A stretch of 64,000 bases of DNA from Capsulimonas corticalis (GTDB lineage Bacteria > Armatimonadota > Armatimonadia > Armatimonadales > Capsulimonadaceae): positions 1-64,000 of the forward strand of contig NZ_AP025739.1 in the NCBI RefSeq assembly GCF_003574315.2, written 5' to 3'. This document shows, piece after piece, positions 1 to 64,000 of the stretch. Within the stretch, counting starts at the first letter, position 1; every line of letters begins with the position of its first letter. Both the position numbers and the translations under genes were made by a program. The notes below the pieces were generated by a model that worked only from the letters and a program-made list of their open reading frames with translations, did no database searches and was not told the DNA's origin.

Positions 1-1410
1 ATCTTCGCGGGAGCGGCGCCGGAGTATGTCGACGCCGTTCTTTCGACGGAGCCTGCGTCGCTCAGCGAACGCGCCGCGCGCGCTCCGTGGGACCGGAGCC
101 GCATCGCGGCGGCGATCCACCAGGCGATCCCGCGCGGGCCGCAGATCGTCGATCCCGAATCGGGACACGCCCTTTCGGATATCTTTTGCCAGATGCGTAT
201 CGACGGCGACCGTCACATCCTGGTCGCGCTCAACATCAACCCCCAGCGGGAATTCGAACGCGCCGTCGTGCGGATGCCCGGACATGGCGCCGTGGAGGAG
301 TGGGACTGCCGAACGGGAGAGCGCCGCGCGATCGCCACACAGCCCGGATGCTGCTTCGAGGAGTTTGAAACAACCTTCGCCGTCTCCGGAGAGCGCGCTT
401 ATGTACTGACGCCCACGCGCGATCCCAGCGTTCTGGAAGCTCCCAAGACGGTGGAGGCGGGCCGCCAGATCTGCGACGGCCCGTTTGAATACGAATTGGC
501 CGAGGACAACGTTTGCGTCCTGGACTTCGCGCGCTTCCGGCTCGACGAAGGCGAGTGGAGCGAGCGCGCCGAGATCCTCAAGATCGATCAGGCGGTGCGC
601 GCGGCGCTGGAGATTTCCGAGCGCGGCGGCGAGATGGTGCAGCCCTGGTTTCACGCCAAATTTCACCCGGCGCCGCCGGTGCGCGCCCGCCTCGCCCTGG
701 AGTATCTCTTCACCCTGGAGAGCGCCCCGGACAAGCCCGTCACCCTGGCGATCGAGCGGCCCAAACAGTGGCGGATCTCGCTGAACGGCCAGGCGATCTC
801 TTCCGACGCCGATGGCTGGTGGGTGGACGCCGCCTTCGAAAAGCTCGCCCTGCCCGCCGCCGCCCTTCAAACCGGGGAGAACATCTTGACCCTGGAGATC
901 CCGTTCCACGCCGCCATCAACCTGGAAGCGCTTTATCTGCTTGGCGACTTTGGGGTACGCCAGCAGGACAGCCATGTCTTGCTGACGCGCCGCCCAAAGC
1001 GCCTGCACGTGGGCGACATCACCGAGCAGGGCTTCCCCTTCTATGGAGGATCGCTCACCTACGCCGTCCCGCTGCCGCCCCTCGCTGAAGGCCGGCGCGT
1101 GTTTGTGGAGACGTCCGGATTTGAAGCGGCCTGCATCAAAGTCCGGCGCGCCGGCGGCGCGGACGCAATGATCGCGTTCCCGCCCTACCGCGCGGAAGCG
1201 ACCGGGACCGGGGACCGGCTGGAGCTGGAAGTGGTCCTCACCCGACGCAACACCTTTGGCCCGCTCCATCAGCTCCCGCTGCGCAGCCACGCCTACGGTC
1301 CCGGCAACTTCACCACCGGAGGCGCGCACTTCACCAACGACTATATGCTCTATCCGGCGGGCCTCTTGGAGGCGCCGGTCATCTCGTGGGCAGATACGCC
1401 GCAAGAATGA
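1..1410 (+). CDS. C-terminal part of a glycoside-hydrolase-like protein (5' end outside window)
   Basis: The frame is open from base 1 to the TGA at 1410, about 469 codons, so the visible part is only the C-terminus. It reads as beta-rich domains. Residues around 230-300 (YLFTLESAPDKPVTLAIERP, then a WRISLNGQ segment) look like a galactose-binding-like domain of the kind found in GH2 and rhamnosidase-type enzymes. The tail carries a TRRNTFGPLHQLP segment that I associate with the end of large bacterial glycosidases of uncertain family. No catalytic site is visible here. It converges with the GH2 gene at 1522-3903. The glycosidase class is inference. Confidence 0.7.
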   Translation: MFAGAAPEYVDAVLSTEPASLSERAARAPWDRSRIAAAIHQAIPRGPQIVDPESGHALSDIFCQMRIDGDRHILVALNINPQREFERAVVRMPGHGAVEEWDCRTGERRAIATQPGCCFEEFETTFAVSGERAYVLTPTRDPSVLEAPKTVEAGRQICDGPFEYELAEDNVCVLDFARFRLDEGEWSERAEILKIDQAVRAALEISERGGEMVQPWFHAKFHPAPPVRARLALEYLFTLESAPDKPVTLAIERPKQWRISLNGQAISSDADGWWVDAAFEKLALPAAALQTGENILTLEIPFHAAINLEALYLLGDFGVRQQDSHVLLTRRPKRLHVGDITEQGFPFYGGSLTYAVPLPPLAEGRRVFVETSGFEAACIKVRRAGGADAMIAFPPYRAEATGTGDRLELEVVLTRRNTFGPLHQLPLRSHAYGPGNFTTGGAHFTNDYMLYPAGLLEAPVISWADTPQE

Positions 1411-1445
1411 AATATTATCATTACAAAAAAGCAAAACGACGCCGA

Positions 1446-1469
1446 GCCAACCCAACGGGATGGGTTGGC
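1446..1469. terminator. Hairpin between convergent genes
   Basis: A 9-bp perfect stem (GCCAACCCA pairing with TGGGTTGGC) and a 6-nt loop lie between the convergent stop codons at 1410 and 1522. There is no U-tract on either side, so it is a candidate 3'-end hairpin rather than a proven intrinsic terminator. Nothing else is recognisable in 1411-1521. Confidence 0.4.
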
Positions 1470-1521
1470 CCAGGGTAGGCAGGAATGGGAAGGTCTGGCC
1501 CTGAACGGAGTCCGCCGCGCA

Positions 1522-3903
1522 TTATTTTCGATCGAATAGCCCGACGTCGATCCCCTGTCCTCCCGTCGTCTGATGGCAGTACACGGCGATGACGTTCTTG
1601 CCGGGTTTCAGCGTCGCGGCGGCCTTGGGGTCGATCTCGAAATCATCATACGATCCGTTGTAACCGCCTTCCTGATCCGCCAGCACGCCGTTGAGGTAGA
1701 CTTTGAAGTCTTCATCATGCAGGATGCTCAGCAGCGGGGCTTTGGGCGTGGACGCCAGTGTGAACTCCTTGCGCAGCCAGATGTCGGAGGTAGTCCATGG
1801 CGTGGCGACCTTGCCGACGCCCGCGCCGAAGACGGACTTGCCGGTTTGCCAGCCGGCGGCTCGGAACGACGGCGCGAACCAGTTGTCCGCCGGCGTGTTC
1901 GTCGTGTAGCTCCACTCGGCCGGCTCGGTCTGAGCGGTCGGGATGAGAGGCGTGACGTTTTGCGCCCGCCCTTCGCCCCGCGCGGCGGCGCGAATCGGCG
2001 CGGGGTCCACTTTCCAGATGGCGCGGTCGTAGCTGATCAGGCCGTCTTCTTCCGTCTCCACATCCGTGATCTGGCAGTACGAATCGCCGGTCTGGCCGGT
2101 GCTGTCGGCGTTGGCCCAGAGCCCGCGGAACATGCCGCGCACATGCCGGGTGAACCATTGTTTTGAAGCGTCGTCGACGATCGCCAGCTTGCCGTCCTTT
2201 GGCGGCGCGGCGCCGCCGGTCGCAGGATCGAACGTTTGCGGCGTCCAGAGCTGGCCGATCGGCCAGTCGTGGCCTGGCGACGCCAGGCCGACGGAGCCAT
2301 TTTCCGTGTCGATACTGATCTCATGGTCGCTTTTGGGAGGAATTCCGCCGTGGACATCCAGAATGTCCCCCGCTCCATGGCGCGGAAAGCCGCTCGCTTC
2401 GTCGATCAAGCGCGTTGGGTCGAGCTGCTTGGCCCACGCCGCCGTCGCGACCGTGTTATACTGTCCCCACCCCTCGTTGAACATGTTCCAGCTGATGATG
2501 CTCGGGTGGTTCCAGCGCTGCTGGATCAGGGTCCGCATCTCGCTCTCGCACTGCATCGCCGCTTCGGGTGATTTGGGGCTATCGGTATAGGAATCCCCCT
2601 CATTCCCGGCAGGCATATCCTGCAAAACGAGTATCCCCAGCTTGTCCGCCCAGTAGTACCAGCGCTCCGGCTCGATCTTGATATGTTTGCGCGGATACAA
2701 CCCCAGCTTCTTGAACGCCTCCAGGTCAAAGCGCAGCGCTTCGTCCGTCGGCGCGGTGTAGATCCCGTCGGGCCAGAAGCCCTGGTCCAGCGCCATCGGC
2801 AGCATCGTCACCTTGCCGTTGAGATACAGCCGCATGTTCCCCTTCTCGTCCTTACCCGTGCGCAGCGATCGGACTCCGGCGTAGCTGGTCACGGTGTCCG
2901 TCTCCTGCTCCCCGTTCAGGGTCACGGTGATGCTGTACAGAAAGGGATCGTCGGGGCTCCACAGATGCGCTTTGGGAATCGGGATATCCAGGGTGGTAAC
3001 TGTCAGCGCGCTCGTCGCTTTGTACCAGCCGCGCAGCGTGTCCTTCGCCTCATCGGACATCTCCGCGCCCAAAGTGGCCTTCGCGGTCGCGACGACGCTC
3101 GCGCCGCTGGAGACCGCGACGGACACCGGCGCCTGGCCGGGCTTGATGCGCGCGGAGACCGTCAGATGCAGGACGCCGGCGCCGGCGTCGGTTACGATCT
3201 TGAGCGATTCGATATGGTCCGGCGAGACCGGCTCGATCCAGACCGTCTGCCAGATTCCCGAGGTGGCCGTATAGGCCGCGCCGCCGGGGTGAAGCACCTG
3301 CTTGCCGCGCAATTGCCAGCCTTCGTCCGTCGGGTCGAGCACGGAGACGACGATCTCCTGCGGCCCGCCCTCTTTCACATCCTTGGTGATATCAAAGTCG
3401 AACGCATCGTAGCCGCCCCGATGCGTTCCCAATGATTTGCCGTTGAGAAAGACTTCAGTGTCCCAATCGACGGCGCCGAAGTGCAGCAGCAGGTTCTTGC
3501 CCTTCCAGTCGGCGGGAACGGTGAACGTTCGTCGATACCAGAGACGCTGGGTCGGCAGGAACGCCTTCATGACGCCCGAAAGCGCGGATTCGATGGGATA
3601 CGGCACGAGAATTTGCCCGTCGTAAGCGCCGGGCGCGTTCGCCGCCGACTTCGGCGTCACGGCGTAATCCCAGAGCCCATTGAGGTTTTGCCATTGCGTG
3701 CGCGTCATCTGCGGGCGCGGGTACTCCGGCAGCGCATTCGTCGGCGACACTTCCTTGGACCAGCGCGTCATCAGCGGCCCCGGCGCGAGACGCCAGTCAG
3801 CGGCGCGCGCTGGCAGTCCAGAGCCCAAAAGCGCGCCGCATGAGATCGTGGCGATCGCGAGCGCCGCCTTGCGCTCCCAGGCGCCAGAATTCTTCATCTC
3901 CAT
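1522..3903 (-). CDS. Secreted GH2-family glycoside hydrolase (beta-galactosidase/beta-glucuronidase type)
   Basis: 793 aa. An N-terminal signal peptide (hydrophobic residues about 14-30, cleavage near ARA-ADW) predicts export. Residues about 65-230 form the GH2 sugar-binding jelly roll (NLNGLWDYAVTP, WYRRTFTVP, LHFGAVDWDTEVFLNGKSLG). An immunoglobulin-like domain follows at about 230-345, then the TIM barrel. The acid/base Glu is E477 in NHPSIISWNMFNEGWGQ, the GH2 N-E signature. A C-terminal galactose-binding-like domain (about 680-790) is added after the barrel. Substrate cannot be fixed from sequence; beta-galactoside or beta-glucuronide is the family expectation. It is divergent from the AraC regulator at 4045, which may control it. 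ATG at 3903 with a nearby in-frame ATG at 3897. Confidence 0.9.
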   Translation of the reverse strand: MEMKNSGAWERKAALAIATISCGALLGSGLPARAADWRLAPGPLMTRWSKEVSPTNALPEYPRPQMTRTQWQNLNGLWDYAVTPKSAANAPGAYDGQILVPYPIESALSGVMKAFLPTQRLWYRRTFTVPADWKGKNLLLHFGAVDWDTEVFLNGKSLGTHRGGYDAFDFDITKDVKEGGPQEIVVSVLDPTDEGWQLRGKQVLHPGGAAYTATSGIWQTVWIEPVSPDHIESLKIVTDAGAGVLHLTVSARIKPGQAPVSVAVSSGASVVATAKATLGAEMSDEAKDTLRGWYKATSALTVTTLDIPIPKAHLWSPDDPFLYSITVTLNGEQETDTVTSYAGVRSLRTGKDEKGNMRLYLNGKVTMLPMALDQGFWPDGIYTAPTDEALRFDLEAFKKLGLYPRKHIKIEPERWYYWADKLGILVLQDMPAGNEGDSYTDSPKSPEAAMQCESEMRTLIQQRWNHPSIISWNMFNEGWGQYNTVATAAWAKQLDPTRLIDEASGFPRHGAGDILDVHGGIPPKSDHEISIDTENGSVGLASPGHDWPIGQLWTPQTFDPATGGAAPPKDGKLAIVDDASKQWFTRHVRGMFRGLWANADSTGQTGDSYCQITDVETEEDGLISYDRAIWKVDPAPIRAAARGEGRAQNVTPLIPTAQTEPAEWSYTTNTPADNWFAPSFRAAGWQTGKSVFGAGVGKVATPWTTSDIWLRKEFTLASTPKAPLLSILHDEDFKVYLNGVLADQEGGYNGSYDDFEIDPKAAATLKPGKNVIAVYCHQTTGGQGIDVGLFDRK

Positions 3904-3960
3904 CTATCTTATCCTATCCTCCTGCGGATGGTCCTCTTGCAATTACAAAAGCTTTCCTCT

Positions 3961-3966
3961 ATTATA
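3961..3966 (-). promoter_or_regulatory. Putative -10 box for the GH2 gene
   Basis: On the minus strand a perfect TATAAT lies 58 nt upstream of the GH2 start, in the 141-bp divergent region shared with the AraC gene. The matching -35 is poor (TTGCTC-like at 16 nt), as expected for a promoter needing an activator such as the adjacent AraC protein. That link is inference. Confidence 0.4.
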
Positions 3967-4044
3967 CGAGTAGAGCGTCCCTGAGCAACAAGGCGTATCC
4001 TACTGAAAACTTGATGGATCCGATTGACCGAGGAACCCTGTCCC

Positions 4045-4845
4045 ATGGGAGCGCCCATTTACATCACCAATTGCGGCATTCGTCTGCGACACGATCGGGA
4101 GTTCGATGTTGACCGCCCGTACGGCAGCGGCGATTATCTCTTTCTGCACTTTATCAGCCCGATCGTCGTTCATGACGAGTCTGGACTCCAGGAGATCAGC
4201 CAGGACGCGACGATTGTCTACGCGCCGCGCTTCCCACAGTATTTCCGATGCCCCGAAGGACGGATCGACCATTCATGGATGCATTGCGCGGGCGAGGGGA
4301 TGGCGGAGATCATTCAGCGCTATCAAATCCCGACAAATCAGGTGATGCGCATTGGTTCTCTCGACGGGCTCACGCCGTTTCTGCAATCGGTCACGCACGA
4401 ACAGCTGCATCGTGAGCCGTACTGGGAAGAAGCGATCGCCGCGAGGACCGAGGAGTTCTTTTTGTCGCTGGGCCGGACGCTCGTCAAGCGCCATTTTGCG
4501 TCGCAAACGCCCTATCAAAGCGAACTTCAGGAGATGGTCCGCCGCGTGCGCGCCGAGGTCCACTCCGATCTCGCGCGGCGATGGACCGTCGCGGAGATGG
4601 CGGCGATGGTGAACCTCAGCGCCTCGCGCTTTACCGCTCTCTACAGCGGTTTCTATGATGTCAGCCCGATCGAGGATTTGATCGGGTCACGCATTCGGCA
4701 GGCGATGTTCATGCTTCGCATGGACTCGGTCACGATTGAGGCGATCGCGGAGCAGTGCGGATTTGGCAGCCCGGAACACTTCAGCCGCCTCTTCCGCCAG
4801 CGCGCCGGCTGCTCGCCCCGGCGCTACCGGCAGGCGTCACAATAA
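4045..4845 (+). CDS. AraC-family transcriptional regulator
   Basis: 266 aa from ATG 4045, which has a GAGGA Shine-Dalgarno at 4030-4034; the frame also allows a TTG at 4024. The N-terminal ~150 residues form a cupin-like ligand-binding region (IRLRHDREF, LFLHFISPI). The C-terminal ~100 residues hold the two helix-turn-helix motifs of AraC proteins: WTVAEMAAMVNLSASRFTALY, then ITIEAIAEQCGFGSPEHFSRLFRQ-like with a GCSPRRYRQ end. Its position, divergent from a secreted GH2 glycosidase with a weak -35 box, suggests a sugar-responsive activator of that gene. The effector is unknown. Confidence 0.92.
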   Translation: MGAPIYITNCGIRLRHDREFDVDRPYGSGDYLFLHFISPIVVHDESGLQEISQDATIVYAPRFPQYFRCPEGRIDHSWMHCAGEGMAEIIQRYQIPTNQVMRIGSLDGLTPFLQSVTHEQLHREPYWEEAIAARTEEFFLSLGRTLVKRHFASQTPYQSELQEMVRRVRAEVHSDLARRWTVAEMAAMVNLSASRFTALYSGFYDVSPIEDLIGSRIRQAMFMLRMDSVTIEAIAEQCGFGSPEHFSRLFRQRAGCSPRRYRQASQ

Positions 4846-4883
4846 GGGTTGGGCCATACTTCCACACAACGCCAGAAGTTTGG

Positions 4884-6920
4884 TTACGCCGCGCAAAAGT
4901 ATCCCGGGGCCTCCAGGAGCAGGCGTCCCGCCGCGTTCGGCAGCAGGACGGATCCGTCGGGATTGCGCGTAAGCGGGTCGCGCGGGTCGAAAATTTGCAC
5001 TGTTCCGTAGCCGGGGAGGCGCAGAGACAGGCCGGCAAAGCTTGACCGTTCTTCGATGATATCGATGTCCAGCGCCTTGCGGACCGGGATGTAGTGCAGC
5101 AGCGTGATCAAAAGATCGTCGCCCCGGCGGCGCGGCGCGCACAGGATCGTCGTCGGCAGTCCAGCGCCGAATGTCGGGGCTCCGATCAGGCGCTCCGTCG
5201 CGGCGCGGGCGCCGTCCCGGGCGACCAGGTTGCCCGTCTGCCGATACTCGCCAAAGATCGGGTCGGCGAAACACACGAAGCGTTCACCGGCGACGGCGGC
5301 GGGGAACGGGCCGGCGTCGCGAACCGGAGGCGTCTGGAAATGCGAGCAGTAATGGACGTCCGTGCGCTGGAAGTAGGGAAGAACGCGCTCGATCAGCACT
5401 TCCGTTTCGGAGCGGACCTGGAGATTGACGCCGCGACTGTAACAAACACGGTCGCTGCGGCTCATCGCTTCGGAGAACGTGGGGCGCGTGCGCCAGTACG
5501 TGGGCCATGTCTCCGTCTCACCCTGGAATGCGAGGGGCAGAAACGGCAGCGCCCACTCGCCGTCGGCGTCGCAGCCCGATTTGTGCGAGAGTAATAGCCG
5601 GCCGCCCGCTTCATAGTAGCGATGCAGGCGTTCGCCCAGAGCCGGGGTAACTACGACGCTGTCGGGCAGGATCACCAATTCCAGATCCGACAGATCTCCC
5701 TGCTCGTCCAAGACCACGCAGTCGTAATGCGACTCCTCGCAGAACATCACCGCGCCTTCCAGCGACAAATCCGTGGATCGTTCGTCCCGGCCCGGGTAAC
5801 CCGGCAGTACGATTCCGATCTGCGGCAGCGGCTCCGAACCGGCATAGAATGGCTCCGCCGCCTCGACCTGCGCGTAGACGGCGCCGATCAGATCGTAGGC
5901 GACGCGGTCCAGAACGCCGCGCGGTGGAAGCTGGTCGCCGACGCTGCATCCGCCGCCCAGCGCCTGCGCCCGAAAACACTCGTACTCCAGAGCGGCCTGC
6001 GGCTTGACGCCGCCAAAGTCTCCCCATTGCTTTTGGAAGCGGCCGGTCATCCCGAGCCATGGAACGGACGCCCCATCGTCGCGCCGCCAGGTGGACACCA
6101 GGCGGGCCATCCTTGGGAAGTGATGGTATCCCCAGTCTCCCGAGGGCAGCGATTCGATCTCGACGTGGCTGCTGGCGGGCAGCCGGGACCGGGAGCCGAC
6201 GCCCGACGTGACAAAGAGATGGTGGGGTGAGTTATAAAACAGCGTCGCGTTCGGCCGCCGGCTGCGCGCCAATCGACTAAATCGATCGGTGAACGCCTGC
6301 TGCGCCAGGCTTTCAAAACGAGACTGCGTGGCCGCATCCGGCGTCATCAGCCCATGGGCTTGCCGAAAGGCGATCCCGGATTCGCTCCAGTCCGCGTCAT
6401 GATGCATCATGAGGATATCGAAAAACAGGCCGTCCACGTCGTCCCCATAGCGATCCAGGATTTCCAGCACGTGCGCCTCAATATACTCCTGGTAGTCGGG
6501 GTGGAGGAAGTTAAGCCACTTCCAGGAGCCGGGATGCGACCTTGCGCCTTCGGTCCCCGCAAACGCGCCGTTCCTGCGCACTTGCCTCCATTCAGGATGC
6601 TTTTGCGCGGCGTCCTCTTCCCAGACAATCGTGGTGTAGATCGGCGCGCGGATCCCGGCCCGGTGCAGCGCCTGAAGCTGTTCGCCCAGCAAGTCGCGTC
6701 CGCCCAGCGCGGGATGCGGCGTCCCCGTCGTGGCGGGGTAGTAGCACATCCCATGGTGGCACTTGCCGAACACGGTGACGCTGTCGATATGCGCCGCGCG
6801 CAGAGTCCGCGTGAAGTCTTCCACATCGAAATCCACGCCGACATCGGGAATCAGGGGAGAGGTATGGAAATCGAGATGAACCTGACGGCCCCGCAAGGCC
6901 GACTCCGGGGAGGGAGGCAT
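4884..6920 (-). CDS. GHL6-type putative glycoside hydrolase with trimerisation-like domain
   Basis: 678 aa from ATG 6920. This start is chosen over the upstream in-frame TTG at 6941 because GGAGG sits 11 nt before the ATG. The N-terminal ~340 residues resemble the hypothetical glycosyl hydrolase 6 TIM-barrel family (HLDFHTSPLIPDVGVDFD, VTVFGKCHHGMCYYP, DRYGDDVDGLFFDILMMHHD). Residues ~360-560 resemble the beta-galactosidase trimerisation/GATase-like fold (IGIVLPGYPG, LELVILPDSVVVTPAL). No signal peptide is seen, so it probably acts in the cytoplasm on imported oligosaccharides. Its specificity is unknown. It is the last gene of the long minus-strand cluster and lies just after a terminator-like hairpin. 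Confidence 0.75.
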   Translation of the reverse strand: MPPSPESALRGRQVHLDFHTSPLIPDVGVDFDVEDFTRTLRAAHIDSVTVFGKCHHGMCYYPATTGTPHPALGGRDLLGEQLQALHRAGIRAPIYTTIVWEEDAAQKHPEWRQVRRNGAFAGTEGARSHPGSWKWLNFLHPDYQEYIEAHVLEILDRYGDDVDGLFFDILMMHHDADWSESGIAFRQAHGLMTPDAATQSRFESLAQQAFTDRFSRLARSRRPNATLFYNSPHHLFVTSGVGSRSRLPASSHVEIESLPSGDWGYHHFPRMARLVSTWRRDDGASVPWLGMTGRFQKQWGDFGGVKPQAALEYECFRAQALGGGCSVGDQLPPRGVLDRVAYDLIGAVYAQVEAAEPFYAGSEPLPQIGIVLPGYPGRDERSTDLSLEGAVMFCEESHYDCVVLDEQGDLSDLELVILPDSVVVTPALGERLHRYYEAGGRLLLSHKSGCDADGEWALPFLPLAFQGETETWPTYWRTRPTFSEAMSRSDRVCYSRGVNLQVRSETEVLIERVLPYFQRTDVHYCSHFQTPPVRDAGPFPAAVAGERFVCFADPIFGEYRQTGNLVARDGARAATERLIGAPTFGAGLPTTILCAPRRRGDDLLITLLHYIPVRKALDIDIIEERSSFAGLSLRLPGYGTVQIFDPRDPLTRNPDGSVLLPNAAGRLLLEAPGYFCAA

Positions 6921-6939
6921 AAGTGAGGGTTCCTCCAGC

Positions 6940-6976
6940 AAAAAGCCGAGCCCGCCTGTGAGGAGACTGGCTCGGC
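6940..6976 (-). terminator. Intrinsic terminator/attenuator between PhyH and GHL6 genes
   Basis: On the minus strand an 8-bp stem (GCCGAGCC at 6969-6976, pairing with GGCTCGGC at 6945-6952) is followed directly by five U. It lies between the PhyH stop (6984) and the GHL6 ribosome-binding site, so it would reduce read-through into GHL6. Confidence 0.7.
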
Positions 6977-6983
6977 GAGTCCG

Positions 6984-7760
6984 TTAGCCGACGCGCCGAC
7001 CATCTTTCAGAAACGGCTCGGCGATATAGAACGGCTTGCCGGCGGAATCGAGAAGCGGCGCCGAGGAGTATTGCGGCAGATAGATCCGGCGGCGTCGCGG
7101 CGTCGTGTTTGGTCCGCTGCGATGAAGCACATGGCTGCTGAACAGGGCGATGCTGCCGGCGGGCGCAATGACGGCGTCACCGGGATCGTCGCCCCGGTAA
7201 CCGACCAGATCGAAGTCGTCCTCCAGCTTTGTGTGCGGAACCAAGTCACGCGTTCCGGCGCGGTCGTAGGGCAGCATATACACCGTGCCGTTTTCCTCCG
7301 TCACGTCGTCGAGCGTACACCAGCAGGTCAGATACGGGTCGTGCTTGGCGGGCACATACGCCGAATCCTGATGCCAGGCGAACGTACCGCCCTTTTCAGC
7401 GGCTTTGACGACGAACTGCTCGTAGGACAGATACACATCGTCGCCCAGCAGCGACCGGGTGATTTCGGCCATCAGATCGCTGAAGACGAATTGGCGGATC
7501 TGCTCGCGGGCGATATCCTTCACGGGGTTGGCGCCCTGGGGCTCGTCCCACACCGAAAAGAAGTATTTGGTGGTGCGCGGCCTGCCCGCCTCGTCGGCCC
7601 GCTCGTCGATCTGATCGATCAGATTGCCGCAGGCCGTTCGCATCATCTCCAGATGCGCTGCCGGAATGACGCCCTCCAGCACGAAGAACCCTTTCTCCTG
7701 AAACTGGCGCAGATGGGCCTCGGTCACGAGAGAGGCAGGCGAATCAATCACGGTGGTCAT
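6984..7760 (-). CDS. Phytanoyl-CoA dioxygenase (PhyH) family protein
   Basis: 258 aa, about the usual length for Fe(II)/2-oxoglutarate PhyH oxygenases. The metal-binding triad is visible: H130 and D132 in FAWHQDSAY, and H213 in SHVLHRSGPN, with arginines at 222-225 suited to bind 2-oxoglutarate. No signal peptide. AAGGAG lies 8 nt before the ATG. It sits between two glycosidase genes; PhyH proteins often accompany sugar-degradation genes in related bacteria, but the substrate here is unknown. Confidence 0.9.
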   Translation of the reverse strand: MTTVIDSPASLVTEAHLRQFQEKGFFVLEGVIPAAHLEMMRTACGNLIDQIDERADEAGRPRTTKYFFSVWDEPQGANPVKDIAREQIRQFVFSDLMAEITRSLLGDDVYLSYEQFVVKAAEKGGTFAWHQDSAYVPAKHDPYLTCWCTLDDVTEENGTVYMLPYDRAGTRDLVPHTKLEDDFDLVGYRGDDPGDAVIAPAGSIALFSSHVLHRSGPNTTPRRRRIYLPQYSSAPLLDSAGKPFYIAEPFLKDGRRVG

Positions 7761-7805
7761 AACAAGTTTCTCCTTGGGATGGTCAATGTCACGGTTGGAA
7801 AATCG

Positions 7806-9560
7806 CTAAAGGCTCAGATAGCCGCGTGCAAGGATCAGAAACACGCTCGCGGTCCAGGTATAGGCGCGGTCACGGAGGCCGGCGCCCGATTGGGCGTGGA
7901 AGTTCTCGGCGGCGCCGCTCCGCGCGACGACGCGGCAGAAGCGCTCGGCGATATCGCGAGCGGCGGCGGTTTCCCCCATCCGGCGCAGTCCGTCGGCGAT
8001 CAAAAGTACGGGAGGCGCCCAGATCGGCCCGCGCCAGTAGCCGTCGGCTTCGTGCTGCGGGCTGGAAATCGCCTCCGTCGCCAGGCCGTATTCGGTCAAA
8101 AAACGGCCCGGCGCAAGCAGGCCGGCGATCAGCGGCGCGCGGGCTTCCATGGGCAGCCGATCCCCGAGCACGAGCGGCAGGAAGGGGAACAGGCTGTCGC
8201 AATCTCCGGGCGCGACCGCCGTATGGTCTTCGGAGCGTACGGCGACGAAACGGTCGCCGCGCCAGAAATGGGCCATCATCCGCTCCAGCAGCCCGTCCGC
8301 CTGCCGGGTCCAGCGCTCCGAATCCCCGATTCGCCCGAGACGCGCGGCGAGATCGGCAAGCGCGTCCATTTGCAGGATCAAAAACGCCGACAGGTCCGGC
8401 CCCTCCAGAGGGAAGCCGACATCGAAGACCGTGCAGTTATCCCATCCCGAGTCGTTGCCGTGGTTGTACTGCGGCGCTCCATCTGCGTCTTGATCCCGTT
8501 CGGTCAGCCACCAGCGCGTCCAGCGGGAGAGCGGCTCATAGATCTCAGCCAGAACGTCGTCCGTGAAGTATCCCAGCCGATCGCTTTCCCGCAGGCCGCG
8601 CAGCGCCCAGCCATGGATGGGGGGCTTGGTGAAGCTTCGGACCACGGACTTGTCATTGACAGAATCCGGCAGAGCCCCGGCGGCGTCCTGGTGGTCGAAC
8701 GGAATGCGAAACTGATCCCATGCCAGACCGGGCGCGTGGGGAGTGAGCGCCAGCGCGTTGAAGCAATGATCCCAGCTCCAGACATTGGTCATGTGGTTCT
8801 TGCTCATCAGCATCGCCGGGCGCTTCAGATGCCCTTCGGGCGCGGCGACGGCGGACCACTGAACGTAGGCCATCAGGTCCGCCGTCGATTGCAGGCGTCC
8901 CGGAACCGGCGGCTGCGCGGCGAGGAACGCTTCAAACTCCGCCCCGGCCTCCGCCGCGATCCGGTCGAAGGAATCCCTGGATGCGGCGATGGGATGCTGG
9001 ACCAGGAACTCCTCGATCAGCGTTTCAAAGCCGCCGCCTTCGTCGGTTGGCAGCAGATCCACGCCGATGCGCTCGGCGCGCATGGTCTTCACCGGCGCCG
9101 TGACCGCCATCCGTCCCGCCAGCGGCGACAGCAGATATGTCATCCGGACCGGCCAGGCGTTGATGAGCCAGCGTCCCTCACGGTCGAATGGCTGCGCGTT
9201 GCCGTAGGAGCCGATCTTTTCCAGAGTCAGCCGCAGCCCCGCTCCGCCGCCGCCGCGCAGGCGCGCGCCGTTTGCCGAGGTCAGGCAGATGTCCACGACG
9301 GCTCCGCCGCCGGCCCGCAGGCGCAGGAGGTGCGGGGACGCCTCCACCTCGAATGGTATCGTCCGCGACTCTTCCCCCGCCACACTCAGCATCTCCAGAC
9401 GAAAGACGCGGTCTGTCTCACGATCGCCGTGAATGGTCCTGAGATAAAGCGCGTCACCCGGCCGCTGCTCCCAGGGCCGCGCGTCGTCGGGATCTCGCAG
9501 CGAAAGAGCGAGATAGGAGCCTGCCCGGCTGAACGGAACTTGTGTCAGATCTAAATGCAT
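7806..9560 (-). CDS. GH63-like (alpha/alpha)6-barrel glucosidase
   Basis: 584 aa from ATG 9560; 41 upstream in-frame codons lie over the preceding SGNH gene and are discounted. The N-terminal ~190 residues are beta-rich. The C-terminal ~390 residues carry motifs of the GH63/MGH1-like barrel: WSWDHCFNALAL, PDSVNDKSVVRSFTKPP, YNHGNDSGWDNC, GPDLSAFLILQMDALADLA and YWRGPIWAPP. GH63 enzymes hydrolyse alpha-glucosidic bonds. No signal peptide, so likely cytoplasmic. The ATG lies 1 nt after the TGA of the SGNH gene, indicating translational coupling. Confidence 0.85.
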   Translation of the reverse strand: MHLDLTQVPFSRAGSYLALSLRDPDDARPWEQRPGDALYLRTIHGDRETDRVFRLEMLSVAGEESRTIPFEVEASPHLLRLRAGGGAVVDICLTSANGARLRGGGGAGLRLTLEKIGSYGNAQPFDREGRWLINAWPVRMTYLLSPLAGRMAVTAPVKTMRAERIGVDLLPTDEGGGFETLIEEFLVQHPIAASRDSFDRIAAEAGAEFEAFLAAQPPVPGRLQSTADLMAYVQWSAVAAPEGHLKRPAMLMSKNHMTNVWSWDHCFNALALTPHAPGLAWDQFRIPFDHQDAAGALPDSVNDKSVVRSFTKPPIHGWALRGLRESDRLGYFTDDVLAEIYEPLSRWTRWWLTERDQDADGAPQYNHGNDSGWDNCTVFDVGFPLEGPDLSAFLILQMDALADLAARLGRIGDSERWTRQADGLLERMMAHFWRGDRFVAVRSEDHTAVAPGDCDSLFPFLPLVLGDRLPMEARAPLIAGLLAPGRFLTEYGLATEAISSPQHEADGYWRGPIWAPPVLLIADGLRRMGETAAARDIAERFCRVVARSGAAENFHAQSGAGLRDRAYTWTASVFLILARGYLSL

Positions 9561-9561
9561 T

Positions 9562-10347
9562 TCAGACTTTGTCGTCTCCCAGTATGTCGTGGATCCAAGG
9601 CTCCAGGGCGTCGGCGAAGCGCGCGTAGCCCTGCGCCGAGAGGTGGCAAGCGTCGGGCATGATCTCCGGCGAAATCGCTCCATCCGGCTCCAGAAACACG
9701 GCGGACAGATCGATGCTGCGCACCTGGTCCCCCCGGGTCGTCAGGCGTTCCCGCACCAGAGCATTGACTTCGCGCACAATGGCGCGCATCGGATTTTCCG
9801 GGTCCGCCTGGGTCGGCAGGATCCCGATCGCCAGGATCACCGCGCCAGGACAATGGCGCCCGATGGCGTCCACGACCGCCGCCACGCCGTCCGCGACGCG
9901 CGCGGCGCCAAACTCGTGCACGTCCTTCCAGAGGTTATTGACGCCGATCAACAAAACGACGACTTTGGGACAAAGACCTTCGAGCGCGCCGTCGCCCAGA
10001 CGCCAGAGGATCTGCTGCGTTCGATCGCCGCCGATGCCCATGTTCGCCGCTTTCAGCGGAGCGAAACGCGCCTCCCACACGGCCAGCCCCTCGGCGCCCC
10101 ACCCCTGCGTGATCGAGTCGCCCAAAAAGAGAATCCGCGAATCCAGGCTCCGCGCTTCCCGGGCGAGCTCGCGCCCCCGGTCCCGCCAGCCGTCGGGATT
10201 GTCCGGCCAATAAGCGTGCAGCGGGACGAGCGGGTCCTGCACCTCCGTGACCGGCCCAAGCGCCGGCGTTTCCTCCACCAAATTCCCATCGTGAACTTCG
10301 CCGACCGGACGGTCCTCCCCGGCTCCCCGCTCGGTCAATATGCTCAT
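9562..10347 (-). CDS. SGNH/GDSL hydrolase (acetylesterase-like)
   Basis: 261 aa. All four blocks are visible: nucleophile S78 in RILFLGDSITQGW, G-block around G107 (NMGIGGDRT), N137 in LLIGVNN, and the D232/H235 pair in MPDACHLS. This resembles platelet-activating-factor acetylhydrolase-like esterases that remove acyl groups from glycans. No signal peptide. Its ATG overlaps the TGA of the GH74-like gene by 4 nt (10344-10347), so the two are translationally coupled. Deacetylation of the oligosaccharide released by that enzyme is a reasonable inference. Confidence 0.9.
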   Translation of the reverse strand: MSILTERGAGEDRPVGEVHDGNLVEETPALGPVTEVQDPLVPLHAYWPDNPDGWRDRGRELAREARSLDSRILFLGDSITQGWGAEGLAVWEARFAPLKAANMGIGGDRTQQILWRLGDGALEGLCPKVVVLLIGVNNLWKDVHEFGAARVADGVAAVVDAIGRHCPGAVILAIGILPTQADPENPMRAIVREVNALVRERLTTRGDQVRSIDLSAVFLEPDGAISPEIMPDACHLSAQGYARFADALEPWIHDILGDDKV

Positions 10348-12995
10348 AGCGCCTCCACGGAAACATCGTCGAGCCAGGCCGTTCCCTGACCGTCCAGCAA
10401 AAGGACCAGGCCGAAGCGCGCCGTATCCTTGGGCAGCGTGACTTTCTTTTCGAAATAGGTCCAGCCGGCATCGCCCTGAACGTACCCTGTCTGGAAGAAG
10501 GCGATGGGAGTCCATGCGGCGTTCATCGGCTGCACCGCGACATTGACCGTCGCGCCGCCCTGAGACTTGACCCAGCCGGAGACGGTAAACGTCATGTCCG
10601 GCGCGGCCTCCAGGATCTGGGACACCTGCCCCTTCGCGGCGCCGCCGACGCTGGCGAGCCGAAGCGAGGCCGCGCCGGCGTGATGCTCGGAGGTGTCCCG
10701 GGCCAGCGCAAGGCTGCCGGAGCCGGTCCATGTGACCGCCCATCCCTCCGGCGCATTCGTCCCGCTCTCCATGCCGCCGTTCGACACCGCCAGGGAATGC
10801 ATCGGCGCGTCCGTGGATTTCGGCGCCGCGACGATCGCAGGAGCCGAGGCAAGCGCGGCGGAAACGCCCTGAGCGCCGGGAGCCGGCGGCGCAATCCTCC
10901 ACATGCCGTAACACTCGCCGTTCAGCCAGGCTTCGCGTGTCTTCGGGTTCACGCGGATGCAGGAGACTTCATGCGGGCCGCCGCTGGCGCCGGCCGGCAG
11001 CGGCGTCGTCACGGTCAGGTTCCGCCAGGTCTTTCCGCCGTCCGTGGACCGGCAGACCGTAGCCGCGCTGGCGTAGGTGTTCTGCGGGGCGCCGACATAG
11101 ACCACGGAAGGCTGCTGCGGATCCACCGCCACCGTCCACACCCGCTCGTGGCCGTACTGATCCTTGGGCGTCTCCAGCGTCGTCCACCCGGTCCCGTCAT
11201 ACACCTTCAAACGGTCCTGCGAAGCCGCGTAGATCCTTCCCGTCTTGTGATCCAGGGCCAGATCGACGAGGCCGCCCGCAATATCGGCGACCTTGGTCCA
11301 CGTGGCGCCGTGGTCCGACGAGCGCACGACTGATTCGCCTTTTCGGCCGTACAGGACATTCGTCACGGGATTGGCGGTAAAGACGCCATCGCATCCGTCC
11401 ATGCGCGCCCATGTGGCGCCATGATCCGCCGAGCGGATATCCGACGCGAAACAGACATTCCCATCGGCGGGATCGGCGAAGGTGACATCCGAGCCATGGA
11501 ACTCCATCGGCTTGCCGTCAGCGCCTTTGATTGTCGTAAAGGTCGTTCCGCCATCGCGCGAAACATGCAGCTGGCGCGGCGTTCCCCAGGAGTCCGCGTC
11601 GCCGGAGATCATCAGCGATTCGTCCACGGCGAGCGCGGCGTATTCGTGACCGCCCCACCCCTTGCCGGAAACGTCCCGGTAATTCCAGGTGGCGCCGCCG
11701 TCTTTGGTGAACGCGCCGTTGTAATCTTGAAAGCCGAGAAACACCGTGCCGGGCGCATGCGGGCTGAAGTTAAAGGTGGCCCCGAGCATCACGCCGTTGT
11801 AACCGTTGTTGGACCAGCGGAAGCTCTTGCCGCCGTCGGTAGAGATCGTCGCCCAGTCACCGCCAATTCCCCACGCCACATTCGGGTCTTTTGGGCTCCA
11901 TGTCGTATAGCCCTGCCGGCCGTTGGGCGGCAGCTCCGCAAGCGTATTATCCGTGCGCGCCCGGGTCCAGGTCGCGCCGCCATCCCAGGACACATAGCGC
12001 GGCCAATCGAAATCGGGCTTGGTATAGGGACTGATCGGCACGAGCCAGCATATCATCCGCTTCGGGTCAGCGGGACTGACCACGATTCCGTTGATCGATC
12101 CGCTTCCGCGCGCTTCCAATCCCTTGCCGGCCAGCATCGTGAAGCTGTCTCCGCGATCGTGAGAAATAAAGACGCCCTGCGAGCTGCAAATCACGATCGC
12201 GCCATCCGAAGTGATGTCCAGCCCATCCACTTCCCCCTTGCGGATATGCGCGAACGTCTTACCTCCGTCCGTGCTTCGGAACGCGCCCTCCGCGCCGACG
12301 GTGTAGATTCCGCCCTGCGCGTCCACGCGCAGCAGCCCGGTTCCATTGGGTCCCTGGGTCCAGTCGCGCGCCGGGGCCGTGACATTGGGAGCGCTGACCT
12401 CGCGCCAGGTTTCGCCGCCGTCGTCACTGCGATGCAGGCCGATTCCGTACCCATTGTAATAGGCGCGCGTGCATTCGCCCTTCGCCTTGTCGTAGGAGCT
12501 CGGGTCCCAGGCGACCGCCCCGGTCACGCCTTCGTCCCTCGCCAGCACATGCTTCCACGAGGCCGCCTTATCTTTCGACAGATAAAGACCGTTGGGCGAG
12601 GGCCCCCAGCCGTCCTGCCAGTTCATGGAGTTGGATCCGACGCCCAGAACATGCTTCGCGTTCTTCGGATCGATGGCGAAGGCGTTGGCTCCGCGCGCAT
12701 CCCAGCCGACCATGGCGATATTCCAAGTTTTGCCGCCGTCCATCGATCGATACAAACCGCCGACATCGATAGGCAGCAGCAGAAAGTTCGGATCGGCGGG
12801 ACTGACGGCGATGGGATTGCGCGGCCACTGCGCGCCTTCCCCGCCGGGAAAGACGCCAGCTTTTTTCCCCGCCGGCGAAAGCAGCGGCATCTTGATCCAG
12901 TTGGGGGCAGTAACGCTGGGGGCGGCCGCGAGAGCCGTGGCCGAGGCGGCGCCCGTCGCAAAAAATGCGGCGCACAATATCAGTGAATTTCTCAT
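10344..12995 (-). CDS. Secreted GH74-like beta-propeller glycosidase with C-terminal carbohydrate-binding domain
   Basis: 883 aa. Signal peptide MRNSLILCAAFFATGAASATALA. Residues ~55-720 contain many BNR/Asp-box repeats (STDGGKTF, SRDGGTTF, RSSDHGATW, STDGGKTWRNL) that build one or two seven-bladed propellers as in GH74 xyloglucanases. The first blade has PIDVGGLYRSMDGG; Asp in this position is a catalytic residue in GH74. The last ~150 residues (SNGGMESGTNAPEGWAVTW to WLDDVSVEAL) form a CenC-like carbohydrate-binding jelly roll. A beta-glucan such as xyloglucan is the expected substrate, but sialidase-like relatives cannot be excluded. Confidence 0.85.
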   Translation of the reverse strand: MRNSLILCAAFFATGAASATALAAAPSVTAPNWIKMPLLSPAGKKAGVFPGGEGAQWPRNPIAVSPADPNFLLLPIDVGGLYRSMDGGKTWNIAMVGWDARGANAFAIDPKNAKHVLGVGSNSMNWQDGWGPSPNGLYLSKDKAASWKHVLARDEGVTGAVAWDPSSYDKAKGECTRAYYNGYGIGLHRSDDGGETWREVSAPNVTAPARDWTQGPNGTGLLRVDAQGGIYTVGAEGAFRSTDGGKTFAHIRKGEVDGLDITSDGAIVICSSQGVFISHDRGDSFTMLAGKGLEARGSGSINGIVVSPADPKRMICWLVPISPYTKPDFDWPRYVSWDGGATWTRARTDNTLAELPPNGRQGYTTWSPKDPNVAWGIGGDWATISTDGGKSFRWSNNGYNGVMLGATFNFSPHAPGTVFLGFQDYNGAFTKDGGATWNYRDVSGKGWGGHEYAALAVDESLMISGDADSWGTPRQLHVSRDGGTTFTTIKGADGKPMEFHGSDVTFADPADGNVCFASDIRSADHGATWARMDGCDGVFTANPVTNVLYGRKGESVVRSSDHGATWTKVADIAGGLVDLALDHKTGRIYAASQDRLKVYDGTGWTTLETPKDQYGHERVWTVAVDPQQPSVVYVGAPQNTYASAATVCRSTDGGKTWRNLTVTTPLPAGASGGPHEVSCIRVNPKTREAWLNGECYGMWRIAPPAPGAQGVSAALASAPAIVAAPKSTDAPMHSLAVSNGGMESGTNAPEGWAVTWTGSGSLALARDTSEHHAGAASLRLASVGGAAKGQVSQILEAAPDMTFTVSGWVKSQGGATVNVAVQPMNAAWTPIAFFQTGYVQGDAGWTYFEKKVTLPKDTARFGLVLLLDGQGTAWLDDVSVEAL

Positions 12996-13007
12996 AATCG
13001 TTCTCGT

Positions 13008-13037
13008 CGCGTTCGGCGCTGAGCGGCGCCGAACGCG
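13008..13037. other. 12-bp perfect hairpin upstream of the GH74-like gene
   Basis: CGCGTTCGGCGC at 13008-13019 pairs perfectly with 13026-13037 around a 6-nt loop. It ends 12 nt before the GH74-like ATG and lacks a U-tract. It may be a processing site, an intercistronic stabiliser, or a structure covering the ribosome-binding region. Confidence 0.5.
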
Positions 13038-13099
13038 TCGTTATTGTCATTCCTCCGCGCCCAATGGCGCGGGCTTTCGTGAGTCAAGGCGAATCGCGT

Positions 13100-13369
13100 C
13101 TAGTTCCCGTTACTGCGCGCCCTGGCGGCGGCTTCGGCCTGCTGTCCCTCCTGCGCGTAGCGGTCCGCCATGCCGCTTTGCTCCGCCTGCTTCGCCGCGG
13201 GAGCGGACGAAGGAATCGCGGGCGCCGAAGGGGCAGGGGCCTCAGATGCATTATGGGCGCATCCAGCCGTCAGCAATATCGGCAGAACGACGGCGAGCAG
13301 CGCCGCAGCGGACAGCCGGCGGCTTTCGCCTATCAGGGCGGGCTTTCTCCACAAGAATTGCCGAAACAT
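13100..13369 (-). CDS. Small putative lipoprotein
   Basis: 89 aa from ATG 13369, chosen over ATG 13381 because GGAG lies 7 nt upstream. A hydrophobic segment ends in the lipobox LTAGC, predicting lipid attachment to Cys and membrane anchoring. The mature part is Ala/Pro/Ser-rich (SEAPAPSAPAIPSSAPAAKQ) and then charged. It follows the prepilin gene by 24 nt. No family is recognised. Confidence 0.7.
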   Translation of the reverse strand: MFRQFLWRKPALIGESRRLSAAALLAVVLPILLTAGCAHNASEAPAPSAPAIPSSAPAAKQAEQSGMADRYAQEGQQAEAAARARSNGN

Positions 13370-13393
13370 ATCACACTCCATCGCAATTGGATC

Positions 13394-14134
13394 TTATGGC
13401 TGCAGAGTATATTCGAACTGCTGAAGCGTAAACGCCTGCCGGCGCGTCCATTTGGCGTGACCGTCCGCCCAGACAATGTTCGCGCCGCCCTGATGCCGCA
13501 AGGCAACATTCTGCGGACCGCAAGGGCATCCCCAGTTTACCGAAGTATCGTTATCGATCCCATCTTTGAAGGGCTGCGTGCACGGGCCGCCGCTGCCCGC
13601 GTTTCCATCGCTCACCAGGATATCGTTCGGATTTGGGCTGCCCCAGAAGTCCGTTTCGGGAGTGCCATCCGGATGCGTCCAGGCCGCGAATTTGATATTC
13701 ATGTTGACCTGCGAGTACGCCCCGCCCCATGACGGCTGCACGGCTTCGGCGACAAGGACGGTGTTGGAGGGCGTGGTGACTTTCGCGATCGATTGCAGGC
13801 TCAGCGGATCGCTGAACCCATAAGCGTCCGCGCGGCGCGGCGCGTCGGGGCACTGGGCTAATAGCCGGGAAGTAGTGTATGGCTGAATGATGTCGAGCCA
13901 ATCCGTATACGGATTCGTGGTTGTCCAATACGTCCCCGATGTGGGAAACTTCTCGTCGTTATCCTGCACGTATTGCATCATGGCGAGTCCCATTTGCTTG
14001 ACGTTAGACAAGCACGCGATCGCACGGGCTTTTTCACGAGCCTGAGCGAAGACTGGGAAGAGGATCGCAGCCAGTATCGCAATTATAGCGATAACAACGA
14101 GCAGTTCAATGAGTGTAAAGCCTTGCCGTTTCAT
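13394..14134 (-). CDS. Type II secretion/pilin-like protein with H-X9-DG domain
   Basis: 246 aa from ATG 14134, preceded by AAGGAGA at 7-nt spacing; an in-frame upstream extension is rejected. It opens with the type IV prepilin cleavage/methylation motif ([20 protein letters not shown]), then the Armatimonadota/Planctomycete-like [17 protein letters not shown]. It ends with the H-X9-DG signature ([17 protein letters not shown]). It is expected to be a minor pseudopilin or surface filament subunit. It heads the run leading to the lipoprotein and GH74-like genes, suggesting surface attachment or secretion during polysaccharide use. Confidence 0.9.
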
Positions 14135-14242
14135 TCTGTTTCTCCTTTGTCTTTCGACGTATGGCGCCAGGAATATTGCGATAAACAATAAAAGTTGCAA
14201 TAAGAGCGATATTAGACATATCGCGGGAGATCCCATTATCTC

Positions 14243-15277
14243 CTAAGGAGGCGGGCCGGTCGAGCCGCGCACGATAAGCTCGGCGGGCAGTTCCAATTTT
14301 TTCGCCGGAGCCGAAGGGTCCCGCAGTCGTTCCTGTAGCATGGCGATCGCGCTCGCGCCGATTGCTTCGTACGGCTGGCGCATCGACGTCAGGGTCGGAT
14401 GCTGGCGTATGGCGAAGGCGTCATCGTTGAACCCCGTCACCGACATATCCTCCGGCACTCGCACTCCGCGCTGATGGAGCGTGGTCGTCACCAGCGATGC
14501 GATGTCGTCGCTCGTACAGCAAACGGCGGTGGGCCGCTTTTCGGCGGGCAGCGCCAGCATGGCGTTTACCGGCCCGGCGACAGTCATGGCGTCCCAGGGC
14601 AGAGCTCCGGTAAAGATCAGCGATTCCTCCGCCGCCGCGCCGTGCTCCAGAAACGCCTGCCGGAAGCCGGCGAGACGCGGAGGAATATAATAAAACTGCT
14701 TCTCCGAGCTCAGCAGAGCGATCCGCCGATGGCCCAGGCCGAGCAGGTACTGCGTCATCTGACGCATGGCCTCAAAGTTCTCGACATCCACACAGGGCAG
14801 GCGCGGATCCTCACGCCAATCCCCCACCAGGATACACGGCGCGTTTCTTTCCAAAAGCATCGGGATCAACCCGCTGTCTGGAGGCTGAAAAAACATCAGC
14901 AAGCCGTCGCATCGCCCGTCGGTCAGCTTGGCGAGGTAAGCCTGATCGGTCCCGGACGGATGCGCCGTGAAGACCATCACGTCCATCTCGCTCTCAGTGG
15001 CGGCCTCCAGAACGCCATCCAGCAGCGCGCTGAAATGCGGGTGGCGCAGCGGCGAGGTCGGCGTCGGCGGCAGCAGCACGCCAAAGGTGTCGCTTTGCTG
15101 ACGCACCAGCGCCCGCGCCACCGCGCTGGGATGGTAGCTGAGCTCCGCCGCCGCACGCTCCACCCGCTCCCGCGTGGTGGGGGCGATCTGCGCGGTCGAC
15201 TTGCTGTTCAGAACCCGGCTCACGGTCGCCAGAGAAACTCCGGCTCGCGCGGCGACATCTCGAATGGAACTCTGCAT
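14243..15277 (-). CDS. LacI-family transcriptional repressor 1
   Basis: 344 aa, full family length. The N-terminal helix-turn-helix is IRDVAARAGVSLATVSRVLN, with the hinge YHPSAVARALV. A periplasmic-binding-protein-like effector domain follows (FGVLLPPTPTSPL, CDGLLMFFQPPD, GLGHRRIALLSSE, CTSDDIASLVTTTL, DMSVTGFNDDAFA). It represses sugar genes until an inducer binds. Its own promoter and the divergent operon promoter both carry a near-identical operator (15309-15333 and 15558-15586), implying autoregulation plus control of 15638-18227. Confidence 0.95.
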   Translation of the reverse strand: MQSSIRDVAARAGVSLATVSRVLNSKSTAQIAPTTRERVERAAAELSYHPSAVARALVRQQSDTFGVLLPPTPTSPLRHPHFSALLDGVLEAATESEMDVMVFTAHPSGTDQAYLAKLTDGRCDGLLMFFQPPDSGLIPMLLERNAPCILVGDWREDPRLPCVDVENFEAMRQMTQYLLGLGHRRIALLSSEKQFYYIPPRLAGFRQAFLEHGAAAEESLIFTGALPWDAMTVAGPVNAMLALPAEKRPTAVCCTSDDIASLVTTTLHQRGVRVPEDMSVTGFNDDAFAIRQHPTLTSMRQPYEAIGASAIAMLQERLRDPSAPAKKLELPAELIVRGSTGPPP

Positions 15278-15308
15278 AGTGAATTATGCTCGCAACACAA
15301 CAATATGA

Positions 15309-15333
15309 AAAGGTTTTCTGAAAACGTTTGCAG
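15309..15333 (-). promoter_or_regulatory. LacI-type operator in the lacI-1 leader
   Basis: Contains TGAAAACGTTTGCA, fitting the LacI-type pattern with a central CG. The 25 bases are identical, in inverted orientation, to bases 15558-15582 of the site in front of the divergent operon. It lies just downstream of the lacI-1 promoter, where bound repressor would block initiation or elongation. Confidence 0.8.
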
Positions 15334-15345
15334 CGAACTGTCCCT

Positions 15346-15374
15346 ATATTATCACGCCGCCGTTTTTTTGTCAA
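15346..15374 (-). promoter_or_regulatory. Promoter of lacI-1
   Basis: On the minus strand a perfect -35 TTGACA (15369-15374), a 17-nt spacer and TAATAT as -10 (15346-15351). The start codon is 69 nt downstream, with the operator between them. Confidence 0.75.
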
Positions 15375-15513
15375 GCGGTTCCCAGGGCATTTTTTACGCC
15401 CCCCGCCATACAGGAAGATTTTCCCTGACGATCAACAAATGCAGATTTTTTAACTATCGATGAATCCTACAAATAAAAGGAAATTTTTACCAATAAAAAT
15501 GTCACTTTCACTA

Positions 15514-15542
15514 TTGACAAGAAATGTATGCAGTGATATGAT
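15514..15542 (+). promoter_or_regulatory. Promoter of the secreted two-gene operon
   Basis: Consensus -35 TTGACA (15514-15519), 17-nt spacer, -10 TATGAT (15537-15542). The palindromic operator begins 16 nt after the -10 box, so it overlaps the initially transcribed region. Confidence 0.85.
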
Positions 15543-15557
15543 TACGGGGATAACTAA

Positions 15558-15586
15558 CTGCAAACGTTTTCAGAAAACCTTTGCAG
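15558..15586 (+). promoter_or_regulatory. 29-bp LacI-type palindromic double operator
   Basis: A 29-bp palindrome with one mismatched pair (positions 8/22). It reads as two overlapping LacI-type sites, TGCAAACGTTTTCA and, on the other strand, TGCAAAGGTTTTCT. The first 25 bases recur exactly in the lacI-1 leader. Confidence 0.85.
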
Positions 15587-15637
15587 TGGCGTTTTAAAAG
15601 CTAGTTTCGCAATACAGAAACATAGGAGTGTGTTTTC

Positions 15638-17233
15638 GTGCCTGCAAAACCCCCACTGTCATGTTCCTCGCCAATCAAATTGGCGCTTGCCGCTGGATCT
15701 GCTGCGGCAATACTCATCTTTGGCTCCATGCAGCCGGCGCACGCCGGCCACTGGGTCTATAACTTGCAAGGGACTGGAGCCTACTCACATGTAATCGGTC
15801 TAAATTGTAGTTATCCCCCAACACCTACTGGGCCTCCCTATGGCGTCACAGTATCGAACGGCGGGAGTTCAGCGAATGTCAGTTGGAATAACATCATCCA
15901 CGGCGCGGATACCTACACGCTCACGGCGACCGCAACATTGACATGGACAAAGGATAACGCCAATGACATCTCGCAGCCGCCCCAGCAGGTAGTCGTCCTG
16001 GAAACAGCCACAGCCTCTGCCGGAATTGTTCCAGTAGAACCCCCAGGGGCAATCTCCGCTTCAGATGGCTTGGCCGACCCTTCTACTGGAGGCACACAAA
16101 GCCAAACGAGTTCCGGAAGCCATGTCTGGCAGCATGCCGTTCCGGCCGGGACCACGACGCTCACTATGCCGATGAGGACCTTAATCTCGTCAGAGCCGTA
16201 TAATGCGGGAGAAGCCGGTGGAACGATTAGCTATACCGTGACGACGCTTGGCGCAAGTTTAAGCGGAAACAGCACGATCAATACATCCCCCTGGGATCTC
16301 AACTGGCCGCGTTTCTTTAGCGGAACGAAATGTACGATCAACGGCAATGCGGTCGCCGCGTCGGGTTACGTCACGTCAGCCCAGCTCTCCATCGCAGGGA
16401 CAACAGTCAATCAGTACACCGATACAGGGACGCACAAAACGTCGCTTTCGATCGCCGACACCTTCGATAGCACGCACTTCGCAAACAATGCCCTGGTGAC
16501 ATACAAGATGACCGTCCAGGACAGCGGCGGCAACTCTTATTATTTGACAGGACAAGGGCCGACGCTGAATAAGGGCTATGGAGTCGTCAATACGGATGGC
16601 GACTTCAATCCAGGCATCGCAGCCGCTGTTCTCGGAAACATGATCAACTATGCGCAGAGCCCAAGCGCAGGAGATTCCAAGGCCACGATCAATAGCAATT
16701 TACCAAACTACACCGCGTTTTACATCGCCACTCATGGGAATAGCACGGGATTTGGCGATGGCTCGATTGTAGGAGGTCAATCGCCCCTGCCGTACTACCA
16801 GCAGCATTTTATTGCCTACCAGGCGACCAGCCCCGATATCGGCGTGACAAACGATATCACCGTCAAGGCTGCGAATCCGAATTTGCCTCCCTATAACCTT
16901 GTCGATATCGACGCATGCAACAGTGCTGGAAATGGCGCCGCCGCTTCGACCGGAGCAACGTCGTTCGGTATCAACTCTTCGGACCGGGCGCTTCTTGGCT
17001 GGAATGCCGAAGAATACACGAGCAACTACGCCTGGGTCGCACGAGTCTGGAACAATTTGGCGCTGGGCATGACGTTGAAGGACGCCGTCAATGCAGCGAC
17101 CAGTAAGGGACGCCCCTCGGGACCTGACGCCAATAACCACCCCGTGCCGATCAATGGAGTGATCCTGGGCGATAGCGCGACAAAACTCCATGGAGTGTAT
17201 GGCGGCGCAGGGCTTGCCTGGCATCTGCCATAG
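15638..17233 (+). CDS. Secreted protein with caspase/CHAT-like His-Cys pair
   Basis: 531 aa. GTG start with AGGAG 9 nt upstream. Signal peptide with likely cleavage after AHA (residue 36). The N-terminal half is a Thr/Ser-rich beta domain of no recognised family. The C-terminal ~180 residues have the layout of a clan CD peptidase: hydrophobic strand then H366 in AFYIATHGNS, and hydrophobic strand then C427 in NLVDIDACNSAG. A segment rich in W/A/L with GMTLKDAVNAATSKG follows, as in CHAT-type folds. Peptidase activity is inference; no propeptide site is evident. It is the first gene of a LacI-1-controlled operon, unusual company for a protease. Confidence 0.7.
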   Translation: MPAKPPLSCSSPIKLALAAGSAAAILIFGSMQPAHAGHWVYNLQGTGAYSHVIGLNCSYPPTPTGPPYGVTVSNGGSSANVSWNNIIHGADTYTLTATATLTWTKDNANDISQPPQQVVVLETATASAGIVPVEPPGAISASDGLADPSTGGTQSQTSSGSHVWQHAVPAGTTTLTMPMRTLISSEPYNAGEAGGTISYTVTTLGASLSGNSTINTSPWDLNWPRFFSGTKCTINGNAVAASGYVTSAQLSIAGTTVNQYTDTGTHKTSLSIADTFDSTHFANNALVTYKMTVQDSGGNSYYLTGQGPTLNKGYGVVNTDGDFNPGIAAAVLGNMINYAQSPSAGDSKATINSNLPNYTAFYIATHGNSTGFGDGSIVGGQSPLPYYQQHFIAYQATSPDIGVTNDITVKAANPNLPPYNLVDIDACNSAGNGAAASTGATSFGINSSDRALLGWNAEEYTSNYAWVARVWNNLALGMTLKDAVNAATSKGRPSGPDANNHPVPINGVILGDSATKLHGVYGGAGLAWHLP

Positions 17234-17270
17234 GCGACCAAAAAGTGATATTTCAGGAGGTTCATAAACG

Positions 17271-18227
17271 ATGAAAAACAGATACGTTTTTGCTTGTCTC
17301 GCCGGCCTCTCGTCCATGCCTCTGGCGGCGCAGGCGCAGTCACCGACTTTGACACAGGCTCAAGCAATTCAAATCGCGTCGACATTTTGCCAGGCGCTCG
17401 GCGCGCCGGTGACGCTGGCGAATGGAACGGCGACGTTTCCCGCCGCGCCGCAATGCCCCGGCCTCCAGGCAGACCACTGGCAGCCGCGCTGGAGCATTAC
17501 ATTTCCCGGCCAGGCGTCATTGGAAGTCGTGGATGCGACAAACCAGGTCAACCATTACGAAAATGTCCAGTACGAGAATCAGCTAAATAATGGCCTGGAG
17601 CCTTCCGGATCGCCGATCGCCTCCGGCGCCGCGCTGACGGATGCGCAGGCCGTTTTGACCGGCGCGGGCGGCGTCACCGATATCGCCTCTCCCTCCAGCA
17701 CGCTGAATGCGTCGGGGACAACAAAGACGGACGCCGATACCTGGCTGGTCATCTGGAACAGGCAAGTCAACAGCATTCCGTATAAAGACCAGCAGGTCAC
17801 CGTGACTCTGCAAGCGGAAACCGGAATTCCGATCCTGTTTGATCTGGAGTATCCGTCCGCGCCCCCGGCGTCAACCAGCGCCACGGTCACGCAATCCCAG
17901 GCGCTGACCACTGCGGGAAATCAATTGACGACAGCCGGAATTACGCAAACAACGCTGCAAAGCGCCACGCTCCAGGTCGTTCAGCCGAACACATACTGGC
18001 AAAACGGCGGCTCCTCGGTTCCCAGTGCGAATGCGATAGGCGTTGTGGTTTGGAATTGTCGCTATCTTGCGACCACCGGCAACACCTATGAAGTCTGGGT
18101 CGATGCATCAAGCGGCGCGGTGGATGGAGGCTTCCCCTACATCATCGCCGGATCGGCGAAGCATCCCATTAAGGCGGAATTGGTTCATGGAGCCAAGACC
18201 TCCCACAAGAAGAAAAAGGTCCATTAA
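17271..18227 (+). CDS. Secreted protein with two PepSY-like repeats
   Basis: 318 aa, AGGAGG 11 nt upstream of ATG. Signal peptide (ACLAGLSSMPLAAQAQ). Two similar segments begin LTQAQAIQIASTFCQALG and VTQSQALTTAGNQLTTAG, each followed by a strand-rich stretch, the pattern of PepSY/YPEB-type domains. The C-terminus is basic (SHKKKKVH). PepSY domains commonly act as inhibitors or propeptides of secreted proteases. Being 37 nt after the His-Cys protein, it could restrain that partner; this is inference from order only. Confidence 0.65.
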   Translation: MKNRYVFACLAGLSSMPLAAQAQSPTLTQAQAIQIASTFCQALGAPVTLANGTATFPAAPQCPGLQADHWQPRWSITFPGQASLEVVDATNQVNHYENVQYENQLNNGLEPSGSPIASGAALTDAQAVLTGAGGVTDIASPSSTLNASGTTKTDADTWLVIWNRQVNSIPYKDQQVTVTLQAETGIPILFDLEYPSAPPASTSATVTQSQALTTAGNQLTTAGITQTTLQSATLQVVQPNTYWQNGGSSVPSANAIGVVVWNCRYLATTGNTYEVWVDASSGAVDGGFPYIIAGSAKHPIKAELVHGAKTSHKKKKVH

Positions 18228-18252
18228 CGCGAGACAGTAGCGTCTTCACACG

Positions 18253-18298
18253 CAATGGCGCGCTGCTTGTAAATTGCAGCGCGCCATTGGGCATTTTT
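18253..18298 (+). terminator. Intrinsic terminator of the secreted operon
   Basis: A perfect 14-bp stem (18253-18266 with 18276-18289) with a 9-nt loop is followed by GGCATTTTT. It lies between the convergent genes ending at 18227 and 18297. Confidence 0.9.
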
Positions 18299-20390
18299 AT
18301 CCCTCTCTCAAAAAAACGAGCTTTGCGCCTTCTTCTGTAAAGGTCGCAGTAATCACAGCATGTCCTTCGGCGTCCATACGCACGGCGACGCCGTCGTTGC
18401 TCCAGGAGCCGGGCGCGGCAATCGCGCGCGTAATATAGTGGTAGACGCCGGCGGTGGAGGCGAAGATGCTGACGACGCCTTGTCCGTTTGGCGCGATCTT
18501 TTCGTAGATCTCGGGGCTGCCGCCCGGCAATCCTGTGCGGATCAGCGGCGCGGCGGTGATATCGTCGCGGATCTGCTTGTAGACGGCGAGCGCTTCGCCA
18601 AAGCGCGCGACGCCGGCTTGCGAGATGCTCAGAAGATCTCCCCAGATCCCGTTGTGTCCGAGCACGAGCGAGGCCAAACTGATCCACTGATTCACATCGC
18701 TCGTCACGGTTTTCGAACCGCGCCAGCCGTACTTCTCGTAAATGTCGTCGGGCAGGTAGTGGGTCAGGAACAGAACGCTGGGAATCCACTTGTCGTAAGT
18801 GAGCGGCGTGCGGCAGATCCAGGCGCGGGCGGGGCCGGGATAGAAGAACAGATTGACGTTGCCGTCGGCGGGGACCGGCATGTCGTAGTTTGTGTTATAA
18901 GGACCGTTGTTGATCAGAAAATATTTCCCCGCCGCCAGAAAGCTCAGTCCGACCGAGCGGCCGCCTTCGGTGATATCAAAATCGACCACGGCTTCCGGGC
19001 ACGCGGCGCAGAGCTTGTTCACCACGCGGGACATATAATCGACCTGCTGGAAGGCGTAGCTGTCCGCGCGCTCCTTCGGCGTATTGTCCGGGCCGCCATG
19101 GAAGTGACCAGGATCGTCGCAGCCATATTGCCCGATGGCGTCCCACTTGAAGTAGGTGACGCCGACCTCGCGATGGAGGCGAATCAACTCATCGGCAAAC
19201 GCTTCCCAGTAGCGGCTGACCAGGCACAAGCCCTGGCTCTCCTCACTCTCCCACACCGGCTGCGGATCTTGCGGTTTGCCGCCGATAGTCATCAGGCAAT
19301 CGTCATGGTCGCGCCGCATTTGCGATGAGACGGCGGCGACAGTCGGGTTGAACCACAATCCCAGCGTCATTCCATATTCGTCCAGCTTCTCTTTGACGGC
19401 GCGCAGACCATCGGGAAATCGACTCCGATTCACGCGCCAGTCCCCTGTCTTCTCATACCAGCCCGTATCGATGACGAAGACATCGACGCCCATGTTGTGC
19501 GCGACATCGATCTCCGCCAGCATCCGCTCCTGCGTGATCGAATCGAGATAAGCCTTGCCATACCACGCCTTGTTGCGCTCCTGGAAGTTCCAGGTGTTGT
19601 AGAAGATATCCGGCCGACGGCTCGCCGCGTTCACCGTCATATGATGCAGGATGAACTCTCGGTAGGCCGCCGCCATCGCGTCGGCGTCGCCATCAATCGC
19701 GGCGGCATGCAGCCAGGGCGTTCCGTGTGGCCGCGCGTCGTCCACGATCCGCCCCGCGCAGTAGCTGCCCTTGACCGCCCGCAGCGCCGCCGAGCGGTCG
19801 GGCGCAAGGTCGTAAGACAGAAACGCGTCCGGAACCTGCGAGCCGTGTTCATAAGCGATCAAAAGCGTGGACGTCTCATCCGAGCCGACCAGGATCGGTC
19901 CGATCAAACGCTGACCGTTCTCAAAGTCAGGCGGCAGGACTTCCCGCTCGCTCAAACAAAACGAGTGCGCCATCTCGTTGAACTCGGCCAAACGAACCTC
20001 GGTGATCTCATGCATCTGCCCAAATGACACCGCAAGATACGTCAGATTGTCGCGCCCCGTTTCTTTCGTCAGCCGCACGGGGGCGTCGGCGCGCAGTTCA
20101 TAGCGGAATCGTACGACGGGGCTGCCTGGGGCGACACGAAATGTCGCGCGGAGCGTCAAGCCCAAATGTCCTTCGATGGGCGCGTCCCAGATGTACTCGG
20201 CGACTCCATTGGGCAAAACGACGGGCGCGCCGACGGAAGCCAACCTCCCCATCGCCGTCACCAAGCGGCCATCGACCTCAAAGACCGGCGGCGCGAACTC
20301 GAAGTCGCGTCCGCTGGCATGGACGGTAAGGCGCCACAGGCGGCCGGGTTGATTGGGAATGTCGATCGTAATCTGGTCATTGGTGATCAT
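18297..20390 (-). CDS. GH36-type alpha-galactosidase (melibiase family)
   Basis: 697 aa from ATG 20390; an upstream in-frame TTG (20438) is less likely. The N-terminal ~250 residues are a beta-supersandwich. The central TIM barrel has FYNTWNFQERN, VDVFVIDTGWYEKTGDWRVN and the nucleophile motif YFKWDAIGQYG (K-x-D, D417). GH36 enzymes retain configuration and release alpha-galactose. The barrel is followed by a beta domain (~600-697). No signal peptide, so cytoplasmic. It lies 77 nt downstream of lacI-2 and probably shares its transcript. Confidence 0.88.
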   Translation of the reverse strand: MITNDQITIDIPNQPGRLWRLTVHASGRDFEFAPPVFEVDGRLVTAMGRLASVGAPVVLPNGVAEYIWDAPIEGHLGLTLRATFRVAPGSPVVRFRYELRADAPVRLTKETGRDNLTYLAVSFGQMHEITEVRLAEFNEMAHSFCLSEREVLPPDFENGQRLIGPILVGSDETSTLLIAYEHGSQVPDAFLSYDLAPDRSAALRAVKGSYCAGRIVDDARPHGTPWLHAAAIDGDADAMAAAYREFILHHMTVNAASRRPDIFYNTWNFQERNKAWYGKAYLDSITQERMLAEIDVAHNMGVDVFVIDTGWYEKTGDWRVNRSRFPDGLRAVKEKLDEYGMTLGLWFNPTVAAVSSQMRRDHDDCLMTIGGKPQDPQPVWESEESQGLCLVSRYWEAFADELIRLHREVGVTYFKWDAIGQYGCDDPGHFHGGPDNTPKERADSYAFQQVDYMSRVVNKLCAACPEAVVDFDITEGGRSVGLSFLAAGKYFLINNGPYNTNYDMPVPADGNVNLFFYPGPARAWICRTPLTYDKWIPSVLFLTHYLPDDIYEKYGWRGSKTVTSDVNQWISLASLVLGHNGIWGDLLSISQAGVARFGEALAVYKQIRDDITAAPLIRTGLPGGSPEIYEKIAPNGQGVVSIFASTAGVYHYITRAIAAPGSWSNDGVAVRMDAEGHAVITATFTEEGAKLVFLREG

Positions 20391-20467
20391 GGGTGATTCC
20401 GAAACGAGAAGATTTGCGCGAAATTGCAATAGTTGCAAAGAAAAGATCGGCGACGAAAGCGCGCCGC

Positions 20468-21499
20468 CTACTTTGCCGGAGCCGTCGATTCGCGGATCAC
20501 AAGCTTCGTCGGAAGACGCAGCCGCTGCGGCGGCGTCGCGGGATCGTCGAGCTGGGTTTGCACGAGATCGATGGCGCAGCCGCCGATCGTTTCATACGGC
20601 TGAGCGATCGTCGTCAGCGATGGGTGCTGGCGCACGGCGCTGCTGTCGTCGTTGAAGCCGGTCACGGAGATGTCCTCCGGCACGCGCAGGCCGACACGGC
20701 TAAGGGCAGAAATCACGATCGCCGCGAGGCTGTCGTTGGTGCAGAGCAGCGCGGTCGGGCGCTGATCGATCGGAAGCATCATCAGCGCGGCCACGGCCCG
20801 CAGCACTGTGCTCGGGTCCCATGGGATAAGGTCGGAGATGAGAAAACGCGGATCGGCGGGTATTCCCTGCCGCGTCAGCGCTTCCTGATACCCCGCGATG
20901 CGCGGGCCGACATAGTAACCGATATTCGAGCTAAGAAGCGCCAGTCGCCGATGCCCGAGGCCGATCAGATACTCGGTCATGGCTCGCATGGACTCATGGT
21001 GCTCCACATCCACGCAGAACAGGCGCGGATCCTCGCGCCAGTCGCTTGTCAGGACAAACGGGACCGAGAGATTGAGCAGCTCGGTGAGGATATCATTTTC
21101 GGAGGGCTGGTAGAGGACGATCAGGCCGTCGCATCGGCCATCGCAGAGCTTGCCCAGGCGCTCCTGCGTGCTCGACGTTGGGTGAGCCGTGAAGACCATC
21201 GTGTCGCGCCCGCGCGTCGTCGCCGCCTGGAGGACTCCTTCGAGCACGGCGCTGAAGAATGGATCGCGCAGCGGCGCCTGGCTGGTCGGGGGCAAAACGA
21301 CGCCGAGCGTGTCGGTCTGACGCCGCACCAGCGCACGGGCGACGGCGCTGGGCCGGTACCCCATTTCGAGGGCCACCTGGCGGACCCGTTCCTGCGTCTC
21401 CGGCTTGATCCGGGATTTCGAGTATCCGCTCAGGATGTTGGAAACCGCCGACACGGACACCCCCGCCCGGTCCGCAACATCCTTCAATCTCACCGCCAT
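20468..21499 (-). CDS. LacI-family transcriptional repressor 2
   Basis: 343 aa from ATG 21499 (GGGAG upstream), preferred to the longer frame start at 21532. The helix-turn-helix is LKDVADRAGVSVSAVSNILS, hinge YRPSAVARALV, then an effector domain closely similar in layout to LacI-1 (GVVLPPTSQAPLRDPFF, MTEYLIGLGHRRLALLSS, DISVTGFNDDSSAVRQHPSL). The two regulators look like paralogues. Its promoter has a TGTAACGTTT operator shared with two other promoters in 22.6-26.8 kb. Confidence 0.95.
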   Translation of the reverse strand: MAVRLKDVADRAGVSVSAVSNILSGYSKSRIKPETQERVRQVALEMGYRPSAVARALVRRQTDTLGVVLPPTSQAPLRDPFFSAVLEGVLQAATTRGRDTMVFTAHPTSSTQERLGKLCDGRCDGLIVLYQPSENDILTELLNLSVPFVLTSDWREDPRLFCVDVEHHESMRAMTEYLIGLGHRRLALLSSNIGYYVGPRIAGYQEALTRQGIPADPRFLISDLIPWDPSTVLRAVAALMMLPIDQRPTALLCTNDSLAAIVISALSRVGLRVPEDISVTGFNDDSSAVRQHPSLTTIAQPYETIGGCAIDLVQTQLDDPATPPQRLRLPTKLVIRESTAPAK

Positions 21500-21529
21500 T
21501 GCAAGCAAACTCCCGCCGCGACGCCCGCT

Positions 21530-21574
21530 CAAACGTTACAGCAAAATTATATCACTCTTCATACGCGCTGTCAA
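21530..21574 (-). promoter_or_regulatory. Promoter plus operator of lacI-2 / alpha-galactosidase
   Basis: On the minus strand TTGACA (21569-21574), a 17-nt spacer and TATAAT (21546-21551). TGCTGTAACGTTTG (21530-21543) lies 2 nt after the -10 box. The same arrangement occurs at 22679-22722 and 26748-26796. Confidence 0.85.
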
Positions 21575-21601
21575 CTCGCCAAGCGGCAAGCCCCGACGCC
21601 T

Positions 21602-22645
21602 TCACCGGGAATGCGCCCGCCGCCGCGCCGTGGTTTGCAGGCGCCAGGTGGCTTCCTGATCGACCGATTGCCCCGGCCCAGGAGCGGACAGCGGACTGAG
21701 CGCCTCCAGCTCCAGATACGCGACAGCGGGATCGCCCCGATTGTATACTTCGATGCTGGATCCATGATCCGGGTAGGCGCCTTGCGTCCGGGAGCCGAAC
21801 TGGATCGTAAAGACCGTGTCGCGGGACGGACTGCTTGGATAACGCGCCGAGAGCCGGTTCGCGGGGTTATCCACGCCCAGCTTATTGTCGACATGATTGA
21901 CGTGATGGATCTGAAGCGTGCGCCCGGCCACGCGCCAATTCGGATCGCCGTGCGCGCCCGGCGTCAAAGCGATATATCCCTTGGGAAAGCGGCTATTTGG
22001 ACTGAGAGGAATGGTCACGAAGGCGTCGGGGCGCGTCTGCGCGATGCTCCACACCCCGATGCGATATGTGTCCGCGGCGCCGGCGCTCTTAATGAAGCGC
22101 TGGGATAGGTGAACGCTCGCCCCGCGCGGGTCCATGGTGATGTCGCGCACGACGCGCAGGCCGTAGTTTTTCACCCAGGGCCCGGTAAGGCGGATCCCAT
22201 TTGGGAGGCGGCTGACGCTGTAGGGGCCGCATTCGAACTGGCGGTCCGGGGGCCATTCCCCGCTTTGATGCTGATGTCCGGGCCAATCGCTCTGCGGCGA
22301 AGGCCAGATTTTTTCGCCGCCAAAGTTCGCCCAGTCGCCGGGCATGACCGCGGCGGATTGCCCGGCCAGGGCCGGGTTGATCCACAGTGGGTTCGTGGCC
22401 GGCTGCCCGGTGAGGCGATAGTCAAGAATACGGCCGATTCCCGGCGCCACGATCAGGTCGGCCGTCCCGTTCGTGATCCGATACACGTCGCTCCATCCTC
22501 GGAACGAGATCAATTCGACGCGGACCAAGGAGCGAGATGCGGCGGCCGCCGCGCCGCGATGGGCGGCGTTTGCAGGAGCGCACAGGACCGAAAACGTCGT
22601 CGCGATCGATGCGAGACGCAGCGCGGTGCGTCGGAGGGTCATCAT
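21602..22645 (-). CDS. Secreted DUF4380-like sugar-binding protein
   Basis: 347 aa with signal peptide (LASIATTFSVLCAPANAA). The body fits the DUF4380 family, a galactose-mutarotase-like beta-supersandwich: VAPGIGRILDYRLTG, NFGGEKIWPSPQSDWPG, WPPDRQFECGPYSV and GIRLTGPWVKNYGLRVVRDI. Members occur in polysaccharide-use loci; the role may be epimerase-like or binding, and is not established. It has its own promoter with the LacI-2-type operator. Confidence 0.8.
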   Translation of the reverse strand: MMTLRRTALRLASIATTFSVLCAPANAAHRGAAAAASRSLVRVELISFRGWSDVYRITNGTADLIVAPGIGRILDYRLTGQPATNPLWINPALAGQSAAVMPGDWANFGGEKIWPSPQSDWPGHQHQSGEWPPDRQFECGPYSVSRLPNGIRLTGPWVKNYGLRVVRDITMDPRGASVHLSQRFIKSAGAADTYRIGVWSIAQTRPDAFVTIPLSPNSRFPKGYIALTPGAHGDPNWRVAGRTLQIHHVNHVDNKLGVDNPANRLSARYPSSPSRDTVFTIQFGSRTQGAYPDHGSSIEVYNRGDPAVAYLELEALSPLSAPGPGQSVDQEATWRLQTTARRRAHSR

Positions 22646-22678
22646 CCGGTCTCCAGTCGTCCGTAGCGTTCCACGGAT

Positions 22679-22722
22679 AAAGCGTTACAGCAGATTATAT
22701 CCCTCGGAATAGCCCCTGTCAA
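22679..22722 (-). promoter_or_regulatory. Promoter plus operator of the DUF4380 gene
   Basis: On the minus strand TTGACA (22717-22722), 17-nt spacer, TATAAT (22694-22699), then TGCTGTAACGCTTT (22679-22692) just downstream. Matches the lacI-2 promoter module. Confidence 0.85.
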
Positions 22723-22724
22723 CA

Positions 22725-22770
22725 CGCCGATGAGCCATCCGATCGTTTAAGATCGTATGGCTCATCGGCG
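22725..22770 (-). terminator. Long hairpin after the lectin-SGNH gene
   Basis: A perfect 14-bp outer stem (22725-22738 with 22757-22770) encloses a shorter CGATC/GATCG stem. It begins 8 nt past the SGNH-lectin stop codon and abuts the next -35 box. No U-tract, but the stem is long. Confidence 0.7.
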
Positions 22771-22777
22771 CCGGCGA

Positions 22778-24460
22778 TCAGTACGCGGTGAACGTCCATC
22801 GCTGAGCGTTGGTTCCGTTGTCGGTCCAGATCTGCACGTTCGTCCCCGCCGCGCTAGAGGCGTTGCTGACATCCAGACACGCACCCGGCGCGCATTTCGG
22901 GCTCAGCTTATAGGTTCCGCTGCCCGTATCCGTGACCAGCCATTCCTGCGCGCTCGTGCCGTTATCGGCGTAAAGCTGGACGTTGGTTCCGTCCGTCGTC
23001 CCCGAATTGCTGACATCCACGCAAAGACCAGTCGCCTGCTGACTGGTGATCTTATAGTAGCCATCGGAAAGACGCGTGAAGTACCAGCGCTGCGGGTTGA
23101 GGCCGTTGTTCGTCCAGATCTGCACGTTCGAGCCGTTCGTGGTTCCGCCGGCGGAATCGTCAAGACGACAGGCCGTGGCGCATGAGGGCGTCAGGGCGTA
23201 GATTCCATTGGCGATGTTCGCGCTCACGGCGGCGGCGCTCCATCCGGTGGCGTTCGAGATCCACTGGGTCAGACTGTCCGCCATTAACTTGTGCTGGATG
23301 GCCTTGGGATGGAATCCAAATCCCTGCTGGGTGAATGTGTGCACGAGCAGCTTGCCGTTAGTGCGAGCCGTCGCGAATTCGGAGTCGGTCTGTAAGTGGG
23401 TGAAGGGACCGTTGATCCCGTCCTGGCTCACGAAGAATGTCGGATCCGTCATCGTGGTGTTCATGCAGACGATTACGGCGTTCGGGTAAGCCGTCCGCAG
23501 GTTTCTCACCTGAGTCAGATAGTCGGCGACGAATTTGGTATACGCCACATCGTAGGATCCGCCCTGGCCGATGAAGGATTTGTCGTTCTGTCCAAGACCG
23601 ACGACCACCACATCCGGCGTCCACTGTGTCAGATCGTATAGCGGCTCGGCGGTCGAGAAGGCCAGCCGGTTCCACACGGACAGCATCGGCGTTCCGGCGG
23701 CGCCGTAGGACACGCCAATGCCGCCCTTGCCGATGATCCGGTAGTCGGCGTTCAGATTGCGGCCCGTTTGTCCGGTGTAGGCGTTGTAGCTGCTGGCGGT
23801 CCAGAACTGATCGTCATTGGGGTCGTCGTTCGGTCCCGGGACGTTCGGACCGGAGAGCGGCGAGGCGAATGTCGTGGAATCGCCGTAAAACTCGATGCGT
23901 CGATTGGGCAGCGGATCGGCCTGGTCCAGCGCCGCGCCGTTGTCCAGAACGATCGATTCCAGCCAGCTTTGACTGGCGGTGTCGCCGTTGTCCCGGATCA
24001 CCAGCGTATGCGTACCCGTTGAGAGTCCCGTGGCGACCGTTTGGGTATCGCCAAGCGTCAGGATACTGTCCTGGCGCAGGGAGCCGTTACTGTTGGTCAG
24101 CGGCGTTCCGTCGAGAATGTAGCAGAAGGGAACGGCGAAGCCGGGGACGAGCAGGTTGCCGCTCCCGTCCCGATCCTCCGAGACGCGCAGGTTCATTCGG
24201 AACGTCGTACTGCCGTGAAATTTGATATGGATCTCCGTCCCTTCCCAGTAGAACTTCACGGCCTTGCCGTCGGGACTGTACTGATCGTTGAAGGGAACCG
24301 TGCGCCCCTGGTAGACGACATGAGAATCCGCCCCGCTGAATGCGGCGCTTGCCTGCGCCGCGCCCATCGGTCCCAGGGCAAGCGCAGCCGCGCCCATCGC
24401 GATCCACGCCGATTTGTGTCTCCGGCTTTTCTGATCGGAGTTTTTGAGAGTTGTTGTCAT
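22778..24460 (-). CDS. Secreted SGNH esterase (CE2-like) with ricin-B lectin domain
   Basis: 560 aa from ATG 24460 (AAAGGA upstream). Signal peptide ends near AAQASA. Residues ~40-170 form a jelly roll as in carbohydrate esterase family 2. The SGNH catalytic domain follows: RRIEFYGDSTT (Ser), VVVGLGQNDKS (Asn) and GFHPKAIQHKLMADS (His). The C-terminal ~150 residues form a ricin-B trefoil with three QxW-type repeats (NPQRWYF, SAQEWLV, NAQRWTF), expected to bind galactose- or xylose-containing glycans. Deacetylation of a polysaccharide bound by the lectin is the likely role. It lies 31 nt after the upstream lectin gene and is probably co-transcribed with it. Confidence 0.88.
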   Translation of the reverse strand: MTTTLKNSDQKSRRHKSAWIAMGAAALALGPMGAAQASAAFSGADSHVVYQGRTVPFNDQYSPDGKAVKFYWEGTEIHIKFHGSTTFRMNLRVSEDRDGSGNLLVPGFAVPFCYILDGTPLTNSNGSLRQDSILTLGDTQTVATGLSTGTHTLVIRDNGDTASQSWLESIVLDNGAALDQADPLPNRRIEFYGDSTTFASPLSGPNVPGPNDDPNDDQFWTASSYNAYTGQTGRNLNADYRIIGKGGIGVSYGAAGTPMLSVWNRLAFSTAEPLYDLTQWTPDVVVVGLGQNDKSFIGQGGSYDVAYTKFVADYLTQVRNLRTAYPNAVIVCMNTTMTDPTFFVSQDGINGPFTHLQTDSEFATARTNGKLLVHTFTQQGFGFHPKAIQHKLMADSLTQWISNATGWSAAAVSANIANGIYALTPSCATACRLDDSAGGTTNGSNVQIWTNNGLNPQRWYFTRLSDGYYKITSQQATGLCVDVSNSGTTDGTNVQLYADNGTSAQEWLVTDTGSGTYKLSPKCAPGACLDVSNASSAAGTNVQIWTDNGTNAQRWTFTAY

Positions 24461-24491
24461 CGCGTTTGTCCTTTGTATGTTTCGTTCAAAA

Positions 24492-26555
24492 TCAATTCGC
24501 GGCGATCGTCCACCGCTGCGCGGAGCTGCCGTTGTCGGTCCAAATTTGCACATTGGCTCCCGGCGTGCTGGAGGCCGCGTTGACGTCCAGGCACATGCCG
24601 GGCGCGCATTTGGGCGTAAGCTTGTAGGTTCCGCTTCCGGTATCGGTCACCAGCCAGCGCTGCGCGTTGCCGCCATTGTCGGTATAGATCTGGACGTTGG
24701 TTCCGTTGGTCGTTCCCGATCCATTCACATCCAGACAAAGGCCGGAGCCCTGCTGGCAGGTGATTTTATAGTAGCCGTCGCTTTGACGCGCGAAGGACCA
24801 GCGCTGGGGATTGAGACCGTTGCTCGTCCAGATCTGGACGTTGGATCCGGCGGTCGTTCCGCCGCCCGAGTCGTCCAGGCGGCAGGCCGTGGCGCACTGG
24901 GGCGTCAGGGCGTAGACGCCGTTTGCGATGTTCGCGCTGACCGGGCCGGACTGGTAAAGCTCGATATCGTCCATGCGCACCCACTGACCGGCGCCCGCAA
25001 TCTGGAAACCGATCTCGCACTCGCCGTCCGAGACGGGAATGCCGCTGATGCTGATCTGAACCCAGTCCCCGCTGCCCGAACCGGTAGCCGGGATCCCGGC
25101 GGTCAGAACCGCGCCGCCATTTGGATCGGCGTAGCGCCAGGCGTACATATTCGCGGTGCTCAGTCCGCCGCTGCTTTGCACCCAGGCCTTGAGCGTGTAG
25201 GTCCCGTTCGGCAAATTGGCGATCAACTGATAGGGCTGGATGGAGTAGGCGGAGCTGCGATAGCAGGCCATCTGATAGGAGCCGCGATGCGCCACGCCCA
25301 GGTTTTCGGTATAGCAGGCATTGTAATCGCCGGAGCCGTTGGGACTGTATTTGCTCCAATCGAGGGGCGCGGAGACGGCGGCGTGGTTGTATTCAAAGCT
25401 CGGGTTGATCGCATAGTTCAGCGGAAGCGTGGAGGCGCGCGGCGTTCCGCCGCCGCCGATGCTGGCTGCGGTGTTGTTGTCCACGACTTTGAGCGCGCCG
25501 TAGATCGCCCGCACGTCGGAGTACCACGCCGTCCCCGTCGCCGTCCCCGAGTCCAGCGCGTAGCCATATGCGCTCTGAAAATCGGTTTCGACTCCGTTCT
25601 CAAAGCAGATATTGAGCCGGTGACCGCCATTCGGCCGAAAATTATTAGCGGCGGAGGTGTCCACTACGTAGCCGCCGAAGTCCTGGAGCGCGTGAAACAG
25701 CTTCTTGCCCGGGACGGTTTGCAGCCCCAGAGTGCTCTCCGTGGCGCTGGAAGGAACGGCCAGCAGTGATCCCATGCGCAGGGCGGAGTTCCCGCCGAGG
25801 TAGCCCGCATACCCCGCGTCCGAGGTCGTCGCTGGCCAGCGGAACGTCTGATTTCGGTTCGTACTGTCGCTGGAATTTCGGTAGAGCTGATCCCAATCGA
25901 GCTCAATCTTAATGGCGTGCTTAATCGGGTTGCTCAGATTGTTGTCCGTGATCTCGCCCTTGCGAATATCGCCGCCCAGACAGGACAGGCCGCTGCCGGC
26001 GTGCTCGCCGCCATTGCCCGGTCCATAGAGACTGGTGGAAAGATATTCGGGACCGTCGTTTCCGTTGAAATAGAAACCCGTGAGGTCTCCCGTCGTGTAG
26101 CCGTTGCCGGCTCCGTCGTCGCGCCGGAGCGGGGTGAATTGGTATAGCGAGACGCCGTCCGGCTCCAAAAACGCCGCACAGTTATTTGGCGTATGGTAGG
26201 GCAAGTTGTACGGCTCAGGAAACCAGCCGTCGGCGACATGGATATTGAAATAAGCGTTGGCGTTGCCTGGCTGTGCGATCTTGCGCAGCGGATCGTTCGG
26301 GTTTTCCTGAATCAGATACTCCTGATCGTGGAGGAGATCCCCAAACTGCCCCAGAGTGATGGACGTATAGCTGGCGCCGGACCCAATCGGCGTATTCCAG
26401 ATGCTGCTCGCCGCGAACGGCTGAAGCCACGGATCGCGCGACGACTGCGCATCCGCCGGCGCGAGGGCCGCCAACCCCGCGACCGCTCCCAGCCATGCCC
26501 AGACGCGCAATCTCCGCTGCGCCGAAGCGGCGTATCCCTGTCGATCCTGTTTCAT
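24492..26555 (-). CDS. Secreted protein with carbohydrate-binding and ricin-B lectin domains
   Basis: 687 aa, perfect AAGGAGGT before the ATG. Signal peptide (AWLGAVAGLAALAPADA). Residues ~38-375 form a large domain of no family I recognise (SSIWNTPIGSGASY, NNCAAFLEPDG, KHAIKIELDWDQLY). Residues ~385-545 form a CenC-like carbohydrate-binding jelly roll (INPSFEYNHAA to WVRMDDIELYQSG). The C-terminal ~145 residues are a ricin-B trefoil nearly the same as in the next gene. The first domain may be a polysaccharide-active enzyme, but no catalytic motif is clear. Its promoter is the LacI-2-type module at 26748-26796, leaving a leader of about 200 nt. Confidence 0.85.
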   Translation of the reverse strand: MKQDRQGYAASAQRRLRVWAWLGAVAGLAALAPADAQSSRDPWLQPFAASSIWNTPIGSGASYTSITLGQFGDLLHDQEYLIQENPNDPLRKIAQPGNANAYFNIHVADGWFPEPYNLPYHTPNNCAAFLEPDGVSLYQFTPLRRDDGAGNGYTTGDLTGFYFNGNDGPEYLSTSLYGPGNGGEHAGSGLSCLGGDIRKGEITDNNLSNPIKHAIKIELDWDQLYRNSSDSTNRNQTFRWPATTSDAGYAGYLGGNSALRMGSLLAVPSSATESTLGLQTVPGKKLFHALQDFGGYVVDTSAANNFRPNGGHRLNICFENGVETDFQSAYGYALDSGTATGTAWYSDVRAIYGALKVVDNNTAASIGGGGTPRASTLPLNYAINPSFEYNHAAVSAPLDWSKYSPNGSGDYNACYTENLGVAHRGSYQMACYRSSAYSIQPYQLIANLPNGTYTLKAWVQSSGGLSTANMYAWRYADPNGGAVLTAGIPATGSGSGDWVQISISGIPVSDGECEIGFQIAGAGQWVRMDDIELYQSGPVSANIANGVYALTPQCATACRLDDSGGGTTAGSNVQIWTSNGLNPQRWSFARQSDGYYKITCQQGSGLCLDVNGSGTTNGTNVQIYTDNGGNAQRWLVTDTGSGTYKLTPKCAPGMCLDVNAASSTPGANVQIWTDNGSSAQRWTIAAN

Positions 26556-26747
26556 CCTGACCTCCTTTGGTTTCGGCGTGATCGTAATGAATTGCGATCA
26601 TAACAAAAAGATCTCACGTTTCAAATACCCGCATCCGACATAAGTCGGCCGATTCGATCGTTTCCGCTTCCCTCCTTGATAAGTTCTCCCAAAAATTAGA
26701 ATTGCAAATATCTCAAAAGAAACGAACTGATAAACGGCCCAATCAAA

Positions 26748-26796
26748 TGCTGTAACGTTGCATCACGATTATATCACTCGCTCGGACCCGTGTCAA
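26748..26796 (-). promoter_or_regulatory. Promoter plus operator of the lectin-protein operon
   Basis: On the minus strand TTGACA (26791-26796), 17-nt spacer, TATAAT (26768-26773), then the operator. Here the operator core TGTAACGTTGCA (26751-26762) reads in the opposite orientation to the other two sites and is almost a perfect palindrome. Confidence 0.85.
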
Positions 26797-27229
26797 GAAC
26801 TAATTTCCGCCTTGCGGCCGCACACGTTTGAGAGCGGCGCATGCGATGCCGATGGATATTCAGATGGCGGATTAAAGTTTTTCTATTTGGTGGTATAAAT
26901 AGACATGCAGTGGTCGGAAGGAATATGCAGCAAACCGCCAGTTGCACCACTCGCAGTCATCGGCGCACCTGCCACCGTTAAGCGCGGATCTTCACCTCAT
27001 AGCGCTAAACGCTCACGCCCTTACCACTTTCATCGGCTTTCGAAAAACAATCCGGCAAAAGAGACATTCCGTCACGCTGACGGAGCGTTCGCCCACTGAT
27101 CTTGCCAGTTGACGCGCCCCATTCTCTGTTACTTCACACTCACTTCTGATCCTCCAACCCGAAGTCGCATCGCCGGAAAACGATTCCGGCAGGCGATCCG
27201 ATCGGCTTGCTCTCCGAGGAGGAGACCAA
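26797..27229. other. Intergenic region between divergent genes
   Basis: No credible gene. The only plus-strand hint is a TATAAA at about 26893 with a poor -35, a weak candidate promoter for the beta-helix gene. Confidence 0.4.
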
Positions 27230-29206
27230 ATGAAATATTCACGTCGAGCCGGTATCTCAACGCTGCTTCTCTCAGTCGCCAGCGCCCTTTTTGCCGCGAA
27301 TCCTTCGCGCGCTCTTACATATAATGTCACCAGTCTCGCGGATGACGGCGGCGCGGGACAGTTGCGAACGGCGATTACCGCCGCGAACGCCAGCGCAGGC
27401 AGCACGATCACATTCCAAAAAGGCCTCTCGGGCAAGATCATTCTCAGCCCCACACTTCAGGCTCTTCCCACGATTACGGTGGGCGCAACGATTCAGGGGC
27501 CAGGCGCATCGCTGATCGCAGTGGATGGAAGCGGGACTTACCGGCCATTCCATATCAACTCCGCCAGCTCCACGGTGACTATCTCGGGCCTTACGATCCA
27601 GAACGGAATGGATTCGGGAGGAACGGGCGGCGCCGGTATCCTCGTGGAGTCAGGCTCCCTGGTTCTCCTCAACTCCACACTGGCGAACAACATTGCAACC
27701 GGCAACGGCGGCGCAATTTTGAATTACGGGACAGCCACCGTCCAAAACTGCACCCTGTCAAAAAACAGTGCTTACAACGGCGGCGGGATCTATAACTACA
27801 CCTACTCCGGCGCCGGAGGGAACACAGCGCTCACGAAATGCGCCCTGACAGGAAATAGCGCCACTATCAACGGAGGCGGTATCTATGACTATACTTACTC
27901 CGGCACGGGCGGCAGAACCTGGCTGACGGGATGCACCCTATCGCGCAATGTGGCGGGCGGCAACGGCGGCGGCGTCTACAATTACACATATTCCGGCAGC
28001 GGCGGGCTCGCCGCCTTTAAGAACTGCGCACTGTCGAATAACAGCAGCGTCTACGGCGCGGGTATTTACAACTACGCCTATTCCGGCTCTGGCGGCGTTT
28101 CCACGCTCAACGACTGCTCATTGTCGGGCAACGCGGCGAGCGGCGCCGGCGGCGGCGTTTACAACTATACCTACGCTGGCAGCGGCGGACGCTCGACATT
28201 GACGGACTGCATCCTTTACGGCGATCCCGGCGGCGAAATATTCGGTTCGATCGCCGCGACATACTGCGACATTCAAGGCGGCCACGTGGGCGCCGGAAAC
28301 ATCAACGTCAATCCGCAGTTCATCAACCCAGGAAGCGGCAACCTGACTCTGAAGTACACCTCTCCGTGCATTGGCGCCGGGACGCCAGTACCGGGAATTA
28401 CCAATGATCTTCCAGGCCAGGCGCGAAAGACGCCACCGGCCATCGGCGCATACGAAGGCGGCAGCGGAATGAGCGGACATAACGTTCTCGCCCTGCAAAA
28501 CGCCTATACGCATTCAGTTGTGTTGTGGACCTTAAACGGCGCAAAATTTACTAATGGGGGGCTGGTGACGACGACACCTCAGGCCGGCTGGAACGTCGTG
28601 GGCGTCGCCGATTTCAACGGCGACGGAATGATCGACCTTCTGTTTCAGAATTCAGCGACTGGCTCATTAGTGGCCTGGTATTTGAATGACCTTGTGGTCA
28701 CCGAAACGGTCGCGTTCCCAACTCCCGCAACCGGCTGGAAAGTCGTTGGAGTTGGCGACTTCAATGGCGACGGCAAACCTGACCTGGCTTTCCAAAATCA
28801 GACGACCAATGCGATCATGGTCCGGTTTATGGATGGAGCGCAAGACATTGGCGGCGGCCCGACGTCAAATCAGACGACCGCAGGATGGAAAGTGGTAGGG
28901 ATCGGAGATTATAACGGCGACGGCGCCTCGGACATTCAATTCCAAAACGGCCCTGCTCTGGTTGTCTGGTACATGCACGGACTGGCTTTTGCCGGAGGAA
29001 GTCGCATGTCCGTCGATGCGCCGGCGAAATCGAATGTGGTCGCGGTGACAAGCCTGTACGGACAGGTGAACCCGGATCTTGTCTTTCAGCAATCCTGGGG
29101 CGGTCCCATTGAGATTTGGGAGATGAATAACATCAGCGTGATTAACAGCGCCAGCAACCCTTCCTTGAATCCAGGAGATGGCTGGATCGTCTCCGGCGCG
29201 AGGTAA
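27230..29206 (+). CDS. Secreted beta-helix surface protein with FG-GAP/VCBS repeats
   Basis: 658 aa, strong GAGGAGGAG ribosome-binding site. Signal peptide (TLLLSVASALFAANPSRA). Residues ~50-400 are a parallel beta-helix typical of polymorphic outer-membrane-like proteins, with five nearly identical repeats of the type GGGIYNYTYSGSGG. The C-terminal ~240 residues carry VCBS/FG-GAP-like repeats with calcium-binding-type loops (ADFNGDGMIDLLFQN, GDFNGDGKPDLAFQN, GDYNGDGASDIQFQN). No catalytic motif. A surface adhesin or glycan-binding role is likely. Confidence 0.85.
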   Translation: MKYSRRAGISTLLLSVASALFAANPSRALTYNVTSLADDGGAGQLRTAITAANASAGSTITFQKGLSGKIILSPTLQALPTITVGATIQGPGASLIAVDGSGTYRPFHINSASSTVTISGLTIQNGMDSGGTGGAGILVESGSLVLLNSTLANNIATGNGGAILNYGTATVQNCTLSKNSAYNGGGIYNYTYSGAGGNTALTKCALTGNSATINGGGIYDYTYSGTGGRTWLTGCTLSRNVAGGNGGGVYNYTYSGSGGLAAFKNCALSNNSSVYGAGIYNYAYSGSGGVSTLNDCSLSGNAASGAGGGVYNYTYAGSGGRSTLTDCILYGDPGGEIFGSIAATYCDIQGGHVGAGNINVNPQFINPGSGNLTLKYTSPCIGAGTPVPGITNDLPGQARKTPPAIGAYEGGSGMSGHNVLALQNAYTHSVVLWTLNGAKFTNGGLVTTTPQAGWNVVGVADFNGDGMIDLLFQNSATGSLVAWYLNDLVVTETVAFPTPATGWKVVGVGDFNGDGKPDLAFQNQTTNAIMVRFMDGAQDIGGGPTSNQTTAGWKVVGIGDYNGDGASDIQFQNGPALVVWYMHGLAFAGGSRMSVDAPAKSNVVAVTSLYGQVNPDLVFQQSWGGPIEIWEMNNISVINSASNPSLNPGDGWIVSGAR

Positions 29207-29253
29207 TACGCCACGCCGCAGGGGTTAGACACGGATCTCGATCGACTTGACGA

Positions 29254-29290
29254 CAAAACGGGCCGGAGCATAATGCTCCGGCCCGTTTTG
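29254..29290 (+). terminator. Intrinsic terminator of the beta-helix gene
   Basis: A 37-nt perfect palindrome centred at 29272 (CAAAACGGGCCGGAGCAT arm) with TTTT in its right arm. It is suited to work in both directions, so it may also end the tRNA-His transcript on the other strand. Confidence 0.9.
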
Positions 29291-29298
29291 CTTCACTC

Positions 29299-29376
29299 TG
29301 GGGCGGCTAATGGGGCTCGAACCCACGACCTCCAGAACCACAATCTGGCGCTCTAACCGACTGAGCTACAACCGCC
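29299..29376 (-). tRNA. tRNA-His (GUG)
   Basis: The minus strand folds as a full cloverleaf. The anticodon arm is CCAGA-TTGTGGT-TCTGG with GTG at the anticodon. The T arm is GTGGG-TTCGAGC-CCCAT. The acceptor has the extra 5' G (G-1) facing C73, the identity mark of tRNA-His. CCA is encoded at 29299-29301. Confidence 0.96.
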
Positions 29377-29390
29377 ATGCGAGAGACCTT

Positions 29391-29419
29391 ATTATACCTA
29401 GCGCATTCCGAACTGTCAA
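29391..29419 (-). promoter_or_regulatory. Promoter of tRNA-His
   Basis: Perfect TTGACA (29414-29419), 17-nt spacer and TATAAT (29391-29396) on the minus strand, 15 nt before the mature 5' end. Confidence 0.9.
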
Positions 29420-29495
29420 TATTTTTTACGGATACGACAATAAAATCCTCGCGAACATCTGCAGAGTAGTATAATATCGAGAAGGAGCAGGCGTA

Positions 29496-29678
29496 ATGAG
29501 CACGGTGCAAAAGCTGACGGAGCGGGGGCTGGTGAAGCCGCCGAAGTTTCTTCCGAACAATATTCAGTATGAGACGATCATGGGCAGCGTGGCCTATGGT
29601 GTGTCGAATGACCTCTCCAATCATTCAAATGTGTATATACGAAGCCAAGAAGAATTACTCTCACTCAGCCTCCCATGA
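29496..29678 (+). pseudogene. Truncated inverted copy of the nucleotidyltransferase 5' end
   Basis: The first 102 bases match the start of the gene at 30642 (minus strand) at 98 positions, including the GSVAYG motif. Similarity fades by about 29620 and the frame then runs into unrelated sequence, ending at 60 codons. AAGGAG and a TATAAT (29470-29475) precede it, unlike the upstream region of the full gene. The catalytic Asp pair is lost, so it is a gene remnant. Confidence 0.85.
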
Positions 29679-29742
29679 AACCGCGTGAGAGGCTCCGAAT
29701 TGCCATTTCCCGACAATGTCCCATCATTTTGCGCGGATCTCC

Positions 29743-30642
29743 TCAATAGCCTGCCTGCGCAATGATGGCTCGGATGCGCCGTAATGCATCGGCGGCGGCG
29801 TCCACATTCACCACGCAGTCGCTCAGGCTGCCGTAGTGATGCTCCAGGCAGTCCAGAAGAAGCTGCTTGATCTTCCCTTCGTCCGGCGCGGGAGGCAGCT
29901 TGCTGTTGGTGTACAGCGTCTCCAGATCCCGCTCCTTGCGTTCAAAGTGCGAAAGGACACCCGCCTGAGTCCACTCGCCTCGCCGGATCGATTTGAGCTG
30001 CTCGCGGTTGCGCTGCAAGTCGATGTCGCCTTCCATCAGAATCTGCTCCACCTCATCGAGCAGACGGACGACATGGTAGGCGTATTTGACATCGTACCCA
30101 AACTCCTCGACCAGCGCCTTCCGCTTGCCGACCGGCGCGTCCTTGCTGTTCATTTTATGGATCTGGCTGTAGGCGTATCCTTTGAACTTATGCCAGGCGC
30201 CTTTGTGCAGAAACAGCCGCCGATTCTCGCGCACCATGTTTCCGATCTGCGTACTGTGCAGCACACAGGTTCGGGGCGTGAAGAGCGAATCGATCATGTT
30301 CGGATTGTTTTCCATGCAGAGCTGGAAGTATTTGACGATGTTGTAAATCGTCAGGTCATATGTCCTCCCCTTGCCTGCCCCTGCGCTCTTGTCGAGCACA
30401 TGATGAATCTGCCACTGCTCGAACCTCTCGATTTGCTGACCGAACCCGGGGATCTCTCCGCTCAGATGAGGAAAGAGAGTCTCCTTCTCGGGGATACAGA
30501 ATCCATAAATGTCGGAATCGGACAAATCATTGGAAGTTCCGTAGGCCACGCTGCCCATAATCGTCTCATACTGAATATTGTGCGGAAGAAACTTCGGAGG
30601 CTTCACCAGCCCCCGCTCCGTCAGCTTTTGCACCGTGCTCAT
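29743..30642 (-). CDS. Predicted nucleotidyltransferase (RlaP/YcgL type)
   Basis: 299 aa. The polymerase-beta-superfamily signature is present: MGSVAYGTSNDLSDSDIYGF, with G-S and the D-x-D metal-binding pair near residues 42-44. The rest is helical (KAYSQIHKMNSK-like segment, KYAYHVVRLLDEVEQIL) as in the RNA-ligase-associated predicted nucleotidyltransferases. The chemical reaction is unknown. It has its own promoter and lies between the tRNA and the endolysin gene, so it could belong to either host or phage. Confidence 0.8.
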   Translation of the reverse strand: MSTVQKLTERGLVKPPKFLPHNIQYETIMGSVAYGTSNDLSDSDIYGFCIPEKETLFPHLSGEIPGFGQQIERFEQWQIHHVLDKSAGAGKGRTYDLTIYNIVKYFQLCMENNPNMIDSLFTPRTCVLHSTQIGNMVRENRRLFLHKGAWHKFKGYAYSQIHKMNSKDAPVGKRKALVEEFGYDVKYAYHVVRLLDEVEQILMEGDIDLQRNREQLKSIRRGEWTQAGVLSHFERKERDLETLYTNSKLPPAPDEGKIKQLLLDCLEHHYGSLSDCVVNVDAAADALRRIRAIIAQAGY

Positions 30643-30724
30643 TCTAGAATCAGGTCCTCACTCGCATCACTCTGTACTTGGGCCTGGCCGGCGGATCAAT
30701 CGCGGGCCAAGCCTGTTACACGAG

Positions 30725-30753
30725 ATTCTACGCCCTGAGAACTTGCCTGTCAA
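30725..30753 (-). promoter_or_regulatory. Promoter of the nucleotidyltransferase gene
   Basis: TTGACA (30748-30753), 17-nt spacer, TAGAAT (30725-30730) on the minus strand, 83 nt before the ATG. Confidence 0.8.
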
Positions 30754-30789
30754 TGCCAGGAGCAAAGCTCGATCGGCCGCCAAAGAATA

Positions 30790-31332
30790 TCACGCCGTCC
30801 GAATGAACGCATACTTCGGGTGGCCGCCCGCAGTATCGTTGATGCCGCGCGTTTGCCGCGCCACTTCCACGCCTTCACGTCCGCCATCCGTGTTCGTATT
30901 GCCCTCAATTGTTTTGAAAACTCCCGACGCCTTATCGTAGGAAGTCACGATTCCCGAATGTGCGTAGCGGCCGAGCTCCGGCTCCCACTTGAGCATCACC
31001 CATCCCGGCGCGAGCTGTTCACGCGCGTCGTCGGCCGAAACCAGCAACCCGTTCGCCTTCGCGTGATCCGCCTGGACCTGGCAGGAGGCCGTAGCGATCA
31101 GTAAGGTCTGTCCATTCACACTCGTGTACGCGGACCACGAGAACATGGCGTAGACGAACGCCATGCACCAGGGATTGCCGGGCGCGCAGTTTGCCGCGAG
31201 CAGAAACCGGTTAACCATGGGGCCTTCGTTCGACCCCAGCGGAACTTCCTTCGTTCCGATATATTGGGTGGCGCGTGCGATGACCGCCTGCTGACGCGCC
31301 GCTTTCTCTGCGGCGCTGATTTGGATGCTCAA
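30790..31332 (-). CDS. Phage endolysin with CHAP domain
   Basis: 180 aa. TTG start with GGGAG at 6 nt; TTGA overlaps the stop of the preceding holin-like gene. CHAP cysteine amidase/peptidase residues are visible: C56 in GNPWCMAFVYAMF, H125 in GRYAHSGIVTSYD, and E143/N145 in TIEGNTN. It would cleave peptidoglycan in lysis. It is the last gene of the minus-strand late cluster, near the left phage end. Confidence 0.88.
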   Translation of the reverse strand: MSIQISAAEKAARQQAVIARATQYIGTKEVPLGSNEGPMVNRFLLAANCAPGNPWCMAFVYAMFSWSAYTSVNGQTLLIATASCQVQADHAKANGLLVSADDAREQLAPGWVMLKWEPELGRYAHSGIVTSYDKASGVFKTIEGNTNTDGGREGVEVARQTRGINDTAGGHPKYAFIRTA

Positions 31333-31583
31333 TTTCCGCTCCCTTCATTCGCATTCTCTTCACTGGATCCCGCCGGCGGATCCTGAGATGTTGGCGAGAG
31401 CACGGGGCTCTTGGCGGCGGCGCCGACAGCAGTGACGACAGAGACGCCAACCAGAGGCCAGTTGACCTTACCGGCTGCTGCGCTCTGAAACGCCGTGACG
31501 GCGGCGGCGGTCACAACCGACGCGATGGCGGTTCGGTTATGGTTCAAAAGGGACTTTAGCCAGCCCCAGAGATTGATTTTCAA
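31329..31583 (-). CDS. Holin-like small membrane protein
   Basis: 84 aa. It opens with an amphipathic KINLWGWLKSLLNHN segment and has hydrophobic stretches at about 20-35 and 42-58 (WPLVGVSVVTAVGAAA), then a polar tail. Size, topology and 4-nt overlap with the endolysin gene fit a holin; there is no sequence-family proof. Confidence 0.65.
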   Translation of the reverse strand: MKINLWGWLKSLLNHNRTAIASVVTAAAVTAFQSAAAGKVNWPLVGVSVVTAVGAAAKSPVLSPTSQDPPAGSSEENANEGSGN

Positions 31584-31608
31584 ATGACTTCTCCTGCTGC
31601 GAACAAAA

Positions 31609-31638
31609 GAAGCTCTGAGGCCATCGCCTCAGAGCTTC
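31609..31638 (-). terminator. Terminator before the holin-like gene
   Basis: A perfect 12-bp stem (31609-31620 with 31627-31638) with a 6-nt loop, followed on the minus strand by CTTTTG. Confidence 0.75.
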
Positions 31639-31662
31639 GAAGAGAATGGATAACGGACTGGG

Positions 31663-31974
31663 TTAGCCCTGCGCGATGACGTTCTGCGCGGCCGCGTTGG
31701 TGTCGTTCTCGATGCCGAGGATCGCGCTCAGGCGGTCGATCTCCGGCTGAAGGTCCGGGCCGGCGCCGCCGGCGTTCGCGATCTTCGTCTCCAGTGCCTG
31801 GAAGGCGGCTTTGACGTCGGCGTTGTTTTTATTCGACACCGCTTCAAGTTCAGCAATCTTGTTCTGAAGGTCGGTCTGGTTAGCCATGATTTGGTTTCCT
31901 ATTCTGGTGGTGAGGATCAGACCTGCCGCCGCCACCGTCAGCAGCAGGAACGATTTGAGAGCGTTCACAATCAA
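31663..31974 (-). CDS. Small membrane-anchored coiled-coil phage protein
   Basis: 103 aa from TTG 31974, whose TTGA overlaps the upstream stop. One transmembrane helix (SFLLLTVAAAGLILTT) is followed by a heptad-like region (DLQNKIAELEAVSNKNNADVKAAFQALETKI). Alternatively translation starts at ATG 31887, giving a soluble 74-aa protein. In the lysis region it may act as an accessory holin/spanin-like factor; not recognised. Confidence 0.6.
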   Translation of the reverse strand: MIVNALKSFLLLTVAAAGLILTTRIGNQIMANQTDLQNKIAELEAVSNKNNADVKAAFQALETKIANAGGAGPDLQPEIDRLSAILGIENDTNAAAQNVIAQG

Positions 31975-32240
31975 TCTCCGGAGTCGCTGTCCTCCTCGTC
32001 GTCGTCATCGTCGGGCACCGCGTCGACCGACGCGGCCGCGCGCAGCGGGCGGCCAAACTGGTTGCTGAGCTTGCCGGTTAAAAATCCGAGCATCAGCGTG
32101 ATCACACCGGCGAAAGTCTGTTCTTTTCCTGATGGCGCGAACATGTAAAAGAACATGGACAAGACAATAAGGCTGACGCTCGCGACGATCATCACGAAAT
32201 GAAGACTGGGGACGGGAGAGGGTTGGTTTTTCGTTTTCAT
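31971..32240 (-). CDS. Small phage membrane protein with acidic tail
   Basis: 89 aa. Two hydrophobic segments (FVMIVASVSLIVLSMFFYMFA and FAGVITLMLGFLTG) and a highly acidic C-terminus (DDDDDEEDSDSGD). The two-helix topology suits a holin or antiholin. Three small membrane proteins lie together here, so which one is the holin is open. Confidence 0.65.
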   Translation of the reverse strand: MKTKNQPSPVPSLHFVMIVASVSLIVLSMFFYMFAPSGKEQTFAGVITLMLGFLTGKLSNQFGRPLRAAASVDAVPDDDDDEEDSDSGD

Positions 32241-32255
32241 ATTTCAAAGTGTCGA

Positions 32256-32285
32256 AAAATAAGCCGCCCCAGAATTGAGGCGGCT
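32256..32285 (-). terminator. Terminator after the BppU-like gene
   Basis: AGCCGCC (32262-32268) pairs with GGCGGCT (32279-32285); the minus strand continues TATTTTT. Confidence 0.7.
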
Positions 32286-32302
32286 GAAAATGCGCGACGC
32301 GG

Positions 32303-32755
32303 TTACGCCAGCGGCAGGACGCTGATCGGGAGATAAGTCGCGTTGGGGAAGGTGATTTCCTTGCCATCCGTCCAGGTGACATGGAACTCGCCGCGCCAAT
32401 CCTGCGCGGTGTCCAGGTCTCCGGACGCCCACGGGTAGGTCACCACGCCGGTCGTGAGGTCGGTCGGCGGCGTTGCGGCTGCATCCACCTTCGGCGTCAG
32501 ATCCATCGGCGCGCCCATGCGGAACATGATCGTCTGCGCGTCGGTCAGATCGACCGGGTTCCCGTCGGCGTCCTGAAGGACAACGATGAGATCCGGGAGC
32601 GTATCCCCAGCCTTAAAGGTCGTCACGCTTTGAGCGCTGACCTTCGTCGGGCATTTGATGGTCGGATGTGATCCGGACGGCGGCGTGAACGGCGCGGCGT
32701 TGTTTGGATCCTGCCCCTCGGCGTTATGTCCTTCCGCCTCGTTTGCTCCTGGCAT
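32303..32755 (-). CDS. BppU N-terminal-like phage baseplate/receptor protein
   Basis: 150 aa. Residues ~45-150 have the strand pattern seen in BppU N-terminal domains of siphophage baseplates: DTLPDLIVVLQDADGNPVDLTDA, FRMG, VTYPWASGDLDTAQDWRGEFHVTW and FPNATYLPISV. These domains anchor receptor-binding proteins to the baseplate. The N-terminal 40 residues are Pro/Asn-rich and probably disordered. Confidence 0.65.
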   Translation of the reverse strand: MPGANEAEGHNAEGQDPNNAAPFTPPSGSHPTIKCPTKVSAQSVTTFKAGDTLPDLIVVLQDADGNPVDLTDAQTIMFRMGAPMDLTPKVDAAATPPTDLTTGVVTYPWASGDLDTAQDWRGEFHVTWTDGKEITFPNATYLPISVLPLA

Positions 32756-32764
32756 GTCGGCCTC

Positions 32765-34081
32765 CTAAAGCGTCGTCAGCGCCGAGGTGTAAGTCCAGAC
32801 GCGCGTCGCGTCCGTCGTGCCGATCTGAGGCGTGAATACCTCAGTCGCATAAAGCGTCGAGCCGATCGAGCCGTCCGTCGTCACGTTGTAGTAGCGTGTC
32901 GTCACAACGCCGGTGAGCAGGTTTTTGTTGGACCGGTAAGCGTGATGATCGGTGCTCGCCGCCAGCGCCTCTTCCTGCTTGCGTGTGAGCCCTCCCGCCT
33001 CCAGTACATCGGCGTCGATTGCGGCGACGATCTGCGCCGCCGTGGGCGGCGTCACCGGAAGACGTGCGAGGAGAGTTGTCGTGCCGGGTGTATCCGCTGA
33101 GCTCCCGCCGTATCCCGTGGGCGGCGTAGTCGGCAGGGTTACCGGTACCGCGCGCTGCTGGTAGTCGGTCGGTGGCGGAAGCCACCAGGCCGGCGCGCTG
33201 GCGTACTGAGCGGCCGTCAGCGGGACCGTGTAGGCGCTGGCCGCAAGCGGGACGCCGGTCGAGATCGTCGCGCCTGCCCACTGGGTTGCATTAGCAGGGA
33301 TCGGCAACGTCTGTCCTGTGTTGTTGAACGACTGAGTGCCGGCGAGAGCGACCGGTGTTGTGACGCTTGAAGCGACTATCGACGGCTGCGTGTTGCTGCT
33401 GAGGATGACCTTTCCGTCCGTGCCCAGATTGGTCACGAGGTTGGTCAAGCCTTTGCCGTACGGACTCAGGCTGAATGTATCGCCCGCCGTCGGCGCATTC
33501 GGGAGCGCCGCCGCCAGCGTCAGCGTGCTGCCCGTCGCCGACCAGGACAGAACATGCGACGCCTTGCCTGCGTTGGGTCCAGTGAGCCACGTCACTTCAT
33601 CGCCGCTGTAAATATCCCCAGCCGTAGTTGACAGATTCGTCGGGATTACCGTCGTTGTGGGCGACGCGCCAACGACCCCAGTGGCAAGGACAATCGCCTT
33701 ATTGGTGCTTGCCGCCGTCGTGTTCGCCGCCACGAGTGTTTGCGGATCGGCCGAGCAGAAAATCACGGGCGGCGTAGAGGCGAAGGTGGAGCCGGCGAGT
33801 ACCGGCGTCAGCGTGATCCACGCCTCGCCCTTCGCGGCGGCGTCGTAGACCACACCGCTGTTACTGCCGGCAAAGTGCGCGACGGCGCCAGGTGAGGCAA
33901 TGGCGTTTCCATCCATGTCCGTAACTGACGCCACGGAGATCGACGTCGGGGTTCGCCTGGTTCCGGTGTCGTCTATGATGGTAGGGCCAGGGTATAGCAC
34001 AGGCGCGCCCAGCGCGATGGCGCTCACGCAGAGCGAGCACAGGACCGACAGAGACGTGACGATACGTTTCATGGATCGCAT
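32765..34081 (-). CDS. Fibre-region phage protein with signal peptide
   Basis: 438 aa from ATG 34081 (ATG 34072 also possible). It begins with a clear signal peptide (MKRIVTSLSVLCSLCVSAIALGA), unexpected for a virion protein. The body is Thr/Ala/Ser-rich with beta-like repeats. The segment QIVAAIDADVLEAGGLTRKQEEALAA and the tail TTRYYNVTTDGSIG resemble phage tail-fibre-associated sequences. Its stop is 9 nt before the BppU-like ATG. Function unknown; an exported adhesin or fibre is possible. Confidence 0.65.
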   Translation of the reverse strand: MRSMKRIVTSLSVLCSLCVSAIALGAPVLYPGPTIIDDTGTRRTPTSISVASVTDMDGNAIASPGAVAHFAGSNSGVVYDAAAKGEAWITLTPVLAGSTFASTPPVIFCSADPQTLVAANTTAASTNKAIVLATGVVGASPTTTVIPTNLSTTAGDIYSGDEVTWLTGPNAGKASHVLSWSATGSTLTLAAALPNAPTAGDTFSLSPYGKGLTNLVTNLGTDGKVILSSNTQPSIVASSVTTPVALAGTQSFNNTGQTLPIPANATQWAGATISTGVPLAASAYTVPLTAAQYASAPAWWLPPPTDYQQRAVPVTLPTTPPTGYGGSSADTPGTTTLLARLPVTPPTAAQIVAAIDADVLEAGGLTRKQEEALAASTDHHAYRSNKNLLTGVVTTRYYNVTTDGSIGSTLYATEVFTPQIGTTDATRVWTYTSALTTL

Positions 34082-34083
34082 AA

Positions 34084-36618
34084 TTAACGGCCCCTCCGAG
34101 GCTGAAAGCCGAGCTTGATATTCACCGTTCCGGTGGCGACGGGATAAAGGACATTGGCGATATTGTTCGCCCACACCATCGAGACATAGACATCGCCGGG
34201 AATCGTGTTTCCCGTCCCAAGCGGGTGAACGTAGTCCGAACCGATCACCCCGTAATTGTCCATCGTCATCTGGTACATCAATCCTGACGGATCATTATTG
34301 AAGACCTTGCCGGGGTTTGTTGTCGCCTCCGCCGTGACGATGTTGGCGATGGCTCCTTGGTAGCCCACGAGCTTCGCCAGGGAAGCGTCCACATGGTTCG
34401 TTCCCTGGCTCATAATGTAGGGAGGGCACTGCAAGAGCACCTTTGTGTAGCCCGACGTAATGAGACTATCGACAATCGCCTGAAGCTGCGTCTGGTACGT
34501 GCTGGGGCTGAAGTTCCCAAACGATATGGAACTGTCGTTGATCCCGAGCTCGATGAAGGCAATGGGATATGTCCCAGGCGGCGCCGCCGTCTTCGCCGCC
34601 GGCAGGAGAGATCCTGTCGGCGCCCAGTCCAGCGTATTTTTGCCCGCGACGCCTTGATTGCTCGTCGTGACCCGCGCGACGCCGGCGAGACGGGCGCGCA
34701 GCTGGGACACCAGCAAATCACCGGATGCGATGACCGCAGTGGCCGCGTTCGGCGCATTCTGCACCAGCCAGGAATCGCCGATCAGGATCAAGCTGACCAG
34801 GGGAAGCGGCTCGCCGGCGATGATCGGGTAGTAGACGACCGAAGACGATTGGTCCGTCATAGACAGCTGATAATAATATTGCGTCCCATTCACGGCCGTA
34901 TTATCGACCAGCGTCGGCGGGACGGTCGTCGCGGTCACTCCCGTGGTGGCGCTGCCGACATTGGCCCAGGCGGGACTGAGGCCCGCCGGATCCGTGGAGC
35001 GGCGCCACTGCGCGGTATAGTTTGGCGTTCCGCCCGTCGTATACGACGAGGATCCCGAGAACGAGATCGTGATCGTATTGCTGCCCGGCGTCATGACGGC
35101 CGACGTGGTGACGCCAGGCGTCAGCGGAGACGAAGAGGCGACGTAGGAGATCGTGCTGGGATTCGTGAGCGTCCCGTCGTTGGTCACGCTGATTGTGCCC
35201 GTGCCGGCCGCCGTCGGCGTAAAGGTGAACGTCGCCGACGGCGCGCCAGTCGAGAGCGTCACCGTCGTCGGCGTAAACGATCCCGCAAGCCCGGAAACCG
35301 CCGGCGTCACGATCCGACTGGACTGCGTGGAGCCAATGGGAGAGAGCGCGACCGTGAAGTTCGTGGACGCGGCATTCACGGCGCCAGAGGTTGGTCCCGT
35401 CAGCGTCAGCGCCGTCGCCGGTCCGGCCGAAACGGTAAGCGTCTGGGTTGCTCCCGATGGCCCAGTAACGGTGATCGTGGATCCACCCGCGAGGCTGCCG
35501 GGATCGACCGTGAATGTCGCCGCCGTCGTGCTCGTGGCGTTCTGAGAGGCGATGGTGGCGCCGGCAGAAACGCTGAACTGCGTCGATGTTCCCACTGCGA
35601 ATGCGGTCCCTGTCCCCGTCACGGTGACGCTCTGCGCGCCGCCGCTGGCTGTCAGTGTGGTGGGAGAGAGCGCGAACGAAGGGGCAGTCGGCGTGATCGT
35701 GAAGGAAACGCCGTCCGTCGTGTCCGTGAGTGTGATTGTCCCGGTCGGCAGGGTGCCATCATTTACCGGAAGTGTGATTGACCCATCGCCCGAATTATAA
35801 GTCGGCGAGCCAATCGACACACCGGTGCCACCGCTCGTGTATGCGAATGCCGTCGAGCCGCTGAACGTCAGGCTAGTAGGGACGAGCGAATAATTCTGTG
35901 TCGTCCCGTTGGCGTAGCCGGGCGCTGAGACAGGCGTGGCGGCGATACTGGCGACGGCGACTTCCTGCGTGGCGAAGTCATCCACATAAGCATTACTGGA
36001 GCCGCCGGTCTGCCGAATGCCGCTGTACCCGGCCGCCGTGATCGTACTGCTTGTGACCGTTCCGTCCCAGCCCGAAGGCGTCGCCGCCGCGCCGTAGCAG
36101 CGCACGGAGATATTATTTCCGACAACCTGCGCTTCCAAGTAATACCAGGTGCCGCTCACCAGCGTTCCGGCCTGCGCCGTCCCTCCCGTCAGCGTCAGCG
36201 TCGTGGGAGTGTTCGAGACATAATTCTTGACGGAAATGGCGGACGCGCCGGCGGCGGGCGGGAAAACGACGATGCCTGTACTCGTCCCGTTGAAACGCAG
36301 GACGAGGCATCCGTAAATGGTTGACGCCGCCTTGAAATGGAACTTGACCGTGGGGTTGGTGTAAGTTTGAGTGTTATACCAAGTCCAGGCGCCCGATGTT
36401 GGGAGCGACAGCGCCTGCGCGCCGGAGTAGAACGCGCCGTTGCCGACCCGGTCGCCGCTTGCGGTACCCGTTCCGGCGGTGCCGGTCGTGCTCCACCCGG
36501 TTGGAAGGAAGTTGAGTGTGTCGCTGTCGAAGTTGTCGCTGTAGGGAGAGGCCAGCGCCGCCAGCGTTAGCAGCAGAAATAGAAATATGACCGCGATCGA
36601 TGTCCGAAATCGGCGCAT
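34084..36618 (-). CDS. Phage-encoded multidomain protein with signal peptide and C-terminal SGNH hydrolase
   Basis: 844 aa from ATG 36618. A strong hydrophobic signal segment (TSIAVIFLFLLLTLAALA) leads into a laminin-G/concanavalin-like region (~25-210). Several Ig-like repeats follow (LSPTTLTASGGAQSVTVTGTG and similar), then a fibronectin-like segment. The last ~210 residues have SGNH blocks: LILIGDSWLVQN (Ser), FIELGINDSS (Asn) and SDYVHPLG (His). Such esterases in phages deacylate host surface glycans. The export signal suggests it could instead be secreted by the lysogen. Its stop is 2 nt before the next ATG. Confidence 0.8.
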   Translation of the reverse strand: MRRFRTSIAVIFLFLLLTLAALASPYSDNFDSDTLNFLPTGWSTTGTAGTGTASGDRVGNGAFYSGAQALSLPTSGAWTWYNTQTYTNPTVKFHFKAASTIYGCLVLRFNGTSTGIVVFPPAAGASAISVKNYVSNTPTTLTLTGGTAQAGTLVSGTWYYLEAQVVGNNISVRCYGAAATPSGWDGTVTSSTITAAGYSGIRQTGGSSNAYVDDFATQEVAVASIAATPVSAPGYANGTTQNYSLVPTSLTFSGSTAFAYTSGGTGVSIGSPTYNSGDGSITLPVNDGTLPTGTITLTDTTDGVSFTITPTAPSFALSPTTLTASGGAQSVTVTGTGTAFAVGTSTQFSVSAGATIASQNATSTTAATFTVDPGSLAGGSTITVTGPSGATQTLTVSAGPATALTLTGPTSGAVNAASTNFTVALSPIGSTQSSRIVTPAVSGLAGSFTPTTVTLSTGAPSATFTFTPTAAGTGTISVTNDGTLTNPSTISYVASSSPLTPGVTTSAVMTPGSNTITISFSGSSSYTTGGTPNYTAQWRRSTDPAGLSPAWANVGSATTGVTATTVPPTLVDNTAVNGTQYYYQLSMTDQSSSVVYYPIIAGEPLPLVSLILIGDSWLVQNAPNAATAVIASGDLLVSQLRARLAGVARVTTSNQGVAGKNTLDWAPTGSLLPAAKTAAPPGTYPIAFIELGINDSSISFGNFSPSTYQTQLQAIVDSLITSGYTKVLLQCPPYIMSQGTNHVDASLAKLVGYQGAIANIVTAEATTNPGKVFNNDPSGLMYQMTMDNYGVIGSDYVHPLGTGNTIPGDVYVSMVWANNIANVLYPVATGTVNIKLGFQPRRGR

Positions 36619-36639
36619 AGTGAATAGCTCCAGGCAAAC

Positions 36640-36667
36640 AAAAAGCCGCCTCACGATTGAGGACGGC
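36640..36667 (-). terminator. Terminator upstream of the SGNH fibre gene
   Basis: GCCGCCTCA / TGAGGACGGC stem (36645-36667, one mismatch, 4-nt loop) followed on the minus strand by TTTTT. Confidence 0.75.
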
Positions 36668-36677
36668 CAGAGAAAAT

Positions 36678-36693
36678 TATTCCGCGCGGAATA
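36678..36693. repeat. 16-bp palindrome, site 1 (intergenic)
   Basis: TATTCCGCGCGGAATA, perfect, in the short gap between the tail-tube paralogue stop (36705) and the next gene. One of five copies in the structural region. Confidence 0.9.
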
Positions 36694-36704
36694 TAAACGC
36701 CTGA

Positions 36705-37421
36705 TCAGAACTGCATCTGCACGGTGGCGAGCACGCCGCCGCTGTCCGGGTAGCCGTGCATCGCGAATTGCGGGAGCGTGAAATCCTCCAGCTTCGCGGG
36801 GAGGACGACGCCAGGAGCGCGCACATTCCCGAACGTGTAAATCTGCTGCAAGCCGCCTGTGCTCTGCGTCGTCAGCACGGCGGAGAACATCGGGAGCGTC
36901 ACCGTTCGGCCCAGCGTCTCCACCACCGGATTAGATCCGCTCTGCGTCGATCCCAGCAGCATCTGAAGCGCGGCGGCGCTGAACGAGGCATTGACCGCCT
37001 GCATGTACGCCTCACGACCGAACAACCCCACATCGACCGGATGCGCCGAGACTTGGGGCGCGTCGTAGAGCAGGCGCCGCTGCCCGGCGATCATCACGGC
37101 GACGTCCTGCACCAGCGCGAACTCCACCGGCCCCGCGCCGGCGTCCGCATAAAGCGTGCCGGTGGAGAACAGGTACATCCCCTGCTGGCCGACCGTGATA
37201 GTAACTTCGTTGCTCGGCGGGCTCTCGATGCCAGCGGCGACGGCCTTTACATATCCCCAGTACGTCGTCCCAGGCGAAGCCCCAGCATCCAGAAACTGCG
37301 TGTTCGTGATGCCTGTCTGGTAAAGCGTTTCCGCGCCGGACGCCAGCCCGCGGTAAAGGTTGTACGAATCGGGAGCAGGCCCGATCGCCGGCGCCCCCCA
37401 TGTCCACAGAAGCTTTGCCAT
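36705..37421 (-). CDS. Tail-tube-fold paralogue with N-terminal fibronectin III domain
   Basis: 238 aa from ATG 37421, which overlaps the previous TGA as TGATG. Residues ~1-80 are a fibronectin-type III domain (YNLYRGLASGAETLY, TTYWGYVKAVAAGIESPPSNEVTI). Residues ~95-238 match the C-terminal half of the protein at 47018-47980: ALVQDVAV, RLLYDAP, SAHPVDVGLF, VRAPGVVLPAKLEDFTLP and YPDSGGVL versus LLQDVAV, KLLYGPA, SVHPQDVGF, VRAPGVDIPFKMEDFAMP and FPDSQGVL. It may be a specialised tube or baseplate component; the fold name is inferred from gene order. Confidence 0.75.
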   Translation of the reverse strand: MAKLLWTWGAPAIGPAPDSYNLYRGLASGAETLYQTGITNTQFLDAGASPGTTYWGYVKAVAAGIESPPSNEVTITVGQQGMYLFSTGTLYADAGAGPVEFALVQDVAVMIAGQRRLLYDAPQVSAHPVDVGLFGREAYMQAVNASFSAAALQMLLGSTQSGSNPVVETLGRTVTLPMFSAVLTTQSTGGLQQIYTFGNVRAPGVVLPAKLEDFTLPQFAMHGYPDSGGVLATVQMQF

Positions 37422-38065
37422 CAATACACCTGCGACACTGCGAGATTAAGCGGCGACCGGTCCGTCAGCGTTACCAGGCTGATCGATGTGTCCGCGAAGA
37501 TCGACAGCCCCGACTGGCCGGCCGCCTGCAAAGAGGTTGTGCTGTCCGACGCGTTCAATGAGCCGACCACCGAAGCGGCCGTCATATCGATCAGCGTGCC
37601 AGTCAGCGCCGTCGGCGTCGCTCCGATCGCCGTGAAGACCATCCGGTAGGCATGCCCGATCACGCCATTTATGACCTGCGACGCGAGATAGATCAGCGCG
37701 CCGTTTTCGAACTTCGCAATGTTGAATAGGATTGATGAATTGACGCCGCGATTGAATCCCAGCGAGTAATAGTGACTGATATCCTGGTAGCGGAGGATCA
37801 GATAATTGGCGCGCTGGTTGTCGGGCTGCCCCAAGATCTCACAGAGGATTTGCTGATCCAGACAACTCTCACTGGCGGGGCGCAGCAGGAAGTCTCTGGC
37901 ATAGGCGCCGCCGGGCAATGTGTCCGCGACGCCAATAAGCGAATTACCGGTGATACTCCAGATGCCGCCCTGAACATCGATCCAGCCGTTGCCGGCTCCC
38001 GATGTGCTGCCAGCTCCGCCAGCCGTGGTATCCGTCCGGTGGAAGTTGTCCGAGTAGTTAGACAT
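37421..38065 (-). CDS. Phage fibre-region LamG-like protein
   Basis: 214 aa. Aromatic/Gly-rich strands (SDNFHRTD, WSITGNSLIGV, DISHYYSLGFNRG, AYRMVFTAIG) suggest a concanavalin/LamG-like lectin fold like its neighbours. No enzyme motif. Probably a receptor-binding or decoration protein. Confidence 0.65.
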   Translation of the reverse strand: MSNYSDNFHRTDTTAGGAGSTSGAGNGWIDVQGGIWSITGNSLIGVADTLPGGAYARDFLLRPASESCLDQQILCEILGQPDNQRANYLILRYQDISHYYSLGFNRGVNSSILFNIAKFENGALIYLASQVINGVIGHAYRMVFTAIGATPTALTGTLIDMTAASVVGSLNASDSTTSLQAAGQSGLSIFADTSISLVTLTDRSPLNLAVSQVY

Positions 38066-38090
38066 TAAGATTTACCAGGATCAGCAGGCG

Positions 38091-38963
38091 TTAAACCGTC
38101 GGAATTTGGACCCACTGATACGTACCGTCCACTTTCTGTATGACACTATAGAAGCGATCCGGCGTGCTGGCGGCCGTGCCGATCGTGTAGTGTGAGAGGA
38201 TCGTCGTCGGGGAAAGCGCCACATTGTACGCCGCGACCTCATCGAGCCGTCCCGCAAAATTCGGCGCCTGCACATCCTTTGCGAACGTCATTGCGCTGGT
38301 CGTTGAGCTAATCGTACCGCCAGCGCTGGTCGTCTGCGCGGCGAGCGCTCCGTCGATGTAGGCCGACAGCGTGGTCGAACCGTCGTAGACCATAACGCCA
38401 TGATGCCAGGTCGAGAACGCGCCAGGTGACGGGTTCAGCGTAAAGGCGGTGCCGGAGCTGTTTCGGAATCGGCATTCAAGCTGCGTGGAATTGAGGATGT
38501 CGCAGTAAAAGTCGGCCGTCGTGTTGTTTCGAAGACCGCAAACGGATGTATTGGAACTGCTGGTGCTGTAGTACCAGAACTCCAGCGACATCGCTCCGCC
38601 GACCCAGTCCGCAGATCCGTTTGTCACGCTCCCATTGCCGCCGCCGAATAGGACGGCTCGGTTCCCAACATCCGGCGTCGCTCCCATCTGGCCCAGGGTG
38701 TAGATTCCCGAATAGGTCCCGTTACGCGTCCCCTTGCTATCCGTGAGCGTCGTCCCTGCGACTTCATCAAGTTTCCAGTAATTGGTCAATCCCGCCGTGG
38801 CGTAAACTGCATCTTGGTATCCCGTCGCCGCTGCGATTTGGGCTTGCAGAAGAAACAACTGCCCGCGCAGCGCCGGCGTTGGGGTCGGTAGCGTGGATAC
38901 GAGCTGGAACGGAGAATTATAGTCACGGCCTGGCGTTGGGAATCCATAGAACCCATTTTCCAT
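38091..38963 (-). CDS. LamG-domain phage receptor-binding protein
   Basis: 290 aa. Residues ~55-265 form a LamG/concanavalin-like lectin domain: TNYWKLDEVAGTTLTDSKG, MSLEFWYYSTSS, WHHGVMVYDGSTTLSAYIDG, and FAGRLDEVAAYNVALSPTTI. The start and end are short tail-attachment-like segments. It would bind host surface glycan. ATG overlaps the preceding TAA (TAATG). Confidence 0.8.
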   Translation of the reverse strand: MENGFYGFPTPGRDYNSPFQLVSTLPTPTPALRGQLFLLQAQIAAATGYQDAVYATAGLTNYWKLDEVAGTTLTDSKGTRNGTYSGIYTLGQMGATPDVGNRAVLFGGGNGSVTNGSADWVGGAMSLEFWYYSTSSSNTSVCGLRNNTTADFYCDILNSTQLECRFRNSSGTAFTLNPSPGAFSTWHHGVMVYDGSTTLSAYIDGALAAQTTSAGGTISSTTSAMTFAKDVQAPNFAGRLDEVAAYNVALSPTTILSHYTIGTAASTPDRFYSVIQKVDGTYQWVQIPTV

Positions 38964-39343
38964 TAATAGGAACCGCCTTCCGCGATGACGTTGAAAGTCT
39001 CGGCGTTGTGCGTGCTGGCGCGCAGCTTATAGCCATTTGGGAGAATGAGCGCCTGAGCGGGCAAGACACTGGCAAAGGCGGAAATCGCGGCAGTCGGAGC
39101 AATGGCCGTGATCGGCACTTCCTTCCACAGGCGATTGTTTGTCCCGTCGTAGATGTAAAGTCTGACCATGCCAGCGGATGTCGTGCCCGTCGCGATAACG
39201 GTGATTCTGTCGATCCTTGTTCCGTTTGTCGCACCTGTGGCGATATCAGCCAATGTTCCGGTGCCGTCGCGATTTGTGTTTGCCGTCGAGATCTGAGCAG
39301 ATGAGATGACCGGCGTTGCGGTAAATATTGGAGCAGTGGACAT
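38963..39343 (-). CDS. Small conserved-type phage tail protein
   Basis: 126 aa, beta-rich (DRITVIATGTTSAGMVRLYIYDG, NGYKLRASTHNAETFNVIAEGG). The layout resembles small tail/fibre-associated proteins found next to baseplate genes; precise role not recognised. Confidence 0.6.
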   Translation of the reverse strand: MSTAPIFTATPVISSAQISTANTNRDGTGTLADIATGATNGTRIDRITVIATGTTSAGMVRLYIYDGTNNRLWKEVPITAIAPTAAISAFASVLPAQALILPNGYKLRASTHNAETFNVIAEGGSY

Positions 39344-39351
39344 GATTCACC

Positions 39352-41790
39352 TCAAGAAAAATGGTCATAGAGATAGAGCGTTCCGCCCACCCCGCCGCCG
39401 GAACCGCCGGATGGAAGCGCCGCAATGATCGCGTCCATCTCGGTCTTCTCGTAGACGGTAGGATCCACATGGTCCACGGTCGTTTTTACCGTACCTGAAA
39501 CCGTACTACTGGCCACCGGAGTCGGTACCGGTGTCGTGACGCCGCCGCCCGTCCCCGATCCAACCGCCGCGATCGACGACGCTCCGCCGCTGCCGGTGCC
39601 GCTGGACGATCCACTGCGCGAGCGCAGCAGCTTCGCGACGGTCGGCCGCTCGTTGGAGAGTTCCAGCGAAACCGCAAGCGTCGCCTTCGACCATGTATAC
39701 TGCGCGCGCGCCGGCCAGTCGGTGATGTCGGCGGCGGCCGTCCCTGAGACGCGCACCTGCGTCCCTTCGCCTGGGGAGGGCGCCTGCGTGTGCTCGTGGA
39801 TCAGTTCAACGCGGTCGCGCCGAAGCGGAACCGCGTTGCGGGTGAAGTAAGCGCCGGCCCAGGCTTTCGCGTCGCCGTTCCAGGTCACAATGTCGGGATT
39901 GGAGACGACGCTCTCACGCCTGCCGTACGTCGTGAACGAGAGCGCCGCCGCAGCGGAAACTCCAGTCAGCGAAGTGTCTTCCGCGACAACATACTTTTCG
40001 AAGTTGGCCCCGCGCAGGAACTCATCGCCCGCCGCCGAATCCCGCACGCTGATGCAGTCGATATCGTAAACACCAGCGGATCCGAAGCTCAGTCCTATCG
40101 TCGCCGACGCCGCGTCGCCGTGGGCAGTGACATCCATCGATATGTAATGCCAGGCTCCGTCATTAGGAATGGAAGTTCCAGAAGGACGAACCTTCTGGGT
40201 TTCGCTGCCTGGACCGGACCATTCCGTATACTCCAGGCGAACATTCCCCGCCGAGGAATTGAGGCCGGGAGCCATCCGAACCTGAGCGCTGCATCTTAGT
40301 GTTTGCGACGGTGTCGGCTTGAAGTGATTGCCGTTACTGCCACCATCGAGCCCGCCGATCGGTTCGAGGACAGGGTCATACGCCGTCGTTGGCGCCACAT
40401 CCACGCGGACGCCGTAAATCCCATCGAATGAGCCGCCTCGGCATGCCCAGTCGATGGATCGAAACTCAGATGTGAAGGTGGATCCACTCCGGTCATCCGC
40501 CATCCAGCCTGTTTGACCAAGCGCCCCGGCCTGAGCAAACACAACGTCATCAATCAGGAGTCCTTTGCCGCCCGTGCCGTTCGTCGTCTTGATGCGGATC
40601 CGCGCCTTGGTCGTGCTGGTGTTGGTGAACGTGACGCTCGTGGTCAGCGCGTCTCCGGCAAAGATCGTCGAGCCCTGCCCTCCAGACCACGCGGTAGATG
40701 ACGGCGCGATCGGAAGCGGCTGCGGTGTCTCCAGGACTGTTCCCGACGAACTGCGCCCCTCAATAATCAAGGAGCCGACATTCGCGAGAGAACCGTTCTC
40801 TCTGCGGGCAAACAGAGAAGCGGTATATTGCACACCGGGAGTAACTGGAACTTCCTGCCAGATCTCTTCGTTCGCGTTGTCGAGAATCGCGTACCACTGT
40901 CCGGAGTGAGCGCTCGCGTTATGCCCGGACGACGGATCATAGTTATTGCGAGAGGCGCCGTTGATGTAATTCCAGGTGATGTTCCCCTCAAACCCGCCGT
41001 CGCTCAGCATGTTGCCCGACGCCTCGTTCGGTACGATCGGGATTTCGAAGCTCGGATTTGTGACTAACTGCGGATATTTGGCCGGGCCGCCTTGGAGCTT
41101 GATGCCATTGGCGATGTTGGTATGATCGAGCGGCGAACTCAGGACCTTGACACGGTCGCCAACAAACCACTGATGCCCTACGGAAGCCACTCGCGGGCGC
41201 AGGTAAAAGCGGTCCAGATTTGTGACGGGATCGATGTCCCAGCCCCAAACGCTATTACGGCCCGCCTGCTGCTGGAGCTGATCCATCGCGGCGCGCGCTG
41301 TTGTATTGGAGAGCGTCAGCGTCTCAAGGCTCACCCCGGTGTCCTGGATGTCGCGTACAAACACAAGGCCCGGGCGCCGAGCAGCGTAGTCGTCGGCAAT
41401 CTCGGCGGCGAACGCACTCAGATCCTTGTCGGCCGGATGAACGATCACTTTATCGAGGACGACATGGTTCATATCCTCCATGCGTCCGTAGGCTGTGAGC
41501 ACACACTTTTCTTTAAGATCAAGAGTAGGCTCTGGGATCGTCACCACGCCGCGCGCGCGCAGCGTCTCGGCGCCGTCCGTGTTCCGCGCCCAGATCTCCA
41601 CCAGGTCCCCGCCGGCGACGCCAAGAGCGACGTCATAGAGACGCGCCAGACTGACATTGATCTGCCCTGTTCCGCCCGCCTCCAATAACTCCCAGCTCGT
41701 TCCGTCAACGAAGTCATCAGGGTTGACCTGCAATCTCAGCCCGGTCGTACCGCTGATGAACCTGGGTTCGATGTCAAAATTGATAGCCAT
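39352..41790 (-). CDS. Large baseplate/tail protein with inserted carbohydrate-binding modules
   Basis: 812 aa. The N-terminal ~235 residues and ~615-690 look like a tail-tip hub (Tal/gp27-like; LVEIWARNTDGAETLRARGVV, TARAAMDQLQQQAG, LRPRVASVGHQWFVGDRV). Between them lie two jelly-roll modules of CenC type (NPSFEIPIV to LLIDDVVF, then a segment ending VYDIDCISV), expected to bind polysaccharide. The C-terminus is Gly/Ser-rich (SGSSSGTGSGGASS), a flexible link to fibres. It follows Dit, the usual order in siphophages. The hub call is inference. Confidence 0.75.
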   Translation of the reverse strand: MAINFDIEPRFISGTTGLRLQVNPDDFVDGTSWELLEAGGTGQINVSLARLYDVALGVAGGDLVEIWARNTDGAETLRARGVVTIPEPTLDLKEKCVLTAYGRMEDMNHVVLDKVIVHPADKDLSAFAAEIADDYAARRPGLVFVRDIQDTGVSLETLTLSNTTARAAMDQLQQQAGRNSVWGWDIDPVTNLDRFYLRPRVASVGHQWFVGDRVKVLSSPLDHTNIANGIKLQGGPAKYPQLVTNPSFEIPIVPNEASGNMLSDGGFEGNITWNYINGASRNNYDPSSGHNASAHSGQWYAILDNANEEIWQEVPVTPGVQYTASLFARRENGSLANVGSLIIEGRSSSGTVLETPQPLPIAPSSTAWSGGQGSTIFAGDALTTSVTFTNTSTTKARIRIKTTNGTGGKGLLIDDVVFAQAGALGQTGWMADDRSGSTFTSEFRSIDWACRGGSFDGIYGVRVDVAPTTAYDPVLEPIGGLDGGSNGNHFKPTPSQTLRCSAQVRMAPGLNSSAGNVRLEYTEWSGPGSETQKVRPSGTSIPNDGAWHYISMDVTAHGDAASATIGLSFGSAGVYDIDCISVRDSAAGDEFLRGANFEKYVVAEDTSLTGVSAAAALSFTTYGRRESVVSNPDIVTWNGDAKAWAGAYFTRNAVPLRRDRVELIHEHTQAPSPGEGTQVRVSGTAAADITDWPARAQYTWSKATLAVSLELSNERPTVAKLLRSRSGSSSGTGSGGASSIAAVGSGTGGGVTTPVPTPVASSTVSGTVKTTVDHVDPTVYEKTEMDAIIAALPSGGSGGGVGGTLYLYDHFS

Positions 41791-41793
41791 GGT

Positions 41794-42531
41794 TTAGTAC
41801 CGACGCGCGGTGTAAGAGCAGGCGAGTGAGGCGATGGAAACGGTCGACGCCGAGGGCGCGATCGTGTTGGAGCCGACGCCGATCTCAGGGATCCGTCCCG
41901 TCAGCAGTCCGAAGTTTGCGACTCCGTTCAGCTTCACCGTATAGGCGGCGCGGTCGATGACGATCACGTCGCCGCTGGTGAACGTCCCGATGATCGTCGC
42001 CGTCTCGCCGGTGGTCGAGTTCGTCAGCGTGACCGAGCCTGTTCCGCCGGTCCCGATCGTAATTGTCCAGACCGGCTTGCTCGGCGCCGTACCGGCATTG
42101 ACGATCGTTCCCCCGGCGGATGAGAGCGTCGGCGTCGTCGCGGTGGCGTCGAACCATGCCGGATCCTTCGCGCGGAACGTGATCGCGATCGCCGTCACGA
42201 CGCCGTATAGCATTCCGTCGCTGTAATCCGTCGTCCAGCCTTCCGCCTGCGCCATGACGTAACGATCGTCGCGGCCATGATAGAGCGCGGCCACCTGCCC
42301 AGGAGCGCAGGCCGCGCGCATCGCCTCATAGATCACGTTGAGGGAGTCGGCGTCCGCCGCCGTGATCTCGCCTCGGATCGTCAGTATCCGCGATTTCTGC
42401 CGGGCGATCTGCGTCGAGGATCCATCCGCGCGCGGCCGTTCCTGTTCGGCGAGGTCCGCCGGCGCTTCCCCGCCGGCGGGCCGCATCGTGCCAGGGAATG
42501 TATAGCCGCCATACTGAAGCAAGTAGCTCAT
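41794..42531 (-). CDS. Distal tail protein (Dit-like)
   Basis: 245 aa from ATG 42531 (a TTG lies one codon upstream). The N-terminus (YLLQYGGYTFPGTMRPAG, QIARQKSRILTIRGEI) and the middle (AIAITFRAKDPAWFDATA) fit the siphophage Dit/tail family, which forms the hexameric ring joining tube and tip. Its place directly after the tape measure supports this. Confidence 0.78.
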   Translation of the reverse strand: MSYLLQYGGYTFPGTMRPAGGEAPADLAEQERPRADGSSTQIARQKSRILTIRGEITAADADSLNVIYEAMRAACAPGQVAALYHGRDDRYVMAQAEGWTTDYSDGMLYGVVTAIAITFRAKDPAWFDATATTPTLSSAGGTIVNAGTAPSKPVWTITIGTGGTGSVTLTNSTTGETATIIGTFTSGDVIVIDRAAYTVKLNGVANFGLLTGRIPEIGVGSNTIAPSASTVSIASLACSYTARRY

Positions 42532-42540
42532 CAAATCCCC

Positions 42541-45500
42541 TTAGCTGTCCGTCGCGACCGCCAGGCGCTGCTGGATCAGCCAGCCCGCGTTGTCGTACAT
42601 GGCGCGCGCGCCGTCGGCGTCGTGAATGTCTCCGAAGTGATTGACCGTGATCGGTGGATGTCCGCCGCCTTCCGACATTCCGCGCGGAATAACCTTCTCA
42701 CCTGGGGTCAACATCGCCGGCACCGTGTCCCTAAATCCGACTCCCGGAACCGTGCCGCCTTTGCTGAAGTGGAAGATTTTCTTGAGCGGATTGCCGAGCA
42801 GGGAGTTAATCGCGAGGCCGCCGGCCACCCACGGGAGCGCCGCCATCAGCGGTCCGCCTGCCGCCATCATTCCGCCATGGGCGAACAGATGACCGAGCAC
42901 GCCGCCCTTGCCCAGCAGTGACGCAAGAGACGCGGCGGTCCCGATCGCGCCGGCCGCGCCGCCCTGACCCGTCGCGCCGGCCACCGCAGCAGCCGCGCCG
43001 AGCTGGCCGCCCAGCGGGTTTCCGCCTGGGGCGATCCCCGGCGTCGACGGGATGCCGGCAGATCCGCCGAAGCTTGGGATATTCAGCCCAAGCCCGGAGC
43101 TCGCCCCGCTGACACCGGCGCTGAGCGCGCCCAGTCCCGCCAACGCGCCGGCGCCGCCGCCCGTCACTTTTGGACCGCCCAGCAGATGCAGCACCGCCCA
43201 CTTCGCGGCGATTTGTGTGATGGTCGAGATGACGTAGGATTTGATGTCATCCATGATCGACGCAATCCCGGTCTTCATGTTGCGCCAGTGGCCCAGGATC
43301 TTGCTGAGGCCGCTCTGCATCGCCTGCTCCATGGGCTTTGCTTTGCGGTCCCATTCCTCTTTTGCCGCCGCCGTTTCTTCGGCGTCGATCCCGCGCATCT
43401 TGACTTGGTACAGCGCGTTGGCCTGCGCCTTCGCGTCGGCCTCCTCGACGCCGCGCGCTTTGAGCCCTTCGATGTAAGACGCGGCTTCGGCGGCCGCTTC
43501 CTGGCGAAGACTGTCAAAGTAGAGGTGAGCCTCTGAGCGGTTATTGCGCCACTCTTCGCGCTGCGCCTCGGCGGTCGCGCGGGCGAGCTCACGCTCGTAG
43601 TCCGCCAGCTCTTTCGCCTGCGCCTTCTGCTCTTTGATGTCGTCGTTCTGCGTGCTGATCTCGTCCTGAGCGTCGGCGATTTCATTCGTCTGGATCGCGC
43701 CGACATTACCCTTGACGGTCTTATTCAGGCCGCCCATGAACTTGCTCAGATCGAAGCTGATCGGCTTCGCGGCGTCCGGATTGCCGAAGATGTCGCCGGC
43801 GTTGCTCTTGGTCGCTTTGTTGATGCCCTTGATACTGTCCGTGATGATGGACATGATCTTGACGGCATGGCGCTGCTGCTCCGTCTCCACTTTGGCGTGA
43901 TGCTGCTTGAGGTCGTCGAGCTCTTCCTGATGGATGTCAGCCAGCGCCTTTTTGTAGACGATGGCCGCCAGACGAGGATCCGTCTCCTTGTCCTTCTTAT
44001 AGGTCTGCTGCGCCTCGTATCGCTCCTGCGCATACTTGCCGTTCTTCGCGCCGATCGCGCGCGCCATCAGGTCAGTGAGATCAGACGCGTCGCCGCCCCC
44101 GCCGCTCGTCGCGCCGCTGGGAGTGAGCGCCGATCCGCCCGAGTCGCCCGGAGCAGCGAACGCGTAATACTGTCCGCCGTGCTCGGCGGCGATCTGCGCG
44201 AGCGTGCGATCTCCTCGGTAGTGGCGTCCTTTTCCGCCAGCGGTCGTCGACTCGACCATCACTTGCTGATCTTGATCGTTCAGGCCGCCCGCCACGGCGA
44301 AATGCTGCTGACCGGATCCGGAGACAGACCCGGAATGCTGCTTGTCCGGGAAATAGACGATCGTGCCCGGGGGAAGGAAACCATTCGCGTCTGGATGAAG
44401 CTGCTGATCCTTGTGAGCGATCGCCGCCTTCGCCAGAGCTGTCGCAGTCCCGGTCAAACCGGACTCCTTCAGCGCCTTTGAGACGGCGGCGCCGCACTGG
44501 ATCCCAGTCGCCTCGCCGATGTGTTTCGCCATCGCCTCCGCAAGCTTGCTCCCGCCGCTGGCGCCGGCATCCGGTCCGTTCGCCTGGCGCTCCAGCTGCG
44601 CGGCGCGGTCCAGCGCATAGCGGCGGCGGTTCTCCATTTCGACCAACTGTGACTGGTATGCTTTGCCCAGTCCCAGCGGATCGAACTCGCCATGCCCTTC
44701 GGGAAGATGCAGGTTCCGCTGCATCTGGATCCGGCTGTTGATATCGCTGCTGAGCCTCGCCGCCTCGGCGCGCAGCTCCGCCGCTTCGGTAATTTTGCCG
44801 CTCTTCTCCGGGATCTTGTCGAGTGATTTACTGAACACGTCCTCGGTATGCTGCGCCTCGTCGAAGCGCTGCTTAATCAGCAAGATCGCGGCCGCCACCG
44901 CCGCCAGCGCGATCAGGTACGGGCCGCCTTTGCTGAACGCCGCGATGCCGCCTTTCGAAAAGCCAACTTGCTCAGCGCCGGCCAAGCCGATCATTTTCTT
45001 CAGGTCGCCGAAGACCAGGCCGGCCGCCCCGGCGCCGAGCTTCAGGGCGCCCAGGCCGACAACGACTTCCTGGATCGGCTTCGGGAGCTGCGCGAAGAGA
45101 TCGAGCAGTTCGGAGAGCAAATGCGCCGTCTCACGAATGGCAGGGATCGCCGCTTCAAACACTGGCGTCACCTTTTCGCCGGCGGGAACGAAGTCCGTTT
45201 TGATCTCGTTCGTGATGCGCGCGATCTCATTGTTCAGGGTCTGGAGGGTTCGGTTATAGGCTTCCGTGGTGGGGTCGATCTTGCCCGACATGGCGTCAGA
45301 GAGCGAGCCCAGGATCTCCTTGTAATCGTTCGCGCCGCTGCCGGCGAGGATCATCGCGCCGATGCCGCCGCGCTGCGCCTCGATTAGCTTGTAGATCTCT
45401 TCGCCGTTGCCCTTCGCGGCGCGCTTCACATCATCCATCACGCCGGCCAGCCCCTTGGCCTTGAGGCCGGCCTGGCTGAAGTCCGCCACCAGGTCAATCC

Positions 45501-46305
45501 CGCTGGTTTTGGAAAGAGCGGCAAGCTCCTCCTTCGCCTGATGGGATGGCGCGATGATATGCTGCAAGATGTCCTTGACCTGCGTCGCGGCCTCCGCCGC
45601 GTCCAGGCCATGACGCGTCAATGCGGACATGGCCGCCGAAACGTCTTGCAGCTTGACGCCCAGGTTCGCAGCCACGGCGAAGGCTGGGCCGGCGGCGACG
45701 TCGAACTGTTCGAGCGTCATGTTGCCCTGCGCGGCCGCCAGGTGCATGACGTTCATCGCCTTGCCGGCGTCCGTGGCGGACAACCCGAATTCATGCAGCG
45801 ACTTGGCGAGGATGTCGGCCGTATCCGCCGTGTTGGAGCCCGTCGCCACCGCCGACTTCATCGCCTCGCGAAGAATGCCGACCGAATCCGACGCCTTGAA
45901 CCCGAAGTTCGTCACATGCATGAAGCCTTCGGAGAGCTGATCGAGCGGCGCGCCCGATTCCTTGCCGAGCGAGACCACGGCGTCCTTCATGACGCCGAAG
46001 TCTTTGGCCGTCATCGTCGTGTTGTTGCGGACGTTGGTCAGAGACGTCTCAAAGTCCGCCGACATCTTGACGGCGTTTGCCGCAACGCCGGTAATGACGG
46101 CGGAGATATTCATCAGGGCGCCGGTGGCGACTTTGAGACCGCCGCTCATTCCCGCGCCAGCCTTCGTCCCGGCCTGCTCGGCCGCCCCCAGCTCCTTTTT
46201 GATCGTCGCGACGGAACTGGTGACCTGGCTCACGCCGGCCTTCAGATTGCCGAGCCGCAGCTCGACGCCGGCGAAGATGGTTCCAAGGTTGACTTCAGCG
46301 GACAT
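42541..46305 (-). CDS. Tape measure protein with embedded cysteine-peptidase-like domain
   Basis: 1254 aa. The N-terminus has the usual tape-measure region (ASGVSQVTSSVATIKKELG-like, MSADFETSLTNVRNNTTMT, GFKASDSVGILREAMKSAV). Hydrophobic helices follow at ~420-470. An NlpC/CHAP-like domain occupies about 590-720, with C604 in GIQCGAAVSKAL and H668 in GSGQQHFAVAGG. A long charged coiled coil (~790-1010) and a Gly-rich end follow. It sets tail length, and the peptidase domain probably opens the cell wall during DNA injection. Confidence 0.9.
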   Translation of the reverse strand: MSAEVNLGTIFAGVELRLGNLKAGVSQVTSSVATIKKELGAAEQAGTKAGAGMSGGLKVATGALMNISAVITGVAANAVKMSADFETSLTNVRNNTTMTAKDFGVMKDAVVSLGKESGAPLDQLSEGFMHVTNFGFKASDSVGILREAMKSAVATGSNTADTADILAKSLHEFGLSATDAGKAMNVMHLAAAQGNMTLEQFDVAAGPAFAVAANLGVKLQDVSAAMSALTRHGLDAAEAATQVKDILQHIIAPSHQAKEELAALSKTSGIDLVADFSQAGLKAKGLAGVMDDVKRAAKGNGEEIYKLIEAQRGGIGAMILAGSGANDYKEILGSLSDAMSGKIDPTTEAYNRTLQTLNNEIARITNEIKTDFVPAGEKVTPVFEAAIPAIRETAHLLSELLDLFAQLPKPIQEVVVGLGALKLGAGAAGLVFGDLKKMIGLAGAEQVGFSKGGIAAFSKGGPYLIALAAVAAAILLIKQRFDEAQHTEDVFSKSLDKIPEKSGKITEAAELRAEAARLSSDINSRIQMQRNLHLPEGHGEFDPLGLGKAYQSQLVEMENRRRYALDRAAQLERQANGPDAGASGGSKLAEAMAKHIGEATGIQCGAAVSKALKESGLTGTATALAKAAIAHKDQQLHPDANGFLPPGTIVYFPDKQHSGSVSGSGQQHFAVAGGLNDQDQQVMVESTTAGGKGRHYRGDRTLAQIAAEHGGQYYAFAAPGDSGGSALTPSGATSGGGGDASDLTDLMARAIGAKNGKYAQERYEAQQTYKKDKETDPRLAAIVYKKALADIHQEELDDLKQHHAKVETEQQRHAVKIMSIITDSIKGINKATKSNAGDIFGNPDAAKPISFDLSKFMGGLNKTVKGNVGAIQTNEIADAQDEISTQNDDIKEQKAQAKELADYERELARATAEAQREEWRNNRSEAHLYFDSLRQEAAAEAASYIEGLKARGVEEADAKAQANALYQVKMRGIDAEETAAAKEEWDRKAKPMEQAMQSGLSKILGHWRNMKTGIASIMDDIKSYVISTITQIAAKWAVLHLLGGPKVTGGGAGALAGLGALSAGVSGASSGLGLNIPSFGGSAGIPSTPGIAPGGNPLGGQLGAAAAVAGATGQGGAAGAIGTAASLASLLGKGGVLGHLFAHGGMMAAGGPLMAALPWVAGGLAINSLLGNPLKKIFHFSKGGTVPGVGFRDTVPAMLTPGEKVIPRGMSEGGGHPPITVNHFGDIHDADGARAMYDNAGWLIQQRLAVATDS
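42677..42690. repeat. 14-bp palindrome core, site 2 (in tape measure gene)
   Basis: ATTCCGCGCGGAAT, perfect, within coding sequence; flanking bases differ from the 16-bp form. Confidence 0.85.
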
Positions 46306-46311
46306 GGTGAC

Positions 46312-46506
46312 CTACATTCGTATCCCGCCGCTGTGCGCGATCGCCGCCTCTTCAGGCGTGCGCGGGCGCTTCGGCTTCGGCTTTTCGCCGGTGTAACGGG
46401 GATCGATATACGGGATATCTTCGAACAGCGCGAAGACTTCCGGAAGCGTCGTCCGCCCGACTTCCTCCCGGCTATATCCACAGCGCAGCCGAAGGAAAGA
46501 CATCAT
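46312..46506 (-). CDS. Tail assembly chaperone, frameshift extension (gpT-like part)
   Basis: 64 codons from the first ATG, but the frame is open upstream back to the A9 run of the previous gene, giving KKKDGEPFPVQIRRMMSFLR at the joint. It therefore most likely exists as the C-terminal part of a -1 frameshift fusion, as with lambda G-GT. Sequence is charged and Pro-rich (YTGEKPKPKRPRTPEEAA). It sits immediately before the tape measure gene, the standard place. Confidence 0.75.
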   Translation of the reverse strand: MMSFLRLRCGYSREEVGRTTLPEVFALFEDIPYIDPRYTGEKPKPKRPRTPEEAAIAHSGGIRM

Positions 46507-46913
46507 TCGGCGGATTTGGACCGGGAACGGCTCACCGTCTTTTTTTTTGTCTCTTCTTCCGTGGCCTGCTGCTCGGGCAGAATGCCGGAGAGACGAAGGA
46601 CATCCAGCAGGAACGTCACGGTTTCAGGCTTTTGCAGCTCCGTGAACGAGACCATCTGCCCGACTTCCATCTCCGTCAGGCGATATCGGCAGTGCTGGCG
46701 GTCATCATTGCCGAGCGTGGGATCCGCCTTGCGCAGCGCCAGCCAGACCAGAAGACGCTGATGCTTCAGCTTGGAGACGTCCAGCAGCTCGACCGATCCG
46801 ATCTCGTCTTCGATGTCACAGATATCGTTGAAGTCGAGGGGCAGAACATGCCAGGTTTGGCCTGCGAAATCGAGCGTCTTGCCTTTGGCGAGCGCTTCGG
46901 AGAGTTCGGACAT
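46503..46913 (-). CDS. Tail assembly chaperone (gpG-like)
   Basis: 136 aa. Motifs such as LDFAGQTWHVLPLDFNDICDIED and LRLSGILPEQQ fit siphophage tail chaperones. The end is charged (EEETKKKTVSRSRSKSAE) and is encoded by the A9 run at which -1 slippage would create the longer form. It would bind the tape measure protein and recruit tube subunits. Confidence 0.78.
   Translation of the reverse strand: MSELSEALAKGKTLDFAGQTWHVLPLDFNDICDIEDEIGSVELLDVSKLKHQRLLVWLALRKADPTLGNDDRQHCRYRLTEMEVGQMVSFTELQKPETVTFLLDVLRLSGILPEQQATEEETKKKTVSRSRSKSAE
46540..46548 (-). promoter_or_regulatory. A9 slippery site for -1 ribosomal frameshifting
   Basis: On the minus strand ACA AAA AAA AAG ACG holds the A-AAA-AAG heptamer known from dnaX. 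The -1 frame is open to 46312, while the zero frame ends at 46503. Confidence 0.75.
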
Positions 46914-46930
46914 TCAGTACTCCCGCCAGC

Positions 46931-46960
46931 AAAAAGGCGCCGACCTCGCGGCCGCGCCTT
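46931..46960 (-). terminator. Terminator between tail-tube-like and chaperone genes
   Basis: AAGGCGC / GCGCCTT stem (46934-46940, 46954-46960), then UUUUU on the minus strand. Confidence 0.7.
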
Positions 46961-47000
46961 CGCTGGACTTGTGTTTTTTGATCGATTGTGATTTGATCGA

Positions 47001-47016
47001 TATTCCGTGCGGAATA
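47001..47016. repeat. 16-bp palindrome, site 3 (one mismatch)
   Basis: TATTCCGTGCGGAATA, ending 1 nt before the stop codon of the tail-tube-like gene. One base departs from perfect symmetry. Confidence 0.8.
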
Positions 47017-47017
47017 C

Positions 47018-47980
47018 TTATTGAGGCATGCTGATAACGTAGAGCACGCCTTGCGAATCGGGAAACGCCGTCAGTTCAAAACCCGGCATGGCGAAGTCTT
47101 CCATTTTGAACGGAATGTCCACGCCCGGCGCGCGCACGTTCATGTAGGTCCAGGTCTGCACGCGGCCGGTGGTGTCCTGCGTCTGGAGCGCCGCCGCGAA
47201 CGACGGCAGCGCCACGACTTTATTCATCGTCTCGGTCAGGACCGTGACGCCGTTCACCACCGCCGTGGTTTCCGCCGCGCCGGTGAGCTTTCGCAGCGCG
47301 TCCGATTTGATCATCGCGACCGTCGCCTTGATCGTCGCCATCGCTCCGGAGAAGCCGACATCTTGCGGATGCACGGAGACCCAGGCCGGGCCATACAAGA
47401 GTTTCTTGTTTGCTTTGTTGCTGACGGCGACGTCTTGCAGCAGCGCCAGCGTAATCCCGGTATATACCGTCGCCGTGACTTCCGCGATCGTGATTGAGCT
47501 CGCCCCGGCGTTCACCGCCTCGATCAGCAGATACCGGCCGACCACGACGGGCGCGAGCGTCGTCGTGCGCGTCGCCACGGCCGCAACCCAGGTATCGATC
47601 AAAGTCGTTTGTGGATCGCCCGGTGCGGCGCTGGGGTTGTCCGCCAGCCAAATGTCCGCCGTGCTCGCGCCGCTGCCGATGGCGCTGATCTGGGTCGTCA
47701 TCTGCGATATTGTGTACGGCGCTCCCAGGTCCAGGACAAACCAGTCGTTGGCCGTGGAGAGCGACGCCGACGTATGCGTGTTGATGACAGCGGTCGTTCC
47801 GGCGCTGCCGTCCGCGATGTTGCCCGCCGGGCTGGCGTAAGTCGCGCCGCTGTTGATCGTGCGAGACGCCGACAGCGATGCGCCTGAGAGGATCTGTGTC
47901 GGATCCGGCAGAACGCCGGATCCGAGCACGCCGGGATATGCTTGGAGCACACCCGTGCTAAAAATACGCTGTTCCGACAT
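47018..47980 (-). CDS. Tail-tube-fold protein with discoidin-like N-terminal domain
   Basis: 320 aa from ATG 47980; the longer open frame upstream overlaps the neighbour and is rejected. Residues ~25-165 resemble an F5/8-type C (discoidin) domain (AGNIADGSAGTTAVINTHTS, WFVLDLGAPYTISQMTTQI, GRYLLIEAVNAGASSITIAEV). Residues ~170-320 share the tube-like signature with the proteins at 36705 and 47998. Tube proteins with extra surface domains exist in other phages, where they project from the tail; that is the likely design here. Confidence 0.75.
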   Translation of the reverse strand: MSEQRIFSTGVLQAYPGVLGSGVLPDPTQILSGASLSASRTINSGATYASPAGNIADGSAGTTAVINTHTSASLSTANDWFVLDLGAPYTISQMTTQISAIGSGASTADIWLADNPSAAPGDPQTTLIDTWVAAVATRTTTLAPVVVGRYLLIEAVNAGASSITIAEVTATVYTGITLALLQDVAVSNKANKKLLYGPAWVSVHPQDVGFSGAMATIKATVAMIKSDALRKLTGAAETTAVVNGVTVLTETMNKVVALPSFAAALQTQDTTGRVQTWTYMNVRAPGVDIPFKMEDFAMPGFELTAFPDSQGVLYVISMPQ

Positions 47981-47997
47981 GGTGATCTCCTCGCGGT

Positions 47998-48507
47998 TTA
48001 CTGATCCAGGGAGATCGTGCCGACCGCGCCGGCGTTGGCCGGATCGCCCAGGCAGAAGACCTCGATCTGCATATCGGCGAAGTCGTCGAGCTTGAACGTC
48101 AGCGGCAGATCCACTGCGTAGCAGTTGAAGAGAACGATCTTGACGTTCTTGCCGTTCGTGTCGATCTGATCGAGCTCCAGGCGGAACTTCGTCGGCTGCG
48201 CGGTCTTGCCGATGGTGTAGGTGTCGGTGGTCGATACCGTCGTTTTTGTGGCGCCAGTGATGCGGGCGATGACGTCTCGGTTGATATCCTTGAAGTTGAT
48301 CTTGACGCTGCATTCGCCTTTGGAGAAGCCGACATCGACCGGGAACATGCTGACGATCGGAGTGTTGTACAGCTCCTTCTTGTCGTACTTCGTGTTCATC
48401 GAGCTATCTTGAACCGAGCCGACGCCGTTGGCGCTGTCGGTGAGCGTGGCGCCGACGTTGCCAATGCGGCACTTACCGGAACCAAATACGTGAAGTTCTG
48501 TGGGCAT
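47998..48507 (-). CDS. Probable major tail tube protein
   Basis: 169 aa, no extra domain. SMFPVDVGFSKGECSVKINF, DVIARITGATK and LPLTFKLDDFADMQIEVF correspond to blocks in the two longer paralogues. Size and position upstream of chaperones and tape measure fit the major tail (tube) protein. Confidence 0.75.
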   Translation of the reverse strand: MPTELHVFGSGKCRIGNVGATLTDSANGVGSVQDSSMNTKYDKKELYNTPIVSMFPVDVGFSKGECSVKINFKDINRDVIARITGATKTTVSTTDTYTIGKTAQPTKFRLELDQIDTNGKNVKIVLFNCYAVDLPLTFKLDDFADMQIEVFCLGDPANAGAVGTISLDQ

Positions 48508-48523
48508 GATAGACCTTTCGCAA

Positions 48524-48553
48524 TAAAAAAGACCCGCCTTTCGGCTGGGTCTT
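48524..48553 (-). terminator. Terminator of the membrane-protein moron
   Basis: AAGACCC..GGGTCTT stem (about 48529-48553, one bulge) followed on the minus strand by UUUUUU. Confidence 0.8.
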
Positions 48554-48612
48554 AATAATTAGCAACAGATAAGACATTGCACTATCTGTTTTCGTGATTT
48601 AATTATTTGATG

Positions 48613-49398
48613 TTATGGCTTGTATACGATTACGTTAAACAACGAGCGGTCAAGCCGCAACACATGGTAACCGTGATTTGTTTGATCTCGAACACGAATA
48701 AGTACAGCTTTGTCGTCCTCATCAATCAGCTGCACCCAGTTAGTAGTCAATGATTGAGCAGATGTCATTGGCAAAGCTGATGCTAAGATTGTTGATCCTT
48801 CATGTGTACAGATTAATTGTACTTCTGGCAGGGCGCCTCCTCCATATGCGGCAGGAATTAGCGGGAATATGGTTCTGCTGTACAAAACTATTAAACCAGC
48901 TCCGACTGTAAATACATGAAGATAACTAACGAACCAGTGAAATGTATTATTTGATCTTGCGTTATCAATCCAAACGAAAACAGTCGGGATCGCGATCACA
49001 AACGCCAGCATCTTTAACATATACATATGCCAGGTTAATTTAGACGCCGTAGTAAAAAAGCTAAGCAGAATCAATTCTAGTACTAACCACAATAACCACG
49101 AATAAATAATCTTAAGAATAACCTTGGGTATCGCCTTATCCGACATAGCCTTTTTAAGCTTGTCTTCAAAATAACAACTTTGCGCCACATAACTACCGAG
49201 CATTATTATCATTGCAGTAATACCCACTGCAATATATCGTGGTTTTAGCAGAACGAAATCTACGGCGCCTAATGAACTAAGGTACACACTGCAAACGAAA
49301 AATCCTAGCCCGTATACCAACCCTAAAACGCTTGCAGCCAATGCCGCAATGTTCGAAGCCATTGAGAGAATGTGATTGCTGTTGTCTTTGAATGTCAA
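48613..49398 (-). CDS. Low-GC five-helix membrane protein (moron)
   Basis: 261 aa. TTG start supported by AGGAG at 7 nt. Hydrophobic segments at about 18-43, 54-77, 93-116, 126-145 and 155-183, then an ~80-residue soluble tail (VQLICTHEGSTILASALP to RSLFNVIVYKP). The DNA is clearly more A+T-rich than all flanking genes. With its own terminator and leader it interrupts the tight tail operon, the hallmark of a moron. A superinfection-exclusion or defence function is a hypothesis; no family recognised. Confidence 0.8.
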   Translation of the reverse strand: MTFKDNSNHILSMASNIAALAASVLGLVYGLGFFVCSVYLSSLGAVDFVLLKPRYIAVGITAMIIMLGSYVAQSCYFEDKLKKAMSDKAIPKVILKIIYSWLLWLVLELILLSFFTTASKLTWHMYMLKMLAFVIAIPTVFVWIDNARSNNTFHWFVSYLHVFTVGAGLIVLYSRTIFPLIPAAYGGGALPEVQLICTHEGSTILASALPMTSAQSLTTNWVQLIDEDDKAVLIRVRDQTNHGYHVLRLDRSLFNVIVYKP

Positions 49399-49543
49399 AA
49401 TAGATCTCCTAATAGTAAATCAGAGATTAGTATTATTGCAGAAGACAATTTCCCGTCGTGCAATTGTAAGTTAGTCTCTATAACTATTTTGACACACAGG
49501 CACTCGAAAAGTTGCAATGTACAATTCAGTAAACACTGAATTC

Positions 49544-49996
49544 CTATCTAGCGATTCTGAGCCGGTAGCGGGCGAGAAGAAACGACGCGTTGAGCGTCTT
49601 GTCGTAGAGATCGGATTGGGTCATGACGCATTCCGCGCGGAATACCCGGCCGGTTGTGAGAGAAAGAGGGCGTCCGTCAAAGATGGCGACCAGGCGCGCG
49701 GCGATCGCTTCCAGATCCGCGCAGTCCGGTTTCTGGGTCCATGCTTCAATCTCCAGATACTCATCCTGCACCGTGGACGGGCCACCGCCGACATTAATCG
49801 CCGGGCGGAACCGCCGATCCGGAGCGCCGTCGGCGATCCTGTATGTCACGGAGTTGTAAACCGGAGGCGTCTGAGATTTATGGCCGTTGAAGATCGCGGG
49901 CGCGGTGCTATCGTCGGGATCCTTCGCCAGCAGCGCCACGAGCGGCGCGTCGGCGCTCATCGCCGCGACGATCACCGTCTTTGTGGCGAGGCTCAT
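49544..49996 (-). CDS. Tail terminator/completion protein (DUF3168-like)
   Basis: 150 aa. Blocks such as DAPLVALLAKDP, VTYRIADGAPDRRF, LEIEAWTQKPDCADLEAIAARLVAIFDG and ASFLLARYRLRI follow the gp17/DUF3168 family of tail completion proteins, which cap the tail for head joining. It overlaps the gp10-like gene by TGATG. Confidence 0.75.
   Translation of the reverse strand: MSLATKTVIVAAMSADAPLVALLAKDPDDSTAPAIFNGHKSQTPPVYNSVTYRIADGAPDRRFRPAINVGGGPSTVQDEYLEIEAWTQKPDCADLEAIAARLVAIFDGRPLSLTTGRVFRAECVMTQSDLYDKTLNASFLLARYRLRIAR
49630..49643. repeat. 14-bp palindrome core, site 4 (in tail completion gene)
   Basis: ATTCCGCGCGGAAT, perfect, followed by AC; inside coding sequence. Confidence 0.85.
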
Positions 49997-50451
49997 CAGT
50001 CAGCTCCATGCGCCGCCGCGCGCGCTCGGTCGTTGCGGAAATTCGTCTTGGCGTCGGCGAAGGACTTCGCCAGGCTGCCGGACCGCGAGAGGGACGCGCC
50101 GACGGCATCGTTGCCCAGGCGGCTGCGAAGAATGTTCAAAATATCTTGCTCGTGACGAATGATGACGGGCCAGAGGAACGCCCATTTGCCATCGTGAGCC
50201 AGCTCCAGGAAGATGTCGTAATCCATGCCGGCGGACAACACGCCGCGAACGATCTCGGCGGTCGCCTCCGCGACCTCGCCGCGAATGCTGTTGGTCGTGT
50301 TTGCCGTCCGGTCCGTATAGGCGTGCTCAGACTTCGCCCAGCCCTCCAGCGCCGCCATCACTTCGTTCATGGCGAGTTCGGCCAGCTTCTGGCGTTCCTC
50401 GATCCATTTCGCCAGGTTGCCGATCACTGTGTCGGCGCCTTCCACGCTCAT
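49996..50451 (-). CDS. HK97 gp10-like head-tail joining protein
   Basis: 151 aa from ATG 50451, overlapping the preceding stop as ATGA. Helical N-terminus (AKWIEERQKLAELAMNEVMAALEGWAKSE), then YTDRTANTTNSIRGEV and YDIFLELAHDGKWAFLWPVI match the gp10 family of siphophage connector proteins. Confidence 0.85.
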   Translation of the reverse strand: MSVEGADTVIGNLAKWIEERQKLAELAMNEVMAALEGWAKSEHAYTDRTANTTNSIRGEVAEATAEIVRGVLSAGMDYDIFLELAHDGKWAFLWPVIIRHEQDILNILRSRLGNDAVGASLSRSGSLAKSFADAKTNFRNDRARAAAHGAD

Positions 50452-50801
50452 CCGTCGACTCCTGTCTCCAGATCGCACTGGACGCGATCGCTGTAGCGCC
50501 GAACTCGCAGGACCTTAGCCCTCTCCGTGACGCTGGGATCGTCGTCGCTGGGAATGAGCGCGATGTCGTTCTTGCGCACGCCGGCGGCGGGATCCAGGAT
50601 TGAGAGGCGACGCATTTGATCCTGCGTCGCGATACCCGGCTCCGCCTCATCTCGGTTCACGGTCACCTGAGCGACGCGGTAAACGCGCGCGCTGAACGGC
50701 GAGCCGGGAATATCTGCCTCGGCATTCACCGTCTTGCCGCCTGTCGGCGTCCGGGAACGGCTTGCGCGCAGGATACGGACCGCAATGGGGTCGAGAGGCA
50801 T
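50448..50801 (-). CDS. Head-tail stopper/closure protein
   Basis: 117 aa. Segments VRILRASRSRTPTGGKTVNAEA and NDIALIPSDDDPSVTERAKVLRVRRYSDR, with its size and its place between adaptor and gp10-like genes, suit the small head-closure proteins. Sequence similarity is not decisive. Confidence 0.6.
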   Translation of the reverse strand: MPLDPIAVRILRASRSRTPTGGKTVNAEADIPGSPFSARVYRVAQVTVNRDEAEPGIATQDQMRRLSILDPAAGVRKNDIALIPSDDDPSVTERAKVLRVRRYSDRVQCDLETGVDG

Positions 50802-50802
50802 A

Positions 50803-51501
50803 TCAGATCATCCTCGGGCGCATGTTGCGCAGCCGCTTTCCGGCCGGGCGCGTGTAGTCGGCAAGCTTCGCGGCGTAGTCGAGTCCCCAGGCCGCATCCG
50901 TCGCCGTGGGCAGTTTGTACCGCTCCTCTTCGTCGCCGGCCTTGCGGACGGACACCTGTCCGCCCGGGCTGAAGATCGCCTCCGCCGTCAGCCGTCGCGC
51001 GACCTCGCCGCACACCGCATCCCAGAGATCATGGGGGATCTCGGCGCCATAACCGAACTGCCCGGTCACCAGGATGTTTTGACGACCGGCTGGAAAGAGC
51101 GACGGATAAGGGACGATCACGCCTTCGCTGATGAACGCCGGAACCGAGCCGCGCGCCACCACCAGGCGCGTCAACGGCTTATTCTGTTCCTGGATAAGCT
51201 GCACGTCGGTGAGCGTGTAACCCGGCGCGCTCTGGATCCCAACGACGGCGACACTGGTGAGAGAGACGATCTCATCGATCTCCATCTCCGCCGTTCCGGT
51301 CCCGTCATAGATCCGGACTTCGCCAGCGGCGCCGGGCAAGAATTGCCGCTTTGTCTTGCGGGCAACTTCCGCCGTAACGCCGTCCATCGCCTGCTGAAAT
51401 CGCCGCGCCAGATTGACGTTGCGCAGCGTTACGCCGGCGTGCGACAGGCGCAGCTGCACATCCTCCGACGTCGGCCAGATCGTATAATCGGTGGTGCTCA
51501 T
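50803..51501 (-). CDS. Head-tail adaptor/connector protein
   Basis: 232 aa. WPTSEDVQLRLSHAGVTL, RRFQQAMDGVTAEVARKTKRQFLPG and WDAVCGEVARRLTAEAIF suit the helical gp6/gp15-type adaptors that dock under the portal. Assigned mainly by position. Confidence 0.65.
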   Translation of the reverse strand: MSTTDYTIWPTSEDVQLRLSHAGVTLRNVNLARRFQQAMDGVTAEVARKTKRQFLPGAAGEVRIYDGTGTAEMEIDEIVSLTSVAVVGIQSAPGYTLTDVQLIQEQNKPLTRLVVARGSVPAFISEGVIVPYPSLFPAGRQNILVTGQFGYGAEIPHDLWDAVCGEVARRLTAEAIFSPGGQVSVRKAGDEEERYKLPTATDAAWGLDYAAKLADYTRPAGKRLRNMRPRMI

Positions 51502-51504
51502 GGT

Positions 51505-51855
51505 TTAGCTCGATGCGGGAGGCTTGGGCGGTCCAGGAGGCGTTGGAGGCGTGGCCCCCTGGCCACCATTCGCGGCGGCGTCCGCAGCGGCTTGCGCGGC
51601 CGCCGCGTCCGTCACCGGATTACCGGTCTCAGGCTCTTCCGGATCTTCGGGTTCCGGCGTGGTAGTCATGGCGGTGTACTGCTCGGGCGTCAGCACTTCG
51701 AAACCGTAACGGCCATCGAATGACTTCGCCACTTTCGGCGCGACGTCCGCGACCGCGATGTACACGCCCGCCTGACGATCGAGCATGCGCTCGAACTGCG
51801 TGTTTGTGACCATGTCAAAATACGTGCTGAAATTGCGGTTGATAACCTTAGGCAT
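51505..51855 (-). CDS. Small phage head-region protein
   Basis: 116 aa from ATG 51855 (GGAG 9 nt upstream). N-terminal VINRNFSTYFDMVTNTQFERMLDRQAGVYIAV, then a disordered Pro/Glu and Ala/Pro-rich tail (EPEDPEEPETGNP, GATPPTPPGPPKPP). Possibly a capsid accessory protein; not recognised. A 7-bp GGGCGGC hairpin without U-tract separates it from the capsid gene. Confidence 0.65.
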   Translation of the reverse strand: MPKVINRNFSTYFDMVTNTQFERMLDRQAGVYIAVADVAPKVAKSFDGRYGFEVLTPEQYTAMTTTPEPEDPEEPETGNPVTDAAAAQAAADAAANGGQGATPPTPPGPPKPPASS

Positions 51856-51908
51856 GTTCGTGAACTCCAGGGCGGCTTCGTCCGCCGCCCCTCGTGTCAT
51901 AGACCGAT

Positions 51909-52898
51909 TTACAGGGCGACGCTCGCAGGCACCTTCAGCTTGCCGTGGCAATATTCGGGGCCGTGGTCAATGCCGAGCTGACCGTAAAGCTGCGTCTGAT
52001 CCGCCGATCCCTGCTTGAAGAGTTGCTCTTCGAACAAGATGCCTTTGTTCGGAACCGGGAGACCGACGATGCCGGCGACGCCCAGGTTGCAGATGGCGAA
52101 ATACTGCGCTGGCATATCCGGCTCCAGCACCAGATTGATGGAGCCGAAGCGGGTCAGGATCTTGCGGACCTTGATGCCGGCGTACTCGCTCTCCGGCTGG
52201 AGGTAAATCGTGCCCTGCGCCTCGTAAGCGGCGCAGATGTTCGAGTACTCCGTCGTGCCGGCCAGCAGCGTCCATGTCTCATCCACGCCGTAACCGTTCG
52301 CGGTAATGACGGTCTGCATCAGGAGATTGACATAACCCCGGTACATCGTGGTGGTGACGCCTGTGTCCGCGCTCTTATCGATGCTGTTGGTCGTGATCGC
52401 CGTGAGCAAGCCTCGCGTCTTCAGCGCGGTGCTTGCCGGGTCAGCGGGATTGACGAAGGTCCCGTTGAGCATCGAATAGTTCGCGTCCTGCGCGACTTTT
52501 TGCAGGGTCGTCATGACCTGGAATTCCGACGAACGTGGATTCTGCACTCCGCCCTGCGCGGCCCCTTGCGGGATCGGGACGATGCCGGCGACGGTATGAT
52601 CCGACTGCGCCAGGTAAGTGATCGTGATCGCCTCCTGGAAGATCTGGATCACATTTGTGGATTGGGTTAGCGACCGATACGCCGGTGTGGGCGCATTGGC
52701 GCCTTCGAGGATTGCCGGCTGCGCGGGAGCGGGGATATTCCAGAAGGCGCCGATCGGGAATTCCTTCGCGGTGGTTTCCTGAACGCCGCCCTGGATGCCG
52801 CCCAGCAGACGAAGCAGCGCGTTAGGCCGCTTGTTCATTTGGAAGAGTTCCCCCAGGTAGGGAACGACGTTATTGATGGTTACAATGCCGTTGGGCAT
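51909..52898 (-). CDS. Major capsid protein (SU10/DUF5309 type)
   Basis: 329 aa. It reads as the SU10-like/DUF5309 capsid family with the HK97 fold: VVPYLGELFQMNKRPNALLRLLGG, EFPIGAFWNIPAPAQPAILEGA, STNVIQIFQEAITITYLAQSDH and ILTRFGSINLVLEPDMPAQYFAI. It lies directly after a scaffold-like gene and before the connectors. Confidence 0.88.
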   Translation of the reverse strand: MPNGIVTINNVVPYLGELFQMNKRPNALLRLLGGIQGGVQETTAKEFPIGAFWNIPAPAQPAILEGANAPTPAYRSLTQSTNVIQIFQEAITITYLAQSDHTVAGIVPIPQGAAQGGVQNPRSSEFQVMTTLQKVAQDANYSMLNGTFVNPADPASTALKTRGLLTAITTNSIDKSADTGVTTTMYRGYVNLLMQTVITANGYGVDETWTLLAGTTEYSNICAAYEAQGTIYLQPESEYAGIKVRKILTRFGSINLVLEPDMPAQYFAICNLGVAGIVGLPVPNKGILFEEQLFKQGSADQTQLYGQLGIDHGPEYCHGKLKVPASVAL

Positions 52899-52912
52899 GG
52901 GTCAATCCTTTG

Positions 52913-53494
52913 CTATTTGGAAGCCGATTCGCGCTTGAGGCGAATGACTTCCAGGGTATTGCCGGCCTTATAGGCGGCGTTGATTTTTTCGTCGAGGGAC
53001 GGTCCTTGCCCAGCCGCCGGGCGGGTGTTCGTGCCGGCCTGGACCGGAGGCTTGACCACGTTCGCGGCGAGGCGTTCAGCCTGCGCGCGCAGTGTCGCTT
53101 CGTCGGCGCCGTTCAGATCGTTGAGGATGTCGATCGATAGACCGGTTTCGCCAGCGATCTGGAGACGCAGCGCGCGATCCTCGGCTTGCTTGCGCGCCGT
53201 TTCGGCCTGATCGGCCCGGGCGCGCTCGCGCTCGAGCTCCGTCATTTCCGCAGTCTTGCGAGCGGTTTCCGCGTCTTCCAATTCCTTGTTGCGCTTCTCC
53301 GCTTGCTCCGCCTTGCGGCGCCACATGTTCGCCTCGTTGTCTTGCGCTGGCTTCTCGGGATCCGTCGAAGGCGGGGTTACAGCCGGCGGTGTCGCAGGAA
53401 CTGCGGGCGGCGCTACCGGTGCGGTGGGGGGCGGCTCATCCGGAGCGAAGTACCGAGGATGGGTCAGCGTAGTTTCAAATCGTCGATGGAACAT
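52913..53494 (-). CDS. Capsid scaffold protein
   Basis: 193 aa from ATG 53494 (GTG 53533 is an alternative). A Pro-rich N-terminus (PPPTAPVAPPAVPATPP) leads to a long charged coiled coil (~60-120, EQAEKRNKELEDAETARKTA). The C-terminal part (GTNTRPAAGQGPSLDEKINAAYKAGNTLEVIRL) is typical of phage scaffolds just before the capsid gene. Confidence 0.8.
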   Translation of the reverse strand: MFHRRFETTLTHPRYFAPDEPPPTAPVAPPAVPATPPAVTPPSTDPEKPAQDNEANMWRRKAEQAEKRNKELEDAETARKTAEMTELERERARADQAETARKQAEDRALRLQIAGETGLSIDILNDLNGADEATLRAQAERLAANVVKPPVQAGTNTRPAAGQGPSLDEKINAAYKAGNTLEVIRLKRESASK

Positions 53495-53567
53495 GGTGTT
53501 GTCGTTTCTCCTGAGATCAGGGTAGTTTGCCACTGAGCGCCCGTGGCCGGGTAGATGGAAAAGGACA

Positions 53568-53600
53568 GCAAAAAAGCGGCCCCGTCAGGAGTCGCTTTGG
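53568..53600 (-). terminator. Terminator-like hairpin after the Mu-F-like gene
   Basis: An AAGCG..CGCTT imperfect hairpin followed by UUUUUU on the minus strand. Confidence 0.5.
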
Positions 53601-54580
53601 GCTGGTGGATCGGGCTTCGGCTGCCCGTAGTATTTGCGCTGGCTTTCGGGCACATCGTCCGGCTTCGGAGGATGGCTCACGAACTGCTGATCCGGGAGCG
53701 ACGCCAAGAGCGTGACAGTATAGCAAAGGCAGTGAGGATGCCCGGGCGGAACATTGCCAGACGAGTAGTTCCCGGCTCCCAGTCCTTCGGTGTCGTCGCC
53801 GGCCCAGGCGTCACAGATATCCGTGCGAGGATGCGCCGGCGACAATCGCCAGCCGATTGCCTCCACCCACGGCTTGAGCTTTCCGTTCTCGTCCGTGACG
53901 CTCGCAATATGTCCCTCGCGATAAGCGCTGTTGATCTCCGTGCGGGCGATCCTCATTGCTTTGTAGCGAACATTCTCCACGCCCGGCGCTGTCAGCAGCG
54001 GGCGCAGCGCCTCCGCCAGCTTCCGCGCGCTTTGCCCCTGCGCGACGCCGCTGAACAGCGTATCGGCGATCGAGCGGCGCGCGTCCCTGTCCAGGTTGTA
54101 GAGGCGCTGCGAGAGCTTCAGGCCGTCCGGGTAAACCCTGGCGTACAGCCGATCCAGCACCTCCGCCTGTACCCTGCCGAATTCGACGCCGATCTGAGCC
54201 GCGCCGGCGGCGACGTGCAGCGAGTGCTCGGGATGGATCTGGGTACGCACCAGAGAAAGACGCCGCAGCAGATCCGCCTCGCGCTCGGACACGTTCAGCG
54301 CCGCCGCTTCAATCCCACCGTCCAGCGACGCCTTGAAGCGCTCGCCGAATGTGGTCACATGGCGACTGATGCTGCGCTCCAGATCGCGCTGGAAGCGTTC
54401 GGCGAGTATTCCGCGCGGAATACTGCGGATGTCCTCTTGCAGCGCGTCCAGCGTGTCATGAAGCAGTCCCAGCACATGCGCGATAGTGTCGCGGTCGAGC
54501 TGCATTTGCTTTTGCCGGGAGGCGCGGATCAACTGCGCGTATTCCTTCGCCAGCTCGGAGATCTCGAAGATGTCGGCCAT
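53585..54580 (-). CDS. Minor head protein (Mu F / SPP1 gp7-like)
   Basis: 331 aa. Helical N-terminal half. The C-terminal Mu-F-like domain has RIARTEINSAYREGHIAS, WRLSPAHPRTDICDAWAG, and GNVPPGHPHCLCYTVTLL with the conserved Cys/His-rich end. Members sit inside the capsid near the portal and may be ejected with DNA. TAATG overlap with the preceding gene. Confidence 0.88.
   Translation of the reverse strand: MADIFEISELAKEYAQLIRASRQKQMQLDRDTIAHVLGLLHDTLDALQEDIRSIPRGILAERFQRDLERSISRHVTTFGERFKASLDGGIEAAALNVSEREADLLRRLSLVRTQIHPEHSLHVAAGAAQIGVEFGRVQAEVLDRLYARVYPDGLKLSQRLYNLDRDARRSIADTLFSGVAQGQSARKLAEALRPLLTAPGVENVRYKAMRIARTEINSAYREGHIASVTDENGKLKPWVEAIGWRLSPAHPRTDICDAWAGDDTEGLGAGNYSSGNVPPGHPHCLCYTVTLLASLPDQQFVSHPPKPDDVPESQRKYYGQPKPDPPAQSDS
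54407..54422. repeat. 16-bp palindrome, site 5 (in Mu-F-like gene)
   Basis: TATTCCGCGCGGAATA, identical to site 1, inside coding sequence. Confidence 0.9.
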
Positions 54581-55026
54581 TATTTACGCTTCGGAACCTT
54601 CGCTATTCGCTCCGGCTCAGCTTCTTTGGCCGCCCACATATCGTAGAGGATGTGGGCGAAACTCTCGATGTAGCTTTCCATTTGCTGATCATAGCCAGCG
54701 TCGGCGACCTTCTCGGCGCCGGGCGCGAGTTGGGGCGTGATACATTCTCGAATGTAGGCGTCAATCCGCGTGTGCTTGACGTGAAGCAGTTCGTGGACGA
54801 CAGTGATGCGCCATTCCGCCGTGTCTTCGACATCACAGCTGAACGTGATCGTCGCCTTGTTCAGCTTGGCGATACGTGCAGAAACTGCAAACGTTAACTC
54901 TTCGCCGTAAACGACGCGAGCGAGTTTTATCCCGATAGGCTGCCATTCAGGATAAAGCCCCAGGCGATCAGCCCACAGATCGACATAATCGCGCAGCCAC
55001 TGAGGAACCGTTAAATCCATCGCCAT
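54580..55026 (-). CDS. HExxH metallopeptidase-like phage protein
   Basis: 148 aa. The zinc-binding helix is ITVVHELLHVKHTRID (H78, E79, H82). Residues around 115-130 (MESYIESFAHILYDMW) could give the third ligand. No signal peptide. It lies between portal and Mu-F-like genes where many phages keep a prohead protease; no serine-type prohead protease is visible. Peptidase activity and role in head maturation are inference. Confidence 0.75.
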   Translation of the reverse strand: MAMDLTVPQWLRDYVDLWADRLGLYPEWQPIGIKLARVVYGEELTFAVSARIAKLNKATITFSCDVEDTAEWRITVVHELLHVKHTRIDAYIRECITPQLAPGAEKVADAGYDQQMESYIESFAHILYDMWAAKEAEPERIAKVPKRK

Positions 55027-56562
55027 TTACACGCCGCTCTTTCCCGCCGCGCCCTTGAGGCCGGCGATCTCCTGCTCGGTCTGCTGGAGGCTGGCGTCCG
55101 CCGCCGTCGGCGTGGCGGCCGGTGGTGGTGGCTCCGTCTTCAGCTCCTCGATCAGCGCCGTCACGTCTTCGATGCCTTCCGCCTGCGCGACGCGCTCGAT
55201 CGCGCGCTCGTGGGTGATGTAGCCGGCGATCTCCTGCTCTTGCGTGCGTCCCGTCAGCGCTGTCAGTTCGTCCTGCGACATCTGGAAATAAGGCGGCCAG
55301 GCCAGGGTCACATCATAGCTGTCTTCGTCGTCTTCACGGACGCCCAGATCGACGCCGACATTCTGCAAGCCGCGCGCCACCAGAGCGAGAAACTCACAAA
55401 GACCATCCTCACCCCAGCTCTTGCGCTTCTCTTCCGTCAGTTCGATCTGCGGCAGGTACAGCTGCGCGAGCACCGCGTTCGTCAGGTTTCCCTTGTTGCT
55501 GAACTCGGACTGATCGACTTCCACCGACGACGCGGCGGCGAGGATCTGCTTCTTCAGATCCTTCGCATACTCCATCATCGCGGGGCGCAGGCCGTTGCCG
55601 GTCGGCGGGAACTCTACTTTGCCCTGCTTCTCACCCTCAGCGCTGTGCGCGTCGATCGGCTGGCCGGGCTGGAGCGGTTTGTCGATATCGTCCTCGTCCA
55701 GGTCAAGATCAATGAAGATCGGGTTGCTTTCGGCGTCGAACTGGTTGCTCTTGTCCATCAGGTGATAGGTCAAGTTGATCCGGTCGAGCACGCGGTACAG
55801 ATCCCAGAGATCACCGGCGCCGTACAGGTCGTCCGTCTCCACGTTTTTGATGTGCGTAAGCGGAATGACGCCGAAGGGATTGGCGGCGCGACTGCTGATC
55901 TTCCAGCCCTCGTACGTGTCCGGATCCGTACGGTTGTAGGACATGTAGAGGCGAGTGCTGCCAAGGCTCGTGTTCAGGCTCTCCTGAGGCAATGGAAAGT
56001 AATGGATCTCCTCGTCGTCGGTCCACTCCTCGCGGTACCACATCGTCTTTCCAGCCACTGCGTCGAAGTAGCTGTACTGGATTCTCGCCATCAGCAGATC
56101 GGCGCAGTTGTGGGGATCGTAGTACAGGCGCACCTCATCCACCAGGGAGAGCGACTGAATCGAGAGCGGGATGCGCGCGGTCTCGTCGTACGAGAACTTC
56201 AGCGCGATTCCGCCGTCGCAGCCGCCCTGCCGCGCCATCGCCACAAGGCGCGCGCCCATCTTGTTCTTGCGCCACATCTTGCGCAGGAACTCCTCCAGAT
56301 CGGGATTCTCCGCGCAATGGATCTGAAGCGGCTGCCCAAACAGCCACTTGGCGCCGCGCGCGATGATGCTCTTGGCGAGCGGCATGCAGCGCGGAAGCGG
56401 ACCTCGATCCTCCGTCTTCCACTCCTTGAAATGGAACAGCGGATACGGGTTCAGCACATCGTAGGCGTGGGCCTCGGCGGCTTTGTCTTGCAGCCATCCG
56501 AGCCCCACGGGCAGGCTTCGCGTATTGATCAGCGCGGCGGCTTGTTCGGCTCTTGTTGTCAT
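55027..56562 (-). CDS. Portal protein (SPP1 gp6-like)
   Basis: 511 aa from ATG 56562, overlapping the terminase stop as ATGA. FHFKEWKTEDRGPLPRCMPLAKSII, GQPLQIHCAENPDLEEFLRKMW, VRLYYDPHNCADLLMARIQYSY and FGVIPLTHIKNVETDDLYGAGDLWDLYRVLDRINL match the gp6-type portal family. The end is a polar helix (SLQQTEQEIAGLKGAAGKSG). Forms the dodecameric DNA entry ring. Confidence 0.88.
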   Translation of the reverse strand: MTTRAEQAAALINTRSLPVGLGWLQDKAAEAHAYDVLNPYPLFHFKEWKTEDRGPLPRCMPLAKSIIARGAKWLFGQPLQIHCAENPDLEEFLRKMWRKNKMGARLVAMARQGGCDGGIALKFSYDETARIPLSIQSLSLVDEVRLYYDPHNCADLLMARIQYSYFDAVAGKTMWYREEWTDDEEIHYFPLPQESLNTSLGSTRLYMSYNRTDPDTYEGWKISSRAANPFGVIPLTHIKNVETDDLYGAGDLWDLYRVLDRINLTYHLMDKSNQFDAESNPIFIDLDLDEDDIDKPLQPGQPIDAHSAEGEKQGKVEFPPTGNGLRPAMMEYAKDLKKQILAAASSVEVDQSEFSNKGNLTNAVLAQLYLPQIELTEEKRKSWGEDGLCEFLALVARGLQNVGVDLGVREDDEDSYDVTLAWPPYFQMSQDELTALTGRTQEQEIAGYITHERAIERVAQAEGIEDVTALIEELKTEPPPPAATPTAADASLQQTEQEIAGLKGAAGKSGV

Positions 56563-58256
56563 ACTGTTCCGCCTCGTCTGCCACGCCGGCTTTTCTTCGT
56601 CCCGAGCGTTTCGAGGAACTTCCGGAGTGCGTTCACGAAGACGTCGACAATGTCGTCGTTCTTCGCCTTCGGGAACTTCGTAATCTGCGCGAGAAGGTCG
56701 CGCACCCATTCAAAGCAACCAGGATAGATGTTGAGATCGGGCAGATGGACACGGCCGCCCTCGGCGAACGGCGAGACGCTTTTCGCGCGGCTCTCCTTGT
56801 CGCCTGTGCCGGCGACAGCAATGCCGATCAGCGCCAGTTTCGAGCCGTCTTCCGCCTTCGTTCGGTCTTCGTCGGTGTGTCGCTTGACGTACTGCATCAG
56901 GACCGTGCCGCTGCCGACGTCCTCAACATAGTCGCCGCGATACTTGTCGCCGTAGAGCCGACGATAATAATAGGCTTGCGCGATCAGGAAGTTGACGAGA
57001 TCCGGCGTCTCCCATCGGCCATGCGCCATATTGAGAATGTACAGATCGCCGTCGGCGCCCTTCCCGGCGGTGATGCAGGCGCTTTCGTCGTTCGCCTCTT
57101 TGGCCTTGAGCGCTGTATCCCAGACGGTCCAGACTTCGACGAGCTCGGGCAGGCGGCGGTATCGGTTGCGCTCGAACCACGCCTCTTTGAAGATCGATCC
57201 GCCCTTTGCGCTGGGGCGCTGCTGGTACTGACCGTCATAGCCCATCGTGCCCAGGCGCCGCAGCTCGGCGGCGAGCACCTCGGGCGGGAAACGGGACGGG
57301 AATAATAGTTCGCCAGCCTGGACGCGCGGATCCCGCCATCCAAGGGGGTTGACGGCGCGTTTACAGCTGGCGCACTCACAAGCGGGCTTGACCTCGTACT
57401 CCATCGGGAGCACGAGGTGAAACCATTCGCTGATACTGAGGACGTGACCGGTCCAGTCGTCTTCGTGCAGGCGCTGCTGGATGCCGATCCGTACGGAAGT
57501 GCGCAGGTCGTTGACGCGGTTGCCCGCGCCATTATCCCACCAGGTATTGACGGCTTCGCGCTCGGCGTCGCTCTCAATGTCGGCGGCGTCGTTAGCGTCG
57601 TCGACGAAGAGCGCGTCGGCGCGGTCGCCGGTGATCTTCGCCTTGGCGCCGATCGCGAGGCGCGAGCCGCCGGCGGTGTTCTTAAAGAGGGTCTTCGCGT
57701 CCTGATCGGCCGCGAGGCGCCATGTGGGCTGGAAGGTCTCGCGGTACCAGTCGGAGCGGATCAGCTCGCGGCAGAGCAGCGAGTCGCGGGTGGAAACGCG
57801 CGGGTTGCCGCTGATAAAGATCGAACGCCAGGCCGGGCAGATCGTCCACATCCACGCGGGAGCGCAGACGGAGACCAGACGAGACTTCGCGGTCCCCGGC
57901 GGGACGTTGACGATCAGATCCTTGATACGCTGGACGGGACGTTCTTCGACGGCCAGGCCGCGCCTTGCGGCCATCTTCCACTGCTGGACGGCCCACCAGT
58001 CGAGCAGAGCCGCCTCAACGTGCTCGGCCATCGCGTCGATGTGCCAGTTGTCGTCGAGCGGCGTCGCGGCTTCGAGGACCGGCCAGCTCTCGCGGAAGAA
58101 CTGCGCAAGCCGCATCGGGATCTGATCGGCCATCTGCGCGCGGCGGAAGGCCTGGACCGCGAGGCTAGGCTCCTTTTCTGGCGGGGAGGTCGATCCGAAC
58201 GTCGGCGAGCCGTTTGTCAGCAACTGCGATAAATTCGGCCCGCAGAGCGTCGTCAT
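56559..58256 (-). CDS. Terminase large subunit
   Basis: 565 aa from ATG 58256; ATG 58133 (MADQIPMRL) would avoid the overlap with the small-subunit gene. ATPase: Walker A IVNVPPGTAKSRL (~116-128), Walker B ADALFVDDAND. Nuclease domain: VEVWTVWDTALKAK with Asp, and PKAKNDDIVDVFVNAL near the end. Packages DNA into the prohead through the portal. Confidence 0.93.
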   Translation of the reverse strand: MTTLCGPNLSQLLTNGSPTFGSTSPPEKEPSLAVQAFRRAQMADQIPMRLAQFFRESWPVLEAATPLDDNWHIDAMAEHVEAALLDWWAVQQWKMAARRGLAVEERPVQRIKDLIVNVPPGTAKSRLVSVCAPAWMWTICPAWRSIFISGNPRVSTRDSLLCRELIRSDWYRETFQPTWRLAADQDAKTLFKNTAGGSRLAIGAKAKITGDRADALFVDDANDAADIESDAEREAVNTWWDNGAGNRVNDLRTSVRIGIQQRLHEDDWTGHVLSISEWFHLVLPMEYEVKPACECASCKRAVNPLGWRDPRVQAGELLFPSRFPPEVLAAELRRLGTMGYDGQYQQRPSAKGGSIFKEAWFERNRYRRLPELVEVWTVWDTALKAKEANDESACITAGKGADGDLYILNMAHGRWETPDLVNFLIAQAYYYRRLYGDKYRGDYVEDVGSGTVLMQYVKRHTDEDRTKAEDGSKLALIGIAVAGTGDKESRAKSVSPFAEGGRVHLPDLNIYPGCFEWVRDLLAQITKFPKAKNDDIVDVFVNALRKFLETLGTKKSRRGRRGGTV

Positions 58257-58770
58257 GAATCGTTTCCCGAGCCGCCTGAATGACAGCAAGCCCAATACTG
58301 GTCACGTAATCATCCAGCGCCACGAGCGGAACGGCGGTCTTATCCTGGTGCTTATGGATTCGATCCACCATCGCGCCGATCTGACCGATCAGCCCGGCGG
58401 CGGACGTGATGTCGAGCAGCTGCGTGGGCTTGGAAACGCGCTCGGGGTTGTCGTAGGACTGGTGCCAGGCGATCAGCGCTTCGGTGAACGTGTCGTAGCG
58501 CTCCACCCAGTCGGTGACGAGCGCGCCGAGCATCTTGACGTGCGGGAGCAAGTCGAGCGGGTCTCCAAGCTCGTCCGCCGCGTCCAGCAGCTCCTTGAGG
58601 CGAGGCCGCTCGATCTTCGAATACAGTCCGTGCTTCACCGGCCGCCCTCCATTGCCGCCATGCTTCCAGCAGGCCCCCACCCCGACATGATCGGTGCGCT
58701 GGCCGGCGGCGTTCTCACAGGGCGCGCCGTTCTTCGTCTTGCAGGGCCGCCCGCATTTGGGATGCGCCAT
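58165..58770 (-). CDS. Probable terminase small subunit
   Basis: 201 aa. The N-terminus is Cys/His-rich (PKCGRPCKTKNGAPCENAAG, then GACWKHGGNGGRPVKHGLYS), a pattern often seen in proteins encoded just ahead of terminase large subunits. The rest is helical. Position and size support a DNA-recognising small subunit. Confidence 0.7.
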   Translation of the reverse strand: MAHPKCGRPCKTKNGAPCENAAGQRTDHVGVGACWKHGGNGGRPVKHGLYSKIERPRLKELLDAADELGDPLDLLPHVKMLGALVTDWVERYDTFTEALIAWHQSYDNPERVSKPTQLLDITSAAGLIGQIGAMVDRIHKHQDKTAVPLVALDDYVTSIGLAVIQAARETIHDDALRAEFIAVADKRLADVRIDLPARKGA

Positions 58771-58782
58771 CAGCGTAGCCTC

Positions 58783-59058
58783 TTACCGCGTGACCATATG
58801 CGCGAAGGTGATGTCTCCGCTCTTCTCCAGGCTGATCCCCCGCCCGAGCTTCCCGGTCCCCCAGAGGTGCAGCGCGTCGTAGGCGCCGCTGTTCGAAACT
58901 GCGTCCGCCGCGCGCTCCTGCGTGCGCTCATGGCGCGATTTGGCGACGGCGACGGCAGTGAGCTGACGCGTGGCCTCGGCGACGGAGCAGCGCATCAGAC
59001 GCGCCGCAGCGGCAGGCGAGCAGCAGCCCGCATGAAGGGAGAGCCAGGTATGGTTCAT
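58783..59058 (-). CDS. Small phage protein, possibly HTH
   Basis: 91 aa from ATG 59058. SPAAAARLMRCSVAEATRQLTAVAVAKSRHE may form a winged- or simple helix-turn-helix; the C-terminus contains YDALHLWGTGKLGRG. It is the first gene after the candidate late promoter. Not recognised. Confidence 0.5.
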   Translation of the reverse strand: MNHTWLSLHAGCCSPAAAARLMRCSVAEATRQLTAVAVAKSRHERTQERAADAVSNSGAYDALHLWGTGKLGRGISLEKSGDITFAHMVTR

Positions 59059-59309
59059 GGTGGTGTGGTGAGCGAGAACAGACAGCGCGAAGGGCCGAGA
59101 CGCAGTAAGGGCTAGGTAGGTGCGGGGCACGTATGGACCCGCTACGTGAGGAGAATGTTGCGCTCCTGAAGAGTGTCCGCAGGAGCTATGGACCGTTTCA
59201 GAGCGGCCGGCGGGAACGACGATCAAGGCGGAGTAAGCGGCCAGCGAGAGCGAGCGGTGGATGCTCGTCGCTGGCCCTGCGCTGTACTCGCGTTGACTTG
59301 TGTACGATT

Positions 59310-59338
59310 ATTATTGCGTGGATCGATTTGATTGTCTA
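59310..59338 (-). promoter_or_regulatory. Candidate late promoter
   Basis: On the minus strand TAGACA (59333-59338), 17-nt spacer, AATAAT (59310-59315), upstream of the small gene and the terminase operon. The 59059-59453 stretch holds no other credible gene. Confidence 0.55.
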
Positions 59339-59404
59339 GGGGGTAATCGCTCTCTTTTTTCATTATTGAAAAAGACAATGACCTCCGGATAAGAGCGGTA
59401 GATG

Positions 59405-59438
59405 CCCGTTAGCCAAATTCCAGAATTTGGCTAACGGG
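59405..59438. other. 34-nt perfect hairpin beside the PEP-CTERM gene
   Basis: A 16-bp perfect stem (59405-59420 with 59423-59438) with a 2-nt loop and no U-tract, 16 nt past the PEP-CTERM stop. Either a 3'-end structure or a protein-binding palindrome. Confidence 0.75.
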
Positions 59439-59453
59439 GACATGGGAGATTGT

Positions 59454-60215
59454 CTAGAGGCTATTGGCTGCACACCGCTTGCGACTAACGCAAAGCATAG
59501 CAGATAGCCCTAGCACGCCTATGGCGAATGAGACGGGAGCGGTGGGCTCCGGAACGGTAGCAGGAATGACACGAAATTGCGTCACTAACCCATCGGGGTG
59601 TGCGTAGGTATCGAGATTGGGATCTCCCCCAACTTTTGCCACTCTGCTGAACGCTCCGGTGGTGAAGTCGAAACCTGCGTCACCAGTTGAATCGGTGTCG
59701 GCGTTGATAAATACATCGAACAATAGATTTCCCTTCGATGGATCATATAAAAATGGACTTGTCGGGAAGTTTAGATCAAAGCTTCCGTCCCCCTTCAGTG
59801 TTGTTGATAAATCGCCACTGAACACTTGGGTAAAATTGCTTCCCTTGTTTTCGTCAAAGATTGTGCTGGGAGCACTCAATGACGACGACGTATTAGAAAA
59901 ACTAAGAGTTACATGGTAGGTAGCAACATTTATCTTCGGCTGATTTCCCGCAAAGTCTGCTCTTTCAGAAGCAAAAGAGATTTGGTTAATAATTACCGGT
60001 TTATACGAAACGGAGTAAAAGGTATTGTGCGGATATATCTGTTGATACTCGCACCCAGCAGCGTAATGTGACTGTGCCCCTCCACTTGTTCCGAACGGTG
60101 CGTAGTTCCCTAGATAGGGCGCGCCGATCACCACCAACGCCGCGTGAGCCGAATTGACAGAGGCGACTCCCAGAAGGGTACATAAGACAGGAAAATGGCG
60201 ATTGAATTTTAGCAT
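59454..60215 (-). CDS. PEP-CTERM surface protein encoded in the phage region
   Basis: 253 aa. Signal peptide (MLKFNRHFPVLCTLLGVASVNSAHA). Beta-rich middle (QISFASERADFAG, YHVTLSFSNTSSSL, LLFDVFINADTDS). The C-terminus is a complete PEP-CTERM sorting signal: VPEPTAPVSF, transmembrane stretch AIGVLGLSAMLCV, then RKR. Such proteins are processed by exosortase and placed on the cell surface. The gene is A+T-richer than the phage genes and lies between early genes and the late promoter, which suggests cargo for the lysogen. Confidence 0.88.
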   Translation of the reverse strand: MLKFNRHFPVLCTLLGVASVNSAHAALVVIGAPYLGNYAPFGTSGGAQSHYAAGCEYQQIYPHNTFYSVSYKPVIINQISFASERADFAGNQPKINVATYHVTLSFSNTSSSLSAPSTIFDENKGSNFTQVFSGDLSTTLKGDGSFDLNFPTSPFLYDPSKGNLLFDVFINADTDSTGDAGFDFTTGAFSRVAKVGGDPNLDTYAHPDGLVTQFRVIPATVPEPTAPVSFAIGVLGLSAMLCVSRKRCAANSL

Positions 60216-60232
60216 TGATGACCTTTGGTTGC

Positions 60233-60246
60233 GTTAGCGCGTTAAC
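60233..60246. promoter_or_regulatory. Near-palindrome upstream of the PEP-CTERM gene
   Basis: GTTAGCGCGTTAAC, symmetrical but for one pair, 18 nt before the ATG; possible operator. No consensus promoter was found around it. Confidence 0.35.
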
Positions 60247-60358
60247 AAGAATATCAGTGTCCTAGTGACAACAGACTTAACCTTTCGCATAGCATAGTAC
60301 CTCACAGATGAGGGGTGCGGCATTGACTGCTAGGTATTGGATAAAATCACCTCACCCT

Positions 60359-60580
60359 TTACGCTATTCCACTTTTTGCCTGCTTCAAGGCGTTGTGCGC
60401 GGTGCCGGTGCTCACGCCCGCGCGGCCGGCGATCTGCTTAATCGCCGGCCACTCCCCTTTGTCCTGGTAGTAGTCCAGTGCCCACTGCGCGGCCGTACGC
60501 GTGCGTGTCCAGCGCCGCAGTGTCACCTCATCGTAAATGACTGGCTCGGCGGACTGGATTGTCCCGGGCGGCGTCTGCAT
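60359..60580 (-). CDS. Small helix-turn-helix protein
   Basis: 73 aa, AAGGAG at 7 nt. The second half (WPAIKQIAGRAGVSTGTAHNALKQAK) is a clear helix-turn-helix. A phage regulator or DNA-binding early protein is likely; it is not large enough for a typical CI repressor. Confidence 0.75.
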   Translation of the reverse strand: MQTPPGTIQSAEPVIYDEVTLRRWTRTRTAAQWALDYYQDKGEWPAIKQIAGRAGVSTGTAHNALKQAKSGIA

Positions 60581-60703
60581 GGCTCACTCCTTACGATTAT
60601 TTTGCCTTGCCAAAACTTTTTTATGCGCTTTTGAAAAAAATCAACGATAGTAAAAACAGAGCACACGCTAAAACCGCCACTGTGCTCCGGTGAAAGACAT
60701 AAA

Positions 60704-60964
60704 ATGACTACGAGTATCTCACTTCCCGACCATGTATTCATGGGGCGGAGCCTACGCCAGCAGGCTTGCTGGCGATGTGGCTGCTATTACATGGAGCAGT
60801 CACTCTTTGGACGCGGATTGATTTGCACTGAGTGCCGTCTACCCTGGGAGACGATCATCACCGACGCGGACCTTGCCGCCTTCTGCTGGCAATTCGGCCT
60901 GAGACGCGTCTGGGTCACCATGATGCCAAGGTGGTCGCCGCGCCCAATCCGCTGTCTATTCTAA
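60704..60964 (+). CDS. Possible zinc-ribbon protein on the opposite strand
   Basis: 86 aa. C-x2-C pairs (ACWRCG and ICTECR) spaced about 16 residues apart form a likely zinc ribbon. It is the only plus-strand candidate in the phage region and has only a weak GGTGA ribosome-binding site. Confidence 0.45.
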   Translation: MTTSISLPDHVFMGRSLRQQACWRCGCYYMEQSLFGRGLICTECRLPWETIITDADLAAFCWQFGLRRVWVTMMPRWSPRPIRCLF

Positions 60965-61113
60965 GACAGTGAGAAACATGTCGAGAGATAGCCGCTCGTC
61001 ATGCATCCATCGACGGGGGCGCCGGCCGCCCCCATGCCATATATTGCGTCATCAAACAGCCGCTCTGTTTTCGCCAGCCGCTCCCGCAACTCCGCTTTCG
61101 TCTCCACATTCAT
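60961..61113 (-). CDS. Small phage early protein
   Basis: 50 aa from ATG 61113 with GGGAG at 6 nt; a longer in-frame start at 61170 or GTG 61197 is possible. Helical (TKAELRERLAKTERLFDDAIYG). Not recognised. Confidence 0.5.
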   Translation of the reverse strand: MNVETKAELRERLAKTERLFDDAIYGMGAAGAPVDGCMTSGYLSTCFSLS

Positions 61114-61265
61114 ACCGATCTCCCGCTGCCCTCGAACCAAATTCCGCAGGGCGACGCGGTAGCTCCTCATCGCCGCCGTCACCACAAACGCCGCCACAGA
61201 GCCACGCCAGCGGCGGCCCCATGTACATGGGTTTCCAGGGCGCCGGAGACGTACATGGGTTATGC

Positions 61266-61649
61266 TCAGCGTTCGTGGACGGGTCGCTCCTGCTGCGCGA
61301 TCTCATACTTCCAGGTCTCCACGCAGTGATCGGCGAATTCGTCGTCAGGATCGTCGTAGCCGTCCGTTGTCCCGGGATCGAGCTGCTGGCACACGTTTTC
61401 GAGATGGGCGATCGTCTGACGGCATTTCTCCACCATCTGCGGCCTTGTGAGTTTGGCGTGGACTTCGCCGGTGCGTAAGAATTCGATCTGGCGTCCACAG
61501 GACCGGTTGAGCCTTCGCGCTTCTCCCAGCAGATCGTCTCCCGGTATTTTTGTTGGGTTTGTTGGGCCATTTTCGGTATAGACGGGTGGCTGGTATGTGT
61601 TGGTTCTTATGGCGTTAAGGACTTCGTAAGGTGTCATAACAGTAGACAT
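61266..61649 (-). CDS. Phage early protein of unknown function
   Basis: 127 aa. Mostly helical (DDLLGEARRLNRSCGRQIEFLRTG, TRPQMVEKCRQTIAHLENVCQQL). No ribosome-binding site is evident before ATG 61649 or ATG 61637. It lies directly after the iteron-like repeats. Confidence 0.65.
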   Translation of the reverse strand: MSTVMTPYEVLNAIRTNTYQPPVYTENGPTNPTKIPGDDLLGEARRLNRSCGRQIEFLRTGEVHAKLTRPQMVEKCRQTIAHLENVCQQLDPGTTDGYDDPDDEFADHCVETWKYEIAQQERPVHER

Positions 61650-61687
61650 AAGAAATAAATAGTTTGAAATACGTTTCTAGAAATCGT

Positions 61688-61802
61688 CCAACATCCCAAC
61701 ATAATTCGGCAAACGGGAATAATCGGGGTATCCCCTTCTTATTTTTTCGTGGAATTATGTTGGGTGCGTTCTCCAACAATCTCCAACATAATCCAACATA
61801 AT
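61688..61802. repeat. Iteron-like CCAACATAAT repeats
   Basis: Four exact copies of CCAACATAAT (61696-61705, 61754-61763 inverted, 61783-61792, 61793-61802) plus partial copies at 61688 and 61773, in A+T-rich DNA beside the replication gene. The 61650-61815 stretch has no gene. Confidence 0.8.
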
Positions 61803-61815
61803 TAATTCGGCATTT

Positions 61816-64000
61816 TTACGCGGCTTGCAGCTGTTGGCGTCCTTCGGAGACGACACAGGGGTTTACCGCATAGTAGGGCTTGCCCGGGCGCCCACGTCCT
61901 TCTTTTTTGGCCGGCATTTCGAGACGCACGTAGGCGTCCTCCATCAGCCGGGTGAGCGCGAGTTCGATGCGCTCCTTGGACTCCGGGTTGAGCGCCTGGC
62001 GGATTTCGCGCATCGTGAAGGCGTTCAGTTTTTTGCGCTTGATCCATTCGATGATGCGCCTGGCGAGCGCAACGATGGAATCGGAGCGCATCAGGCCGAA
62101 GGCAGCGACGGCGTGCGGGATACAGTAGGTTCCGATCTCCCACGCCTGAGCCATGGTTTCGCCGCTGATTGGCGTTTCCCAGGGCATACGGCTGCCCGGT
62201 TGAACGCCGACGTGCTTGACCATGTGCAGATTGGCGGCGATTCGCGCGACGTTGCCGGCGAGCTTGGAGGACCACGCAAGCATGGCGGCGAGGTCCTGAC
62301 CGGGCCGCTGCCGGGCGTTGATGTCGTTGTGATAGTGCTTATGTACGGCGATCGCTTCGGCGTCCATGGTGAGCAGGAACCGTTTGTGGGGCGCATCCTC
62401 GGTGATCGCCTTCGGAAGATCATGGAGCGCCAGGATGGTCTGCGTGTAAGCGTATTCGCTGGCGTTCGAGCCGCCTTCGTCCAGGTATGGACGCTCTCCC
62501 GCAAGGTTCGGCGCCACGGCGTACAGGAAGCGGGCGAGGAAGCCGTTGTGGTGCAGGCGCTCGTCTTCGGCGAGGGACTGCATGATCTCCGGCTGGACGG
62601 TCAGGCCGATGGTCAGCGTCGGCGCCAGGATGTAGCTGTTGCCTTTGCCGACGCGGTCGTTGGTGGCGTAGTCGCCGCTCCAGGCCTTGAGATAGATATC
62701 CATGTTGGGGCTGCTGTTCTTGCTCGCGTACAGGCCCTTGATGATGGAGAAGAGGCCGCCCTCAGTATCCAGGTTGGCGATGCAGTTGTCTTCCTGCTCG
62801 GAGAGCTTTGTGAACAGCGCCTCCATAGTGATGTCCTGCACTAGCATGCGCGGCAGCGCCTTGGGCTCCTTCATCTCTTCGACCAGGCCGAGGATCTCGT
62901 CGTCGATCAATCGGCGGGCGGACGCCTGGGCGTTGGCGGATTTGGTTTGCAGTGCGGTCAGCCGCTTCTTATCGGTCTCGAACTTGGCCACGGCGGTCGT
63001 GTGCGCTCCCTCGAAGCGCTCGCGCAGCTCCCGCTCGATCTGTACGATCGGCGCGGCCATGCGCTTCATGGCGGGGCTTTTGCCCGATCCCGCAACGGAG
63101 GCGACGACCATATAAAGATTGACAGTTTCGATGTGTTTCTTGGACCAGGCGCCGACCTGGACCTGGACGCGGCGGGAGTTCAGGGCGGAAATGACGCACA
63201 GCGCCAGCATCCCCGTGATGTCGATCGGGACCTGGACGTCTTCGGCGACTTCCTTGGCGTAGCTTGCCAGCACCGGCGGCAGGGCGTGCAGCGGGAAGGG
63301 AGGGAGTTTCTCCTCACCAAGCGGCAAGGGACATTCCCATTCCTCATCGGGGGCCACCGGCTCGGGGGCTGCGCCCTGCCGCCGCTGACGGCTTTCGAAC
63401 GCGCCGGCGCCGGAGATCAACTGATCGACGCGCCGCGGATCCGGCGTACTGCCTGCGGCGCTGTTCGGCGCTCCAGGAGTGTTTGAGGCATCCGAATGCG
63501 GGGCCGGCGCGTCGTATGCGTCCGGCTCGTACATCCGCCGCAGATCCTGCCAGGTTCTTCCATGACAGCCGTTGTGGCGGCAGCCAGCGGCGACGGCGCC
63601 GCTGGCGAACTGGATGATGAAGGCGGCGTCATTGGTGTGATCGCCGTTCCACGGGCATGGGTTCAGGATCCACTTGCGGCCGCCTCCAGAGTACGGCCCC
63701 GTCTTCGCGACAGGCAGGTTGTGATCCGCGATCCACCGCTCCAGGTCGAACGCGTCCGCCGTGCGCGGCGGAGCCGCCGGCGTCGGCGGCAGCGTCGCGG
63801 CGAGCTCTTGCAGCAGCGCGAGAGATACCGGCTCCGGCGCCTCGGGCATGCGGTGGATGCGCGCCCGGCGGTGCGGGCGGTCCGGCGTGCTGTCTCCTTT
63901 GGTGGAGACCGTGCCGTACAACTTGCAGATGCGCGAGCTGTTGAACGTCGTGTTGTCGACGCCCACGACGTCATCGCCGAACAGCAGATCCAGGGCTTCC
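61816..64000 (-). CDS. Replication protein: primase (AEP-type end) fused to DUF3987 ATPase (5' end outside window)
   Basis: At least 727 codons, open to the right edge (EALDLLFGDDVVGVDNTTFN). The visible N-terminal segment FNSSRICKLYGTVSTKGDSTPDRPHR is typical of the end of archaeo-eukaryotic-type primase domains. Residues ~55-150 contain CPWNGDHTNDAAFIIQFASG and a Cys/His pair (CRHNGCHGRTW), perhaps a zinc module. The remaining part is a DUF3987-type ATPase with Walker A SVAGSGKSPAMK and NLDTEGGLFSIIKG. A winged-helix-like end follows (TMREIRQALNP). It probably primes and unwinds phage DNA at the adjacent repeats. Confidence 0.82.
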   Translation of the reverse strand, partial: EALDLLFGDDVVGVDNTTFNSSRICKLYGTVSTKGDSTPDRPHRRARIHRMPEAPEPVSLALLQELAATLPPTPAAPPRTADAFDLERWIADHNLPVAKTGPYSGGGRKWILNPCPWNGDHTNDAAFIIQFASGAVAAGCRHNGCHGRTWQDLRRMYEPDAYDAPAPHSDASNTPGAPNSAAGSTPDPRRVDQLISGAGAFESRQRRQGAAPEPVAPDEEWECPLPLGEEKLPPFPLHALPPVLASYAKEVAEDVQVPIDITGMLALCVISALNSRRVQVQVGAWSKKHIETVNLYMVVASVAGSGKSPAMKRMAAPIVQIERELRERFEGAHTTAVAKFETDKKRLTALQTKSANAQASARRLIDDEILGLVEEMKEPKALPRMLVQDITMEALFTKLSEQEDNCIANLDTEGGLFSIIKGLYASKNSSPNMDIYLKAWSGDYATNDRVGKGNSYILAPTLTIGLTVQPEIMQSLAEDERLHHNGFLARFLYAVAPNLAGERPYLDEGGSNASEYAYTQTILALHDLPKAITEDAPHKRFLLTMDAEAIAVHKHYHNDINARQRPGQDLAAMLAWSSKLAGNVARIAANLHMVKHVGVQPGSRMPWETPISGETMAQAWEIGTYCIPHAVAAFGLMRSDSIVALARRIIEWIKRKKLNAFTMREIRQALNPESKERIELALTRLMEDAYVRLEMPAKKEGRGRPGKPYYAVNPCVVSEGRQQLQAA

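Follow-up and report, generated by a model that had tools for sequence, protein, structure and literature searches.

A palindrome scattered over a prophage

The window analysed here, a stretch of 64,000 nt (positions 1 to 64,000 of contig NZ_AP025739.1, from a genome of 7.65 Mb), ends inside an integrated prophage that we call W. Its insertion splits the host gene rlaP, whose 3' part restarts at 76551, beyond the window. The prophage genes in the window carry five copies of a palindrome, and two further exact copies lie past its end, at 68862 and 71028.

Table 1 Features of prophage W and copies of the palindrome, numbered from the first base of the window.
Feature	Position	Strand	Remarks
Prophage W	29618..64000 in window		runs to about 76555 (29.6-76.6 kb overall); ends inferred from split rlaP
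Host rlaP, 5' part	29496..29636	+	cut by prophage insertion (attL side); tblastn, RlaP family
Intact rlaP copy on W	29743..30642	-	88% amino-acid identity to host 3' part
Palindrome copy 1	36678..36693		TATTCCGCGCGGAATA, perfect 16-mer; between two minus-strand frames 50 bp apart
Tail tape measure protein gene	42541..46305	-	
Palindrome copy 2	42676..42691		14-bp core perfect from 42677, mismatch at first base; near 3' end of tape measure gene
Palindrome copy 3	47001..47016		one mismatch (central C to T); directly after stop of preceding gene
Palindrome copy 4	49629..49644		14-bp core perfect from 49630, mismatch at first base; within 150-aa gene 49544-49996
Palindrome copy 5	54407..54422		perfect 16-mer; within head morphogenesis gene 53585-54580
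Terminase large subunit	56559..58295	-	
DUF3987 gene	61816..64000	-	start at 64548, beyond window
W divergent repressor/cro control region	67289-67445		beyond window; holds own CAACACTTG-type repeats
W repressor	67445-68185		beyond window; 246 aa, two-HTH; small HTH proteins adjoin
Serine integrase	74808-76526		beyond window

The five copies lie where the initial annotation had placed them, two perfect, one with a mismatch and two as 14-bp cores; its count of two in short gaps and three within genes agrees with the open reading frames. The last of them extends to a 20-bp palindrome (54405-54424). The claim that such recurrence exceeds chance is also borne out: with up to three mismatches, five places were seen, whereas 100 dinucleotide shuffles averaged 0.35 and none of them reached five. 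A first-order model expects 0.001 exact 14-mers in the 46.9-kb prophage, and within W this is the sole exact palindrome of at least 12 bases to recur.

Genome-wide, the palindrome has seven copies (six exact 14-mers and one with a mismatch), all within W. At up to one mismatch, the whole-genome scan returned nine places: six are the exact copies, spread over 36.7-71.0 kb, one is the remaining prophage copy (47002), and two are in host DNA (123110 and 1344467); a reversed control pattern returned none. No exact copy was found in the 7.6 Mb of host DNA outside W, far from the density of a host motif. This count rules out a host motif and upholds the earlier attribution of the repeats to a phage system.

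The layout had been likened to the stoperators of actinophages, read by a repressor. Beside cluster A stoperators, the inverted repeats of phiC31 are a model for dispersed repressor operators. In the cited part of PMC9283540, mycobacteriophage stoperators are likewise many repressor sites spread over the genome, but those sites lack symmetry and their reader is the immunity repressor. Applied to W, this explanation would have the 246-aa repressor, or the neighbouring small HTH proteins, bind the palindromes and block lytic-gene transcription. The layout is indeed alike and the site symmetric, the right arm has two copies close to the repressor genes, and between W and P2, another prophage of this genome, the regulators have diverged (44-62% identity) and the palindromes differ too. 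However, the repressor/cro control region of W holds other repeats and no copy of the palindrome even at three mismatches, and the P2 regulator region is devoid of the P2 palindrome. Furthermore, the W repressor has no blastp match in G049 and G050, two site-bearing relatives described below, and none at 1e-6 in G217 and G306-G316, several of which are partial. Because the control region lacks a copy, we set the repressor operator aside as improbable.

Relatives rich in the palindrome encode ParB

Each half of the palindrome reads A1 T2 T3 Y4 C5 G6 C7 (ATTYCGC; ATTCCGC/GCGGAAT), in the layout of parS and NBS, the Noc site. The half-site of parS is GTTTCAC and that of the Noc site ATTTCCC. With Y4 counted as a match, positions 1 and 6 set the phage half-site apart from parS; relative to the Noc site, the difference is at position 6. 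According to the part of PMC7383237 used here, parS and NBS differ from each other at positions 1 and 6, and Gln at residue 173 is reported to read adenine 1.

Seven sequences contain at least five exact, scattered copies of RTTYCGCGCGRAAY. Six of them (G306, G311, G312, G313, G049 and G050) encode a protein with ParB_N and ParB-HTH domains, W being the exception, and all of the six but G311 have a copy of RTTYCGCGCGRAAY inside parB. A prophage contig (G217:C71) and a fragment (G257:C315), both found via the palindrome, also encode ParB; over all eight ParB-bearing relatives, a site lies within the parB frame in seven. The palindrome alone led to G049, G050, G306 and G311, while G312 and G313 came first from a ParB search and were recovered by the palindrome scan as well. 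In 8/8 ParBs with ATTYCGC sites the residue aligned to 173 is Gln, which fits base 1 of the site.

Residues 173 and 201 were read for a chosen subset of 86 ParB loci, the TGCAGACGTCTGCA loci giving no readable residues; of 488 ParB relatives, the best 80 were used. In G217, G259 and G260 the host ParB has Arg-173 and GTTTCACGTGAAAC adjoins parB, and a phage ParB with Gln-173/Arg-201 (L150) goes with ATTTCCCGGGAAAT and three near-copies. Exceptions are L156 (Gln/Ser, a single ATTCCAC site), L149 (Gln/Ala, without a site), L157 (Arg, TGATTAAGTAATCA) and L195 (Arg/Glu, TCCAGACGTCTGGA). No clean code emerges for residue 201: Thr goes both with ATTTCGC (G306, G311) and with ATTGATC, in P3, a third prophage of the genome.

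As a control, recurrent palindromes were counted in 15 of 73 ParB-bearing phage loci, about ten of the 15 being related phages and hence not independent, versus none of 37 loci without ParB, a comparison set gathered largely through palindrome patterns and counted with the query motif left aside. At the threshold applied, the other 58 ParB loci had no such palindrome. The palindrome scan gave 91 stretches, 80 of them listed, from which we followed the records with at least two copies and L287. ParB was not found in G310 (43.6 kb, 3 sites), in the phage contigs of G259 and G260, or in G307, G308, G309, G314, G315 and G316 (9-23 kb, 1-3 exact sites; three read over the first 20 kb). In a 257-billion-base genome collection, 67 stretches contain the exact 16-mer; with about 60 expected by chance (our own arithmetic), most of these are background, and 66 of the 67 are one place each or phage contigs already known.

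A probable clamp-loading site

On this sequence comparison, we consider it likely that the palindromes are recognition (clamp-loading) sites of the ParB/Noc family, belonging to a temperate phage lineage. The segregation signal, one of the alternatives listed in the initial annotation, thus survives as a ParB-type site, given that the relatives with at least five copies encode a ParB-family protein. ParA-driven partition finds no support: with host ParA as the single query sequence, none of 28 sequences bearing sites or ParB gave a match (E up to 1), while 4/4 host control loci did; several of the 28 are partial, and a remote ParA could be missed.

In the relatives that have an orphan ParB (no ParA being found), loading of this protein probably takes place at five to eight sites, every few kilobases. 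Loaded ParB would then slide as a nucleotide-dependent clamp and coat the phage genome, and this coating may silence or organise it, as with KorB or Noc, rather than serve ParA-driven partition. The predicted target of the phage ParBs is ATTYCGCGCGRAAT, with CTP-dependent loading. A scattered phage palindrome is in this way tied to the ParB clamp family, and a residue-to-base rule emerges that can be tested with purified proteins.

Scattered sites are familiar from plasmid RK2, whose OB sites are spread over the plasmid and have an operator sequence different from the phage palindrome, and from prophage N15, with its scattered centromere sites IR1-4. KorB of RK2, in the cited portion of PMC11790492, resembles the proposed system in ParB-family clamp loading at the operators of a mobile element and in long-range silencing, but it belongs to a plasmid. 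N15, with its SopB, is alike in being a temperate phage that has several palindromic ParB sites, with silencing in the neighbourhood of the site array, as far as described in the section drawn on from PMC7205306; its prophage, however, is a linear plasmid that partitions actively, whereas W is integrated and no ParA was found in related sequences. Chromosomal Noc/NBS and ParB/parS share the 14-bp palindrome, the half-site positions and Gln-173 with adenine 1 (PMC7383237, in part). The phage sites differ from both by guanine at position 6 and by their location on phages, and the phage ParBs by Ser or Thr at residue 201.

Very improbable, in our estimate, is a DNA modification or packaging signal, in which ParB would direct either process to the sites. 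The parB of P3 has a long N-terminal part that resembles a methyltransferase by eye and stands amid apparent modification genes, and ParB-MTase fusions near terminase genes are described for Paracoccus phages in the cited part of PMC6536676. However, the ParBs of G049, G050, G217, G257 and G313 gave ParB_N and ParB-HTH matches plus one weak HTH_3 (Pfam, E up to 0.01), and no ParB-methyltransferase gene was found in W.

Orphan sites in prophage W

Two Pfam models applied across the whole genome detected no ParB in W. Custom profiles at full sensitivity detected none either, the best hit being a 72-codon frame at E 0.85; a ParB hidden within W was rejected on this result. The sites of W are therefore orphans, and since W keeps them with no ParB gene found, they would be served in trans or by an unrecognised phage protein. 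Candidate readers are the ParB of another phage, the second host ParB (ParB2) and such an unrecognised protein. Supply in trans has a counterpart in SGI1, whose parS mimics are served by the ParB of a helper plasmid, as the part of PMC10954446 used here describes; W may be read by a trans-acting ParB likewise. Why a prophage should keep ParB sites without ParB is a question that these sites raise.

A host protein, either the chromosomal ParB or the conserved ParB2, seems an unlikely reader. ParB2 is present in all four examined genomes with ParB-less palindrome phages (G000, G001, G259, G260); above the cut-off, G259 and G260 have just one further ParB-HTH match, the chromosomal ParB. Yet the chromosome has no exact site outside the prophage, and residue 173 of ParB2 is Glu or Asp, not Gln. 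Near the chromosomal ParB lie two exact and four one-mismatch sites of the inferred host parS, ATTCGCCGGCGAAT; this, and the Arg-173 ParBs of the G259 and G260 hosts with GTTTCAC in the adjoining GTTTCACGTGAAAC, disfavour the chromosomal protein, as neither is the phage site. The host carries dnaA at 1.60 Mb, parAB at 1.54 Mb and ParB2 at 4.51 Mb. Three GTTTCGC-type sites at 4.28 Mb were also considered as host parS and rejected; they stand amid transposase-like frames, away from dnaA and parAB, and were therefore read by eye as a prophage remnant.

The places of several sites are conserved. W (at 47001, about 0.7 kb ahead of the tape measure gene), C318, G309 and G313 all have a site directly behind a gene and 0.65-0.78 kb upstream of the start of the tape measure gene; of these relatives, G313 encodes ParB. 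Copy 4, in the 150-aa gene, is fully identical between W and C318, whereas the sequence flanking the site is 68-70% identical; it falls within the longest identical run of the gene (15 bases), the sole other 14-base run being the gene start. When W and G260 are aligned (27% amino-acid identity), their tape measure sites share a column; as (I/F)PRG is encoded there in both, the coincidence may be due to protein constraint. With ParB lost from the lineage, the sites could also be vestigial and serve no present function; the lack of a ParB found in W and the degenerate state of one W copy and of one copy in a relative's contig (C396) are compatible with this, but the intact site between diverged flanks in the 150-aa gene and the exactness of 6/7 W copies make such decay improbable.

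Other site codes in the same genome

P2 and P3 have scattered palindromes of their own, GTTTCGCGCGAAAC and ATTGATCGATSAAT, respectively. P3 encodes ParB; of its five ATTGATCGATSAAT copies, one sits in parB. P2 has four sites and no ParB-HTH protein, only a ParB_N-like protein near its terminase. By inference, a single cell would thus hold at least four ParB-type site codes, those of the host and of three prophages.

It is conceivable, if rather doubtful, that temperate phages of the phylum use mutually distinct ParB-site codes, several per cell, as genome-wide marking, and that ParB-less phages of the W type retain their sites and live off the ParB of other phages, much as SGI1 depends on its helper plasmid. 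A palindrome that recurs and has one of its copies inside parB offers a hint in the search for the sites of functionally uncharacterised phage ParBs. W and P3 share a small gene; its end falls inside the palindrome at 71028 in W and, in P3, 4 bp ahead of the P3 palindrome.

A scattered palindrome in prophage W

W (46.9 kb, running past the end of the window) is a siphovirus-type phage whose minus strand encodes the terminase, portal, capsid and tape measure proteins. Its insertion target is the host gene rlaP, entered via a serine integrase. The left end of W carries its own intact rlaP copy, in opposite orientation and with 88% protein identity, which perhaps replaces the gene broken by the insertion. 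In the right arm lies a cargo-like gene, a member of the Beta_protein family (PF14350).

Features of W and of the Capsulimonas corticalis genome (G000, contig C1)
Feature	Position	Remark
Host rlaP, 5' part	29496-29636	split gene
Host rlaP, 3' part	from 76551 (G000:C1:76551-77339)	split gene
W-borne rlaP	within 29496-30642	
Serine integrase	74808-76526	right end of W
Exact 14-mers	36679, 42677, 49630, 54408, 68862, 71028	W
One-mismatch 14-mers	47002; 123110, 1344467	W; host DNA
Two-HTH repressor	67445	W
P3-type site	69152	W
Small gene	70858-71043	W
Beta_protein gene	L005:11762-12937	W
Prophage P2	~1.768-1.81 Mb	ends inexact
Prophage P3	~6.39-6.45 Mb	ends inexact
P3 ParB	L119:1-2457 (G000:C1:6429929-6432457)	842 aa, large
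ParB2	L122:9808-10998 (G000:C1:4509808-4510998)	second chromosomal ParB
Host ATTCGCCGGCGAAT sites	1.520-1.611 Mb (G000:C1:1519805-1610515; L124-L126, L242)	parAB region
dnaA	1.601 Mb	
GTTTCGC-type sites	G000:C1:4281810-4282383 (L142)	within 0.6 kb

The initial annotation had described five copies of a palindrome in the window, and all five were found where it placed them. Searched with up to one mismatch, the single 7,645,051-base contig that makes up the genome contains nine places for the 14-mer. Six exact copies and one inexact copy belong to W, which therefore holds seven, two of them past the window; the other two one-mismatch places lie in host DNA. The reversed 14-mer pattern, taken as a control, has no place in the genome. 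Recurrence is indeed beyond chance, the exact 14-mer being expected 0.001 times in W's length, and the word is the only exact palindrome of at least 12 bases that recurs within W. Five of the sites are also present, at constant offset, in the IMG/VR record G041.

W and contig C318 (from G001, a genome of the same genus) share a 150-aa gene in which every base of the palindrome agrees, with 60-base flanks 70% and 68% identical. It falls within the longest identical run of the gene (15 bases); the only other identical run of 14 bases is formed by the gene's first 14 bases. In four phages, a 47001-type site (the inexact copy in W) directly follows a gene and lies upstream of the tape measure start by 0.65-0.78 kb, at 697 bases in W, 652 in C318, 659 in G313 and 776 in G309; homology of the preceding gene is established for C318 only (32%). 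The tape measure protein of G313, which encodes a ParB, matches that of W at 48% over 426 aa, and G309, found via the palindrome, is a structural relative of W (portal 60%, capsid 64%). The small gene of W ends inside a palindrome copy; in P3, the homologous gene (53% over 51 aa) stops 4 bp short of that prophage's own palindrome.

A likeness to repressor stoperators had also been suggested. The divergent control region of W, between the two-HTH repressor and small HTH genes, contains no palindrome, even with three mismatches, and has its own CAACACTTG-type repeats; the palindromes are unlikely to be repressor operators in the classical layout.

The palindrome as a probable ParB-type site

Sequence comparison gives good support to reading the W palindromes as ParB/Noc-type sites, at which ParB binding is predicted; by analogy with the ParB family, clamp loading and silencing may take place there. 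An exact 16-mer scan of IMG/VR returned 16 stretches in 15 records, one being W itself. Follow-up revealed six scattered ATTYCGCGCGRAAT copies in G049 and seven in G050; the remaining 12 records, with a single exact copy each and in some cases a few two-mismatch places, look like background. When 291 genomes of the phylum, Armatimonadota, were scanned for the pattern, 22 gave matches, with at least two on one contig only in G000 (6), G001:C318 (2), G217:C71 (4), G259:C31 (3) and G259:C29 (2); G260 has single copies on each of five contigs. Several palindrome-bearing contigs have phage genes in common with W, G049 or each other. A second pattern scan added G306 (six exact copies) and G311 (five exact, one inexact), both encoding ParB. 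It also contains two sequences found by a ParB-based scan (best 80 of 488 matches): G312, with eight exact copies, and G313, with four exact ATTY...RAAT copies, one ATTTCGCGCGAAAC and one inexact.

ParB-family proteins of ~690-830 aa are encoded by G217:C71, G049, G050 and G257:C315, in each case with the palindrome inside the parB gene. Six of the seven sequences with at least five exact RTTYCGCGCGRAAY copies encode ParB, the exception being W. Seven further records from the second pattern scan, G307-G310 and G314-G316 (six pieces of 9-23 kb, and 43.6 kb for G310), have one to three exact copies each, and in the parts read no ParB was found.

In Jalal et al. (PMC7383237), adenine 1 of the half-site is reported to be read by Gln-173, and cytosine 6 by Arg-201. 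All eight ParBs with a W-type site have Gln at position 173, with Ser (six) or Thr (two) at 201, and in seven the site lies within the parB frame. The L150 phage ParB (Gln-173/Arg-201) comes with one ATTTCCCGGGAAAT and three near-copies, and the Arg-173/Gly-201 host ParBs of G217, G259 and G260 have GTTTCACGTGAAAC beside parB. In a control comparison, a palindrome family of at least three members occurs in 15 of 73 ParB-bearing phage loci, about ten of the 15 being related phages, versus 0 of 37 other phage loci (first 12 kb only, loci no shorter than 10 kb; simulated sequences gave 0 in both sets). In another group of ParB-encoding phages (L159, L160, L161, L163, L164 and relatives) the scattered palindrome is TGCAGACGTCTGCA, accompanied by near-copies.

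Orphan sites

Pfam models run over the whole genome and custom profiles identified no ParB in W, so that its sites are orphans. None was found on the G259/G260 phage contigs either, and the whole genomes G259 and G260 gave no ParB-HTH match over the cut-off beyond the chromosomal ParB and ParB2. ParB2 is conserved, has a cysteine-rich C-terminal part and carries Glu or Asp at position 173, where Gln is expected. At E 1e-40, ParB2 was found in 63 of the 291 genomes, weaker ParB matches being counted in, and it is present in all four genomes whose palindrome phages are without ParB. A ParB supplied in trans is a candidate reader of the W sites. No match to host ParA was obtained among 28 sequences searched.

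Among the closest published systems are KorB (PMC11790492), N15 SopB (PMC7205306) and SGI1 (PMC10954446). Also among the closest reports, a ParB-fold survey notes orphan ParBs on prophages (PMC12704722), cyanophage Mic1 has one parS-like site (PMC7156551) and ParB-MTase fusions have been described (PMC6536676). In the titles and abstract openings listed by full-text searches, we recognised no report of integrated prophages with dispersed parS-like sites, whether encoding ParB or not; most subscription papers were outside reach.

Other putative site codes in the same genome

P2 and P3 are taken to be prophages from their gene content and from shared phage genes. P2 contains four GTTTCGCGCGAAAC copies; its only ParB-type protein found is a ParB_N-like one near the terminase. 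P3 has five scattered ATTGATCGATSAAT copies, one in its ParB gene, which sits among what look like modification genes; the protein is apparently fused to a methyltransferase part. The frame adjoining the single P3-type site of W is 87% identical to a frame in P3.

Around the host parAB genes lie six ATTCGCCGGCGAAT sites, four with one mismatch and two exact, both exact ones directly after parB, and we infer that ATTCGCCGGCGAAT is a non-canonical host parS. The chromosomal ParB encoded there has Gln-173; in three further hosts from this phylum the site is GTTTCACGTGAAAC. Three prophages and the host would together represent four site codes in one genome. Elsewhere on the chromosome, three GTTTCGC-type sites lie beside transposase-like frames, in a region that looks like a prophage remnant.

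Follow-up and report, generated by a model that had tools for sequence, protein, structure and literature searches.

A prophage of the Armatimonadota bacterium Capsulimonas corticalis carries a gene for a PEP-CTERM-type secreted protein (59454–60215). The gene is probably a horizontally acquired 'moron' of this prophage, encoding a surface protein for lysogenic conversion that would be handled by the exosortase of the host. The window analysed (64,000 nt) is the first 64 kb of one 7.645-Mb contig; positions beyond it are given as contig coordinates, and the main features are collected in Table 1.

Table 1. Features of the prophage and of the PEP-CTERM-type gene
Feature	Position	Strand	Remark
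Left prophage end, attL core GACCT	29610–29614		Inside 5′ part of host nucleotidyltransferase gene (29496–29614)
Intact, diverged nucleotidyltransferase copy	29743–30642	-	Just inside attL
SU10-type major capsid protein	51909–52898	-	
Portal protein	55027–56709	-	
Terminase large subunit (TerL)	56559–58295	-	
Terminase small subunit (TerS)	58165–58770	-	Weak PHROG match
Promoter-like site TAGACA-17-AATAAT	59310–59338	-	Between 59454–60215 and terminase operon; consensus match only
34-nt perfect palindrome (16-bp arms)	59405–59438		Just 3′ of the stop codon of 59454–60215
Phage-borne PEP-CTERM-type secreted protein gene	59454–60215	-	253 aa
Signal peptide (by inspection)	residues ~1–25		
Ectodomain	residues ~26–218		
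Sorting signal	residues ~219–253		
HTH-like small early gene	60359–60580	-	Directly upstream; HTH match under cut-off
Integrase	contig 74808–76526		Called by PHROGs
Right prophage end, core GACCT	contig 76554–76558		Beyond window
3′ part of disrupted nucleotidyltransferase gene	contig 76554–77339		Begins right after integrase

Location of the gene within the prophage

Both ends of the prophage were mapped to a host nucleotidyltransferase gene, the two parts of which align to the two halves of the intact copy inside attL. An 18 bp integrase arm (CAAATGTGTATATACGAA) is found at 29626–29643, and an identical copy lies in inverted orientation on the other side of the phage, the pattern expected of a serine-integrase attP. 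The length of the integrase and its DNA-invertase match are consistent with the 'large serine' type. The ends, at about 29610 and 76558, delimit a prophage of about 47 kb. Their position in the two halves of the disrupted gene, together with the symmetric integrase arms, places the PEP-CTERM-type gene well inside, about 29.8 kb from attL and 16.3 kb from attR. The prophage call in IMG/VR, identical in sequence over the gene, also takes it in. The initial annotation had seen the gene as part of a phage genome, while allowing that the right end of the phage might come before it; with the nearer of the two mapped ends about 16 kb away this is excluded, and a host gene beyond the prophage is ruled out. 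The prophage splits the nucleotidyltransferase gene (29496–29678; contig 76554–77339) yet brings its own intact, diverged copy, as if replacing the lost function.

Upstream of the PEP-CTERM-type gene are a DUF3987 replication protein and small early genes, and downstream are TerS, TerL, portal and the SU10-type major capsid protein. The slot first described for it, between early genes and a late promoter, is right as to the early genes and the terminase operon that flank it, but the 'late promoter' is a consensus match (59338–59310, reverse strand) of a kind no more frequent in real DNA than in shuffled sequences. A search for a promoter of the gene's own found none that was clear. The palindrome is predicted to form an RNA hairpin of about -28 kcal/mol without a T-run, occurs once in the genome, and is possibly a processing, terminator or operator site.

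A membrane-protein-like ORF of 261 aa (48613–49398, reverse strand; GC about 0.41) lies among the tail genes, has no match in Pfam, and is a probable further cargo gene. At the tail end of the late operon, two large proteins (32765–34174 and 34084–36654, reverse strand) have signal-peptide-like stretches near their starts (MRSMKRIVTSLSVLCSLCVSAIALGA and MRRFRTSIAVIFLFLLLTLAALAS), unusual in tail proteins; that of 32765–34174 has a weak Phage_BR0599 match. The right prophage arm carries a 391-aa 'Beta protein' family gene (PF14350; contig 71762–72937, reverse strand; L011:11762–12937), possibly a defence or cargo gene.

Sorting signals and the host exosortase

The N-terminus of the protein (MLKFNRHFPVLCTLLGVASVNSAHA↓A) has, by inspection, the n-region, h-region and AHA↓A of a signal peptide, and residues 9–16 are a helix in the structure model. 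The C-terminus (ATVPEPTAPVSFAIGVLGLSAMLCVSRKRCAANSL) consists of PEP, a hydrophobic helix and a basic end, and these parts stand in the order and at the extreme C-terminal position of PEP-CTERM signals (VPEP-TAPVSFAIGVLGLSAMLCV-SRKR). Both generic models, PF07589 (14.5 bits, cut-off 20.7) and TIGR02595 (14.4 bits, cut-off 16), match the tail at the correct place but under their cut-offs, and the protein is therefore named 'PEP-CTERM-type' and filed under neither. Against NF038129 it scores 16.5 bits, short of the equivalog cut-off of 65 bits.

A profile built from 20 tails of host PEP-CTERM proteins gave the phage tail 19.6 bits, compared with 7.2 for the best of 4000 shuffles. One of the 20 owed its discovery to its likeness to the phage protein; it was dropped and the profile rebuilt. 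The phage tail then reached 16.0 bits (E 0.004), whereas the top-scoring of 10,000 tail shuffles stood at 10.1 bits and the highest-ranking other ORF of the 521 at 9.5 bits; the held-out host tail scored 12.1 bits, below the phage tail. Judged by these scores, the sorting signal is real but divergent. The full tripartite signal read from the letters alone is thus borne out, with all three parts present, the host-tail profile ahead of every shuffle and the generic models just under cut-off. The gene had also been called A+T-rich, in agreement with its GC of 0.48 (GC3 0.48). The 19 host PEP-CTERM genes measured average 0.60 ± 0.05 (GC3 0.73 ± 0.08), every one of them above the phage gene in GC, and the structural genes flanking it are at about 0.62.

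The host genome search detected one exosortase (C1:905571–906266, reverse strand), with 128.1 bits against a cut-off of 105.55 and 174.4 bits for PF09721. It has the Cys in PCSG, the Arg in NSVRIA and the His in FHDW, and looks catalytically intact. Its neighbours, named by eye, are an EpsI-like gene and WecG/TagA-like and other glycosyltransferases, and the host has at least 20 PEP-CTERM genes. The suggestion that the phage uses the host exosortase is upheld in its components, a PEP-CTERM-type substrate gene in the phage and an exosortase over cut-off in the same genome; the use itself, and the change to the cell surface that it would bring about, are predictions.

Relatives and predicted fold of the ectodomain

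The ectodomain has no homologue in the host genome, where only weak, mostly tail matches were found, ruling out a copy of a host paralogue. The protein had no match in the PHROG search or by tblastn against 50,697 phage records, and IMG/VR holds no relatives except the same prophage; membership of a known phage family is ruled out by these searches.

A search of 290 other Armatimonadota genomes found relatives of the ectodomain in four (loci L020 and L050 hold one and the same gene), a fifth match covering the tail only. They are also present in records of Nitrospirae, Planctomycetota, Acidobacteria (Bryobacterales), Verrucomicrobia and Gemmatimonadetes, and most end in PEP-CTERM and have motifs in common, such as [RE][YF]QQ[IV][YF] and PFLYDPSKGNLL. 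The conserved ectodomain positions of the family are retained in the phage protein. Two homologues (L050 and L053) are seated among ordinary chromosomal genes, and a third (L048) has, by eye, an integrase-like ORF nearby. No Pfam domain covers the ectodomain, which by sequence belongs to a bacterial secreted-protein family usually carrying PEP-CTERM.

It had been suggested that other prophages be searched for PEP-CTERM genes in the same slot, and none of six related or terminase-bearing loci has one. The closest related prophage (G025, in a genome of the same family; TerL 52%, portal 57%) lacks such a gene between TerS and the early genes, and the matching slot is likewise without one in five terminase-bearing loci of more distant kinship, including one from the C. 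corticalis genome itself. A distantly related second terminase-bearing prophage region of the C. corticalis genome (contig 6403000–6422000, L096; TerL 31%) has no PEP-CTERM gene in the part read. The gene shows the marks of phage cargo (a moron) in lying inside the mapped ends, being absent at the matching place in related phages and differing in composition from its surroundings. Its sequence and context point to a recently gained, foreign cargo gene.

The AlphaFold2 model (15 sequences; pLDDT 71, pTM 0.68) is a beta sandwich with a C-terminal helix. Foldseek of the model against the PDB gave nothing significant, and a PDB sequence search gave only insignificant matches (E ~0.1) to a 'cell-wall anchoring protein'. 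By VIA-align, the best match was a phage baseplate protein (Z 9.7), followed by the N-terminal part of carbohydrate esterases (Z 8.5–8.9) and the corresponding domain of a relative, 7tok, titled CBM domain (Z 7.1); many other beta-sandwich domains, carbohydrate-binding ones among them, gave Z 5–6. These values are moderate and may reflect just a common beta-sandwich arrangement. Among viral structure models the best match was an uncharacterised phage protein (A0A6J5NL19, E 1.2e-7). The modelled fold of the ectodomain fits a possible role in carbohydrate binding.

PEP-CTERM genes in other phages and the proposed role

IMG/VR was screened with two 23-base patterns (VPEPST.A and VPEPGT.A), keeping matches at the end of an ORF that had a hydrophobic stretch and then basic residues behind them. 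This left 22 entries, or about 18 distinct genes once identical and near-identical copies and a fragment (L174) were set aside; the same filter applied to reversed sequences left none. All ten proteins tested, nine from the screen and a second gene on the L152 contig, passed the TIGR02595 cut-off. Loci with PEP-CTERM genes over the curated cut-off are L119, L100, L152/L104, L155/L172/L184, L169, L158, L175, L156 and L137, and the L152 contig has two such genes. Among the genes next to them are, on L119, those for portal, head protease and major head protein; on L100, one for a Zot-like protein of the kind found in filamentous phages; on L152, a replication initiator; on L155 and L169, a DNA polymerase; on L175, a primase; and on L158, terminase. 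The check for hallmark genes covered part of the contigs, with L127, L151 and L154 among the rest. Contamination of viral contigs by host DNA is a standing caution where flanking hallmark genes are lacking. A tblastn search with the 26-aa consensus tail gave no matches, the query being too short and hydrophobic to be informative.

The PEP-CTERM genes of L172 and L184 are 92% identical with a dN/dS of 0.19 (0.17 for a neighbouring gene) and are under purifying selection. The polymerases of L155 and L169 are 60% identical while their PEP-CTERM proteins are alike in the tail only, suggesting that the genes were gained independently or that their ectodomains were exchanged. Tentatively, and with rather less confidence than is placed in the moron itself, PEP-CTERM surface proteins may be a recurrent cargo of tailed and filamentous phages, gained independently and kept by selection; with them, phages would adaptively borrow the exosortase and reshape the exopolysaccharide-linked surface of the cells that they infect or lysogenise.

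For the prophage of C. corticalis, the signal peptide would take the protein across the inner membrane and the C-terminal helix would hold it there. The tail would be recognised and processed by the single detected exosortase of the host, whose gene is part of an exopolysaccharide-type cluster. The envelope or matrix of the lysogen would then display the ectodomain, a beta sandwich of the jelly-roll kind seen in carbohydrate-binding modules. The likely benefit would be that surface glycans bound by other phages are masked or changed, or that adhesion or aggregation of lysogens is promoted. Expression, processing, surface location and benefit are all predicted here. Points that speak against this reading are the tail scores under both generic cut-offs, the lack of a clear promoter, the absence of close homologues from the other phages searched and the lack of significant PDB matches by Foldseek.

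An unlikely but serious competitor is that the gene rides along as a neutral passenger, a PEP-CTERM gene of host type that was acquired by accident, is not (yet) selected and has no role for phage or host. Its presence in one phage only, its absence from the nearest related prophage, a composition unlike that of the host and the lack of a convincing promoter are in keeping with this, but the 253-codon frame is intact with both sorting signals and the conserved ectodomain positions, and unrelated phages also carry PEP-CTERM genes, one of them under purifying selection. More improbable is a protein of the lytic phase or of the virion, such as a factor in adsorption or envelope weakening, in which the C-terminal helix is a mere membrane anchor and the PEP motif incidental. 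In its favour, the terminase operon directly follows the gene on the same strand, and the top structural matches take in beta domains of phage baseplates and tail tips as well as an uncharacterised phage protein. Against it, this likeness is at the level of a common fold, the homologues by sequence are secreted PEP-CTERM proteins of bacteria, with L050 and L053 in chromosomal settings, and the tail fits those of the host. That the phage ends before the gene, making it a host gene as its host-type protein family might suggest, is scarcely credible given the phage genes on both sides, the integrase, the attachment gene halves with matching inverted arms, and the IMG/VR call.

A moron for lysogenic conversion is the preferred reading, and it has parallels in known systems. 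SasX of staphylococci is a prophage-encoded sortase (LPXTG) surface protein with a known phenotype. Like SasX (named in PMC7285666), the protein described here is a prophage product that the sorting enzyme of the host is predicted to attach to the cell surface; the enzyme is an exosortase rather than a sortase, the envelope differs, the proteins are unrelated, and a phenotype is known for SasX alone. The PEP-CTERM/exosortase (EpsH) system of Gram-negative bacteria (Haft et al. 2006, as cited in PMC4886054) shares the putative signal peptide, the C-terminal PEP, helix and basic tail, an exosortase near EPS-type genes and many substrates, but here the substrate is prophage-encoded and its tail falls just under the generic cut-offs. 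PepA of Zoogloea, a floc-forming PEP-CTERM protein (Gao et al. 2018, as cited in PMC12642866; PMC9012009), is likewise small and secreted, with a plausible role in the exopolysaccharide matrix in both cases, although the phage-borne protein has no match to the PepA model NF033554 at E 0.1. The proposed benefit, cargo that alters the lysogen envelope and keeps other phages out, would resemble that of prophage superinfection-exclusion and serotype-converting proteins such as P22 SieA and gtrABC (PMC10883804), but these are membrane proteins or glycan-modifying enzymes and the present one would be a sorted surface protein.

Phage-encoded surface proteins are already known in lysogenic conversion. 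For PEP-CTERM and exosortase, the statement that no phage role is established agrees with the open-access literature searched (5.39 million papers, subscription journals lying outside it), where no description of this route was found; one viromics paper mentions in passing 13 proteins of the exosortase-related family TIGR03118 among cell-derived virus proteins (PMC11003980). If the proposed role is correct, the exosortase, common in environmental biofilm formers, would be an attachment system exploited by phages, and phage infection would be linked to the properties of flocs, biofilms and matrix. The gene at 59454–60215 also offers a specific starting point for work on the phages of Armatimonadota.
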